Part shown: one piece after another, positions 1 through 45,888 of the stretch
How positions within the stretch are numbered: the first letter of the stretch is position 1
How the letters are laid out: each line of letters starts with the position of its first letter
Assembly (NCBI GenBank): GCA_003265685.1
Contig: QJOU01000079.1
Location: forward strand, 1 to 45,888
Reading direction: 5' to 3'
DNA: 45,888 nt
Origin: Piscinibacter caeni
GTDB lineage: Bacteria; Pseudomonadota; Gammaproteobacteria; Burkholderiales; Burkholderiaceae_C
Translations under genes and position numbers: made by a program
Notes under the pieces: model-generated
What the model was told of the DNA's origin: nothing
Databases searched by the model: none
The model's input: the letters and a program-made list of their open reading frames with translations, nothing else

Positions 1-434
1 GCGCTGGCCACGCGCAGGCGGTGGCCGAGCGGCGCCAGCACCTCGCGCAGGCGCTGCAGCAGCCGCGCCAGGCCGCCGAAGTAGCGCAGGGTGGAGCGCA
101 CCTCGAGCAGCACGGTGTGCGCCGGCTCGCCGCGGCGCGCGGCTGGCTCGAGGCAGACCATCGGCGTGAAGGCCAGCGCCGCGTGCGCGACGGCCTGCAG
201 CGCGAGCGCATCGCGCGCCGCATCGGCCTGGCCGAGCAGCAGGCGCGGCGCCAGCGCCAGCGCGGTGGCGCGCTTCTGGCCGGGTGCGACGCCGAGCGCG
301 CGCGCGGCGGCGTTGGCCGCGCTGAGCTGGTGGCCGTCGATCAGCGCGATCGGCTCGGCGGCGCGCTCGGCATCCAGCGTGGCGACGAAGGCCTCGAGCG
401 AGAGCCACGGCAGGTGCAGCGCGATCCAGAGCAT
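1..434 (-). CDS. imuB: ImuB, Y-family polymerase-like mutasome subunit (partial)
   Basis: The first 144 codons of a gene that runs off the left edge. The ATG at 434 begins MLWIALHLPWLSLEAF, the N-terminus typical of ImuB/DinP-like proteins, followed by a palm-like region with LIDGHQLSAANAAARALGV. ImuB is a catalytically degraded Y-family polymerase homologue that links ImuA, DnaE2 and the beta clamp in SOS mutagenesis. It starts 15 bp after the imuA stop, so the two genes are one operon. The C-terminal part and any dnaE2 lie outside the window, so whether the catalytic acidic residues are lost cannot be judged. Confidence 0.85.
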   Translation of the reverse strand, partial: MLWIALHLPWLSLEAFVATLDAERAAEPIALIDGHQLSAANAAARALGVAPGQKRATALALAPRLLLGQADAARDALALQAVAHAALAFTPMVCLEPAARRGEPAHTVLLEVRSTLRYFGGLARLLQRLREVLAPLGHRLRVAS

Positions 435-449
435 TGGCGGGACATGCCT

Positions 450-1196
450 TCAACCCAGGTCGACGAAGGTGGCCGCCGGCAGCGCCTTCGCCTGCCCGGC
501 CCGCGCGCGCTGCTGCGCGATCTCGGACAGCGCCGGCGGCAGCTCGAGCCGCAGCGCCCGCTCCAGCGGCGGGCCGCGGCGCTTGAGCAGGCGCAGCGAA
601 AGCACGTCGGCCCCGTCCGGCCGCAGCGCCAGGCGCAGCGGCGCGGCGCTCGGGCGCTGCGCCTCGGCCAGCTCGCGCATCACGAAGGCCGGGCCGTCGT
701 GGCCCTGGGCGGCGATCTGCAGCCGGCGCAGCCGCTCGGCGCGCAGCCGCGTGGGCAGCCAGGCGAGCAGCGCGCCGACATGACCGCTGCGCAGCGCCTG
801 CTCGCAGGCCCACAGGCTGTCGCTGCCGGGCAGCGTGCGGGCGCGGGTCTGCACGACGAGCAGCTGGTCGAGGTCGAGCCCGAGCTGCAGCAGCGCCCAG
901 GCCGAGAGCGCGGCCGGCGGGTCGAACAGCATCACCAGCCGGCCGCGCGCCTGGGCCTCGGCCAGCGTGGGCGCGAGCAGGCGGATCTCGCCCACACCCG
1001 GGTGCGGCAGCAGCAGCTCGGTGAGCGCGCGGCGTGGCCAGCCGCCGCCGGGCAGCTCGGCATCGAGCGCCGGGAAGCCGCTGGCCAGCGCGTCGTCCTG
1101 CAGGCGGCCGAGCTGGTGGCCGAACCACAGCGCCGGGTGCAGTGCCTCGGGCGCCAGCGGCGGCAGTTCGGCAACGGCAGGGGGCAGGCGGTCCAT
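450..1196 (-). CDS. imuA: ImuA, SOS translesion-synthesis accessory protein
   Basis: A 248-residue RecA/SulA-like protein. The segment ALWFGHQLGRLQ, then ALDAELPGGGWPRRALTELL (residues about 45-64), is the conserved ImuA core, and the C-terminal part is Leu/Arg-rich. ImuA works with ImuB and DnaE2 as the DNA-damage mutasome. It is co-transcribed with imuB. A LexA box lies 5 bp upstream of this ATG and contains an in-frame stop, so no upstream start is possible. The mRNA must be nearly leaderless, or a downstream non-ATG codon is used. Confidence 0.88.
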   Translation of the reverse strand: MDRLPPAVAELPPLAPEALHPALWFGHQLGRLQDDALASGFPALDAELPGGGWPRRALTELLLPHPGVGEIRLLAPTLAEAQARGRLVMLFDPPAALSAWALLQLGLDLDQLLVVQTRARTLPGSDSLWACEQALRSGHVGALLAWLPTRLRAERLRRLQIAAQGHDGPAFVMRELAEAQRPSAAPLRLALRPDGADVLSLRLLKRRGPPLERALRLELPPALSEIAQQRARAGQAKALPAATFVDLG

Positions 1197-1201
1197 TTGA
1201 G

Positions 1202-1221
1202 TACTGTACGTTCATACAGTA
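1202..1221. promoter_or_regulatory. LexA (SOS) box upstream of imuA
   Basis: TACTGTACGTTCATACAGTA matches the proteobacterial SOS box TACTGT-N8-ACAGTA perfectly. It implies LexA repression of imuA-imuB and induction by DNA damage. It is 5 bp from the imuA ATG and 75 bp from the divergent MarR-GNAT gene. Confidence 0.93.
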
Positions 1222-1261
1222 TTTCGACGCAAGCGACGGATTTCACGGGTCGACCGTTCAA

Positions 1262-1274
1262 TTGCCAGAGGCAA
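1262..1274. promoter_or_regulatory. Candidate MarR-family operator (inverted repeat)
   Basis: TTGCC-AGA-GGCAA is a perfect 5-bp inverted repeat with a 3-bp centre, 22 bp before the start of the MarR-GNAT gene. Size and position fit an autoregulatory site for the MarR domain encoded just downstream. Only the palindrome is seen; binding is inferred. Confidence 0.45.
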
Positions 1275-1296
1275 CTATCTGGTCGACAATCGCCTC

Positions 1297-2256
1297 ATGG
1301 CCGCCGCCCCCGACCCCGCCCGCATCGAGGCCGTCCGGCGCTTCAACCGCTTCTACACGCGCCGCATCGGCGTGCTCGACGACGGCCTGCTCGACTCCCC
1401 CTTCTCGCTCGCCGAGGCCCGGCTGCTGTGGGAACTGGCCCATGCCGATACGCGCCTGACCGCCAGCCGCCTGGCCCGGGAGCTCGACCTCGACCCCGGC
1501 TACCTGAGCCGCCTGCTGCGCCGCCTGAAGGACCAGGGCCTGGTGCGCACCAGCCGCTCGAAGGACGACGCGCGCGTGCTCTGGCTCAGCCTCAGCCCGG
1601 CCGGGCAGCGCGCCTTCGCGCCGCTGGACGCCCGTTCGCGCGAGCAGGTCGGCGCCCTGCTCGCCACGCTGGACGAGCCGCGCCAGCAGGCCCTGCTCGA
1701 CGCGATGGCGCTGATCGAGGACGCCCTCTCCGACACGCCGCGCGCGCCCGCGCCGATTGCGGTGCGTGCGCTGCAGCCCGGCGACCTGGGCTGGGTGATC
1801 GGCCGCCACGGCGCGCTGTACGCGCAGGAGTACGGCTGGAGCGCGGACTTCGAGGCGCTGGTGGCGCGCATCGCGGCCGATTTCGTCGACCGCTTCGACC
1901 CGGCGCGCGAGGCCGCCTGGATCGCCGAGCGAGCGGGCGAGCGCCTGGGCTGCGTGTTCCTCGTGCAGGCGCGCGACGACGTGCGCCAGCAGGTCATTCC
2001 CGCCGCGGCGCAGCTGCGCATGCTGCTGGTCGAACCGGCGGCGCGCGGCCAGGGGTTGGGCCGGCGCCTGGTGGACGAATGCGAGCGCTTCGCCCGGGCG
2101 CAGCGCTACCGCCGCATCCTGCTGTGGACCAACAGCAATCTCGATGCGGCGCGCGCGATCTACGAGAAGGCCGGCTACCGGCTGATCGCCAGCGAGCCGC
2201 ACCACAGCTTCGGGCACGACCTGGTCGGCGAGACCTGGGAAAAGGTGCTGGCGTGA
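1297..2256 (+). CDS. MarR-type winged-helix regulator fused to GNAT acetyltransferase
   Basis: A 319-residue two-domain protein. Residues about 10-145 form a MarR domain, with recognition-helix region LTASRLARELDLDPGYLSRL and a basic wing containing SKDDAR. Residues about 155-319 form a GNAT domain whose acetyl-CoA loop reads RGQGLGRR, with a C-terminal NLDAARAIYEKAGY segment. This fusion is a recognised family, but its acetylation substrates are mostly unknown. It is divergent from imuA and overlaps the next gene by 4 bp (GTGA). The ATG is the first plausible start, though the ribosome site is weak. Confidence 0.88.
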   Translation: MAAAPDPARIEAVRRFNRFYTRRIGVLDDGLLDSPFSLAEARLLWELAHADTRLTASRLARELDLDPGYLSRLLRRLKDQGLVRTSRSKDDARVLWLSLSPAGQRAFAPLDARSREQVGALLATLDEPRQQALLDAMALIEDALSDTPRAPAPIAVRALQPGDLGWVIGRHGALYAQEYGWSADFEALVARIAADFVDRFDPAREAAWIAERAGERLGCVFLVQARDDVRQQVIPAAAQLRMLLVEPAARGQGLGRRLVDECERFARAQRYRRILLWTNSNLDAARAIYEKAGYRLIASEPHHSFGHDLVGETWEKVLA

Positions 2257-2648
2257 CGCTGCCTGCCGAGGCGCCCTGCCCCTGCGGCCGCGGCGCCGCC
2301 TACGGCGCCTGCTGCGGCCGCTGGCACGCCGGGCCGCTGCTCGGGCAGGCGCCGGATGCCGAGTCGCTCATGCGCTCGCGCTACAGCGCCTACGTGCTCG
2401 GCCTGCACGACTACCTGCTCGCCACCTGGCACCCGAGCCGCCGGCCGCCAATGCTCGAACCCGATCCGCCCGGGCTGAAGTGGCTCGGCCTGGTGGTGCA
2501 GGAGCACCGCGTCCAGGACGCCGACCATGCGACGGTGCGCTTCGTCGCGCGCAGCAAGCTCGGTGGGCGAGCGCACCGGCTGGCCGAGACCAGCCGCTTC
2601 GTGCGCGAGGACGGCCGCTGGTACTACCTCGACGGCGACCTGGCCTGA
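2253..2648 (+). CDS. YchJ-family (UPF0225) protein with SEC-C-like zinc motif
   Basis: A 131-residue protein starting at GTG that overlaps the preceding TGA. The N-terminal CPCGRGAAYGACC is a SEC-C-type metal-binding motif, followed by SLMRSRYSAY and a C-terminal SRFVREDGRWYYLDGD, both hallmarks of the YchJ family. Molecular function is unknown. No ATG is available near the N-terminal Cys motif, which supports GTG. Translational coupling to the MarR-GNAT gene is likely. Confidence 0.85.
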   Translation: MTLPAEAPCPCGRGAAYGACCGRWHAGPLLGQAPDAESLMRSRYSAYVLGLHDYLLATWHPSRRPPMLEPDPPGLKWLGLVVQEHRVQDADHATVRFVARSKLGGRAHRLAETSRFVREDGRWYYLDGDLA

Positions 2649-2661
2649 GCGGGGCTCAGGC
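2643..2661. terminator. Bidirectional hairpin containing both stop codons
   Basis: GCCTGAGC-GGG-GCTCAGGC is a perfect 8-bp stem with a 3-nt loop. The TGA of the ychJ-like gene (2646-2648) lies in one arm and the TGA of the opposing membrane-protein gene (2656-2658, read on the minus strand) in the other. No T-tract follows on either side, so termination is inferred from position and symmetry. Confidence 0.6.
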
Positions 2662-3198
2662 GAATTCCTGCCGGATCGCCGAGGACATCAGCCGGCGGAT
2701 GATCCACACCAGCGTGCCGCAGGCGGCCAGCGTCATCACGACGGCCATCGCGCGCGCCGCGGTGACGAAGCCGCCGAACACGCCCAGCACCGGCGCCGGC
2801 AGCGGCGTGCGGCTGAGCGTGGAATCGACCACCGACTGCACCACCTCGTGCTGGAACCACAGCCCGAGCAGGTTGGCCACGATGGCCAGTACCAGCAGGC
2901 CGATGAAGACACGCCGCGCCCATTCCAGGCGCAGCAGCAGGCCGATGGCCGAGGCCAGCGTGGCCAGCGAGAGCACCAGCCCGGCGCCGACGAACCAGGG
3001 CAGGTAGGCGATCAGCAGCCCGGTCAGCAGCGGCAGCGGCTGCTGCACGCCGGAGAGCTGCCAGCCCGGCAGCAGCGAGGCGACCATCGCGTTCTGCACC
3101 AGCGCCGTCGCGCTGGCCAGCGCCGCCAGGACGATGAAGACCCAGGCGGTCAGGGTGACGAAGAGGGAGCGGGCTCCGACGTTGAAGGTCTGCGGCAT
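2656..3198 (-). CDS. Hypothetical four-helix membrane protein
   Basis: A 180-residue protein with four predicted membrane segments at about residues 14-36, 60-82, 95-113 and 140-165. The loop after helix 3 holds a WFQHEVVQSVVDSTL amphipathic stretch. The N-terminus (MPQTFNVGARS) is short and cytoplasmic-looking. I do not recognise the family. It stands alone between the convergent ychJ-like gene and the oxidoreductase operon end. Confidence 0.7.
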   Translation of the reverse strand: MPQTFNVGARSLFVTLTAWVFIVLAALASATALVQNAMVASLLPGWQLSGVQQPLPLLTGLLIAYLPWFVGAGLVLSLATLASAIGLLLRLEWARRVFIGLLVLAIVANLLGLWFQHEVVQSVVDSTLSRTPLPAPVLGVFGGFVTAARAMAVVMTLAACGTLVWIIRRLMSSAIRQEFA

Positions 3199-3349
3199 CG
3201 CGGTTCCGGGCGGACATCGGGTCCGATCGGATGCCTGTCGATGCTACGGAGCGCGCCGCAGCCGACCATCCCTCGGCCCCAGCCTCCCCCCATGACCACG
3301 GGATGGCGCCGTGACGTCCGCGCCACGCGGGTTCACCCTCAGACCGCCA
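3199..3349. other. Intergenic region after the oxidoreductase operon
   Basis: Between the end of the GltD-like gene and the start of the membrane-protein gene, both on the minus strand. It contains an imperfect terminator candidate, TGGCGC-N10-GCGCCA (3304-3325), 25-46 bp past the upstream stop, without a T-tract. Nothing else is recognisable. Confidence 0.4.
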
Positions 3350-4981
3350 TCAGACCACTTCCGGATCCATGCGGATCGCGCCGCACGGGCACTCCGCCGC
3401 GCAGAGGCCGCAGCCCTTGCAGTAGTCGTAGTCGAACGCGAAGCGCTGCCCCGGGCCGAGCTTGATCACCGCGTTGTCCGGGCACATGCCGTAGCAGTTG
3501 TCGCACTCGAAGCAGTTGCCGCACGAGAGGCAGCGACGCGCCTCGAACTGCGCGTTGCCCTCGTCGAGCCCGCCCTGCACCTCGTCGAAGCTGCTGCTGC
3601 GGCGCGCCAGGTCGAGCACCGGCCGCACGGTGGCCGGCGCGTCGCTGTAGTACCAGGGGTTGAGGTTCTCGAAGGTGGCCGGCTCGTGCTTGGGCGGCGG
3701 CACGTGGCGCGTGCCGCGCAACCAGGCGTCGATGTGGCGCGCGGCCTTCTTGCCGTGGCCGACGGCCACCGTCACGTTGCGCTCGGCCGGCACCATGTCG
3801 CCGCCGGCGAACACGCCGGGCTGGCCGGTCATCATGCGTTCGTCCACCTTGACGACGCCGTCCTCGACCACCACGCCGGGCAGGCGCTGCAGGAAGGACA
3901 GGTCCACATCCTGCCCGAGCGCGAGCACCAGCGAATCGGCTTCCAGGCGCTCGACCTCGCCGGTGGGCTGCGGCTGGCCCTGCGCGTCCAGCACCATCTT
4001 CTCGACCAGCAGCTCGCCCTCGTCGGCGCGGCGGATGGTCGTGAGCCAGCGGATCAGCACGCCCTCCTCGAGCGCCTCCTGCACCTCGGCCTCGTGCGCC
4101 GGCATGCGCTCGCGGGTGCGGCGGTAGACGATCAGCGCCTCGGTGGCGCCGAGCCGCTTGGCCGTGCGCGCCACGTCGATCGCGGTGTTGCCGCCGCCAT
4201 AGACCACCACACGGCGGCCGAGCATCGGCCGCTCGCCGCCTTCCATGCCGCGCAGCAGCGAGACGGCGTCGAGCACGCGGGCCGAGTCACCGGCGGGGAT
4301 GAAGGCGCGCTTGGCGATGTGCGCGCCGACGGCCAGGAAGGCTGCGTCGGCGCCCTCGGCCTGCAGCGTGGCGGCCAGGTCCTCGACCTTGCTGTTGCAG
4401 CGGATCGTCACGCCTAGTGCGACGATGCGCGCCACCTCGGCGTCCAGCACCTCGCGCGGCAGGCGGTAGCGCGGGATGCCGAAGCGCATCATGCCGCCGG
4501 GCCAGGGGCCGGCCTCGAGCACCGTGACGCGGTGCCCCAGCCGGCGCAGGTGGTAGGCCGCCGACAGGCCGGACGGCCCGGCGCCGACCACCAGCACGTG
4601 CTTGCCGGTGTCCGGGGCCGGCGCGTCGAAGGCCCAGCCGTGCTCGATCGCCGCGTCGCCGAGGAAACGCTCGACGGCATTGATGCCCACCGGCTCGTCC
4701 AGCTTGCCGCGGTTGCAGGCGCTCTGGCAGGAGTGATAACAGACCCGGCCCATGACGGCCGGGAACGGGTTGTCGCGCACCAGGTGGCGCCAGGCGCGTT
4801 CGTAGTCGCCGCCCTCGGCATGGAACAGCCAGCCCTGGATGTCCTCGCCCGCCGGGCACTGCGCGTTGCACGGCGGCAGCCGGTCGACGTAGACCGGCCG
4901 CATCGAGCGCCACGAGCCGGTGTGGTTGGCACGCGAGGAGCCCGGGTCGAGCGTGATCGCGAACGGCTTGCGCATGGTCAT
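3350..4981 (-). CDS. GltD-like FAD/NAD(P) oxidoreductase fused to ferredoxin domain, OFOR electron-transfer subunit
   Basis: 543 residues. An N-terminal GltD-type Fe-S region (Cys38, 42, 81, 85, 89) is followed by an FAD Rossmann motif GAGPSG (133-138), an NAD(P)-binding motif with GGGNTAIDVA, and a second FAD motif with GGDM. The last 60 residues hold ten cysteines arranged as a two-cluster ferredoxin domain (Cys484-500 and CKGCGLCAAEC, 521-531). Its ATG overlaps the beta-subunit stop by 1 bp (TGATG), so it is the fourth gene of the operon. It probably passes electrons between the 2-oxoacid oxidoreductase and NAD(P)H. The overall plan recalls the NAD-linked phenylglyoxylate dehydrogenase epsilon subunit, here fused to the ferredoxin. 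Confidence 0.85.
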   Translation of the reverse strand: MTMRKPFAITLDPGSSRANHTGSWRSMRPVYVDRLPPCNAQCPAGEDIQGWLFHAEGGDYERAWRHLVRDNPFPAVMGRVCYHSCQSACNRGKLDEPVGINAVERFLGDAAIEHGWAFDAPAPDTGKHVLVVGAGPSGLSAAYHLRRLGHRVTVLEAGPWPGGMMRFGIPRYRLPREVLDAEVARIVALGVTIRCNSKVEDLAATLQAEGADAAFLAVGAHIAKRAFIPAGDSARVLDAVSLLRGMEGGERPMLGRRVVVYGGGNTAIDVARTAKRLGATEALIVYRRTRERMPAHEAEVQEALEEGVLIRWLTTIRRADEGELLVEKMVLDAQGQPQPTGEVERLEADSLVLALGQDVDLSFLQRLPGVVVEDGVVKVDERMMTGQPGVFAGGDMVPAERNVTVAVGHGKKAARHIDAWLRGTRHVPPPKHEPATFENLNPWYYSDAPATVRPVLDLARRSSSFDEVQGGLDEGNAQFEARRCLSCGNCFECDNCYGMCPDNAVIKLGPGQRFAFDYDYCKGCGLCAAECPCGAIRMDPEVV

Positions 4982-5973
4982 CACAGGCCCCCTTCCAGCA
5001 GCCCGTAGCGGCGGATGTTGCGGTCGGCGCGGGCCTGCAGGGCCTCGATCACCGCATCGCGCCGCATCGGCGCGAACAGGTGGGCGAAGCGCTTCTGCGG
5101 CTTCAGGTACTCCTCCACCGGCACGCGCTGGCGGATGCGGCGCACACCGACCACCTCGCCGTCGATCGCCTCGAACACCGGGAACAGGCCGGACTCCTGC
5201 GCCAGCCGGGCGAGCCGGATGGTGTCGTGCGAGGCCGCGCCCCAGCCGAGCGGGCAAGGCACCAGCACGTGCAGGTAGCGCGCGCCGCGCAGGCCCATCG
5301 CGCGCTCGACCTTGGCCTCCAGGTCGTGCAGGTCGGCCACCGTCGCGGTGGCGACGTAGGGGATGCCATGCGCCATCGCGATGCGCGGCAGGTCCTTGCC
5401 CTGGCCGAACCCGTTGCCGGGCGCGCCGCCGATGGCCGGCGTGGTGGCGGTGCGCGCCGCCGCCGGCGTGGCCGAGCTGCGCTGCACGCCGGTGTTCATG
5501 TAGGCCTCGTTGTCGTAGCAGACGTACAGCACGTCGTCGTTGCGCTCGAACATGCCGGAGAGGCAGCCGAAGCCGATGTCGGTGGTGCCGCCGTCGCCGC
5601 CTTGCGCCAGCACGCGCACGTCCTCGCGGCCCTTGGCCTTGAGCGCCGCGGCGATGCCGGTGGCCACTGCGGCGGTGTTGCCGAACAGCGAGTGGATCCA
5701 CGGCAGGCGCCAGGAACTCTCCGGGTACGGCGTCGAGAACACCTCCAGGCAGCCGGTGGCGTTGGCGGCGATCAGCCGGCCCTGCGTGGCGCGCAGCGCG
5801 GCATCGACCGCGTAGCGCGCACCGAGCGCCTCGCCACAGCCCTGGCAGGCGCGGTGGCCGGCGTCGATCGCGTTGCTGCGTTCGGTGCTCGCCTGCACGC
5901 TGCGCAGGGCCGGGTCGAGCAGCCGGTTGCCGACGGTGAAGGTGCCGGTCTGGTAGAAGCGGATGCGTTCCAT
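4981..5973 (-). CDS. 2-oxoacid:ferredoxin oxidoreductase beta subunit (TPP-binding)
   Basis: A 330-residue PorB-type subunit. CQGC (43-46), Cys75 in NATGCLEVFSTPYPESSW and a later PCPLGW cysteine are the expected single 4Fe-4S ligands. The thiamine diphosphate motif GGDGGTTDIG begins near residue 125, with the distal YDNEAYMNTG. It catalyses CoA-dependent oxidative decarboxylation of a 2-oxoacid together with the alpha and gamma subunits. It starts 1 bp after the alpha stop. Substrate (pyruvate, 2-oxoglutarate or an aryl 2-oxoacid) cannot be told from motifs alone. Confidence 0.92.
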   Translation of the reverse strand: MERIRFYQTGTFTVGNRLLDPALRSVQASTERSNAIDAGHRACQGCGEALGARYAVDAALRATQGRLIAANATGCLEVFSTPYPESSWRLPWIHSLFGNTAAVATGIAAALKAKGREDVRVLAQGGDGGTTDIGFGCLSGMFERNDDVLYVCYDNEAYMNTGVQRSSATPAAARTATTPAIGGAPGNGFGQGKDLPRIAMAHGIPYVATATVADLHDLEAKVERAMGLRGARYLHVLVPCPLGWGAASHDTIRLARLAQESGLFPVFEAIDGEVVGVRRIRQRVPVEEYLKPQKRFAHLFAPMRRDAVIEALQARADRNIRRYGLLEGGL

Positions 5974-5974
5974 G

Positions 5975-7228
5975 TCAGCGCACCTTCGTTGCCACGCCGC
6001 CGACGTCGCGCAGCATCGCCTCGGCTGCCGGGCCGCTGCGGCCCTCGGCGCGCTCGCGCTCGAGCTGGCGCGCCACCACCGCCCAGTCCATGTCGAGGAA
6101 GGTCAGCGGCTCGAGCCGGTCGGCCACCGCGTCGCGCAGCAGCCGCTCGAGCGAGGCCTGGGTGATGGCCCGCCCGCCCAGCCCGGCGATCACCGTGTAG
6201 CCCGCGAGCTTCAGGCCCGAGAGCGCGCTGCGCACGTCGTTGGCGACGATGCCGCCGAGCCCGACCGAGAAGCTCTTCTCCAGCACCACCACCCGCTGCG
6301 CGGGCTGCAGCGCCGCGCGCACCGCGGCGAGCGGGAACGGCCGGAACGAGGTGATGCCGAGCACGCCGATCGGCACGCCCGCATCGCGCAGCACGTCCAC
6401 GGTGTCCTTGAGCGTGCCGAGCACCGAGCCGAGCGCGACGACGATGGTCTGTGCGTCCTCGCAGCGGTAGGGCCGCACCAGGCCGCCGCTGGCGCGCCCG
6501 AAACGTGCCTCGAACTCGGCCGCGATGGCCGGGATGCGCTCGAGCGCACGCATCTGCCGCGCATGCGCCAGGTAGCGCACCTCGGCAAAGGCCTCCGGCC
6601 CGACCATCGCGCCGATGGTCACCGGCTCGGCCGGGTCGAGCACCTGGCGCGGCACGAAGGGCGGCAGGAAGGCGTCGACCTGCGGCTGCGGCGGCAGGTC
6701 CACGCGCTCGTAGGCATGCGTCAGGATGAAGCCGTCCATGCACACCATCACCGGCAGGCTCACCTCCTCGGCCAGGCGGAAGGCCTGCAGGTGCAGGTCC
6801 ACCGCCTCCTGGTTAGTCTCGGCGAACAGCTGGATCCAGCCGCAGTCGCGCTGGCTCATCGCGTCGCTGTGGTCGTTCCAGATGTTGATCGGCGCGCCGA
6901 TCGCGCGGTTGGCCACCGTCATCACGATCGGCAGCCCGAGCCCGGCGGCGTTGTAGACCGCCTCGGCCATGAACAGCAGGCCCTGGCTGGCGGTGGCGGT
7001 GTAGGCGCGCGCGCCGGCCGCCGAGGCGCCGATGGCCACCGACAGCGCCGCGAACTCGCTCTCGACATTGATGAACTCGCATGGCGCGAGCCGGCCGGTC
7101 TTCACCAGCTCGCTCAGGCCCTCGACGATGTGCGTCTGCGGCGAGATCGGGTAGGCGCACACCACCTCGGGCCGCGCCAGCGCCACCGCCTCGGCCACCG
7201 CGCGCGAGCCTTCAATCTGCTGAAGCAT
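5975..7228 (-). CDS. 2-oxoacid:ferredoxin oxidoreductase alpha subunit
   Basis: A 417-residue PorA-type subunit. The N-terminal pyrimidine-binding domain contains AYPISPQTHIVEGLSE and INVESEFAALSVAIGASAAG. AYTATASQGLLFMAE and NIWNDHSDAMSQRDCGWIQL are strongly conserved alpha-subunit segments, and domain II follows with the LGSVLGT stretch. Start ATG 7228 overlaps the 3' end of the gamma gene by 17 bp, showing tight operon packing. Confidence 0.92.
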   Translation of the reverse strand: MLQQIEGSRAVAEAVALARPEVVCAYPISPQTHIVEGLSELVKTGRLAPCEFINVESEFAALSVAIGASAAGARAYTATASQGLLFMAEAVYNAAGLGLPIVMTVANRAIGAPINIWNDHSDAMSQRDCGWIQLFAETNQEAVDLHLQAFRLAEEVSLPVMVCMDGFILTHAYERVDLPPQPQVDAFLPPFVPRQVLDPAEPVTIGAMVGPEAFAEVRYLAHARQMRALERIPAIAAEFEARFGRASGGLVRPYRCEDAQTIVVALGSVLGTLKDTVDVLRDAGVPIGVLGITSFRPFPLAAVRAALQPAQRVVVLEKSFSVGLGGIVANDVRSALSGLKLAGYTVIAGLGGRAITQASLERLLRDAVADRLEPLTFLDMDWAVVARQLERERAEGRSGPAAEAMLRDVGGVATKVR

Positions 7229-7802
7229 TCGCGATCTCCTCGGTTTCGCGCAGCACGTAGGCGAAGGCCTCGCGCGCCGCGGCGATGTTGCCCTCGGCCA
7301 CCGGGCCGCTGAACTTGTCGCGGATCGCGTGCACGACCGCCTCGAGCGTGATCAGCCCGGACATCGCCGCGAAGCCGCCCAGCAGCGCCGCGTTGGGCAG
7401 CGGCCGGCCCAGGTGCTGCTTGGCGATCTCGCTGGCCGGCACGTGCAGCAGCCGCTCGCGGCGCAGGCGCTGGCGCAGCTCGCCGATGCCGAGCTCGTCG
7501 GCATTGCGGCGCGAGTTGACCAGCACGTAGCCGTCCGCGCCGAGGCCCTGGAACAGGTCGACCTGGTGCAGCAGCGTCGGGTCCTGGATGATCACCGCGT
7601 CGGGCGCCATGACCGGCTCGCGCAGCCGGATCTCGCGCTCCGAGATGCGGCAGAACGCGACCACCGGCGCTCCGGTGCGCTCCGAGCCGAAGCTCGGGAA
7701 GGCCTGCGCGTGGCGGCCCTGCTCGAACGCGGCGATCGACAACATCTCGGCGCCGGTCACGACGCCCTGCCCGCCACGGCCGTGGATGCGAACCTGGAAC
7801 AT
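7212..7802 (-). CDS. 2-oxoacid:ferredoxin oxidoreductase gamma subunit
   Basis: A 196-residue PorG-type subunit beginning MFQVRIHGRGGQGVVTGAEM, the classic gamma signature, then FPSFGSERTGAPV. The start at 7802 is chosen because GGAGG sits 5 nt upstream and the family begins MFQ. An upstream in-frame ATG at 7823 lacks such a site. It is the first gene of the operon gamma-alpha-beta-GltD/Fd and divergent from rarD. Confidence 0.92.
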   Translation of the reverse strand: MFQVRIHGRGGQGVVTGAEMLSIAAFEQGRHAQAFPSFGSERTGAPVVAFCRISEREIRLREPVMAPDAVIIQDPTLLHQVDLFQGLGADGYVLVNSRRNADELGIGELRQRLRRERLLHVPASEIAKQHLGRPLPNAALLGGFAAMSGLITLEAVVHAIRDKFSGPVAEGNIAAAREAFAYVLRETEEIANASAD

Positions 7803-7848
7803 GGCTTCCTCCAGTGCGGCCATTGTCGGCGCGGAGGGGTCGCCCGGC

Positions 7849-7862
7849 TTGGCCTGCGTCAA
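7849..7862. promoter_or_regulatory. FNR/ANR-like half-conserved box before the oxidoreductase operon
   Basis: TTGGC-CTGC-GTCAA (TTGAC-GCAG-GCCAA on the other strand) keeps the TTG-N8-CAA frame of the FNR/ANR consensus TTGAT-N4-ATCAA. Its centre is about 54 bp before the gamma-subunit ATG. An oxygen-responsive control would suit an oxygen-sensitive enzyme. The match is imperfect, and it could equally be a TTGACG -35 element. Confidence 0.35.
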
Positions 7863-7889
7863 GCGCGTTGCAGCGACAATGCGCGCCCC

Positions 7890-8771
7890 ATGTCCCGCGG
7901 AATCGCCTACGCCGCCCTCGCCTACACGCTGTGGGGCCTGTTCCCGCTCTACTTCGCGCGCCTGCAGCACGTGGCCGCCGGCGAGGTGCTGGTGCACCGC
8001 ATCGTCTGGTCGCTCGCCTTCCTGCTGGCGCTGCTGGCCTGGCGGCAGCGCTGGGCCTGGCTGCCGGACGTGCTGCGCCGGCCCAAGGTGCTGGGCGCGT
8101 TCGCGGCCAGCGCGCTGCTGCTGTCGTGCAACTGGCTGACCTACATCTGGGCCGTCACCAACGGCCACGTGCTGGACGCGAGCCTGGGCTACTTCATCAC
8201 GCCGCTGGTCAACGTGGCGCTCGGCTACTGGGTGCTGCACGAGCGCCCGCGCGCCGCGCAATGGGCCGCGCTCGCGCTGGCCGCGCTCGGCGTGCTCTGG
8301 CTCACCGTGCAGGCCGGGCAGCTGCCGTGGATCGCGCTGGTGCTGGCGGCCAGCTTCGGCGCCTACGGGCTGCTGCGCAAGATCGCGGTGCTCGGCGCGC
8401 TCGAGGGCCTGGCGCTCGAGACCCTGCTGCTCGCGCCGCCGGCGCTGGTGCTGCTCGTGCTGTGGTGGGGGCGCGGGCCGGCCAGCTTCCCGACGCCGGA
8501 CCTGGCCACCAACCTGTGGTTGCTCGGCGTCGGCCCGCTGACGGCGGTGCCGCTGCTGCTGTTCGCTGCCGGCGCGCGCCGCATCCCGATGACCACGCTC
8601 GGCCTGCTGCAGTACATCGGCCCGTCGATCCAGTTCGTGCTGGGCGTGTGGCTGTTCGGCGAGCCCTTCGGCGGCGCGCGGCTGGCCGGCTTCGGGCTGA
8701 TCTGGGCCGCGCTGCTGGTCTACAGCGCGGACGGCTGGCGCGTCGCGCGGCGCGCCGCCGCGGCGACCTGA
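7890..8771 (+). CDS. rarD: RarD, EamA-family transporter
   Basis: A 293-residue inner-membrane protein with about ten helices. GIAYAALAYTLWGLFPLYF, EVLVHRIVWS, and the NWLTYIWAVTNGHVLDASLG and GYFITPLVNV segments are characteristic of RarD. The exported solute is not known. It is divergent from the oxidoreductase operon (87 bp between starts) and convergent with the DUF3501 gene. Confidence 0.92.
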   Translation: MSRGIAYAALAYTLWGLFPLYFARLQHVAAGEVLVHRIVWSLAFLLALLAWRQRWAWLPDVLRRPKVLGAFAASALLLSCNWLTYIWAVTNGHVLDASLGYFITPLVNVALGYWVLHERPRAAQWAALALAALGVLWLTVQAGQLPWIALVLAASFGAYGLLRKIAVLGALEGLALETLLLAPPALVLLVLWWGRGPASFPTPDLATNLWLLGVGPLTAVPLLLFAAGARRIPMTTLGLLQYIGPSIQFVLGVWLFGEPFGGARLAGFGLIWAALLVYSADGWRVARRAAAAT

Positions 8772-8787
8772 GCTACCTCAGGTCGCC
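8762..8787. terminator. Perfect bidirectional hairpin at rarD / DUF3501 convergent ends
   Basis: GGCGACCTGAG (8762-8772) pairs perfectly with CTCAGGTCGCC (8777-8787) around a CTAC loop. The rarD TGA (8769-8771) is in the left arm, and the DUF3501 stop TAG (8775-8773 on the minus strand) sits in the loop. With 1 bp between genes it serves both strands. There is no T-tract. Confidence 0.7.
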
Positions 8788-9351
8788 CGCCAGGCTGGCC
8801 AGCGTCTCGGGCGCGATCGCCACGTGCGCCGGGTAGTTGGTGTGGTCGCAGCCGAGCTTGACGGCCGCGCCGGCGCGCACCGCGTCGCGCGCGGCGCTCG
8901 GGAACTCGAAGCGCAGGAAGTGCACCGACGAGGTCTTCTCGGCGTTCTCGCGGTCCAGGTCCTCGTCGGCGATCGCGTAGATGCGCGGCAGGCCCTCGAC
9001 CTCGACGAACATGCGGTCCTCCACGCCGATCAGCCGCGCCAGCTCGCGCTTGCGCTCGTGCACGTCGGGGTACTCGAGCAGCATCGTGGCCTTCCAGTTG
9101 CTGCCGTCGGGCACCAGCGGCGCGTAGGCGTCGATCTCGGCCTGGATGCCCTCCTCCTCGAAGATCTTCTCGATGTGCAGCATCTCCTGGATCTGGCGCC
9201 GGATGGTCTGCTCGTCCTCGAACTGCACCGTGATGTGCTCGCCCAGGCGCACGCTGCGCAGGCGGCGGTGGGCGATGGTCTCGGCCCGCTTCGTCTTGCG
9301 GACCTTGGCATAGGCCTCCAGCGTCAGGAGGCTGTCGCGGGTGATGGTCAT
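8773..9351 (-). CDS. DUF3501 family protein
   Basis: 192 residues, starting MTITRDSLLTLEAYAKVR at an ATG preceded by AAGGAGA. The central LGEHITVQFEDEQTIRRQIQ and EMLHIEKIFEEEGIQAEIDA segments are the DUF3501 core. The family is known by its recurrent neighbourhood with rubrerythrin and a CCG-type Fe-S protein, exactly as here. The biochemical role is unknown. Last gene of that three-gene operon. Confidence 0.88.
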   Translation of the reverse strand: MTITRDSLLTLEAYAKVRKTKRAETIAHRRLRSVRLGEHITVQFEDEQTIRRQIQEMLHIEKIFEEEGIQAEIDAYAPLVPDGSNWKATMLLEYPDVHERKRELARLIGVEDRMFVEVEGLPRIYAIADEDLDRENAEKTSSVHFLRFEFPSAARDAVRAGAAVKLGCDHTNYPAHVAIAPETLASLAGDLR

Positions 9352-9371
9352 GGGCTTCTCCTTCGCGGGGT

Positions 9372-10721
9372 TCACACGCCGTAGGCGTGGCGCAGCAGGG
9401 TCAGCGGGTGGGCGATCTTCGCCGCCGGCAGGCCGTTGACCTGCAGGCCCTGCGCGATGTGGTGGCCGGCCATCGGGCAGTCGGAGCCGATCCAGTCCGG
9501 CCCGTCCTTGGCCATGGCCTTGAAGACCGGCTTGCCGATCTTCAGCGCCGTCTCGTGGTAGGGCTTCTTCACGCCGTAGGTGCCGGCGTGGCCCGAGCAG
9601 CGCTCGACGGTGTTGAGCTGCACCGTCACCGTCTGGCCGACCAGCTTGAGCAGTTCCTCGGTCTTGCGGCCGATCTTCTGCACGCGGCCGTGGCAGGGCA
9701 CGTGGTAGCTGACCTTGCCGAGCGCGTTCTTGAAGTCGGTCTTCAGCAGCCCGTCCCGGTGGCGGGCCATGAAGTACTCGAAGGGGTCGAACATCGCGGC
9801 CTGCACCGCCTTCACGTCGGCATCGTCGGGGAACAGCAGCGGCAGCTCCTGCTTGTACATCAGCGTGCACGAGGGCACCGGCGTGACGATCGCGAAGCCG
9901 TCCCTGGCGTACTTCGCGAGCACCGGGATGTTCTTCTCCTTGTGCCTGGCCACACCGTCCAGGTCGCCCAGCTCGAGCTTGGGCATGCCGCAGCACGACT
10001 CCTTCTCGACGATCACGTACGGGATCTCGTTGTGCTCCAGCGAGGCGATCAGGTCGTGCCCGATGCCCGGCTCGTTGTAGTTGACGTAGCAGGTCGAGAA
10101 GATCGCCACCTTGCCGGGGCTCGCCTTGCCGTCCTTCACCTGCGTGGCGCTGCCCTGCTTCTTCGCGCTCCAGCGGAAGCGGCTCGCCGCCAGTTCGGGC
10201 ATCCAGGCGTCCTTGTGCACGTCGAGCACGCTTTCCATCACGCCGCGCGCCGCCTTCGTGCGATTCACCGCGTTGATGGTCTGCACGACGATCGGGATGC
10301 CGGCGAACGAGCCGTGCACGTCGGTCGAGGCGAGGAACTTCTCGCTGCCCTTGACGCCGCCCTTGCGGAACTTGATCGCCTTGGCGCGCAGCATGGTGTG
10401 CGGGAAGTCCAGGTTCCACGGGTGCGGCGGCACGTACGGGCACTTGGTCATGTAGCACAGGTCGCAGAGGTAACACTGGTCGACGACCTTCCAGTAGTCC
10501 TCCTTCTTGACGCCGTGCACCTCGCCGTCCTCGGTGGCGTCGACCAGGTCGAAGAGGTTCGGGAACGACTGGCACAGGCTCACGCAGCGCCGGCAGCCGT
10601 GGCAGATGTCGAAGATGCGCTCGAGCTCGGCGAACGCCTTGGCCTCGTCGTAGAAGTCCGGATTCATCCAGTCGACCGGGTGGCGGGTCGGGGCCTCGAG
10701 ATTGCCTTCGCGGATCGTCAT
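9372..10721 (-). CDS. CCG-domain Fe-S oxidoreductase (HdrD/GlpC-like)
   Basis: 449 residues. Two ferredoxin-type clusters are visible: Cys40, 43, 46, 50 and Cys83, 86, 89, 94 (CYLCDLCYMTKCP). The first CCG motif is intact (Cys243-Cys244-Gly), while the second reads RCSGHAGTYG rather than CCGMGG. Start ATG 10721 has GAGGAG upstream; a longer reading to 10760 has no site. It lies between rubrerythrin and DUF3501 and probably supplies or relays electrons for peroxide reduction (inference). Confidence 0.87.
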   Translation of the reverse strand: MTIREGNLEAPTRHPVDWMNPDFYDEAKAFAELERIFDICHGCRRCVSLCQSFPNLFDLVDATEDGEVHGVKKEDYWKVVDQCYLCDLCYMTKCPYVPPHPWNLDFPHTMLRAKAIKFRKGGVKGSEKFLASTDVHGSFAGIPIVVQTINAVNRTKAARGVMESVLDVHKDAWMPELAASRFRWSAKKQGSATQVKDGKASPGKVAIFSTCYVNYNEPGIGHDLIASLEHNEIPYVIVEKESCCGMPKLELGDLDGVARHKEKNIPVLAKYARDGFAIVTPVPSCTLMYKQELPLLFPDDADVKAVQAAMFDPFEYFMARHRDGLLKTDFKNALGKVSYHVPCHGRVQKIGRKTEELLKLVGQTVTVQLNTVERCSGHAGTYGVKKPYHETALKIGKPVFKAMAKDGPDWIGSDCPMAGHHIAQGLQVNGLPAAKIAHPLTLLRHAYGV

Positions 10722-10749
10722 GTCGTGCGTCTCCTCGTTCCACCAAGAA

Positions 10750-10772
10750 ACAAGGGGCACGAAGCCCCTTGT
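10750..10772 (-). terminator. Hairpin between rubrerythrin and Fe-S protein genes
   Basis: ACAAGGGGC / GCCCCTTGT forms a perfect 9-bp stem with a 5-nt loop. Read on the minus strand it is followed by TTCTT. It lies 20 bp past the rubrerythrin stop, so it may partly terminate transcription and give rubrerythrin more mRNA than the two downstream genes, or stabilise the rubrerythrin 3' end. Confidence 0.65.
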
Positions 10773-10792
10773 CGTGCGGGCGTGGCGGCCGC

Positions 10793-11212
10793 TCAGTCGA
10801 CCAGCGCGTCGAGCGCCTTCTGGTAGCGGTTGGCGTGCGAGCGCTCGGCCTTGGCCAGCGTCTCGAACCAGTCCGCAATCTCGTCGAAGCCTTCGTCGCG
10901 CGCCGTCTTGGCCATGCCCGGGTACATGTCGGTGTACTCGTGCGTCTCGCCGGCCACGGCGGCGGCCAGGTTCTGCCGGCTGGTGCCGATCGGCAGCCCG
11001 GTGGCCGGGTCGCCGACGGCCTCGAGGAACTCGAGGTGGCCGTGCGCGTGACCGGTCTCGCCCTCTGCGGTGGAGCGGAACAGCGCGGCGACGTCGTTCT
11101 GGCCTTCCACGTCGGCCTTGTTTGCGAAGTACAGGTACCGGCGGTTCGCCTGGGATTCGCCCGCGAAGGCGTCCTTCAGGTTCTGCTCGGTCTTCGATCC
11201 TTTCAAGCCCAT
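10793..11212 (-). CDS. Rubrerythrin, diiron peroxidase lacking the rubredoxin domain
   Basis: 139 residues. All expected diiron ligands can be placed: Glu19, Glu52, His55, Glu89, Glu92, Glu123 and His126. The C-terminal rubredoxin domain of classical rubrerythrin is absent, so an external electron donor is needed. Start 11212 is chosen for its AGGAG site and the N-terminus [12 protein letters not shown]; an upstream ATG extends through a low-complexity leader. First gene of the operon with the Fe-S protein and DUF3501. Confidence 0.92.
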
Positions 11213-11319
11213 GTCGCTCTCCTGTGGTGTAGGGGGACTCTCTGCGGCCGCACCGCCAGTCTCGCGCGCCGGCGGTTGCGGCACCCGCGAACGCTAACGC
11301 CGCGGGGGCAGTGGTGCCA

Positions 11320-11357
11320 ATTCAAATGGTCAATCCGGTGCATTGAATCGGTCAATC
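11320..11357. promoter_or_regulatory. Tandem 16-bp direct repeat in the rubrerythrin promoter region
   Basis: ATTCAAATGGTCAATC (11320-11335) and ATTGAATCGGTCAATC (11342-11357) agree at 13 of 16 positions and are exactly 22 bp apart, about two helical turns. This suggests a cooperatively bound activator or repressor. The regulator is not identifiable from sequence. Confidence 0.45.
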
Positions 11358-11375
11358 GCCGCGATCAACACAATA

Positions 11376-11394
11376 GATGAGAACGATTCTCATC
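11376..11394. promoter_or_regulatory. Fur box upstream of rubrerythrin operon
   Basis: GATGAGAA-CGA-TTCTCATC is a perfect 19-bp palindrome matching the classical Fur box. It overlaps the stop codon of the hydrolase gene and lies 164 bp before the rubrerythrin start. Iron-responsive control of the rubrerythrin/Fe-S/DUF3501 operon is inferred. Confidence 0.75.
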
Positions 11395-12256
11395 GCCGTT
11401 CGCCGCCGGGCAGGCCGAGCAGCCCGAGTGCCAGGCGGTGCAGCCGCGTGCCGGCGTCGGCCAGGTCGTGCATCACGCTCAGGTGGTTGGTGCCCGGGAT
11501 CGCCTCGCACACCGGCACCACCGCCTCGCCCCAGGCCTGGCGGATCAGTCGGTTCTGGCGATGGAACTCCTCGCTCTCGTCGCCCCCGACCACGGCCACG
11601 AGCGGCCCGCGCGGCGCGGGCCAGGTGGCCGGGCTCAGGCGCGGCACGGTGACCTCGGTCAGGCGCAGGTCCGGCGCGAGGAAGGGGGTGTGGCGCAGCG
11701 GCTCGAGGTCGAACAGGCCGGACACCGACAGGGCCGAGGCGACCAGACCGGGCGGCAGGTCGGCACCGACCTTCGCCCAGTCGCACGCCAGCAGCATGGC
11801 CGCGAGGTGCCCGCCGGCCGAATGGCCCGCGACCACGATGCGCGACGGGTCGCCGCCGTGCTCGGCCGCGTGACGCCAGGTCCAGGCCAGCGCGCGCGTG
11901 AGCTGCAGCGCGATCTGCTCGATGGTGACGGCCGGGCACAGCGCGTAGTTCGGCAGCACCACCATCGCCCCGGCCTGCTGGAAGGCCGGGGCCACGAACG
12001 ACAGGTCGCGCTTGTCCAGCGCGCGCCAGTAGCCGCCGTGGATGAACACCAGCACCGGCGCGCCGTTGCGCGCGGCGGGAAAGACGTCGAGCGTCTCGCC
12101 CGGCCCGTCGCCGTAGGCCAGGTCGAGCAGGCACAGCGATCGGTCCCGCGCCAGCTCCGACGCGCTGGTCCAGCGCTCGAAGATCTGCGGGTGCTCCGGG
12201 ATGCGGGCCCGGTTGTTGTACTGCGCGTCCAGCCAGGCGGGATCGGGTGCGCTCAT
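11390..12256 (-). CDS. Alpha/beta hydrolase, arylformamidase-like
   Basis: 288 residues. The oxyanion motif HGGYW (73-77), nucleophile Ser146 in AGHSAGGH, Asp226 in VVGGDE and His258 in GTNHLSV make a full catalytic set. HGGYW is typical of kynurenine formamidase-like enzymes, but no kyn genes are adjacent, so the substrate is open. Start ATG 12256 has an AGGGG site; the open frame upstream of it runs through the tRNA gene and is not coding. Confidence 0.85.
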   Translation of the reverse strand: MSAPDPAWLDAQYNNRARIPEHPQIFERWTSASELARDRSLCLLDLAYGDGPGETLDVFPAARNGAPVLVFIHGGYWRALDKRDLSFVAPAFQQAGAMVVLPNYALCPAVTIEQIALQLTRALAWTWRHAAEHGGDPSRIVVAGHSAGGHLAAMLLACDWAKVGADLPPGLVASALSVSGLFDLEPLRHTPFLAPDLRLTEVTVPRLSPATWPAPRGPLVAVVGGDESEEFHRQNRLIRQAWGEAVVPVCEAIPGTNHLSVMHDLADAGTRLHRLALGLLGLPGGERR

Positions 12257-12432
12257 GACCGCCCCTCGCCCGACGGGTACGTCGACCGATCCCCCGAGGG
12301 GATGGCGGGCCGGCTTGGGAGCGGCCCGGCGCTCGGCCCGCCGCGAACGGTTGACACGGGATGTCTCATGGGGGCGTCTCCGGCGTCGTGAGGCCGCCGT
12401 TTTAACCCGGCGGAAGGGCCTCCCGGAGTTGC

Positions 12433-12438
12433 TATACT
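12433..12438 (+). promoter_or_regulatory. -10 element of tRNA-Ala promoter
   Basis: TATACT lies 13 bp before the tRNA, followed by a pyrimidine-rich discriminator. No convincing -35 hexamer is visible at the right spacing. Confidence 0.5.
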
Positions 12439-12451
12439 CTCGCTTCTTCGT

Positions 12452-12527
<76 letters not shown>

Positions 12528-12547
12528 CCGAGAATCTCAGCAGAAGC

Positions 12548-12580
12548 AAGGGCTTGGCACACACCAGGCCCTTTTTCTTT
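12548..12580 (+). terminator. Rho-independent terminator after tRNA-Ala
   Basis: AAGGGC-T-TGG, a CACACA loop and CCA-G-GCCCTT form a stem with one internal mismatch, followed by TTTCTTT. It is the only hairpin in the window with a clear T-tract. Confidence 0.85.
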
Positions 12581-12605
12581 GCGCGGGCCCCGACGCGTTG
12601 ACGCC

Positions 12606-13544
12606 ATGACACCGACACCGCATCGCCAGACCCTGCTCGGCATCGCGTTCGTGATCGGCGCGGCCACCTGCTTCGCGACGATGGACACGACCATCCGCTT
12701 CGTCGGCGCGTACTTCACCGTGGCCCTGGTGCTGTGGGCCCGCTATGGCGTGCACGCGATCATCATGACGCTGTGGATCGCGCTGTCGCCGCAGCGCTCG
12801 TTCCGCAGCGCCAACCCGATGTTCCAGATCGCGCGCGGGGCGTTGCTCGCGTTCTCGTCGGCGATGGCCTTCGCCGCGCTGCGCCGGATGCCGGTCGCCG
12901 AGTTCACCGCGATCGTGATGCTGACACCCGTCGTCGCCACGCTGGTGGCGCGGCTGTGGCTGAAGGAACGGGTGTCGCGGCTGCGCTGGGCGCTGGTGGT
13001 CGGCGGCTTCGTCGGTGCGCTGATCGTGATCCGCCCGGGCAGCGGCCTGATCGGCTGGGCCGCGTTGCTGCCGCTGGCGGCGTCGTTCTCGAACGCGGCC
13101 TTCCAGATCATGACCAGCCGCTACGCGCCGCACGAGGATCCGTTCACCACCAACTTCTACACCGGCGCGACCGGCGTGACGATCGCCACGCCGCTGCTGC
13201 TGGCCAGCGTCGCCGACCCGATCGACACGCTGCTCGGTGCGCCGCCGGTGCAGCTCGGCGCCCTGGGCGCCATCGCGGTGCTGGGCACCGCCGGGCACCT
13301 GCTGCTGATCCTGGCGCTCGGCAAGGCACCCGCATCGACGCTGATGCCCTTCCAGTACGTTCAGCTCGCGGTCGCCGCCCTCGCCGGCTTCCTGGTGTTC
13401 GGTCTCGTCCCGGACGGATGGAGCTGGCTCGGCATGACGATCATCGGCATCTGCGGTGCGGCCAGCGCCTGGCTCAACGTGCGCGCCGCGGCCGAGCGGC
13501 ATCGACCGGTCAGCGCGGTGCAGGCGGACACGGTCGCCGAGTGA
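12606..13544 (+). CDS. EamA/DMT-family permease
   Basis: 312 residues with about ten membrane helices in two EamA repeats. ARGALLAFSSAMAFAALRRMP and EFTAIVMLTPVVATLVARLW are typical of the S-adenosylmethionine-uptake/drug-metabolite branch. The substrate is unknown. It follows the tRNA terminator and therefore needs its own promoter, and it is convergent with the B12-binding protein gene 36 bp away. Confidence 0.88.
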   Translation: MTPTPHRQTLLGIAFVIGAATCFATMDTTIRFVGAYFTVALVLWARYGVHAIIMTLWIALSPQRSFRSANPMFQIARGALLAFSSAMAFAALRRMPVAEFTAIVMLTPVVATLVARLWLKERVSRLRWALVVGGFVGALIVIRPGSGLIGWAALLPLAASFSNAAFQIMTSRYAPHEDPFTTNFYTGATGVTIATPLLLASVADPIDTLLGAPPVQLGALGAIAVLGTAGHLLLILALGKAPASTLMPFQYVQLAVAALAGFLVFGLVPDGWSWLGMTIIGICGAASAWLNVRAAAERHRPVSAVQADTVAE

Positions 13545-13580
13545 CGGCCCGCGCGTCGCTGCGCCCGCCGGCCGGCGGCC

Positions 13581-14492
13581 TCAGCGCGCGGCCTGCAGCA
13601 GAGCGCCCGCGAGGCTGACCGACTCGCGCGCATCCAGGCAGATCGCCTGTGCGCCGAAGGCCTCGGCCTGCTGCGCGCGCAGCGTGAACACCGGCCCGCC
13701 CAGCAGCACCGGCGTCACCGGGTTGCGCGAGGCCGACTTCAGCGCGCTCACCAGCGCCGGCAGGCCGGGCAGCTGGGCGTCGAGACCGACCGACAGGCCG
13801 ACCAGGTCGAACCACTCGTTGCGCACCGCCCGGCACAGCTCCGGGCTGCTCGCGGAGACCTCCAGCACCACCTGCCAGCCGGCCTTGCGGAAGAACTCCG
13901 AGACGATCGACAGGCCGAGCACGTGCTGCGAGCCCGGCGCGGACGCCAGCATCACGCGCCGCACGCCGCCGGCGTGCTGCGGGCCGTCGAGGAATTCGTA
14001 ACCCATCGAGTGGATCACCTCGTGCATCAGCACCAGGCCCAGGGTGACGTCGGTGAAGCTCAGGCGGTCGTCCTCCCACTGCTGGCCGAGCAGCCGGGCG
14101 GCGGGGGCGATCAGGTCGATCAGCACGCTGTCCTGACCGAGCCCGTCGGCGCGCAGCGTGTCGATCAGGCGGCCGGCCGCGGCGCGATCGCCGGCCGCGC
14201 AGACGGCGGCCAGGGCCGCGATGTCGTCGGCGCGCGGCCGGGGCGCGGCGCTCGGCCGCTCCGGCGCCATGCCCTCGCGATGCGCCAGCGTGAGCCGCGG
14301 GATGATCTGCGACTCGAGCACCGAGCGCAGCGAACGGCGGCACTCGCCGTCGCCCGCGGCGTGCTCGTCCAGGCGCGCCGCGTTCGCCGGCCGTCGCCGC
14401 GGGTCGAACACGGAAGAGAGCAGTCGGTCGCGAACACCCCCCGCCCGGTCGAAGAGGCGCGAGAACGGCAGGGGGATCGAGTGGCGATTCAC
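13581..14492 (-). CDS. B12-binding-domain protein, AerR/PpaA-like
   Basis: 303 residues from a GTG start (no ATG fits). An N-terminal helical region with SQIIPRLTLAHREG is followed by a B12-type helical cap and Rossmann domain (about 90-303). In place of the usual DxHxxG, the cofactor loop reads SQHVLG with His190, like the short B12/haem-binding regulators AerR and PpaA. LIAPAARLLGQQWEDDRLSF is a conserved cap segment. It is probably a light- or redox-responsive regulator (inference). No photosynthesis genes are in the window, so the target is unknown. Confidence 0.75.
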   Translation of the reverse strand: MNRHSIPLPFSRLFDRAGGVRDRLLSSVFDPRRRPANAARLDEHAAGDGECRRSLRSVLESQIIPRLTLAHREGMAPERPSAAPRPRADDIAALAAVCAAGDRAAAGRLIDTLRADGLGQDSVLIDLIAPAARLLGQQWEDDRLSFTDVTLGLVLMHEVIHSMGYEFLDGPQHAGGVRRVMLASAPGSQHVLGLSIVSEFFRKAGWQVVLEVSASSPELCRAVRNEWFDLVGLSVGLDAQLPGLPALVSALKSASRNPVTPVLLGGPVFTLRAQQAEAFGAQAICLDARESVSLAGALLQAAR

Positions 14493-14700
14493 GGTGCGGG
14501 CTTGCTGGCAGGGCCGGTACTTCCGCGCCCGACGGGCGCTGCGGCCGCCGACACGGTAACCGCCCTGCCCCGGTCTGTCGTCTAGGTGAAAAGCCTGATT
14601 CGGCCCGAGCGCTTGACCACCGCCAAGGCCGCGTGTCGAATTCCGGCCGGTCCGTTCGTCGCGCGGGACCAGAGTCCACATCGCCACGCCGAGGAACACC

Positions 14701-15891
14701 ATGAGCCCGACCGCCGCCCGCTCGTCCCGTGCCCGCCCGATGCGCCGCGTCGCGGCGCCGCCACAGCGCCTCGTCCTGCTCGTGGCCACGCGCAAGGGTG
14801 CCTGGCTGTTCCACGGCGACGCCCGGCGCCGGACTTGGCAGGCCGACGGACCGCACTTCCTCGGCCACACCGTCAGCCACGTGGTGCTCGACCCGCGCGA
14901 CGGCCGCACCCTCCTCGCCGCGGCGCGCACCGGCCACCTCGGCCCGACGATCTTCCGCTCCACCGACCTCGGCCGGCGCTGGAAGGAGGCGCAGCAGCCG
15001 CCCGCCTTCGCGCAGCCGGCGCCGGGCGGCCTGGCGGCACGTTCGGTCGACCACACCTTCTGGCTCACCCCGGGCCACGCGGCCGAGCGCGACAGCTGGT
15101 ATGCCGGCACCTCGCCGCAGGGCCTGTTCCGCTCCGAGGACGGCGGCGTGACCTGGCCCCCCCTGCCCGGCGTGAACGACAACGCCCAGCTGCGCGAGTG
15201 GATGGGCACGGTGCAGGACGGCACACCCGACGGCCCGAAGCTGCACTCGATCATCGTCGACCCGCGCGACCCGGCGCACCTGCTGTTCGCGATGTCCGGC
15301 GGCGGCGTGCACGAATCGCGCGACGGCGGGCGCAGCTGGGCCACGCTGATCGGCGGGCTGGAGGTGGTCGAGGGTTTCGATCCGTCCACCGTCACCTTCC
15401 ACGACCCGCACTGCGTGCGCCTCGCCCCCTCGAACCCGGACCGGCTCTACCAGCAGAACCACTGCGGCATCTACCGGCTCGACCGCCCGCGCGACACCTG
15501 GCAGCGCATCGGCCGCAAGATGCCCAAGCGGGTGGGCGACATCGGCTTTCCGATGGTGGTGCATCCGCACGACGCCGACACGGCCTGGGTGTTCCCGATG
15601 GACGGCACCACGGTCTGGCCGCGCACCAGCCCCGCCGGCCGCCCGGCGGCCTACGTGACGCGCAACGCCGGCCGCAGCTGGCAGCGCCTGGACCAGGGCC
15701 TGCCCGAGGCCCAGGCCTGGTGGACCGTCAAGCGCCAGGCGATGACGGCCGACACGCAGCCGGTGCCCGCGCTTTACCTCGGCACCACCAGTGGCGAGCT
15801 GTGGATCGGCCACGACGAAGGGCAGCGCTGGGTCAACATCGCGCGCCACCTGCCGGAGATCTACGCGGTGGAAGTGGCGGCCCTGGCATGA
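14701..15891 (+). CDS. BNR/sialidase-like beta-propeller protein
   Basis: 396 residues preceded by GAGGAA. Repeated blades carry BNR-like Asp-box signatures: FRSTDLGRRW, FRSEDGGVTW, HESRDGGRSW and TRNAGRSW. There is no signal peptide, so the protein is probably cytoplasmic, unlike secreted sialidases. Catalytic residues of true sialidases cannot be assigned, so an enzyme activity should not be assumed. It is followed 7 bp later by a MoaD-like gene. Confidence 0.78.
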   Translation: MSPTAARSSRARPMRRVAAPPQRLVLLVATRKGAWLFHGDARRRTWQADGPHFLGHTVSHVVLDPRDGRTLLAAARTGHLGPTIFRSTDLGRRWKEAQQPPAFAQPAPGGLAARSVDHTFWLTPGHAAERDSWYAGTSPQGLFRSEDGGVTWPPLPGVNDNAQLREWMGTVQDGTPDGPKLHSIIVDPRDPAHLLFAMSGGGVHESRDGGRSWATLIGGLEVVEGFDPSTVTFHDPHCVRLAPSNPDRLYQQNHCGIYRLDRPRDTWQRIGRKMPKRVGDIGFPMVVHPHDADTAWVFPMDGTTVWPRTSPAGRPAAYVTRNAGRSWQRLDQGLPEAQAWWTVKRQAMTADTQPVPALYLGTTSGELWIGHDEGQRWVNIARHLPEIYAVEVAALA

Positions 15892-15898
15892 GCAGGCG

Positions 15899-16156
15899 AT
15901 GAAGGTGCTGATCCCCGCGGCGCTGCGCACCTACACCGGCGCGGCGCAGGTCGAGGCCGGCGGCGCCACGCTCGACGCGCTGTTCGCCGACCTGGATCGC
16001 CGCCACCCCGGGCTGCGTTTCCGCGTCGTCGACGAGCAGGGGCTGCTGCGGCCGAACATGCGCCTGTTCGTCAACGGCCTGGGCGTGCGCGAACTGGCGC
16101 ACCCGCTCGCGCCGGACGACTTCGTGGCGGTGGTGCTGGCCTTGAGCGGCGGCTGA
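15899..16156 (+). CDS. MoaD/ThiS-like sulfur-carrier protein
   Basis: 85 residues with a ubiquitin-like fold pattern (FRVVDEQGLLRPNMRLFVNG) and the obligatory C-terminal Gly-Gly (VVLALSGG). Such proteins carry a thiocarboxylate for molybdopterin, thiamine or other sulfur transfer. No moaE, moeB or thi gene is adjacent; the only partner is the BNR-propeller gene just upstream. Confidence 0.82.
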   Translation: MKVLIPAALRTYTGAAQVEAGGATLDALFADLDRRHPGLRFRVVDEQGLLRPNMRLFVNGLGVRELAHPLAPDDFVAVVLALSGG

Positions 16157-16238
16157 GCCGCGCTTCGGGCCGCACTTGATCGGCGTCGTGTCCGCGGCGG
16201 CGGCCCGGGCGCAGCATCGGGCCATCCCGGAGGTCCCG

Positions 16239-17027
16239 ATGAACGCCCCCGAACTGGTCGCCTGCCATTGCGCCGACGACGTCGGCACCGTGACGCTGCA
16301 GCACGACGAGCGGCGCAACGCGCTCTCGGCCGAGCTGGTGCGCCAGCTCGTCGCCGCGCTGGCCGGGCTGCGCGAGCGGCAGGCGCGTGCCGTCGTGCTG
16401 CGCGCCCGCCCGGGGGCCAAGGTGTTCTCGGCCGGACACGACGTCACCGAGCTGCCGCTGGACGGCCGCGACCCGCTCGGCTGGGACGACCCGCTGCGCC
16501 ACCTGGTGCGCGAGATCGAGAACTTCCCGGCGCCGGTGATCGCGATGGTCGAGGGTGGCGTCTGGGGCGGCGCCTGCGAGACGGTGCTGGCCTGCGACCT
16601 GATCGTCGCCGCGCCGAGTGCCACCTTCGCGGTGACGCCGGCGCGCCTGGGCGTGCCCTACAATGTGAGTGGCATGCTGACCTTCCTGAACGCCGCCGGC
16701 CTGCGCATCGTCAAGGAGATGGTGTTCACGGCCCGGCCGGTGAGCGCCGAGCGCGCCGAGCGCCTGGGCCTGATCAACCACGTGGTGCCGGCCGAGGCGC
16801 TGGAGGACTTCAGCTTCGAACTGGCCCGCACCATCGCCGCCAACGCGCCGCTGTCGGTGGCGGTGATGAAGGAGCAGCTGCGCATCCTGGCCGGCGCGCA
16901 CCCGATGACGCCGCAGGGCTTCGAGCGGGTGCAGGGGCTGCGCAGGATGGTCTACGACAGCGAGGACTACCGCGAAGGCGTGCGCGCCTTCCTCGAGAAG
17001 CGCCCGGCGGTGTTCCGCGGGCGCTGA
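16239..17027 (+). CDS. Methylmalonyl-CoA decarboxylase-like crotonase (ScpB type)
   Basis: 262 residues with a GGAGG site 5 nt before the ATG. It closely follows E. coli ScpB: KVFSAGHDVTELP (His67), MVEGGVWGGACE (Glu114), LGVPYN (Tyr141), and a C-terminal YDSEDYREGVRAFLEKR. These positions correspond to the ScpB active site, which decarboxylates methylmalonyl-CoA to propionyl-CoA. No mutase or CoA transferase genes lie nearby. Confidence 0.85.
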   Translation: MNAPELVACHCADDVGTVTLQHDERRNALSAELVRQLVAALAGLRERQARAVVLRARPGAKVFSAGHDVTELPLDGRDPLGWDDPLRHLVREIENFPAPVIAMVEGGVWGGACETVLACDLIVAAPSATFAVTPARLGVPYNVSGMLTFLNAAGLRIVKEMVFTARPVSAERAERLGLINHVVPAEALEDFSFELARTIAANAPLSVAVMKEQLRILAGAHPMTPQGFERVQGLRRMVYDSEDYREGVRAFLEKRPAVFRGR

Positions 17028-17121
17028 CAAGCTGTGAACGCGTGGGGATGATCCGTGACGCGCGGCGCCCGGTGCGGCGCGTGGCCTTACCATTTCGGCC
17101 CGCCTCCGACATCGCGCACCG

Positions 17122-17850
17122 ATGAGCACCGACACGCACGGCGCCGCCGCCGACCAACCCATCCGCACTGAATGGATCGAGCTCGCCGTGCCCGGCGGCA
17201 CGATGGAGGCCTACCTCGCGCTGCCGCCGGCCGGCCGCGGCCCGGGGCTGCTGCTGCTGCAGGAGATCTTCGGCGTCAATGCGCACATCCGCGGCGTCGC
17301 GCAGCAGTACGCGCTGGCCGGGTTCACGGTGATCGCACCCGACCTGTTCTGGCGCCAGGGCCGGCGCATCGAACTGGGCTACGTCGGCGACGAGCGCGAG
17401 CGCGCGCTGGCGCTGATGCGCTCCGTGGCGCGCGACGAGGTCGTGGCCGACATGCAGGCCGCGCTGGCCGCGTTGCGCGCACGGCCCGAATGCGGCGCGC
17501 AGGTCGGCGCGATCGGCTACTGCATGGGCGGCCGGCTCGCGTTCACGGCCGCGGCGCTGTGCGGCGTCGACGCGGCGGTCTGTTACTACGGCGGCGGCAT
17601 CGCGGCCCAGCTCGAGCTGGCGCCGCAGGTGCGCTGCCCGATCCTGTTCCACCACGCCGGGCAGGACGCCAGCATCCCGCCCGAGGCGGTGGCGGCGGTC
17701 CGCGCGGCGATGGCGCACGCGAGCGCGCAGTTCCACGACTACCCCGGCGCGCAGCACGGCTTCAACTGCTGGTCGCGCGCGGCCTACCACCCGGCCAGCG
17801 CGGCGCTCGCGCTCGGGCGCAGCCTGGCGTTCCTGTCCGCGCTGTACTAG
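17122..17850 (+). CDS. Dienelactone hydrolase family protein
   Basis: 242 residues, a cytoplasmic alpha/beta hydrolase. The catalytic triad is visible as Cys134 (GYCMGG), Asp182 (AGQDASIP) and His212 (GAQHGF), with Glu48 in LQEIFGVN. These are the DLH family residues. Adjacent genes give no pathway for chloroaromatics, so it may be a general carboxymethylenebutenolidase-like housekeeping enzyme. Its TAG shares the palindrome CTAG with the stop of the convergent lipoprotein gene. Confidence 0.88.
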   Translation: MSTDTHGAAADQPIRTEWIELAVPGGTMEAYLALPPAGRGPGLLLLQEIFGVNAHIRGVAQQYALAGFTVIAPDLFWRQGRRIELGYVGDERERALALMRSVARDEVVADMQAALAALRARPECGAQVGAIGYCMGGRLAFTAAALCGVDAAVCYYGGGIAAQLELAPQVRCPILFHHAGQDASIPPEAVAAVRAAMAHASAQFHDYPGAQHGFNCWSRAAYHPASAALALGRSLAFLSALY

Positions 17851-18380
17851 GGCGCGAGGGCCTCGGCCTTGTCGAGGTCGATGCTGCGCAGCATCGCCTC
17901 GAGCGTGGCGGCATCGGCGCTGCGGCTGGTGGCCGCAAACGCCAGTCCGTTGGGCAGCGTGATCACGACCAGCGTGTCGCCCTGCTGCGCACGCGCTTCG
18001 CGGTAGACCTCGCGGCTGCCCTTGGCCGCGCCGCTGGGGCTGCCCGCGGTCGCGGTGATCTGCGCCTGCTGCGCACCCTGCGTGTAGGAGGCCTGCATCG
18101 CCGGCCCGGGCGTGGGGGCGCCGGCATGCTGCGGCGGCTCCTGCAGCTGCTTGAGCGTCCAGGGCCCCAGCCCGGCCGGGAACAGCTCGGCCAGCGTGGC
18201 CGCGGAGATCTTGGCGCCGGCCGCGCCGGCCTTCGGTGAGGATGACATCGTCTGCGGCCTCTTGTCGCCGGAGTCGCCGGCCTGCCCCGTGCAGGCCACC
18301 GTGCCGAGCAGCAGCGCGGCCAGGGCGGCGGCCGCACGTCGGGTGCGGCGTCGCGGCGGGGTGTCGGGGCAGGAATCCAT
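17847..18380 (-). CDS. Putative lipoprotein, unknown function
   Basis: 177 residues starting MDSCPDT, with basic RRRTRR and hydrophobic core AAAALAALLLGTVAC, giving a likely lipidated Cys30 (TVAC is a weak lipobox). The mature part has a Tyr/Ala-rich fold with LGPWTLKQLQEPP and a C-terminal ITLPNGLAFAATSRSADAAT. A longer reading frame to 18446 lacks a signal sequence and is not preferred. I do not recognise the family. Confidence 0.65.
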   Translation of the reverse strand: MDSCPDTPPRRRTRRAAAALAALLLGTVACTGQAGDSGDKRPQTMSSSPKAGAAGAKISAATLAELFPAGLGPWTLKQLQEPPQHAGAPTPGPAMQASYTQGAQQAQITATAGSPSGAAKGSREVYREARAQQGDTLVVITLPNGLAFAATSRSADAATLEAMLRSIDLDKAEALAP

Positions 18381-18488
18381 CCGCGCGTCCGGGGGTGGTC
18401 GGGGGGCCCGAGCATACTCCCGCGGCGCTAGACTGCGACGCGCCACTCACCCGTCGGTGGGCCGGCGCCACGCCAAGGAGAGTCACGC

Positions 18489-21400
18489 ATGGGCCTGCTC
18501 GCCACGCTCGGGCTGCCGCCGCGGAAGAACAAGTCGCCGGACGACCCCGATCTCGAGTCGGTGCTCGGCGCCGCCAACGACAAGAAGGACCCCGCATCGG
18601 TCAGCGGCGGCACCACGGCCACCGGCAGCGGCGGGTCGCCTCCGCCTTCGGGCGGCACGCCTTCGCCCAAGCCTGCGACCGGCCCGGCCTCGGGCCCGCC
18701 GACCGGCCCCGCGACCGGCGCCGCCGACCCGGAGGCCAAGGCCTTCGCGGTGGCGCGCGCCGCGGTCAAGCGCGAGATCGACGCGCTCGGCAAGCACCCG
18801 CAGCAGTCGCGCATCGTCGCCGAGATCGCGGCGGCCAATGCCAAGTTGGGCGAGGCCGACACCCAGGCCGCCGCCAAGGCCTGGGCACCCGCCAAGCAGG
18901 CGCTGGCCGAGGCCAAGACGCTGGCCGCCGCCGCGAAGAAGGCCGGCGACGACTGGGCCGACTACCTGCGCAAGCGCGCCGATGCGGAGGCGATGGCCTT
19001 CGCCTTCGGCAGCGCCGACTTCGATGCCGGCGCCTGGGTGCGGCCCAAGCTGGTGGCCGCCGACAACATCGCCAAGGGTCCGCCGCTCAACTTCGCGGCG
19101 GCGCTGGCCAAGATCGCGCTGATCCCCAACGAGCTCAAGCCGCTGCTGTCGGACCTGCTCACCAAGTGCAAGGGCAAGCAGACCGCGATCGATGCGACGA
19201 GCAAGGAGGCGCGCAGCTACGCCAAGGCGCAGGTGGACCCCGGCCGCCAGCACCTGGTGGCGGCCGAGAAGCATTTCGCCGCCGGCGAGTGGAGCGCCTG
19301 CCTGCAGCGCGCCGCCGCCGCGCTGCGCCTGCTCGGGCCGGCCGCGCGCATCTGCGAGCGGCGCGACAAGTACGAGGCGCAGCGCACCAAGACCGTCGCC
19401 GCGGTGGCCACGGTGCGCGCGCAGCTGCCGCTGAAGGCACGCGCCGAGGCCTTCGACAAGCGCGTGACGCAGGCCGACGCGCTGGCCGCCATCGGCACGC
19501 TGAAGATCGAGCAGGGGCTCGCGGAGCTGGTCCGCATCGAACAGCAGGCGAGCACCTGGGCCGGCATCGGGCCGACCATTGCCGAGCACGCGCGGGAGCG
19601 TGCCGCCGCCGACCGCGAGCTCGCCGAGCTCGACAAGCACCCGGCCGCGGCCAAGGTCACGGCACAGCGCGAGGCGATCCGCACCCGGCTGGCGGGCGCG
19701 AAGAACCTGACGGTCGTGATCGACGGCGCGCCCGACCCGGCGGCCGGCTGGGCCGGCGTGCTGGCCGAGGTGAAGCGCGCCCGGGCCGACCTGGCCGCGG
19801 CGAAGTCGCTCGTCGATGGCCTCGGCGCGGCCGCGGCGGCCGAGGCGGCCGCCGCCAAGCCGGGCAACAAGGCCGCGCTGAAGACGGCGCTGGACCAGCT
19901 CGCCGCCGACGGCGCGGCCGCGCAGGGCGCCGCGCATGCCGACGCGGCGAAGGAAGCGTTCAAGCGCTTCGACGACGCCGTCAAGGCCGCGAAGGAAGCG
20001 CTGGCCAAGAACGATGGCGAGGCCGCGGCGAAGGCCACCGCCCAGGCCGCCGCGGCGCTGACCGAGGCCAAGCGCATCCAGACCGCCCACACCCAGTTCG
20101 CCGCCGGCCTGCCGGCGCTCGAGGCCCAGCTCAAGGCGCTGCAGGCCTCGCCGCGCGCGACGCTGATCAAGCCGCGCATCGACGCGGTCGCCAAGGGCCT
20201 GGCCGACGCCAAGGCGGCCGACGCGAAGCACGACGGCGTCGAGGCCATGGCGGCGCTGCGGCGCGGCAGCGACGCGGTGGCCGAGGCCGAGGCAGCCGAC
20301 AAAGCGCGCGAAGCCTTCGACACGCGCGCCACCGAGCTCGCGCCACGCATCACCGCCCTGACGGACGCCGGCGAGAAGAACGCCCTGACCGGCCTGGAGA
20401 CCCAGGCCAAGGCCAAGGCCGACGCGCTCGATTTCGCGGCCGCCGCCAAGCAGCAGGACCAGATCGAGCTGCGCCTGGACAAGTCGGCCATGAAGGGGCT
20501 GATGAGCGCCGGCGCAGCGGACGCCACCAAGATCACCGCGCTGGCCAAGAAGATCGTCGGCAAGGGCGGCGCGTCCGAGGTCGACCAGATGATCCAGGCC
20601 ATCCCCAACGGCGGCGACATCAAGCTGCTCAACGCGCTGGCCGAGGGGCGCTACGGGGTCAAGTTCACCAATGCGGCGCCCTTCCCCGCCAAGGCCGCCA
20701 CCTCCACCGCGCCGGCGGTGCCGGCCGGCGACCCGGTCAAGACCATGAAGGTGGTCTGCGACATGTTCTCGAAGATCCCGCAGGACATCGTCGACAGCCC
20801 GAGCGTGGCCGGCGTCGAGTGGAAGGACGCGGTCGGCTCGGCCGGCGGCTCGCACAGCTACGACGACGTCAAGATCCGCATGAACGGCCGGCCGGGCATC
20901 CCGCAGGGCTTCGGCGCGGCGATCGCGTCGGAGCTGCCGCCCGACGTGGAGGCGGACTGCCAGCCCAAGAACACCGCCGCCGTCGAATACCTCGGCTTTG
21001 CCGCGGCGCACGAGGTCGGCCATGCGGTGGACGACGCCCAGGGATTCATGGCGCGCAACGGCCACCTCGAGAAGTACGGCGGCTGGACCACCTTCGGCGC
21101 GAGCGTGCAGCCGATCGCCGATGCGATCGGCGGCGACGCGCGGTTCGCGGCCTTCTACAAGACCGCCGAGCAGAAGCGCTACATCACCGACCGGCTGCTC
21201 AACAAGCCGGTGCAGCCGCCGGCCGCCAAGCCCGGCGACGAGGCGAACGCGCTGGCCGCCTTCCACACCTGGCTGGCGACCGCCACCGCATCCGACGTCT
21301 ACCGCCGGCAGGGCGACTGCAGCACGCTGCAGATCGGCGACTACGTCTACCACGAGGCCTATGCGCGGGTCTGGGTGCGCTACCTCGCCACGGCGCGCAA

Positions 21401-21524
21401 GAAGGCGCTGACCGGCTACCAGTTCCGCGCCCCGGGCGAGTGGTTCGCCGAGCTGTACGCCGGCTACCGCTCCAACAAGCTGAAGGACAGCCATCCCGCG
21501 ATGGAATGGCTGAAGAAGCTCTGA
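18489..21524 (+). CDS. Giant Ala-rich coiled protein with C-terminal HExxH zinc-peptidase domain
   Basis: 1011 residues, AAGGAG site upstream, no signal peptide. A Pro/Ser/Thr/Gly linker (about 35-78) is followed by some 600 residues of Ala/Lys/Glu-rich helices with at least three weak repeats centred on HP or SP (His103, His384, Pro555). The last 250 residues hold HEVGH (841-845) and, 140 residues on, GEWFAELYAGY with Glu984/Glu988 as third-ligand candidates. This is a gluzincin layout resembling the lethal-factor-like (ATLF) fold. A CpXC-domain gene follows 19 bp later. It could be an injected effector or an intracellular protease (inference). Confidence 0.7.
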   Translation: MGLLATLGLPPRKNKSPDDPDLESVLGAANDKKDPASVSGGTTATGSGGSPPPSGGTPSPKPATGPASGPPTGPATGAADPEAKAFAVARAAVKREIDALGKHPQQSRIVAEIAAANAKLGEADTQAAAKAWAPAKQALAEAKTLAAAAKKAGDDWADYLRKRADAEAMAFAFGSADFDAGAWVRPKLVAADNIAKGPPLNFAAALAKIALIPNELKPLLSDLLTKCKGKQTAIDATSKEARSYAKAQVDPGRQHLVAAEKHFAAGEWSACLQRAAAALRLLGPAARICERRDKYEAQRTKTVAAVATVRAQLPLKARAEAFDKRVTQADALAAIGTLKIEQGLAELVRIEQQASTWAGIGPTIAEHARERAAADRELAELDKHPAAAKVTAQREAIRTRLAGAKNLTVVIDGAPDPAAGWAGVLAEVKRARADLAAAKSLVDGLGAAAAAEAAAAKPGNKAALKTALDQLAADGAAAQGAAHADAAKEAFKRFDDAVKAAKEALAKNDGEAAAKATAQAAAALTEAKRIQTAHTQFAAGLPALEAQLKALQASPRATLIKPRIDAVAKGLADAKAADAKHDGVEAMAALRRGSDAVAEAEAADKAREAFDTRATELAPRITALTDAGEKNALTGLETQAKAKADALDFAAAAKQQDQIELRLDKSAMKGLMSAGAADATKITALAKKIVGKGGASEVDQMIQAIPNGGDIKLLNALAEGRYGVKFTNAAPFPAKAATSTAPAVPAGDPVKTMKVVCDMFSKIPQDIVDSPSVAGVEWKDAVGSAGGSHSYDDVKIRMNGRPGIPQGFGAAIASELPPDVEADCQPKNTAAVEYLGFAAAHEVGHAVDDAQGFMARNGHLEKYGGWTTFGASVQPIADAIGGDARFAAFYKTAEQKRYITDRLLNKPVQPPAAKPGDEANALAAFHTWLATATASDVYRRQGDCSTLQIGDYVYHEAYARVWVRYLATARKKALTGYQFRAPGEWFAELYAGYRSNKLKDSHPAMEWLKKL

Positions 21525-21543
21525 ACCGGAAGGAGAGCCCGGC

Positions 21544-22230
21544 ATGTCGATCTTCCGCACCCACACCCTGGCCTGCCCGAGCTGCGGCGCGCCGGTGGAC
21601 TACGAGCTGGTGCACAGCGTCAACGCCGACCGGCGCCCCGACCTGCGCGACGCCATCCTGGACGGCAGCTTCCAGCTGCAGCAATGCCCGGGCTGCGGCA
21701 CCGCGTTCCGCTGCGAGCCCGAGTTCACCTACCTCGACCAGAAGCGTGGCCAGTACATCGGCGTCTGGCCGGCCTCGCGCCGCCACGAATGGCAGGCCTG
21801 CGCCGCCAAGACACGCGAGGTGTTCGACCACAGCCTGGGCGTCAACGCGCCGCGCGAGGCGCGCGCGCTGGGCGACAAGCTCACCGTGCGCACCGTGTTC
21901 GGCTGGCCGGCATTGGTGGAGAAGCTGCTGGCGCAGGACGCCGGCATCGACGACCGCACGCTCGAGGCCGCCAAGCTGGCGGTGATGCGCACGCAGGAGG
22001 AGTCGCCGCTGCCCGGACGGCTCGAGCTGCGCCTGATCGCCGCCGAGGGCGGCGACCCGGTGTTTGCCTGGCTGGGCGGCGGCAGCGAGGGCGAGGCCCT
22101 GCCAGCACTGAAGGTGCCGCGCAAGCTGATCGACACCATCGACGCCGACCCGGCGAAATGGCAGGCGGTCAAGGACAGCGTGGCCGAGGGCGACGTGGTC
22201 GACTTCCAGCGCGAGCTGCTGGCCTCGTGA
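21544..22230 (+). CDS. CpXC-domain protein
   Basis: 228 residues with an AAGGAGAG site upstream. Two CPxC knuckles (Cys11/14 and Cys48/51) define the N-terminal CpXC domain, presumed zinc-binding, with FTYLDQKRGQYIGVWP inside it. The C-terminal half (about 110-228) is a conserved-looking helical domain of unknown function, with VRTVFGWPALVEKLLAQDAG. It is almost certainly co-transcribed with the metallopeptidase gene, which suggests a joint role. Confidence 0.82.
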   Translation: MSIFRTHTLACPSCGAPVDYELVHSVNADRRPDLRDAILDGSFQLQQCPGCGTAFRCEPEFTYLDQKRGQYIGVWPASRRHEWQACAAKTREVFDHSLGVNAPREARALGDKLTVRTVFGWPALVEKLLAQDAGIDDRTLEAAKLAVMRTQEESPLPGRLELRLIAAEGGDPVFAWLGGGSEGEALPALKVPRKLIDTIDADPAKWQAVKDSVAEGDVVDFQRELLAS

Positions 22231-22246
22231 TGCCAGAATCTTCGCC

Positions 22247-22621
22247 ATGAACCGCAAACAATTCCTCGCCGGCGCGGCCGGCGGATCGCTTCTTCTGTGG
22301 CTGCAGGCCTGCGGCGGCGGCGACGACGCCGGCAACGGCAATGGCGGCCTGCCGCCCAACCTGACGAGCTGCGGTGCCGACGGCGCGTCGATCAGCAACA
22401 ACCACCTCCATGCGGTCACCATCGCGGTGGCCGACCTGTCGTCGTCGACGAACAAGGTCTACAGCATCCAGGGCGCCGCCGACCACGACCACCAGATCAC
22501 GCTGACGGTGGCGCAGCTGCAGACCCTCAAGAGCGGCGCCTCGGTGACGGTGAACTCGACGACCACCACCACGACCGCCTTCGGCGCCCACGCGCACCAG
22601 GTGCTCATCACCTGCGTCTGA
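22247..22621 (+). CDS. Small lipoprotein with three His-x-His pairs
   Basis: 124 residues. Signal peptide with lipobox WLQAC (Cys22), a Gly/Asn-rich linker, then three beta-like segments each containing a His pair: NHLHAVTI (53/55), DHDHQITL (80/82) and AHAHQVLI (115/117). Cys42 and Cys123 could form a disulfide. Regular His pairs on alternating strand positions suggest a metal site. Function unknown. It begins 16 bp after the CpXC gene. Confidence 0.7.
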   Translation: MNRKQFLAGAAGGSLLLWLQACGGGDDAGNGNGGLPPNLTSCGADGASISNNHLHAVTIAVADLSSSTNKVYSIQGAADHDHQITLTVAQLQTLKSGASVTVNSTTTTTTAFGAHAHQVLITCV

Positions 22622-22641
22622 GCGCAGGCACCGCCGCTCAG
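22618..22641. terminator. Bidirectional hairpin with both stop codons
   Basis: CTGAGCG (22618-22624) pairs with CGCTCAG (22635-22641) across a 10-nt loop. The lipoprotein TGA lies in one arm and the amidotransferase TGA in the other. No T-tract follows. Confidence 0.5.
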
Positions 22642-23465
22642 GCCGGCTGCATCACCAGGCCGGGCTGCAGCCGGCCCGTCACGGCGGCGGGCACATGGCG
22701 CCAGGCCTCCTCGCCGTCCACGAACACGCGCAACTCGCCCGGCGCGAAGGGCTGCCAGGCCTCGTTGCGCGTCAGCGGCTCGGTAGCCACCAGCACCATG
22801 CGGTCGTCCGGGCCGTTGGTGGTGGCGAGGTCCAGCGTCAGGTCGTGGTCGACCAGGTGCGCCGTGCCGAACGGGTGGCGGCGCTGCAGCCAGAACAGCC
22901 GCGTGGCGCCGTAGGCATAGAGCGCCCGGCCGTCGGAGAGCAGGAAGTTGAACTTGCCGTGCGGCGCAATGGCCTCGGCCAGCTCGGCGATGGCCGGCCC
23001 AAGCCGGGTCCAGTCGGGCAGCGCGCGGCGGAAGCGCCGGCGCAGCTTCTGCAGCATCCAGCAGAAGGCGCGCTCGCTGTCGGTCTGGCCGACCGGGCGG
23101 TAGCTGCCGTCCAGCCGCGGATGGAAGTCCTTCAGGTCGCCGTTGTGGGCGAACGACCATTCGCGGCCCTGCCATTCGCGCACGAAGGGGTGGCAGTTGG
23201 CCAGCTGCACCGGGCCCTGCGTCGCCTTGCGGATGTGCGCGAGCACGGTGCGCGCGTGGATCGGGTGGGTGCGCAGGAACTGGGCGAGCACCGAGTCGCA
23301 GGCCGGCGCCGGGTCGACGAAGCGCCGGCAGGCCTGGCCGTCGTGGAAGGCGAGGCCGAAGCCGTCGGCATGCTCCCCGGTGGCGCCGCCGCGGGCCGAG
23401 AAGCCGGTGAACGCGAACGTGACCGCCGCCGGGGCGAGGCTGTTCAGCGCAAACAACTGGCACAT
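22638..23465 (-). CDS. Class II glutamine amidotransferase (YafJ-like)
   Basis: 275 residues, Ntn-hydrolase fold. Start ATG 23465 gives MCQLFALN, placing Cys2 as the N-terminal nucleophile, which fixes the start. HADGFGLAFHDG, VLAHIRKATQG and FAHNGDLKDF are the glutaminase motifs. No synthase domain is attached, so the acceptor of the released ammonia, if any, is unknown. The upstream hairpin separates it from the large operon. Confidence 0.9.
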   Translation of the reverse strand: MCQLFALNSLAPAAVTFAFTGFSARGGATGEHADGFGLAFHDGQACRRFVDPAPACDSVLAQFLRTHPIHARTVLAHIRKATQGPVQLANCHPFVREWQGREWSFAHNGDLKDFHPRLDGSYRPVGQTDSERAFCWMLQKLRRRFRRALPDWTRLGPAIAELAEAIAPHGKFNFLLSDGRALYAYGATRLFWLQRRHPFGTAHLVDHDLTLDLATTNGPDDRMVLVATEPLTRNEAWQPFAPGELRVFVDGEEAWRHVPAAVTGRLQPGLVMQPA

Positions 23466-23479
23466 GAGGACTGAAACGT

Positions 23480-23510
23480 GCGGGTGACGAGTTTGGTTGT
23501 CGTCACCCGC
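23480..23510 (-). terminator. Hairpin ending the 17-gene envelope operon
   Basis: GCGGGTGACGA and TCGTCACCCGC form a perfect 11-bp stem with a 9-nt loop, 23 bp past the stop of the TonB-like gene. There is no strong T-tract on the minus strand. It separates that operon from the amidotransferase gene. Confidence 0.65.
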
Positions 23511-23532
23511 CCATGCAGTCTTTATGCCGGGT

Positions 23533-24645
23533 TTACGAGGGCAGGAAATCGACCGGCCAGGTGACCACCATCTGGTCGACATCCTTGGCGCCGAAGTCGA
23601 AGCTGCGGATGCGGGCGAGCAGCTTCTGCTCCAGCTCGCTGGCGTGCAGTTCGCTGGACTCGACCTTCACGTCGACCACGTGGCCGGCCGGGGCGATGGT
23701 CAGCTTCACCACCACCTTGCCCTGCAGCGACGGATCGTCGCGCAGCGCGCGGTTGTAGATGGCGTAGATCGCACCCTTGTTGCGCTCGAAGACGAGCTTG
23801 ATGTCCTCCAGCGAGCGCGACGCCTTGCCGCTGCCGCCCTTGGTCAGCTTGCCGCCGGCCCCGCCGCCGCCCACGCCGGTGCCGTTGCCCGAGCCGTCGC
23901 CCTTGCCGCCGACGCCCAGGCCGCCGCCCGGGCCGCCGCCGCCGCCGCCGCCGATCGTGCCTTCCACCAGCGTGGTGCCGCGGCCCGCCAGGCCGCCGCC
24001 GCCGGTGTTGCGGCTGTAGCCGGCGGTGTTGATGCCGCCGCTGCCGTTGGTGGCGTTGGAGGTGATCAGCGCGCGCGTCGGGATGCCCGGGTCGGTGCCG
24101 GCGCCGACGCCGACGCCCGTTCCCGTGCCGATGCCCGGCCCGGGCTTGATGTCCTTGTTCAGCTGCACGGCGGTGGGCGCGAGCGCGAGCTGCGCCAGCT
24201 CCTGCTTCATCGCCATCAGGCCGACGCCGGCGGCCTTGCGCTTGGCGGCCTCCAGGTTCTCGCCCGGCTTCTTGCCCGGCACCGGGTTGCGTGCCTCGGG
24301 CACGGCCGAGGCCTTGGGCGGCTCGGGCCGCTTCGGCTCGGGGCGCGCGGCCTCGGGCTTGGGCGGCGCGTTCTCGGCCGCCTTGGCGAGCTGCTCGGGC
24401 TTGGGTGGCGGCGGCTTGGGCGCGGGCGCGGGCTCGCGCTCGAGCACCAGCTTGGCCAGTCGCGGCGGCAGCTCGGGCGGCGCGGCGCGGTTCTCCACCG
24501 GCCGCGGCAGCAGCAGCAGCACGATGCAGACCAGCGCGCAGATGCCCAGCACGATGCGCAGGATGCGCTTGAAGCGGGTCTCGTCCTCGAGCACGAGCGC
24601 CCACGGCAGCACCTGCGGGCGGAAGGTGATCGCGGCGCTGCTCAT
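23533..24645 (-). CDS. TonB-like AgmX/PglI C-terminal-domain protein
   Basis: 370 residues, single TM helix at about 29-46 after a cytoplasmic N-terminus. A Pro/Lys/Glu-rich spacer (48-135) and a very Gly-rich stretch (about 165-285) follow. The C-terminal domain (about 290-368), with ERNKGAIYAIYNRALRDDP and KVVVKLTIAPAGHV, is of the AgmX/PglI type seen with gliding-type TolQR motors. It probably transmits force from the ExbBD complex across the periplasm. ATG overlaps the ExbD stop by 4 bp. Last gene of the operon. Confidence 0.83.
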   Translation of the reverse strand: MSSAAITFRPQVLPWALVLEDETRFKRILRIVLGICALVCIVLLLLPRPVENRAAPPELPPRLAKLVLEREPAPAPKPPPPKPEQLAKAAENAPPKPEAARPEPKRPEPPKASAVPEARNPVPGKKPGENLEAAKRKAAGVGLMAMKQELAQLALAPTAVQLNKDIKPGPGIGTGTGVGVGAGTDPGIPTRALITSNATNGSGGINTAGYSRNTGGGGLAGRGTTLVEGTIGGGGGGGPGGGLGVGGKGDGSGNGTGVGGGGAGGKLTKGGSGKASRSLEDIKLVFERNKGAIYAIYNRALRDDPSLQGKVVVKLTIAPAGHVVDVKVESSELHASELEQKLLARIRSFDFGAKDVDQMVVTWPVDFLPS

Positions 24646-25130
24646 GTGGCCTTCTTCGTCACCGCGAAAGCGACGTCGCTGTAGTTGGCCCGCGCGGCGG
24701 TGTACATCACCTTGCGCAGCAGCGTGTAGGGGATGCCCTTGTCGCCCATGATCGTGACCTGCTTGTTCTGCGCCTCGTTCTCCTTGCGGATCACCTGGCG
24801 CGAGGACAGCACGTCGAGCTCGGCCTTCAGCGGCGCGATCAGGTCGTCGGTCGAGGCCATCGCCTGCGCGACGTCGGCGACCTTGCGGCCGTCGACCACG
24901 ATCTCGGTGCTGCTGACCGTGATCACGATGGTCTCCTTCGGGTCCTTCTGCGCGGTCGACTCGGGCAGCTTGACCGCGCGCGCGGTCGACAGCACCTCGA
25001 TGCCGGTGGAGGACATCAGGAAGAAGATCAGGATCGTGAAGATGTCGATCAGCGCGACCAGGTTCATGTCCAGGCCATGCTGATTGCGCGCATGGCGTTC
25101 GGCGCGCTTCTGGATCGGGGTGAGTTTCAT
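24642..25130 (-). CDS. ExbD/TolR-family protein with canonical Asp
   Basis: 162 residues. A single TM helix (about 24-40) carries Asp29 in LVALIDIFTILIFFL, the proton-path residue of the family. The periplasmic domain follows, with VDGRKVADVAQAMAS and VTIMGDKGIPYTLLRKVMYTA. It pairs with the neighbouring ExbB and the second ExbD. It starts 8 bp after that gene and its stop overlaps the TonB-like ATG. Confidence 0.88.
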   Translation of the reverse strand: MKLTPIQKRAERHARNQHGLDMNLVALIDIFTILIFFLMSSTGIEVLSTARAVKLPESTAQKDPKETIVITVSSTEIVVDGRKVADVAQAMASTDDLIAPLKAELDVLSSRQVIRKENEAQNKQVTIMGDKGIPYTLLRKVMYTAARANYSDVAFAVTKKAT

Positions 25131-25138
25131 GGCCTCCC

Positions 25139-25660
25139 CTACTTCTTCGCCGCGACGCTGATCGGCGCGTCGCCGATCGAGATGTCGGGGAACAGCACCG
25201 AGCGCGCCACCTCGGGCGTCGGCTGGCCCTTGACGTGCGGCGGCGGCAGCGTCTCGCGCACCGCGTCCATCACCTGCACGAGCATCTCGTAGGGCGTGTC
25301 GGGCTGGGCCAGCACGGTCGCCGCGGTGGTGTCCGGGAACTTGGCCTTGATCGCCTGCATCAGCGCCGACAGCGCGGGCAGGTCGTGCTCGGTGGCGCTC
25401 TTGGCGGGGATGCGCTGGATCAGCCCGCCGATGCGGTCGCCGACCTCGAGCGCGTCGGGGCGGATCACGACCTCGAGCTTCAGGTCGTCGACCTTGAGCT
25501 GCTCGACGCCGGCGGATTGCGCCGGCAGCGACAGCTCCACCACCGACAGCCGCGTGAACACCGCCGTCGACAGCAGGAACGGCACCAGCACGACGATCAC
25601 GTTGATGAACGCCGTGACCTCGAGCTCGGCCGTGCGCTTGCGCAGTCGTCTGACTCGCAT
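25139..25660 (-). CDS. ExbD/TolR-family protein with Asn replacing the TM Asp
   Basis: 173 residues with one TM helix at about 16-36. Where ExbD/TolR have Asp, the sequence reads TAFINVIVVLVPFLL: Asn20, codon AAC. The periplasmic part (about 45-170) contains TPYEMLVQVMDAVRETLP, like other ExbD proteins. It is probably a non-protonatable partner of the second ExbD in an asymmetric motor (inference). It lies 18 bp after ExbB. Confidence 0.82.
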   Translation of the reverse strand: MRVRRLRKRTAELEVTAFINVIVVLVPFLLSTAVFTRLSVVELSLPAQSAGVEQLKVDDLKLEVVIRPDALEVGDRIGGLIQRIPAKSATEHDLPALSALMQAIKAKFPDTTAATVLAQPDTPYEMLVQVMDAVRETLPPPHVKGQPTPEVARSVLFPDISIGDAPISVAAKK

Positions 25661-25678
25661 GATCGGCTCGGCGTCGGT

Positions 25679-26332
25679 TCAGCGCGCCGGGGCCGACTCG
25701 GCCTTCAGGCGCTGCACCAGGTTCAGGAAGCTGATCTTGGCGGCTTCGAGCCCGTCGACGATCTCGCTGGTGCGCGCCTGCAAGAAGGCGTGGATCAGCA
25801 GGAACGGGATCGCCACCGAGAGCGCGAACGCGGTGTTGTTCATCGCGATCGAGATCGAGGCCGACAGCATCTCGGCCTTCTCGGCCGGGTTGACCGCGGC
25901 CACCGCGGTGAAGCCCTTGATCAGGCCGATGATGGTGCCCAGCAGGCCGACCAGCGTGATCACGTTGGCCAGCGTGGCGATGTAGTGGGTGCGCTTCTCC
26001 AGGCGCGGCACGATCTCCATCATGCCCTCCTCCATCGCGTTGTCGATGTCCTCGCGGCGCGCCGGGCTCTGCATGCGCTCCAGGCCGTGCGTGACGATCT
26101 TGCCGATCGCCGCATCGGACTTGGAGGCCAGGCCCATCACCTCCTTGAAGCGGCCGTTCTGCAGCATCGGCAGCACCTGCGCCCAGAGCTGGCGGTTCTG
26201 CGCCCGCGCGCGGTTCAGGAAGACGAAGCGCTCGATGGCGATCGCCAGGCCGACGGCCATGATGGAGATGGAGAAGTAGATGGCAACGCCGCTGTCCTGG
26301 AAGAACTTGACGGCGAAATCGACGAGGGACAT
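25679..26332 (-). CDS. ExbB/TolQ/MotA-family proton channel
   Basis: 217 residues with three TM helices (about 15-35, 118-142, 165-188). The family signatures are visible: LEKRTHYIATLANVITLVGLLGTIIGLIKGF and SISIAMNNTAFALSVAIPFLL, including the TM3 Thr. A CAAGGAG site precedes the ATG. With the two ExbD proteins it should form a PMF-driven 5:2 motor. The 46-bp gap before it is the largest in the operon. Confidence 0.92.
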   Translation of the reverse strand: MSLVDFAVKFFQDSGVAIYFSISIMAVGLAIAIERFVFLNRARAQNRQLWAQVLPMLQNGRFKEVMGLASKSDAAIGKIVTHGLERMQSPARREDIDNAMEEGMMEIVPRLEKRTHYIATLANVITLVGLLGTIIGLIKGFTAVAAVNPAEKAEMLSASISIAMNNTAFALSVAIPFLLIHAFLQARTSEIVDGLEAAKISFLNLVQRLKAESAPAR

Positions 26333-26378
26333 GGACGGACTCCTTGAAAGACGAGGCGATTGGTTCTGCTAGCGGCGT

Positions 26379-26675
26379 TCAGCGGGCGGCCGGTGGGGCC
26401 GCTGCCGCGCTCTTGGACTGGATCTGGGCGTCGTACTGCACCTGGCGCCGGAAGACGTCGCGGTCGACCGGCGCGAGCGCCTCGTCGAGCACGCTGGCCA
26501 CCGGGCGCCCGGCCATGTCGCCGGGCAGCGGCTTCTTCCACGGCACGATGTACAGCACCTTGGGCAACTCGCGGTTGCCGATGATCTGGGTGCGGTCGAT
26601 GTCGGCCTTGTCCTGCGCGAAGGCGAGCGGCGCGGCGAGCGCCAGCGCGAGGCCGGTGAGTGCAATGCGCGTCAT
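26379..26675 (-). CDS. Small exported protein of the envelope operon
   Basis: 98 residues. Signal peptide MTRIALTGLALALAAPLAFA is followed by a conserved-looking core, RTQIIGNRELPKVLYIVPWK, and a disordered Ala-rich end. ATG 26675 overlaps the TPR lipoprotein stop by 4 bp; the longer frame to 26732 has no signal. The function is unknown. Its place between the TPR proteins and ExbB suggests a structural part of the machine. Confidence 0.75.
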   Translation of the reverse strand: MTRIALTGLALALAAPLAFAQDKADIDRTQIIGNRELPKVLYIVPWKKPLPGDMAGRPVASVLDEALAPVDRDVFRRQVQYDAQIQSKSAAAAPPAAR

Positions 26676-27388
26676 GAGGGCTCCTTCTTCGTGGCCAGCT
26701 TGTCCTTGCGGTTCTTCACCTCGATGGCCCACTTGGCCACCGCCTGGTCGCGCCCGCCGGTCAGCGCCTGGTAGCGCTCGTACAGCTCCAGCGCGCGCGC
26801 CGGCTCGTTGAGGTAGAGGTCGTTCAGGATGCCGAGGTTGAGCACCGCGGCGGCGTACTCGGGCTCGAGCTCGAGGGCGCGCTCGTAGGCCGCGCGCGCC
26901 TTCTGGAACTGGCCGGCGGCACGGTAGCTCAGGCCGAGCTGGTGGTGGAACTGCGCCTGCTGCGGGCTGGCCGCGACGGCCTTCTCCAGCGCCGCCACCG
27001 ACTCGGCGGTCTTGCCGGCCTGGCGGTAGATCAGCCCGAGGTTGGCGTGCGGGCCGCCGAGTTCCGGGTGCACCTGGGCGAGCGCCTTGAAGCCCTTCTC
27101 GGCCTCGTCGCTGCGGCCGGCGCGCAGCGCGCGTACCGCGTTGTCGTAGGCGCGCTGCACGGCCGGGTCGAGCGGGGGCTGCGCCACCACCGGTTCGGCC
27201 GGTTTGACCGGCGCCGAGGCGGGTGCGGCCGGCGCCGAAGCGGCCGGGGCCGGCGTCAAGGCATTGGCCACCGGCGTGACGACCGTGTCCTTGACCGCCT
27301 GCACGGTGTTCGACAGGGTCGAGCAGCCGCCGAGGGTGAGCAACGCGAGCAGCGCCGCTGCGCCGAGCAGTCGTTCAGCGGATCGCAT
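26672..27388 (-). CDS. TPR-repeat lipoprotein
   Basis: 238 residues. Signal peptide with lipobox TLGGC (Cys22), an Ala/Pro linker (about 40-75), then about four tetratricopeptide repeats (85-215), including GPHANLGLIYRQAGKTAESV and KARAAYERALELEPEYAAAV. Probably anchored to the outer membrane and binding other operon products. Start 27388 overlaps the upstream TPR gene by 14 bp. Confidence 0.85.
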   Translation of the reverse strand: MRSAERLLGAAALLALLTLGGCSTLSNTVQAVKDTVVTPVANALTPAPAASAPAAPASAPVKPAEPVVAQPPLDPAVQRAYDNAVRALRAGRSDEAEKGFKALAQVHPELGGPHANLGLIYRQAGKTAESVAALEKAVAASPQQAQFHHQLGLSYRAAGQFQKARAAYERALELEPEYAAAVLNLGILNDLYLNEPARALELYERYQALTGGRDQAVAKWAIEVKNRKDKLATKKEPS

Positions 27389-30203
27389 CGACGACCCCCT
27401 CGCTGCGCTCGACCTTGCCGAAACGCGCCGGCCGCAGCTTGGCCAGCGCGGCGAAGCTGCCCTTGACCCACTCGTCGTACACACCCGCCGTCGTGCGGCG
27501 CGCGTTGACCTCGTGCAGCTCGATCGCCTTCTCCTCGAACGGGAAGGCCTGCTCCTCGAGCATCACGTTGTACTGCTCCAGCTCGGCCTTGGAGAGCTTC
27601 TTCGGGCGCTGCGAGTTCATCAGCGCCTGGCCGAAGTCCTGGTACAGGTTGGCGGTGCGGAAGGTGGCCGCGGTGGTGACCTCGGCCACGCCGTAGTCGG
27701 CCGCCACGCCGTAGGCCTTCAGCACCTCTTCCATCTTGGCCTTCTTCAGCTTGAGCTGCCGCGCCAGCGGCTCGACCAGCGCCACCTTGCGGTAGGCCTC
27801 GAAGGTCGGCTCGGTGAGCGCCAGCGCGGCCAGGCCGCCGTGCATCTTCGTGCGCGGCGTGCGGGCGGCGCCGCCGCTGCGGTCGGCCTCGTAGATCTCC
27901 TTGGTCAGGGCCAGCTCGCGCGCCTTGTTGCCCTCGGCCTTGGCCAGCGCGAGCAGCTTGGCGCGCGCTTCCACGGCCGGCTCGAGCGGCTGCGGGTACT
28001 GCTTGACGTAACGCTCCCAGCTCCTGGCCGCGAGCGGCTTCGCGTTGCCCTTCTCGTACAGCTCGGCGGATTGCCACAGCGCGTCGCGCGCCACCTGCGG
28101 GTCCTTGCTCGTGCCGGCCAGGCGCTCGAACTCGCCGGCCGCTTTGTCCCACTGCTGCTTCTCGAGGTAGGCCACGGCCAGCTTGCCGCCCACCTCGCCG
28201 GCCAGCGGGTGGTTCGGGTAGCGCTGGCGGAAGTCCTCCAGCGTGCGCGCGGCGCCGTCCCAGTCCTTCAGCGCGATCTGCGCGGCCGCCGCGTCGTACT
28301 GCGCGTTGGCGCGGATGCTCGACGTCGGTGCCACCACGGCCACGCGCGAGAAGGCCTCGACCGCCGCCTTGCCGTCGCCGGCCGCACGCGCCTGCTCGCC
28401 CTGCTTGTAGACGGAGGCGGCGAGCCGCTCGGTCAGCTCGTTGCGGGCCGGGTCCTTCTCGGGCACCAGCGCCAGCACCTCGCCGTAGGCCTGCTCGGCC
28501 TTCAGGAAGTCGCCCTTGTCGAAGGCGCCGTGCGCGATCACGGTCCAGGCGACGCGGCGCTGCTCCGGCCTGGCCGGCGGCTGCAGCGCGAGCACCTGCT
28601 GCGCCACCTCGCCGGCCCGCTCGTCCTTGATCGCGAACAGCTTCTCGGCGGTGTTGGTCAGCACGGCGCCGGTGCGCGGGTCGCTCGGGAAGGCCTTGGC
28701 GAAGCGCAGCGAACTCTCCACCGCCTGCTTCTGCAGCGCCGGCAGCTCGGCCGGCGCGGCCGTCTTCTCCTGGCCCGCGTAGGAGAGCAACGCGGCATAG
28801 CCCGCGTCGGCCGCCTTGGCGTGGTTCGGGTACTGGTACGCCACCTTCTCGTACTCGACCGCGGCCTCGGCGAGGCGCTTGTCCTCGTACAGCAGCTCGG
28901 CGAGCAGGAAGTTGTTCTGCGCCGTCTCCGGGTCGTCCGGGAACGAGGCGATGTAGGCGCGGTACCAGCGCACCGCCTCCTGGTAGTCGCTGCTCGCCTT
29001 GCTCTTCTGCGCGCTCGCGTGGTAGTGGCGTGCCAGCTCGGTCAGGTGCGTCTTGACGAGCGGCTGCGCCTTCTCCCAGCCGGCCGGGTTGGCGCGGCGG
29101 AACTCGGAGTCGATGCCGTATCGCGAGACGTAGTCCTTCTTGGCGTCGAGCGCCAGCGTGGCGAAGCCGTTGCGCTGGTAGATCTCGATCACGCGCGCCT
29201 GCAGCTGCGGCGCCTGCGCGTGCAGCGGCTGGCGGCGCGCGAACGCGCTCCAGGTGTCGGCCGCGTCCTTCACGCGCTCCTGCTTCAGGTAGAGCTCGCC
29301 GAGCTGCTCGTACACGAGGTACTCGTAGCTGCGCCGCTCGTCGCTCGTGATGAACGGCGGGATGCTCTCGGCGCCCTGCAGGTTGTTCAGCGCCAGGCTG
29401 GTGACGCGGAAGGTGTCCTCCACCAGCTCGCGGTCGGCACGCGACAGGCCCTCGAGCGAGTCGAGCCCGCCCTCCCCGGCGCGGCCGGCGACCTTCAGGT
29501 CGAGCACGCCGAAGAACGAGCGCAGCGACTCCTCCAGGCGCGACTGCTTGAACTGCGACCAGCCCTGCATGTACAGCGCGCGCTCGCGGAACGGGTTGGC
29601 GTCGCCGCCGCCCAGCACGGTGGCGTAGGCCTGCTCGGCCTTGGCGTACTCGCGCGTGCTGAACAGCAGCTCGCCGCGGCGGAACTCGGCCTCGGCGCGG
29701 AAGGTGGTGTTCGGGTGCGCGGCGACCAGCCGGTCGAGCGTCTTCAGCGACACCTCGAGCTCGCCGTTCTGCTCCTGCGCGCGCGCGAGCTGGTAGAGCA
29801 CGCGGTCGTTGCCCGGGTCGTTCGGGTAGGTCTTCAGGTACTCCTGGTAGCGCGCGATCGCGGCTCGGTAGTCGGCCGCGCCGTTCGGGCCGGCCTGCCC
29901 GGCGGCGAGCCGGTCGTCGGCAATGTCCATCTCCAGGTCGCCGATGCGGCGCATCGCCTCGGCGCGCTGCGGTGCCTTGGGCGCCACCTCGAGGAACTTG
30001 CGGTAGGCCGCGATCGACTTCTCCGGCGTCACCTCGACGCCGCGGTCGGCCTCGACCGGCAGTTCGCGGCCGGCCAGGGTCTTGAGCGTGGGCTCGTTGT
30101 CGGGCTTCGCGAGCTTCTTGCTGCCGCAGCCAGCCAGCAGGCCCAGCGTCATGGCGGCCAGCGCGAGCGGCAGCAGCCGGGGCTTACTGGGCGGCCGGCG
30201 CAC
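27375..30203 (-). CDS. Large TPR-repeat lipoprotein
   Basis: 942 residues from GTG 30203, chosen because AAAGGA lies upstream and it gives a signal peptide with lipobox LLAGC (Cys26). The whole mature part is a TPR/Sel1-like superhelix: AIARYQEYLKTYPNDPGNDR, FLLAELLYEDKRLAEAAVEY and DFRQRYPNHPLAGEVGGKLA are examples spread over the length. A longer ATG frame to 30362 lies inside the upstream gene and lacks a signal. Comparable large TPR proteins accompany gliding-type TolQR systems. Confidence 0.83.
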   Translation of the reverse strand: MRRPPSKPRLLPLALAAMTLGLLAGCGSKKLAKPDNEPTLKTLAGRELPVEADRGVEVTPEKSIAAYRKFLEVAPKAPQRAEAMRRIGDLEMDIADDRLAAGQAGPNGAADYRAAIARYQEYLKTYPNDPGNDRVLYQLARAQEQNGELEVSLKTLDRLVAAHPNTTFRAEAEFRRGELLFSTREYAKAEQAYATVLGGGDANPFRERALYMQGWSQFKQSRLEESLRSFFGVLDLKVAGRAGEGGLDSLEGLSRADRELVEDTFRVTSLALNNLQGAESIPPFITSDERRSYEYLVYEQLGELYLKQERVKDAADTWSAFARRQPLHAQAPQLQARVIEIYQRNGFATLALDAKKDYVSRYGIDSEFRRANPAGWEKAQPLVKTHLTELARHYHASAQKSKASSDYQEAVRWYRAYIASFPDDPETAQNNFLLAELLYEDKRLAEAAVEYEKVAYQYPNHAKAADAGYAALLSYAGQEKTAAPAELPALQKQAVESSLRFAKAFPSDPRTGAVLTNTAEKLFAIKDERAGEVAQQVLALQPPARPEQRRVAWTVIAHGAFDKGDFLKAEQAYGEVLALVPEKDPARNELTERLAASVYKQGEQARAAGDGKAAVEAFSRVAVVAPTSSIRANAQYDAAAAQIALKDWDGAARTLEDFRQRYPNHPLAGEVGGKLAVAYLEKQQWDKAAGEFERLAGTSKDPQVARDALWQSAELYEKGNAKPLAARSWERYVKQYPQPLEPAVEARAKLLALAKAEGNKARELALTKEIYEADRSGGAARTPRTKMHGGLAALALTEPTFEAYRKVALVEPLARQLKLKKAKMEEVLKAYGVAADYGVAEVTTAATFRTANLYQDFGQALMNSQRPKKLSKAELEQYNVMLEEQAFPFEEKAIELHEVNARRTTAGVYDEWVKGSFAALAKLRPARFGKVERSEGVVDAIR

Positions 30204-32091
30204 GGTCGTCCTTTCGCTGCGCGGTGGCGCGATCGTAGAGCTGCGCGACGGCAAAACGCGCCTGGGTCGCGTACACCGCCAGGCGCTCCTTCTGGCGCTC
30301 GAGTTCGGCCACCGCCAGCTCCTGCACCTGGCCCTGCTGCTCGTTCGACAGGGCCGCGACACGTGGCACCAGGCCCTGGATGCGCCCGCCGAGCGCCTTG
30401 ATGCGTTCGGCGAAGCGCTCGAAGCGCGCCGGCTCGTCGCGCTGCGCCTGCTCGAGCGCCGCGTCGAGCCGCTGCGCGTCGGCGATGCCCGCGTCGATGG
30501 CCTGCAGGCCCTTCCTGGCCTCCCACAGCCGCGCCGGGTACTCCTGCGTCAGCTGCCAGATCAGCGCGCCGCCGGCCAGGCGGGCACGCTCGCGCGCGGC
30601 CGGATCGGCATCCGCGCCGAGCGCCTGCAGGTTGGCGCGCACCTCCTCGATGCGCGCCATCAGCGCCTGCTGGCGTTCGTCGGCGAAGGCCACGCCGTCG
30701 GCCGCGGCCTCGGCCGCCTGCACCTCGGCGGTGACGGCGTCGCGCCGCTTCGCCAGCGCCGCGATGTCGGCCGCGCTGGTGCGCTCGCGCACCTTGGGCA
30801 GCCGCTCGGCATAGGCCTGCCGGCGGTTGGCCAGCATGTCCTCGAAGGCGACCAGATTCTCCTGCCAGCCCTTCAGGTTGTCGGCCAGGAAACGCAGGTC
30901 GCGGAAGTTCTTGAAGGCCTCCTGGAACTCGTGCTGCGCCAGCACCTGCGCCAGGTGGCCGGCGTGCGGCATCTCGGGCAGCGCGTCGATGGCCCAGAAC
31001 CAGCCCATCTGCTCGCCCGGGTTGCGCTCGAGCAGGCCGTTGACCAGCGTGCCGGAGCGGATCGCGGCGATCGACTCGTCGAGGTTCTTCGCCTCCTGCT
31101 CGAAGGTGGCGATGGCCTGCTCGTAGCGCTCGAGGGCCTGGCCGAAGGCGCCCAGCTCGGCATACGCGTAGGGCACGGCGATGTGCGCCTCGAGCACCGC
31201 GGAGTCGCTGATGTCGCGCTGCACCAGCTCGCTCCAGGGCACCAGTGCCTTGCGCGGCTCCTTAAGCTCGGCGGCGGCCCAGCCGAAGCCGAGCAGCGCC
31301 TTGTTCGAATGCAGGCTGGCCAGGCGCACCCGCTCGAGCGCCTGGCGCGCCGCCTCGGGCCGGCTCGACTGCAGCGCGCTGTAGCCGAGCGCGACGTTCG
31401 CCTTGTCGCGCAGGCTGCGCAGTTCCTCGCCGGGCAGTTCCTTGGCCTGGCCCACCTCGTCGAGCAGCTTCTCGCCGCGCTCGCCCTCGCCGCCGCGCAC
31501 CAGCGCCACGCCGAGGTTGAAGCGCGCGTACAGGCTGGCGTTGCTCTTGGCCGGCAGGTTGCCGAGGACCGCCGCGGCGCCGGCGTAGTCGCCCTTGGCC
31601 ATCAGCAGGTTGGCGTGCAGCAGCACGCGCTCTTCCTCGAGCGCGGGCGGCAGGTTCTTGCCGATCTTCGTGACGGCCTCTTCGGCCGCGTCGACCAGCC
31701 CGCGCTGGTAGCGGATCTTGGCCAGGTAGAACCAGGCGCGGTCCTGCGTCGCCGGCGAGGCGCCGCGCTCGATCAGCGAGGCGAAGATCTCGCCGGCCTC
31801 GCGGTGCAGGCCGTAGGACAGCAGCATGCCGCCGCGCAGGATCTCGGCCTCGTCGTCGTGCGGCGCGATGCGGCCGAACTCCTGCGAGGCCATCAGCGTG
31901 GTGATGGCGGTGAAGTACTTGTCCTGGAAGAAGTGGAACAGCGTGTCGCCATAGTGCGGGGCCTGCACCGGGCCGGGCTTCTTCGGGGCCTCGGCGCCAC
32001 TCGCGGCCACGCAGGCGCAGGCCAGCGCGACCGCGCCCGCGGCGCGGCGCCAGTTCGAGCGACGGGATCGACGGCTCACGAGACGACCCAC
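30184..32091 (-). CDS. Exported TPR protein
   Basis: 635 residues starting at GTG 32091, which shares its G with the stop of the previous gene. A signal peptide (about 1-33) is followed by TPR-like repeats to about 330 (YGLHREAGEIFASLIERGA, RAWFYLAKIRYQRGLVDAAEE), then a helical, coiled-coil-rich C-terminal half (400-635). It overlaps the next TPR gene by 20 bp. Periplasmic scaffold of the operon's complex (inference). Confidence 0.83.
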   Translation of the reverse strand: MGRLVSRRSRRSNWRRAAGAVALACACVAASGAEAPKKPGPVQAPHYGDTLFHFFQDKYFTAITTLMASQEFGRIAPHDDEAEILRGGMLLSYGLHREAGEIFASLIERGASPATQDRAWFYLAKIRYQRGLVDAAEEAVTKIGKNLPPALEEERVLLHANLLMAKGDYAGAAAVLGNLPAKSNASLYARFNLGVALVRGGEGERGEKLLDEVGQAKELPGEELRSLRDKANVALGYSALQSSRPEAARQALERVRLASLHSNKALLGFGWAAAELKEPRKALVPWSELVQRDISDSAVLEAHIAVPYAYAELGAFGQALERYEQAIATFEQEAKNLDESIAAIRSGTLVNGLLERNPGEQMGWFWAIDALPEMPHAGHLAQVLAQHEFQEAFKNFRDLRFLADNLKGWQENLVAFEDMLANRRQAYAERLPKVRERTSAADIAALAKRRDAVTAEVQAAEAAADGVAFADERQQALMARIEEVRANLQALGADADPAARERARLAGGALIWQLTQEYPARLWEARKGLQAIDAGIADAQRLDAALEQAQRDEPARFERFAERIKALGGRIQGLVPRVAALSNEQQGQVQELAVAELERQKERLAVYATQARFAVAQLYDRATAQRKDDRAPAAQ

Positions 32092-32663
32092 TACCAGACC
32101 TTGACGTCGAACTCCGGCTGCAGCTTGCCGGTGGAATCCTTGATGCGCAGCTCGATGTACTTCGGCTCGGTGCCCTTGTCGAACTTGACCGTCGCGCCGC
32201 GCTTGTAGTCGCGCTCGTGCGGACCCTGGCCGGTGAAGAAGGCCACGATCTCGTGCGTGCCGGTGCGCAGGTTGCCCACGTGCACGCGCTGCACGCCGCC
32301 GCGGTGCAGCGCCTGCACTTCCAGCGGGGTGTAGAGGTAGTTGGTGATCAGCTTGTCATCCAGCTTGATCTGCACCGACTCGAGCTGGAACAGCTTGCCC
32401 ACGTCCATCGAGACGAACAGCGCCACCTGGGTGTTGGCCGGGAACAGCAGTTCCTCCTCGAGCACCAGCAGGTCGCGGTTGAGGCGGATCACGTCGCCCT
32501 TGACGTCCTGGACGCGGCCGTCGAGCGTGGCGGCGGAGGCGGCCGCGGCCGGGGCCGGCGCGGATGCAGCCGGCGCCGGCGCGGCGGTCTGCGCGCCGGC
32601 CGGGAGCAGCGCGGCGGCCAGCGCCAGCGCCGCCGTCGCACGGGTGAGCCATGTGCGGAACAT
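32091..32663 (-). CDS. Exported protein of the envelope operon, unknown family
   Basis: 190 residues. Signal peptide (cleavage near AGA-QT, about 25) and an Ala/Pro-rich segment, then a beta-rich domain with DGRVQDVKGDVIRLNRDLLVLEEELLFP and NLRTGTHEIVAFFTGQGP. It may be a periplasmic beta-sandwich. Not recognised; it lies 8 bp after DUF3570. Confidence 0.72.
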   Translation of the reverse strand: MFRTWLTRATAALALAAALLPAGAQTAAPAPAASAPAPAAAASAATLDGRVQDVKGDVIRLNRDLLVLEEELLFPANTQVALFVSMDVGKLFQLESVQIKLDDKLITNYLYTPLEVQALHRGGVQRVHVGNLRTGTHEIVAFFTGQGPHERDYKRGATVKFDKGTEPKYIELRIKDSTGKLQPEFDVKVW

Positions 32664-32671
32664 CGTGAACC

Positions 32672-33769
32672 TCAGTAGGTGGCGGTCACGTAGACCTGGA
32701 ACAGCGAGCCGATGAAGGAGTACTTGCTGCCGTCCCGGACGTCGGTGAAATCCTTGTAGTTGAAGCGGTAGGCCTCGAGCGCACCGTTCACCTTGATGTC
32801 GTACTCGCCCTTGTAGCGGCCGGCCGAGTAGGTGAGCTTGGCGCCCAGGCCGATGCTGTCGAAGGTGCCGAGCTGGCGGTTGCGCGACACGTAGGTGGTC
32901 TCGCTCTGCGCGTTGTCGCTGTAGAAGTTGGCCTTGCTCTGCTTGTAGTAGCGGCCGAAGCCCTCGGCCAGCCACTTGTCGCCGAAGTAGCGCGCGTAGC
33001 CGGCTTCCAGCGTGTGGGCCTTGATGGCCCAGTTGTCCCAGAAGTAGCGGTACTCGCCGCGCAGCGACTGGCGATCGCCGATCTCCTTGAGCGAGCGCAG
33101 CTTGATGGCCCGGCTCGAGCGCGTGCGCGGGTGGCGCTCCGGCACCGTGGCGCCGGACACGCGCGCGGCGCGGTACGGATTGCCGAGGTAGCCGTCGTCC
33201 GAGACGACCTCCAGGTTGGCGCTGGCCAGCCAGGTCGGGCTGAGGATCTGCGTCAGGCCGAAGCGGTACTGCCAGTGCCGCGCGGTGTCGAAGAAACCCT
33301 CGCCCTTGCGCCCGACGTCGTCCGAGCCGCGCGTGAAGCCGAGCGCGACGGTCGTCATGTTGCCGAACACTTCCTGCGTCACGTCCAGCCCGAACGAGCG
33401 CGCCTTGTAGTCGGGCTCCTTGCTCTGGTAGAGCGACAGCGAGACGGTCGAGTCGCGCACCACGTAGTCCATGCCGAGGTCGAAGGCCTGGCGCGTCTCG
33501 CTGAACTTGCTGGCCGTGGTGACCACGTCGATCGACGCGTTGCTGACCGCGTCGACGTAGTAGCCGGCCGACAGCGAGACGCGGTCGGCCATGCTCTTGC
33601 GCACCAGCAGCGCCGGGCCGTGCGCGGTGACGCCGCCGCCGGTGTAGACGTGGTAGAGCGCCTCGCCGCGGTCCTCCGGCAGGTCGACGGCCTTGGCGCC
33701 GTGCGTGGCCAGCAGGCTGCCGAGCAGGCCCAGCAGGCGCTGCCACCAGGGGCGGCTAGTTGCAGCCAC
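32672..33769 (-). CDS. DUF3570 outer-membrane beta-barrel
   Basis: 365 residues from a GTG with GGGAGG before it. Signal peptide 1-27, then alternating beta strands with aromatic ends, finishing ...FQVYVTATY as for outer-membrane barrels. YLGNPYR and PERHPRTRSSRAIKL are DUF3570 hallmarks. The family is recurrently linked to DUF4266, TlpA and ApbE genes, as here. It overlaps the DUF4266 gene by 14 bp. Confidence 0.87.
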   Translation of the reverse strand: MAATSRPWWQRLLGLLGSLLATHGAKAVDLPEDRGEALYHVYTGGGVTAHGPALLVRKSMADRVSLSAGYYVDAVSNASIDVVTTASKFSETRQAFDLGMDYVVRDSTVSLSLYQSKEPDYKARSFGLDVTQEVFGNMTTVALGFTRGSDDVGRKGEGFFDTARHWQYRFGLTQILSPTWLASANLEVVSDDGYLGNPYRAARVSGATVPERHPRTRSSRAIKLRSLKEIGDRQSLRGEYRYFWDNWAIKAHTLEAGYARYFGDKWLAEGFGRYYKQSKANFYSDNAQSETTYVSRNRQLGTFDSIGLGAKLTYSAGRYKGEYDIKVNGALEAYRFNYKDFTDVRDGSKYSFIGSLFQVYVTATY

Positions 33770-33985
33770 AACCGCCTCCCTGCGTGCCGGTGGCGCCGCG
33801 CGAACCCTCGCGCACCACGAACACGTGCTCGCGGTGCTTGTCGGGCAGCGCGGCGCGCGAGAACTTCATGACCGGGTCGGCCAGCCGCTCGCGCTCGTAG
33901 GGCTTGACCCAGGGCTGCGGCGCGGCGCAGCCGGCCAGCAGCGCCGCAGCGGCGGGCAGGACAACGGAGGCAAGTCGAAACACGG

Positions 33986-33989
<4 letters not shown>
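33756..33989 (-). CDS. DUF4266 small lipoprotein
   Basis: 77 residues: signal peptide with lipobox LLAGC (Cys21), WVKPYERERLADPVMKFS core, and an extreme C-terminus GGGCGCN (Cys74, Cys76), the DUF4266 signature. The ATG overlaps the TlpA stop by 4 bp. The paired terminal cysteines could be a thiol or metal site; adjacency to a thioredoxin-like protein fits redox handling (inference). Confidence 0.9.
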
Positions 33990-34498
<509 letters not shown>

Positions 34499-34518
34499 GT
34501 GGTGGATCCCTGGATGGT

Positions 34519-35184
34519 TCAGAAGAAGTAGGAGACGCCCGTGGTCAGCTCGAGGTGGTTGCGGCGGGCGTCGTCGCCGAGGATGTCGAGCTTGAGGATG
34601 TGGTCGCGCAGGTCGACCTGCACGCCGAAGCGGTCGTGGAACATGACCCGCATGCCCAGGCCGACGTTGATGGTCTGGCGCTTCAGGTCGCCGCGGCCGG
34701 TGTTGAACTTCGTGCTGCCGACGCCGGCCATCAGGTAGACCTGCGAGGCGAAGGCGCGGTTGCGACCGACGAACACCTCGCCCGGCAGCACGTTCCATCC
34801 GGCCGAGAGGTTGTAGTAGGCCAGCGGCTCGTTGCGGCTGGGCAGCGGGCCGCTGTCCGGGAAGATGTTGCGGAAGGCCTCGTCGCTGATCTTGGTGCGC
34901 CCGTAGGTGCCCTGCACGAAGAAGTCCTCGGTGATGTGGTAGCCCAGGCGCAGGCCGCCCACCGCACTGGAGCCGAAGTTCTCGGTCGCGTACAGGCCGC
35001 CGTAGAGGCCGATCTCGAAGTCCTTGGACGGGAACTTGGGCAGGCGCAGCTCGCGCCGCTCGACCTCCGGCTGGATCACCTGCTCGTTGGACGGCTGCTG
35101 CGGTGCCGTCTGGGCCAGGGCGGCCGGGCCGGCCAGCGCGAGCAGCGCGGCGGCGAGGACTGTGCGTGCTTGTTGTTGTCGCAT
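34519..35184 (-). CDS. Outer-membrane beta-barrel protein
   Basis: 221 residues. Signal peptide (cleavage near ALA-QT, 24), then a DFEIGLYGGLYATENFG start and strands ending TTGVSYFF with C-terminal Phe, the outer-membrane insertion signature. About eight strands are likely. It forms a pair with the SH3-barrel protein encoded 4 bp upstream. Confidence 0.8.
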   Translation of the reverse strand: MRQQQARTVLAAALLALAGPAALAQTAPQQPSNEQVIQPEVERRELRLPKFPSKDFEIGLYGGLYATENFGSSAVGGLRLGYHITEDFFVQGTYGRTKISDEAFRNIFPDSGPLPSRNEPLAYYNLSAGWNVLPGEVFVGRNRAFASQVYLMAGVGSTKFNTGRGDLKRQTINVGLGMRVMFHDRFGVQVDLRDHILKLDILGDDARRNHLELTTGVSYFF

Positions 35185-35188
35185 GGCG

Positions 35189-35965
35189 TCAGAAGAAGAA
35201 GGACAGGCCGGCCGCGATGGCGCGGTATTCGGTCGAGCGCGTGTCGGAGACGAACGCGGTGTAGATCGAGTAGTCTGCCCGCAGCATGAAGCGCTCGGTG
35301 AGGTAATAGCGCACGCCGAGGGACGCATTGGCGAGCTTCGCGTCGGTCGGCGTCGCATCCACCAGGCTGGCGTTGGGGATGTTCTTGAACTTGCCGAAGC
35401 CGATCGCGAAGAACGGCGAGATGCGCTGGTCCGACCAGGGCTCGGCCTGCACGTTCAGGTGCCAGAAGTCGGAGCCGGAGAACTTGCCCTGCACCTGGCC
35501 GACGGTCAGCTCGGCGCCCAGCGTGTCGGCGAAGCGGTAGCCCAGCCAGACCTTGAGCATCGGCTCGGATTCGAACTTGCCCCAGCCCGCGCCGAGTTCG
35601 ACCTTGCGGCGCAGGTAGTCGTCCAGCAGCACGTCGCGGAAGCTCTTCGAGACGCCGGCCTCGGTCATCGTGCTCTCGAGCTGGCGGCGCTGCACCCAGC
35701 CCTCGCGGCCGTTCTCGGTGCGCACCTTGAACCAGTCGGTGAAGCGCAGCTCGATGACGATCCATTCGTCGCGCGCGGCGACATGGTGGATCGGGTAGCC
35801 GCGCCCGGGGCCGGTGCGCATCTCGATGTAGGGCTCGGTGATGCGCACGCGCTCGATGCGCGGGGCCTCGTCCTCGGCCCGGGCCGGCGCGGCGGCCAGC
35901 AGGCCGACGGCCAGCGCGCCTGCGGCGAGCAGCCCGGACACCAGGCTCGGTCTCGGGCGGCTCAT
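35189..35965 (-). CDS. SH3-domain / outer-membrane beta-barrel protein
   Basis: 258 residues: signal peptide to ARA (30), a bacterial SH3 domain (about 38-98) with YIEMRTGPGRGYPI and WFKVRTENGREGWVQ, then a beta-barrel ending in FFF. SH3 domains of this type often bind peptidoglycan, so it may tie a small barrel to the wall. Its ATG overlaps the previous stop by 4 bp. Confidence 0.82.
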   Translation of the reverse strand: MSRPRPSLVSGLLAAGALAVGLLAAAPARAEDEAPRIERVRITEPYIEMRTGPGRGYPIHHVAARDEWIVIELRFTDWFKVRTENGREGWVQRRQLESTMTEAGVSKSFRDVLLDDYLRRKVELGAGWGKFESEPMLKVWLGYRFADTLGAELTVGQVQGKFSGSDFWHLNVQAEPWSDQRISPFFAIGFGKFKNIPNASLVDATPTDAKLANASLGVRYYLTERFMLRADYSIYTAFVSDTRSTEYRAIAAGLSFFF

Positions 35966-36588
35966 TGGGTCAGGCAGTTGCCGTTGGCGACGTCGCCCCC
36001 CTCGAAGAGGTTGGCTGCGGCGGCACCGAACTCGTCCTGCCCGACCGGCATCGGGTGGCTGATCCAGTAGGCGAAGACCTTGGCGTTCGGGTCGTCGGCG
36101 CTCTCGAAGATCAGGCCGCCGCCATGCAGCGTGCCGCGCACCATCGGCTTGTTGAGCATGCGGCTCTCGGTGGGGGCGCCGATCACGGTGGAAGCCTGCG
36201 ACGAGTAGAAGCTGACGTAGATCGGCGCGGCGCGGATCTCGTCGGCCCGCGCGCTCAGGTCGGCGGTGAGGTTGGCGATGTCCGGCGCGGCGCCGATCAG
36301 GCGCAGCGCGCCGCCGGTGCCGGTGGAGTTGTCGTGGCAGCCGTTGTTCGCGCAGGTGGCGATCGACGCCTGGCCGTTCTGGCGGATCGTCAGTTGCGCC
36401 AGCAGGATCGGGTTGATGCAGCGCTGGAAGTAGGCGAACGACAGCTTCTGCCCCGACTGGCCCGGCGGGTTCTGGATGTCCGGCGGGTTCGACAGGGGAC
36501 TGCCGCCGCCGCAGGCCGCGAGCAAAAGCGCGGCGGCCGAGGCCGCCGCGGCTTGCCGCGCAGGGGAAAGGCGCGAACGAAGCGTCAT
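35962..36588 (-). CDS. Lipoprotein with CX4CH haem-like motif
   Basis: 208 residues from ATG 36588, which overlaps the previous stop (ATGA); an ATG 2 codons upstream is also possible. Lipobox LLAAC (Cys26). Cys57 in YFQRCINPIL and then C79-ANNG-C84-H85 form a motif with four residues between cysteines, not the usual two. The layout resembles small cytochrome-like domains. Haem attachment is unproven. Confidence 0.75.
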   Translation of the reverse strand: MTLRSRLSPARQAAAASAAALLLAACGGGSPLSNPPDIQNPPGQSGQKLSFAYFQRCINPILLAQLTIRQNGQASIATCANNGCHDNSTGTGGALRLIGAAPDIANLTADLSARADEIRAAPIYVSFYSSQASTVIGAPTESRMLNKPMVRGTLHGGGLIFESADDPNAKVFAYWISHPMPVGQDEFGAAAANLFEGGDVANGNCLTQ

Positions 36589-39578
36589 GGGCATCCGCCG
36601 GAGATCCAGGTCCGGATGGTGTTGTAGTTGGTGCCGTTGGCCGGCAGCGGCACCGGCGCGCTGGCCGCCCCGGCCGGGTGCGGAGCCGTCGACGGCCGCG
36701 CCAGCAGCGCGTTGCTCTCCGGCGCGCAGGTGTTCGAGATCATCGACAGCGTGACGTTGAAGTCACCCTCCTCGCTGCCGGTCAGCACGAAGCGGTTGTT
36801 GCGGAACTGCGTCGCCGTCTGGGCCGCGCCCGAGCTGCCCACCGGCTGGTGGCAGGAGGCGCAGTCGGCCTGCAGGATCGGCAGCACGTTGGCAACGAAG
36901 GCCTCTTCGCTGAGCCTGGCGAGCTGCACCGGGCTGCCGTCGGCGTTCAGGTCGTTGTAGTACTGGCCGCCCAGGTCGACCCACTCGGTGACGAGCCGCT
37001 TCTCGGCCTTGTTCAGCATGGTCGAGTGGTCCACCGTCGTCGGCGTCGGGTGTGCGGTGCGCGCCGCGGCACTCGACTTCAGCGTCTGGCCGAACAGGAT
37101 CTCGATCAGCCGGCTGGAGCGGGCCAGGCCCTGCGCATTGCCGGCGTCGGTCTCCACCAGCGCGGCGCCGCGCACGATCTCCGGCACGCCGTCGCGGATC
37201 TGCGTCACCGGCAGGCCGGTGGCCTCGTCGATCACCGGGTCGCCGAGCACCAGTTCCTCGTAGGAGACCAGCCGGCCGGTGCCGGCGGTGGTGCCCTGCA
37301 GGCTCAGCGCCTCGGTGTCGGCGTGGCAGGTGGTGCAGGTCTGGGTGCCGTTGGGGCCGCGCACGCGGCTCCAGATCGGCTGGATGTGCGTCGGGTAGTT
37401 GATCAGCCCGCGCGCCGGCACCGCGGTGGCCAGGTCGTCCGCCGGGTTGGTGTTGCCGGTGTACTTGATCTCGATGGACGGACGCGCCGTCACGCCCGGG
37501 TGGCTGGTGTCGGCCCACACGTCGGTGAAGATCATGTCGGGCTTCAGGTTGATCAGGTCCGGCGTGGCCGGATCGTTGGTGCGCAGGTTGGCCATGGTCT
37601 GGCCCGGCGTGTGCTGGGCCACCAGCGCCGGGTTCAGACCGGCCGGCAGCGCGTCGGCGGTCGCGCCGGTGTTGATCGAGGCGCCGCGGCGCGGGCTGTG
37701 GCAGCCGTCGCAGGTGCGGCGCTCGCCCGGGCGGACCTGGATCCAGTTCAGGTGGGTCTGCAGGCCGCGGCCCTGCGCGTCGGTGATCACCAGCGCGAGC
37801 GGGGTGTCGGCCGGTACCTTCATCCGGAACGAGCCGTCCGGCTCGATCGGCGCATAGCCGAGGATCTGCTGCGGCTCGAAGTCGGTCTCGCCGATCGCCT
37901 CGCGCATGCCGCTCATGCCGGCCTGCGGCGCGACGGCGCGGATGGCCCGCACGAAGCGCGCCGGCGAGCAATGCCAGGCGGCGTCGGTGGGCGTCTTCAT
38001 GCGCACCAGGTCGGCGATCCGGGCGCGGGTCTCGGTCGGGTCGGTCTCGCCCGAGGTCGACCGCGTCGCGATGCCGGCGTCACAGCCGGCCGGCAGGTCG
38101 GCCGCGGCGATCACCGGTTCACCCATGCGCTGCAGGCCGTCGGTGTCGTAGATGCTGCGCACCTCGAGCAGGCCGAGGTCCTGCGCGGCCAGCGCCGGGT
38201 CGACGCTGGTGGGTTCGACCACGTTCGGCCGGTCGCGCTTCTGCAGCGCGATCGGGTCGGTGTACATGAAGCCGGCCGACGGGCTGGCCACGTTCAGCCA
38301 GGTCTGCTTGGCCGGGTCGTACATGTAGATCGCGTAGGCCGCCGGTGCGTTGTCCTGCACCGAGTCAGCGGCGACCTCCTCGCGGGTGCGCTCGCCGTCC
38401 TGCAGGCGCGCGCGTTCCGCGTCGGTCAGGTTGGCGCAGGGGATCACCTGGCCGTCACGCGTCACCGTGCAGGGCCGGTAGGCCACCAGCACGCGGTCGG
38501 TGCCGTCCCACAGCGGGAACGGGGTGGTGATGCGGCCGAACTGCGACAGCCCGCGGTTCTGGTTCAGCGGCTCGGGCGTCACCTCGACCTGGCCGGCGAC
38601 CGAGGCGGGGTTCTTCGTCGCCGGGGTGTTGTTCTCGGAGTAGTTCTTCGCGTCGATGAACATCAGCGAGCCGCCCTCCTGCGTGCGCGACAGCGCCATC
38701 AGCGAGGACGACACCTGGCCGGCGTACTTGCCCTTCGGGTCCATGTCGCGCGGGTGCAGGAAGCTGTTGCCCGGGCTGTGCGCGCCGTAGAGCACGAACA
38801 TGTCGGTGCCGTCGGGCTTGACGCGGAAGATCGCGAAGCGATTGCGCATGCCCACGTGTTCCCAGCGCGAGAACATGATGTCGCCGTTCGGGCGCACCAC
38901 CGGGTTGCGGTCGTGGCTCTGGTTCGACGAGATCTGGGTGATGTTGCCGCCCTCGTCGTCCATCGTGTGCAGGTTGATCACCGACTCGCGCTCGTACTCG
39001 TCCAGCGCGAGGATGGTGCGGCCGCCCTGCACGGTGCGGGTCTTGGTCTGGCGGTTCGACGAGAACACGAAGCCCCCGCCGGGCAGGTAGGCCGGGTCGA
39101 CGTCGTCGAACTGGTTCGAGTTCGTGACCCGACGCAGCTTGCCGCCGGCGAAGCCGCCGGTCGTCATGTCGTATTCCCAGATGTTCCAGCGGCCCGTGCA
39201 GGCGGCCGCGCCGTCGATCGTCGAGGTGTTGTCGCTCGGGCACTTGAGCGCGAAGACGACCTTCTTGCCGTCGTACGAGACCTCGGGGTCGGACGCGTCG
39301 CCCCGGCCCTGGGTGATGGCCGCGGTGATGTTGTGCTCGGTGGCCGACGGCGAGGACTTCTCGCGGATCATCAGGTCGCCGCCCGGGGCACTGTTGGTGC
39401 CGTCGGTCGGGTTCATCGACAGCGCCGTCGAGCGCTTCACGTAGGCCAGCGGCACGTCGCCGTTGACGGTCACGCCCTCCGAGTCGCTGCCGCCGGAGCA
39501 AGCGGCGAGCACCGCCAGCAGCAGCACGGCCAGCGCCGCAGGCAGCGGCGATCGGATCCTCAGGTTCAGGTTCTTCAT
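36585..39578 (-). CDS. Tri-haem beta-propeller lipoprotein, HZS-alpha-like
   Basis: 997 residues, GAGGAGG site before the ATG, lipobox LAAC (Cys27). A PD40-type propeller (about 60-470) has motifs such as PEVSYDGKKVVFALK and PNGDIMFSRW. A segment at about 570-630 (EPDGSFRMKVPADTPLAL, RPGERRTCDGCH) matches the hydrazine synthase alpha middle-domain style. Three CXXCH haem sites: 623-627, 748-752, 906-910. No other anammox genes are present, so it is more likely an electron-transfer or oxidoreductase lipoprotein. Confidence 0.83.
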   Translation of the reverse strand: MKNLNLRIRSPLPAALAVLLLAVLAACSGGSDSEGVTVNGDVPLAYVKRSTALSMNPTDGTNSAPGGDLMIREKSSPSATEHNITAAITQGRGDASDPEVSYDGKKVVFALKCPSDNTSTIDGAAACTGRWNIWEYDMTTGGFAGGKLRRVTNSNQFDDVDPAYLPGGGFVFSSNRQTKTRTVQGGRTILALDEYERESVINLHTMDDEGGNITQISSNQSHDRNPVVRPNGDIMFSRWEHVGMRNRFAIFRVKPDGTDMFVLYGAHSPGNSFLHPRDMDPKGKYAGQVSSSLMALSRTQEGGSLMFIDAKNYSENNTPATKNPASVAGQVEVTPEPLNQNRGLSQFGRITTPFPLWDGTDRVLVAYRPCTVTRDGQVIPCANLTDAERARLQDGERTREEVAADSVQDNAPAAYAIYMYDPAKQTWLNVASPSAGFMYTDPIALQKRDRPNVVEPTSVDPALAAQDLGLLEVRSIYDTDGLQRMGEPVIAAADLPAGCDAGIATRSTSGETDPTETRARIADLVRMKTPTDAAWHCSPARFVRAIRAVAPQAGMSGMREAIGETDFEPQQILGYAPIEPDGSFRMKVPADTPLALVITDAQGRGLQTHLNWIQVRPGERRTCDGCHSPRRGASINTGATADALPAGLNPALVAQHTPGQTMANLRTNDPATPDLINLKPDMIFTDVWADTSHPGVTARPSIEIKYTGNTNPADDLATAVPARGLINYPTHIQPIWSRVRGPNGTQTCTTCHADTEALSLQGTTAGTGRLVSYEELVLGDPVIDEATGLPVTQIRDGVPEIVRGAALVETDAGNAQGLARSSRLIEILFGQTLKSSAAARTAHPTPTTVDHSTMLNKAEKRLVTEWVDLGGQYYNDLNADGSPVQLARLSEEAFVANVLPILQADCASCHQPVGSSGAAQTATQFRNNRFVLTGSEEGDFNVTLSMISNTCAPESNALLARPSTAPHPAGAASAPVPLPANGTNYNTIRTWISGGCP

Positions 39579-39604
39579 CTTCGCCTCCTCTGTACCGTTA
39601 CGGC

Positions 39605-40609
39605 TCACTGCCGCTGCGCCTGCGCGCCCAGCAGACCCGACGAGTAATGCAGCGCTCCCGCCGCATCCACGATCACGGCATCGACGCCGGGCTGCGACTC
39701 GACCAATCGCAATCCGTCTTCGACGCCGAGCACGAACACACTCTTGGACAGCCCCTCGCTGGTCAGCCCGTCGGCGGCCAGGATGGTGACGCTGCGCACG
39801 CGGTCGGGGCTGCGGCCGCTGCGCGGGTCGATCAGGTGGTGGTGGCGCACGCCGTCGCGCTCGAACCAGCGCTCGTAGTCGCCCGAGGTGGAGATCGCGA
39901 CGTCCTCGAGCGGCAGCACGGCCACGATGCCGGCGGCGTCGCGCGGGTCGCGGATCGCCACCGTCCAGGGCCGGCCGCGCCGGTCGCCCAGGATGTGGCT
40001 GTCGCCGCCGGCCGAGACCATCGCGTGGCGGATGCCGTGGCGGCGCAGGATCGCCACGCCGTTGTCCACCGCGTGGCCCTTGGCGAAGCCGCCCAGGTCG
40101 ATGCGCATGCCGCGCCGGCCGAAGCGCAGGCTGCGCGTGCGCTCGTCCAGCTGCAGGTGCTGCCAGCCGATCAGCGCGCGCGCCTGCTCGCGCTGCGCCT
40201 CGCTGGGCGCCGTGCCGCTGCGGTAGTCGTACAGCGCGCCGACCGAGGCATAGGTGATATCGAAGGCGCCGCCGGACAGGCGCGAGAAGGCGATCGCCTG
40301 CTGCAGCAGGCCCCACATCTCGTCGGACAGGCGCACCGGCGCGTCGGCCGCGTCGCGGTTGATGCGCGACAGCTCGGACTGCGGCTTGTGCGGGCTCATC
40401 GCCCAGTCGATGCGGTGCATCTCCTGCATCACCGCGTCGATCGCGGCCTCGCCGGCGCGGCGCTCGTCGCACCACAGCTCGACGCGGATCGCGGTGCCCA
40501 TGATGGCCTCGTCGCGCGCCAGCCAGCCGCCCGCTTCGCGGACGGACTCGGCCACCGCCGCGGGACGCGGCGGGCTGCGACGCAAGGCGCTGGACAGACC
40601 GAAGAGCAT
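39605..40609 (-). CDS. apbE: ApbE-family FAD:protein FMN transferase
   Basis: 334 residues from ATG 40609; a start at 40690 (361 aa) is possible. IDLGGFAKGHAVD, VSAGGDSHILG, STSGDYERWFE and HHHLIDPRSGRSP are the ApbE motifs for FAD and Mg binding and FMN transfer to a Thr or Ser. First gene of the 17-gene operon, 26 bp before the haem lipoprotein. No signal peptide is clear with the chosen start. Confidence 0.88.
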   Translation of the reverse strand: MLFGLSSALRRSPPRPAAVAESVREAGGWLARDEAIMGTAIRVELWCDERRAGEAAIDAVMQEMHRIDWAMSPHKPQSELSRINRDAADAPVRLSDEMWGLLQQAIAFSRLSGGAFDITYASVGALYDYRSGTAPSEAQREQARALIGWQHLQLDERTRSLRFGRRGMRIDLGGFAKGHAVDNGVAILRRHGIRHAMVSAGGDSHILGDRRGRPWTVAIRDPRDAAGIVAVLPLEDVAISTSGDYERWFERDGVRHHHLIDPRSGRSPDRVRSVTILAADGLTSEGLSKSVFVLGVEDGLRLVESQPGVDAVIVDAAGALHYSSGLLGAQAQRQ

Positions 40610-40916
40610 GGACGACCCTGTTTCCCTGAGCGTGGAGCGGAACTTCCTGGCCCCGGACCGGATCGCAACCGCGTCAAGCCCGAAGCTCATTGGCGGCGCA
40701 TCTTCAAGCCTTGATGCTCGGAAAATGCGTCAAAACTTGGCAAACGGCGAAATCGTTACACGCGGTCGCACAAGAAATCGTGACTGGCCGCGCCAGCCCG
40801 GCGGTAAGTGATTCAGATGTGTTCAATCGCTACGGCCGTCGCGCATTGACAACGCGCAAGTCGGCGTCCGCCGCCCGCGGCCAGCATCCGTGGTTGGCCC
40901 TGCCACCTCACCGCCC
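40610..40916. promoter_or_regulatory. Divergent intergenic region between apbE operon and phaC
   Basis: 307 bp, the AT-richest part of the area. It must hold promoters for both the 17-gene operon and phaC. A TTGACA lies at 40846-40851 on the plus strand but no -10 is visible at 17 bp. On the minus strand TTTTGACGCATTTT is a -35 candidate. Nothing firmer is seen. Confidence 0.4.
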
Positions 40917-42659
40917 ATGCCCGAGCCGTCCTCCCCCAGCGCTGCCTCGCCGGCCTTCGACCTGCCGCTGAAATCCGCCATCGGTCGCGCCACGCACGGC
41001 ATCTCGCCGATCGCGGTGGGCAGCGCGCTGTTCGACTGGGCCGCGCACCTGGCGCTGTCGCCGGGCAAGCAGCTCGAGCTGAGCGAAAGCGCGCTGCGCC
41101 AGTCGATGCGCTGGTGGCTGTGGTGGCAAGCCACCGCGATGGGCCAGGGCACCGACGGCGCGGCGCCCGCCCCGCACGACCCGCGCTTCGCCCACCCGGC
41201 CTGGCAGCCGCTGCCCTGGCAGGCGATGGCACAGGGCTTCCTGCTGTGCGAGGACTGGTGGCAGCAGGCCACGCACGGCGTGCGCGGCGTGTCGGCGCAT
41301 CACGAGCAGGTGGCCGCGTTCGTCGCGCGCCAGGCGCTGGACATGGTCTCGCCGTCCAACGCCGTGGCACTCAACCCCGAGGTGCTGCAGGAGACCTGGC
41401 GCACCGGCGGCATGAACCTCGCACAGGGCGCGGCCAACTGGTGGCGCGACGCGGCCGCGGTGTGGTCCGACGGCAAGCCCAAGGACGCGGAGAAGTTCCT
41501 GCCCGGCCAGGCGGTCGCGCTGACGCCCGGCAAGGTGGTGTTCCGCAACCGGCTGATCGAGCTGATCCAGTACGCGCCGGCCACGCCCAAGGTGCACCCC
41601 GAGCCGCTGCTGATCGTGCCGTCCTGGATCATGAAGTACTACATCCTCGACCTCGCGCCGCACAACTCGCTGGTGCGCTGGTTGGTCGCGCAGGGCCACA
41701 CGGTGTTCATGATCTCCTGGCTCAACCCGGGCCCGCAGGACCGCGACCTGGCCATGGAGGACTACGTCGAGCTCGGCGTGCTGGCCGCGCTCGACGCGGT
41801 GCAGCGGGCCCTGCCCGGGCGCGGCATCCACGCCGCCGGCTACTGCCTGGGCGGCACGCTGCTGGCGATGGCCGCGGCGGCGCTGGCGCGCGACGACGGC
41901 ACGGCACTGAAGTCGCTCTCGCTGCTGGCCGCGCAGATCGACTTCGAGGAGCCCGGCGAGCTGGGCCTGTTCATCGACGAGAGCCAGGTCGCCTTCCTCG
42001 AGGACGTGATGGCCGAACACGGCGGGCTGGACGGGCGCCAGATGGCCGGGGCGTTCGCACTGATCAACTCGAAGGACCTGGTCTGGTCCAAGCTCGTGCA
42101 CGAGTACCTGATGGGCGCGCAGACGCCGCTGACCGAACTGCGCGCCTGGAATGCGGATGCGACGCGCATGCCCGCGCGCATGCACGGCGAGTACCTGCGC
42201 GGCCTGTACCTGCACAACGACCTGGCCGAGGGCCGCTGGCGCGTGCGCGGCCGGCCGGTGGCGGTGCAGGACATCCGCCTGCCGGTGTTCTGCGTCGCCA
42301 CCGAGCGCGACCATGTCTCGCCGTGGCGCTCGGTCTACAAGATCCACCTGCTGAGCGACACCGAGGTCGACTTCGTGCTGACCAGCGGTGGCCACAACGT
42401 GGGCATCGTCAACCCGCCCGAGGGGCCCGGAGCCTTCGCCGGCGCGAGCTACCGGCGCGTGCTGCGCCGGCGCGGCGATGCCTACCAGGACCCGCAGGAC
42501 TGGCTCGACACCGCGCCGCAGCACAAGGGCTCGTGGTGGACGGCCTGGCAGGGCTGGCTGGCCGGGCGCTCCGGCGCGCCGGTGAAGCCGCCCGCCATCG
42601 GCGGCGGCGTGCTCAAGCCGCTGGACGACGCGCCCGGTCGCTACGTCATGCAGACTTGA
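40917..42659 (+). CDS. phaC: Class I-type poly(3-hydroxyalkanoate) synthase
   Basis: 580 residues. The catalytic triad is Cys310 in the lipase-box-like GYCLGGT, Asp465 in TERDHVSPW and His493 in SGGHNVGIVN, matching C. necator-type spacing. WIMKYYILDLAPHNSLVRWL is the conserved core. It polymerises hydroxyacyl-CoA into storage granules. ATG 40917 is preferred to a GTG at 40890. No phaA, phaB or phaP is adjacent; the Pat-like gene follows after 4 bp. Confidence 0.92.
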   Translation: MPEPSSPSAASPAFDLPLKSAIGRATHGISPIAVGSALFDWAAHLALSPGKQLELSESALRQSMRWWLWWQATAMGQGTDGAAPAPHDPRFAHPAWQPLPWQAMAQGFLLCEDWWQQATHGVRGVSAHHEQVAAFVARQALDMVSPSNAVALNPEVLQETWRTGGMNLAQGAANWWRDAAAVWSDGKPKDAEKFLPGQAVALTPGKVVFRNRLIELIQYAPATPKVHPEPLLIVPSWIMKYYILDLAPHNSLVRWLVAQGHTVFMISWLNPGPQDRDLAMEDYVELGVLAALDAVQRALPGRGIHAAGYCLGGTLLAMAAAALARDDGTALKSLSLLAAQIDFEEPGELGLFIDESQVAFLEDVMAEHGGLDGRQMAGAFALINSKDLVWSKLVHEYLMGAQTPLTELRAWNADATRMPARMHGEYLRGLYLHNDLAEGRWRVRGRPVAVQDIRLPVFCVATERDHVSPWRSVYKIHLLSDTEVDFVLTSGGHNVGIVNPPEGPGAFAGASYRRVLRRRGDAYQDPQDWLDTAPQHKGSWWTAWQGWLAGRSGAPVKPPAIGGGVLKPLDDAPGRYVMQT

Positions 42660-42663
42660 GCGC

Positions 42664-45327
42664 ATGAGCGTACGCAACCTCGAACAGCTGTTCCGCCCGC
42701 GATCGATCGCCGTCATCGGCGCGTCCGACCGGCCCTTCAGCCTCGGCGCGCTGGTGATGCGCAACCTGCAGTCCGCCGGCTTCGACGGTCCGGTCTGGCC
42801 GGTCAACCTGCGCCATGCGGAAGTGGCCGGGCGCCCGGCCTACGCCGACGTGGCCGCGCTGCCCGAGGCGCCCGACCTGGCGGTGCTGTGCACACCCGCT
42901 GCCACGGTGCCCGGGCTGATCGAGCAGCTCGGCCGCAAGGGCAACCGGGCCGCGATCGTGCTGACCGCCGGGCTGAAGGCCCCGAACGGCGACGGCCGCA
43001 GCCTCGAGCAGGCCATGCTCGACGCGGCGCGGCCGCACCTGCTGCGCCTGCTCGGCCCCAACTGCCTGGGCACGCTGGTGCCGGGCGCCAAGCTGAACGC
43101 GAGCTTCGCCCACACCAACGCGATGCCGGGGCGGCTCGCCTTCGTGTCGCAGTCGGGCGCGCTGGCCACCGCGCTGCTGGACTGGGCCAACTCCAACACC
43201 ATCGGCTTCTCGCACTTCGTCTCGCTGGGCGACAGCGCCGACGTCGACGTCGGCGACCTGCTCGACTACCTCGCCAGCGACCCCGACACCGGCGCGCTGC
43301 TGCTCTACCTCGAGTCGGTGAAGCAGGCGCGCAAGTTCATGTCGGCGGCGCGCGCGGCCTCGCGCAACAAGCCGGTCATCGTGGTCAAGTCGGGCCGTGC
43401 GCCGGAGGGGGCCAAGGCGGCCGCCTCGCACACCGGCGCACTGGCTGGCTCCGACGACGTGTTCGATGCCGCGGTGCGCCGCGCCGGCATGCTGCGCGTG
43501 GCGACGCTGGACAACCTGTTCGACGCCGCCGAGACGCTGGCGCGCGCGCGCCGCCTGCACGGCGACCGGCTGGTGATCGTCACCAACGGCGGCGGCGCCG
43601 GCGTGCTGGCGGCCGATGCGCTGGCGCTGTCGGGCGGCCGGCTCGCCACGCTCTCCGAGGCCACGCTGGCGGCGCTCGACGCGGTGCTGCCGGCGACCTG
43701 GTCGCGCGGCAACCCGGTCGACCTGATCGGCGACGCCCCCACCGACCGCTACACCGCCGCGCTGCAGGTGCTGCTGGCCGCACCCGAGCTCGACGCGGTG
43801 CTGTTCATGCATGCGCCGACCGCGGTGGTGCCCAGCCGCGACATCGCCCAGGCGGTCGTGCCGCTGCTGGCCGCGCCGGGCAAGCCGGTGCTGGCCTGCT
43901 GGATGGGCGCGGACGTGGTGCACGACGCCGCCGAGCTGACCGCCCGCGCCGGCGTGCCGACCTACGCCACGCCCGAGCGCGCGGTGGCTGCCTTCGTGCA
44001 CATGGTGCAGTACCGGCGCAACCGCGAGGCGCTGCTGCAGACGCCGCGCGCCGCACCCGGTTTCGCGTACCACCCCGCCGAGGCGCGCGCGCTGCTGCAG
44101 CGCGTGCTGGCCGACGGGCGCGAGATGCTCGACGAGTTCGAGGCCAAGGCGCTGCTGGCCGCCTACGGCGTGCCGGTGGTGGAGACGCGCCGCGTGCCCG
44201 ACGTCGAGGCCGCCGTCGCGGCGGCCGAGGCGATCGGCTACCCGGTGGTGATCAAGATCGTCTCGCCGCAGATCTCGCACAAGTCCGACGTCGGCGGCGT
44301 GGAGCTCGACCTGCCCGACGCCGCCGCGGTGCGCGATGCGGCGCGGGCGATGGCCGCGCGGGTGCACACGCTGCGCCCGGACGCGCAGCTCGAGGGCTTC
44401 ACCGTGCAGGCGATGGTGCGCCGCCTGCACGCGCACGAGCTGATCGTCGGCGTCGCCAGCGACCCGGTGTTCGGCCCGGTGCTGCTGTTCGGCCAGGGCG
44501 GCACCGCGGTCGAGGTGCTGAAGGACCGCGCGATGGCCCTGCCGCCGCTGAACAGCGTGCTGGCGCACGACCTGATCGCGCGCACCCGCGTCGCCGCGCT
44601 GCTGGCCGGCTACCGCGACCGCGCGGCGGTCGACCGCGAGGCGCTGGCCGACAGCCTGCTGCGCGTCTCGCAGATGGTGTGCGACCTGCCCGAGCTGCTC
44701 GAGCTCGACATCAACCCGCTGCTGGCCGACGAGCGCGGCGTGATCGCGCTGGACGCACGCGTCAAGGTGCGCGCCACCACCGCGCGGCCCGGCGAGCACC
44801 TGGCCATCCTGCCCTACCCGGGCGAGCACGAGCAGGCCATCGAGGTCGACGGCCGCAGCGTGCAGCTGCGCCCGATCCGGCCCGAGGACGAGGCGCGCCT
44901 GCAGTCCTTCTACGCCCACGCCACGCCGGCCGACATGCGGCTGCGATTCTTCTTCACGCGCCGCGAGGTGCCGCATTCCGAGCTGGCGCGCTACAGCCAG
45001 ATCGACTACGACCGCGAGATGACCTTCGTCGCGGTGCTGCCCGGCGACGGCGACGACACCCTGCTCGGCGAGGCACGCGCGGTGTGCGACCCCGACGGCC
45101 GGCACGCCGAGTTCGCGGTGCAGGTGCGCACCGGCTGGCAGCGCCGCGGCCTCGGCCGCGCGCTGCTCGACAAGCTGCTGGCCTACCTGCGCCAGCGCGG
45201 CGTGCGCGAGGTCCACGGCGAGTGCCTGCCCGAGAACCCCGGCATGGCCGCGCTGGCCCGGCATGCCGGCTTCAGGCTGGCGCCGGCGCAGTCCGGCCTG
45301 GTCGAGCTGCACCGCTCGCTCGACTGA
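42664..45327 (+). CDS. Pat-type ADP-forming acyl-CoA synthetase / GNAT acetyltransferase
   Basis: 887 residues: CoA-binding and ligase domains (about 1-460), ATP-grasp (about 480-690; VIKIVSPQISHKSDVGG) and GNAT (about 720-887; GWQRRGLGRALL). His256 in SHTGALAGSD is at the place of the phospho-His of active NDP-forming acetyl-CoA synthetases. This architecture is that of protein lysine acetyltransferases Pat/PatZ that tune acetyl-CoA synthetase. The start lies 4 bp after phaC, indicating coupling. Confidence 0.87.
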   Translation: MSVRNLEQLFRPRSIAVIGASDRPFSLGALVMRNLQSAGFDGPVWPVNLRHAEVAGRPAYADVAALPEAPDLAVLCTPAATVPGLIEQLGRKGNRAAIVLTAGLKAPNGDGRSLEQAMLDAARPHLLRLLGPNCLGTLVPGAKLNASFAHTNAMPGRLAFVSQSGALATALLDWANSNTIGFSHFVSLGDSADVDVGDLLDYLASDPDTGALLLYLESVKQARKFMSAARAASRNKPVIVVKSGRAPEGAKAAASHTGALAGSDDVFDAAVRRAGMLRVATLDNLFDAAETLARARRLHGDRLVIVTNGGGAGVLAADALALSGGRLATLSEATLAALDAVLPATWSRGNPVDLIGDAPTDRYTAALQVLLAAPELDAVLFMHAPTAVVPSRDIAQAVVPLLAAPGKPVLACWMGADVVHDAAELTARAGVPTYATPERAVAAFVHMVQYRRNREALLQTPRAAPGFAYHPAEARALLQRVLADGREMLDEFEAKALLAAYGVPVVETRRVPDVEAAVAAAEAIGYPVVIKIVSPQISHKSDVGGVELDLPDAAAVRDAARAMAARVHTLRPDAQLEGFTVQAMVRRLHAHELIVGVASDPVFGPVLLFGQGGTAVEVLKDRAMALPPLNSVLAHDLIARTRVAALLAGYRDRAAVDREALADSLLRVSQMVCDLPELLELDINPLLADERGVIALDARVKVRATTARPGEHLAILPYPGEHEQAIEVDGRSVQLRPIRPEDEARLQSFYAHATPADMRLRFFFTRREVPHSELARYSQIDYDREMTFVAVLPGDGDDTLLGEARAVCDPDGRHAEFAVQVRTGWQRRGLGRALLDKLLAYLRQRGVREVHGECLPENPGMAALARHAGFRLAPAQSGLVELHRSLD

Positions 45328-45392
45328 CGGGCATTCGGGGCCGCTTGCGCGACCTCAATCGGGCGCCGCCCCGAGCGCCTAAAGTCAAGTCG

Positions 45393-45888
45393 ATGGAGAT
45401 TGCCGCGCCCGACCGTACGCTGCTCGAGGGGCTGTGCCGCGCCCTGTCCGCCGGCGGCACGCCGGTCGAGCTGATCGAGACCCACATCTCCTGGGTGCTG
45501 CTGGCCGGCGACGATGCCTGGAAACTGAAGAAGCCGGTGGCGCTCGGCTTCGTGGACTTCTCCAGCGTGGCGGCACGCCGCCACGCCTGCGAGGAGGAGC
45601 TGCGCCTGAACCGGCGCCTCGCGCCGGCGCTCTACCTGGGGGTCGTGCCGGTCACCGGCACGCCGGCCGCGCCGCGGCTCGGCGGCCGCGGCGCGGTGCT
45701 CGACCATGTGCTGCACATGCGGCGCTTCCCGGCCGGCGCGCTGCTGTCCGAGCGGCTCGCGGCCGGCACCCTGCAGGCCGAGGAGATCGACCGCCTGGCC
45801 GAGCGCATTGCCGCCTTCCACGAGGCGGCGCCGGCCGCGCCGCCCGACGGCGCCTGGGGCACGCCCGCCGCCGTGGCCGCCGCCACGC
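45393..45888 (+). CDS. Phosphotransferase/AAA-ATPase-type protein (partial)
   Basis: The first 165 residues; the gene continues past the window. WVLLAGDDAWKLKKPVALGFVDFS and the nearby CEEELRLNRRLAPALYLGV are the N-terminal signature of proteins annotated as aminoglycoside-phosphotransferase-like kinase plus ATPase. Substrate unknown. Start ATG is chosen by family length; the ribosome site is weak. Confidence 0.75.
   Translation, partial: MEIAAPDRTLLEGLCRALSAGGTPVELIETHISWVLLAGDDAWKLKKPVALGFVDFSSVAARRHACEEELRLNRRLAPALYLGVVPVTGTPAAPRLGGRGAVLDHVLHMRRFPAGALLSERLAAGTLQAEEIDRLAERIAAFHEAAPAAPPDGAWGTPAAVAAAT

Follow-up and report, generated by a model that had tools for sequence, protein, structure and literature searches.

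A conserved and widespread gene system of Gammaproteobacteria in which Agl-Glt-like motor genes accompany a redox gene block

Why should the genes of a putative envelope motor be run together with genes for haem, thiol and perhaps flavin proteins? The question is raised by a stretch of 45,888 nucleotides from Piscinibacter caeni (contig QJOU01000079.1, positions 1 to 45,888; hereafter the window), in which 17 genes on the minus strand, each translating as an open frame, run from 40609 down to 23533. A first-pass annotation had described them as an operon with no gap above 46 bp and nine overlaps, and this was exact to the base. The widest intergenic gap, 46 bp, lies between the small exported gene (small13) and exbB, and the overlaps are hzsA/CX4CH, CX4CH/SH3-barrel, tlpA/DUF4266, DUF4266/DUF3570, exp9/tpr10, tpr10/tpr11, tpr11/tpr12, tpr12/small13 and exbD2/agmX. 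The family names given there were confirmed by Pfam and NCBIfam profile searches, the weak part being the propeller of the tri-haem lipoprotein.

The redox half, like the rest of the operon, is read from the minus strand. It begins with apbE (39605..40609, or from an alternative start at 40690), which encodes a FAD:protein FMN transferase (PF02424, 1e-80). By eye, the ApbE N-terminus has no clear signal peptide in the window or in the same-genus locus L282; most ApbE proteins of other linked loci seem to carry one. The next gene (36585..39578) encodes an hzsA-like lipoprotein with the middle domain of hydrazine synthase alpha (HZS_alpha, PF18582, 8.5e-19). Comparison with the hydrazine synthase alpha structure (5c2v_A, 8e-19) aligned the middle domain with its haem motif and a C-terminal EWxDxGAQ segment, while the propeller region aligned in weaker pieces and its profile match was weak (PD40, 0.042). 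The operon protein differs from hydrazine synthase alpha in being a lipoprotein with three CXXCH haem motifs, and neither the Pfam nor the NCBIfam searches with the 17 genes gave a family named as hydrazine synthase beta or gamma. The CX4CH lipoprotein gene (35962..36588) has one CANNGCH motif and matched no Pfam family in the profile search; homologues were found at five other loci of the class sample described below, and at all five hzsA has a C-terminal CXXCH as its third.

Two barrel genes follow, one for an SH3 domain joined to an outer-membrane beta-barrel (SH3-barrel, 35189..35965; OMP_b-brl PF13505, 2e-8; SH3_4 PF06347, 1e-5) and one for a second outer-membrane beta-barrel (34519..35184; TIGR04565, 4e-42). 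The half is completed by tlpA (33986..34498; AhpC-TSA PF00578, 1.4e-32), a TlpA/ResA-like thiol-disulfide oxidoreductase gene with WCGPC, by a small DUF4266 lipoprotein gene (33756..33989; PF14086, 3.6e-22) whose product ends in GGGCGCN (CXC), and by the DUF3570 gene (32672..33769; PF12094, 9.5e-40) for a predicted 16-strand outer-membrane barrel with DxxSNAS at residues 73-79. A C-terminal aromatic residue is found in 103/106 rows of DUF3570, 96/99 of the SH3-barrel and 94/96 of the second barrel.

The motor half starts with exp9 (32091..32663), encoding an exported protein with a signal-like helix, a long helix and a beta-sandwich. Three TPR genes come next: tpr10 (30184..32091), for an exported protein with a TPR_19 match of 1.6e-4, below cut-off; tpr11 (27375..30203), for a large lipoprotein (TPR_6, 1.4e-26); and tpr12 (26672..27388), for a GltE-like lipoprotein (NF033758, 7.9e-16). 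No profile match to GltC or GltD was found among the operon genes, and to call tpr10 the counterpart of GltC, or tpr11 that of GltD, is a guess. The reading frame small13 (26379..26675), for a small exported protein, is present in most motor loci and matched no Pfam family in the profile search. It is followed by an exbB/tolQ-type channel gene (25679..26332; MotA_ExbB PF01618, 1.7e-25), exbD1 (25139..25660; PF02472, 2.3e-13), exbD2 (24642..25130; PF02472, 2.3e-16) and agmX (23533..24645). The last encodes a TonB-like transducer with an AgmX/PglI C-terminal domain (NF033768, 2.8e-18) and a TonB C-terminal match of 29.2 bits (TIGR01352, cut-off 27.1); it also matched GltG (2e-13). The GltE and GltG matches, and a similarity to GltJ, were all below the curated cut-offs.

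In ExbBD and MotAB the role of the channel aspartate is established. This residue is kept in exbD2 and replaced by asparagine in exbD1, and the pair is unlike in the same way in linked and standalone cores: the position is Asp in 74/74 ExbD2 rows and Asn in 71/73 ExbD1 rows (one Asp, one gap). Myxococcus AglRQS differs from this arrangement in that AglQ and AglS both have a conserved channel Asp, according to the text available of a review.

Each half contains a grouping that the first-pass annotation had put down as known. Like the standalone Agl-Glt/Nfs core of Gammaproteobacteria, which it resembles, the motor half clusters one ExbB (AglR-like), two ExbD (AglQ/S-like), a TonB-like protein of the GltG type and TPR proteins, one of them a GltE-like lipoprotein. 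In the parts available, neither the 2011 (PMC3169522) nor the 2013 paper (Wartel, PMC3858216) assigned that core a function, and the former (Luciano 2011) reported in it an extra gene lacking Myxococcus homologues. Unlike the core described, the window motor is joined to a redox block; the words 'thioredoxin' and 'cytochrome' are absent from the 2011 main text (PMC3169522). With TonB-ExbBD the operon shares ExbB, ExbD and the TonB C-terminal match, but it has two dissimilar ExbD and no TonB-dependent receptor family was matched in it. The redox half contains, close together, all four families of the ApbE/DUF3570/DUF4266/thioredoxin cluster described by Meheust 2021 (PMC8238504), whose survey took in five genes per side and called the function of the cluster uncertain. 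To that cluster the window adds the hzsA-like haem lipoprotein, the two barrels and the motor, and its flavin attachment motif is altered. In the survey text available, 'ExbB', 'biopolymer' and 'hydrazine' do not occur and 'TonB' occurs once, in another context. The open-licence literature, which leaves most subscription papers outside its scope, yielded no other paper naming DUF3570 or DUF4266 and no description of a link between motor and redox block.

The claim that the two halves form one machine had been given its test beforehand, namely whether they travel together. An evenly drawn class sample of 323 Gammaproteobacteria genomes was analysed by profile searches, a redox block being defined as HZS_alpha within 7 kb of DUF4266. 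DUF4266 was found in 81 genomes, HZS_alpha in 53 and the AgmX/PglI C-terminal domain in 78 (the 92 rows over cut-off; 156 genomes had a hit at E 0.001), with DUF4266 and the AgmX domain together in 61 (odds ratio 40). The redox block, by a definition that leaves out 20 of the 62 HZS_alpha hits, was present in 41 genomes from 26 families. All 41 carried the AgmX-type motor marker, against 37/282 of the others (p 1.5e-30, such p values being inflated by relatedness, and the domain alone being no proof of a complete core); in 35 of the 41 a single AgmX gene was over cut-off. Where DUF4266 was solely of the other type, which is mostly short, the marker was found in 20/40 genomes, G403 and G215 being counted here as short-type with HZS_alpha on another contig, compared with 17/242 of those without DUF4266. 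In 23 genomes from 18 families, all of them among the 41, DUF4266 and AgmX lay within 25 kb of each other; 0.71 genomes would be expected by chance if genomes of 3.5 Mb are assumed. The halves thus do travel together, and the 41/41 result and the 23 close pairs support one system well beyond the window. The presence of the marker without the block in 37/282 genomes shows that the motor has other uses as well.

The close pairs comprise 14 on one strand, from 11 families, with agmX 10-14 kb downstream, seven divergent pairs 20-21 kb apart and two on one strand with agmX upstream. A phylum-wide sample of 249 genomes contained HZS_alpha in 10 and DUF4266 in 18. Three further genomes of this sample with the block, each in one or two contigs, all had the AgmX domain over cut-off: G678 and G690 carry the fused operon, and in G643 AgmX is about 110 kb from the block. 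G678, a single-contig, 100% complete genome of the same genus as the window, has 17/17 of the genes in identical order on one strand (locus L282), with 55-91% identity between the proteins.

A second survey used named loci, 79 being analysed out of the best 80 of at least 520. The closest named relative among these best 80 is a Piscinibacter MAG, with 82% identity in the best hzsA segment. Within this selection of best matches, the SH3-barrel, barrel, tlpA, DUF4266 and DUF3570 genes were all present in 54 of the 60 loci for which 4.5 kb or more of downstream sequence was available, and motor-half genes lay in the fetched stretch of 49/79. The remaining 30 genomes included 27 with AgmX over cut-off elsewhere and one more with exp9; only G491 and G495 (2/79) had neither AgmX over cut-off nor exp9. 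The exp9 search covered the three exceptions without AgmX over cut-off and seven controls, all seven of which were positive. The two surveys are not independent, since some genomes are shared (e.g. L162 with G190:C3).

The gene order seen in the window was constant in 13 other sampled loci. In all 14 one-strand loci (the window and L068-L080) it runs SH3-barrel, barrel, tlpA, DUF4266, DUF3570, exp9, tpr10, tpr11, tpr12, small13, exbB, exbD1, exbD2, agmX, interrupted in some by an inserted apbE or other genes; L080, for example, has extra genes ahead of exp9. The position of apbE varies: before hzsA in five (including the window), after DUF3570 in four and not found in the fetched stretch in five. 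Across loci the module boundary falls between DUF3570 and exp9. The stretch from hzsA to DUF3570 occurs alone or divergent at other loci, and the motor half occurs without the block (e.g. L108-L111 and L113-L117, tpr12 not being found in L109-L111); L118 and L122 have exbB, exbD and agmX only. At L096, L101 and L107 exp9 and TPR genes come after the block; motor genes were not found within the 3-4 kb beyond, and those genomes have their complete cores elsewhere. This layout recalls Nfs, which runs on an AglRQS motor encoded elsewhere, as described in the part available of PMC3858216. The halves being divergent or apart in many genomes, and these three loci lacking adjoining motor genes, a single transcript is not essential. 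The first-pass idea of one machine read from one fused transcript therefore survives as one system, on the evidence of co-occurrence, and not as a necessary transcript.

The redox block itself has two forms, distinguished by profiles built for this analysis, and some of the loci counted are pieces of one contig. That of the window combines an hzsA of three CXXCH with the CX4CH lipoprotein. In the commoner form hzsA has two CXXCH. Of 91 such loci, 74 have nearby a one-haem protein that weakly resembles DUF1585, 72 a LamG protein bearing two CXXCH and 59 a protein whose start is twin-arginine-like. None of these three proteins was found in the 18 CX4CH loci, the 58 loci without hzsA or DUF4266 or the 12 with DUF4266 and no hzsA.

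Flavin chemistry had also been proposed for the operon, in which ApbE, DUF3570, DUF4266 and a thioredoxin-like gene stand together as in the flavinylation cluster. The published motif is [ST]GA[ST], according to the text available of PMC8238504. The conserved site of the window DUF3570 is SNAS, which departs from the canonical pattern, and its sole SGAT falls in a non-conserved stretch. Among 92 clade rows, some from loci that are pieces of one contig, the site was canonical in 16, variant in 74 and unmatched by the pattern in two, L200 being one of these, with TGAS on inspection by eye; the forms include SSAS (52), TSAS (16) and SGAS (16), among others. In short-type DUF3570 the canonical motif is found in 9/10 rows. 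The motif state does not track the presence of apbE (p 0.40), which occurs in the loci of 37/92 rows. Because the motif is altered in the window and in most of the clade, flavin attachment is uncertain, and DUF3570 may carry covalent FMN. An AlphaFold2 model of fair confidence (pLDDT 83.6, pTM 0.76) has 16 long strands, and structure comparison matched it to outer-membrane barrels, including porins. In the model D73xxSNAS79 occupies the end of strand 3 and continues into the long loop that follows, at the side bearing the longer loops, so that the site would face outward if both termini are in the periplasm.

The gene system is real, conserved and widespread, and it is very likely that the 17 genes form one functional unit or serve a shared pathway of motor and redox block. 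The standalone Agl-Glt core and the DUF3570/DUF4266 cluster, both of them orphan gene sets, are thus partners in many Gammaproteobacteria, and each is a handle on the other. The reading preferred here is a trans-envelope system whose motor serves to energise or assemble a redox complex of the outer membrane; as a whole it has about an even chance of being right. ExbB, the ExbD1/ExbD2 pair and AgmX would make up a proton-driven motor of the Agl-Glt type, the work of which exp9 and the three TPR proteins would transmit through the periplasm. Its client would be a complex of the two barrels, the DUF3570 barrel, DUF4266, TlpA and the hydrazine synthase alpha-related haem lipoproteins, which the motor might assemble, open or position and which would shuttle electrons between thiols of the periplasm and a substrate on the outer side. 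Direct action of the motor on this complex is about as likely as not, and an outward flow of electrons is suggested more tentatively. A stronger version is rather unlikely: a redox machine driven by the proton-motive force, in which an Agl-Glt-like motor whose two ExbD differ (one proton Asp) applies mechanical force to gate or move a complex of barrels, haem lipoproteins and thiol/flavin relays, inner-membrane energy being spent in this way on surface electron transfer. If true, it would provide a function for the standalone gammaproteobacterial core and for DUF3570/DUF4266 simultaneously, and a motor powering surface electron transfer would be an energy coupling for which no precedent was found in the open-licence literature.

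The halves could also be two machines in one regulon, needed under the same condition and co-transcribed without contact, and the loci at which they are divergent or apart, like the motors without a block, fit this. So does their divergence, which is hardly correlated beyond species: the partial r between the distances of the two halves was 0.30 over 17 genomes (50 of 5000 permutations as high) and fell to 0.08 without the window genome. The preferred reading has further points against it in G491 and G495, in the altered DUF3570 site, in promoter-like sites within exbB (below) and in a motor tree. That tree, made quickly and without a mixture model from 72 copies at loci with exbB and both exbD, required 8 changes of the linked label against a shuffled mean of 16.2; linked motors are scattered, yet more clustered than shuffled ones, and with 8 changes they are not one clade. 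Separate machines nevertheless sit badly with the 41/41 dependence and with an order fixed across the 11 families of the fused form, and the three loci in which exp9 and TPR genes follow the block without adjoining motor genes hint at contact with the TPR proteins, which leaves the two-machine explanation somewhat improbable.

An export machine, in which motor and TPR proteins set haem or other lipoproteins on the cell surface with TlpA and DUF4266 merely as maturation helpers, is less probable again. Several operon products have lipobox-like sequences, and the haem protein set varies (CX4CH or the LamG/DUF1585-like form) over constant barrels and motor, both points in its favour; but TlpA, DUF4266, DUF3570 and ApbE occur together without barrels or haem lipoprotein in 7/10 short loci and are thus likely to have an independent redox role. 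Energised uptake, in which the barrels take in a metal or another ligand in the manner of TonB-dependent receptors and the redox parts reduce it, would suit the TonB-like AgmX with ExbBD and the ferrous-iron transporter reported in 25 DUF3570 clusters in the available text of the 2021 eLife survey (PMC8238504). It is made very unlikely by the barrels, none of which matched a receptor plug family in the Pfam profile search, by the resemblance of the DUF3570 model to porins among other barrels and by the absence of metal transporters from the few flanking genes scanned. Surface motility, with the redox proteins as accessories of a gliding machine, can draw on the GltE, GltG and GltJ similarities, sub-threshold as they are, and is the most improbable of all: gliding is undocumented in most bacteria with a standalone core, and the core genes are insufficient for it, by the account in the available text of PMC3169522.

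The preferred trans-envelope reading lends itself to genetics, since single-contig genomes with the fused operon exist and deletion tests can be designed in them. Terminator-like sites within the window operon were no more frequent than in shuffled sequence (7 against 7.3 expected). Two weak promoter-like sites lie within exbB, where 0.6 would be expected, so there may be an internal promoter. When L282, together with some 1 kb of flank on the agmX side and 10 kb on the apbE side, was compared with the whole window, DNA similarity was found in pieces confined to 23534-40516, and the flanks of the operon therefore differ between the two species. In the window a class-II glutamine amidotransferase gene lies downstream of the operon and a divergent PHA synthase gene upstream.

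The two ExbD proteins of the window, exbD1 (25139-25660) and exbD2 (24642-25130), differ at the channel residue: exbD2 keeps the Asp, and exbD1 has Asn in its place. In an alignment covering linked and standalone cores, Asn replaced the channel Asp of exbD1 in 71 of 73 rows and the channel Asp of exbD2 was present in every row (74/74).

Three loci (L096, L101 and L107) carried a redox block followed by exp9 and TPR genes. The 3-4 kb beyond these yielded no motor genes, and each of the three genomes has a complete core at another site. The commoner, two-CXXCH form of the redox block has a conserved extra cassette, which at L084 (10634-15974) sits between divergent operons and encodes a one-haem protein with a weak DUF1585-like match, a LamG protein with two CXXCH motifs and a protein with a twin-arginine-like start. 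This cassette was not seen beside the window's form at the surveyed loci of that form.

By eye, no clear signal peptide was found in the ApbE of the window (39605-40690) or of the same-genus locus L282. One seems to be present in most ApbEs of linked loci elsewhere, and short-cluster ApbEs also appear to be without one.

In G014:C1, from a genome of the same order, none of the four HZS_alpha (hydrazine synthase alpha middle domain) matches adjoined DUF4266. The window's genome contains a second DUF3570/DUF4266 pair (L088, G000:C93); an apbE lies roughly 5 kb from this pair, in which the canonical [ST]GA[ST] flavin attachment motif occurs twice. The window also carries a tRNA-Ala (CGC) at 12452-12527.
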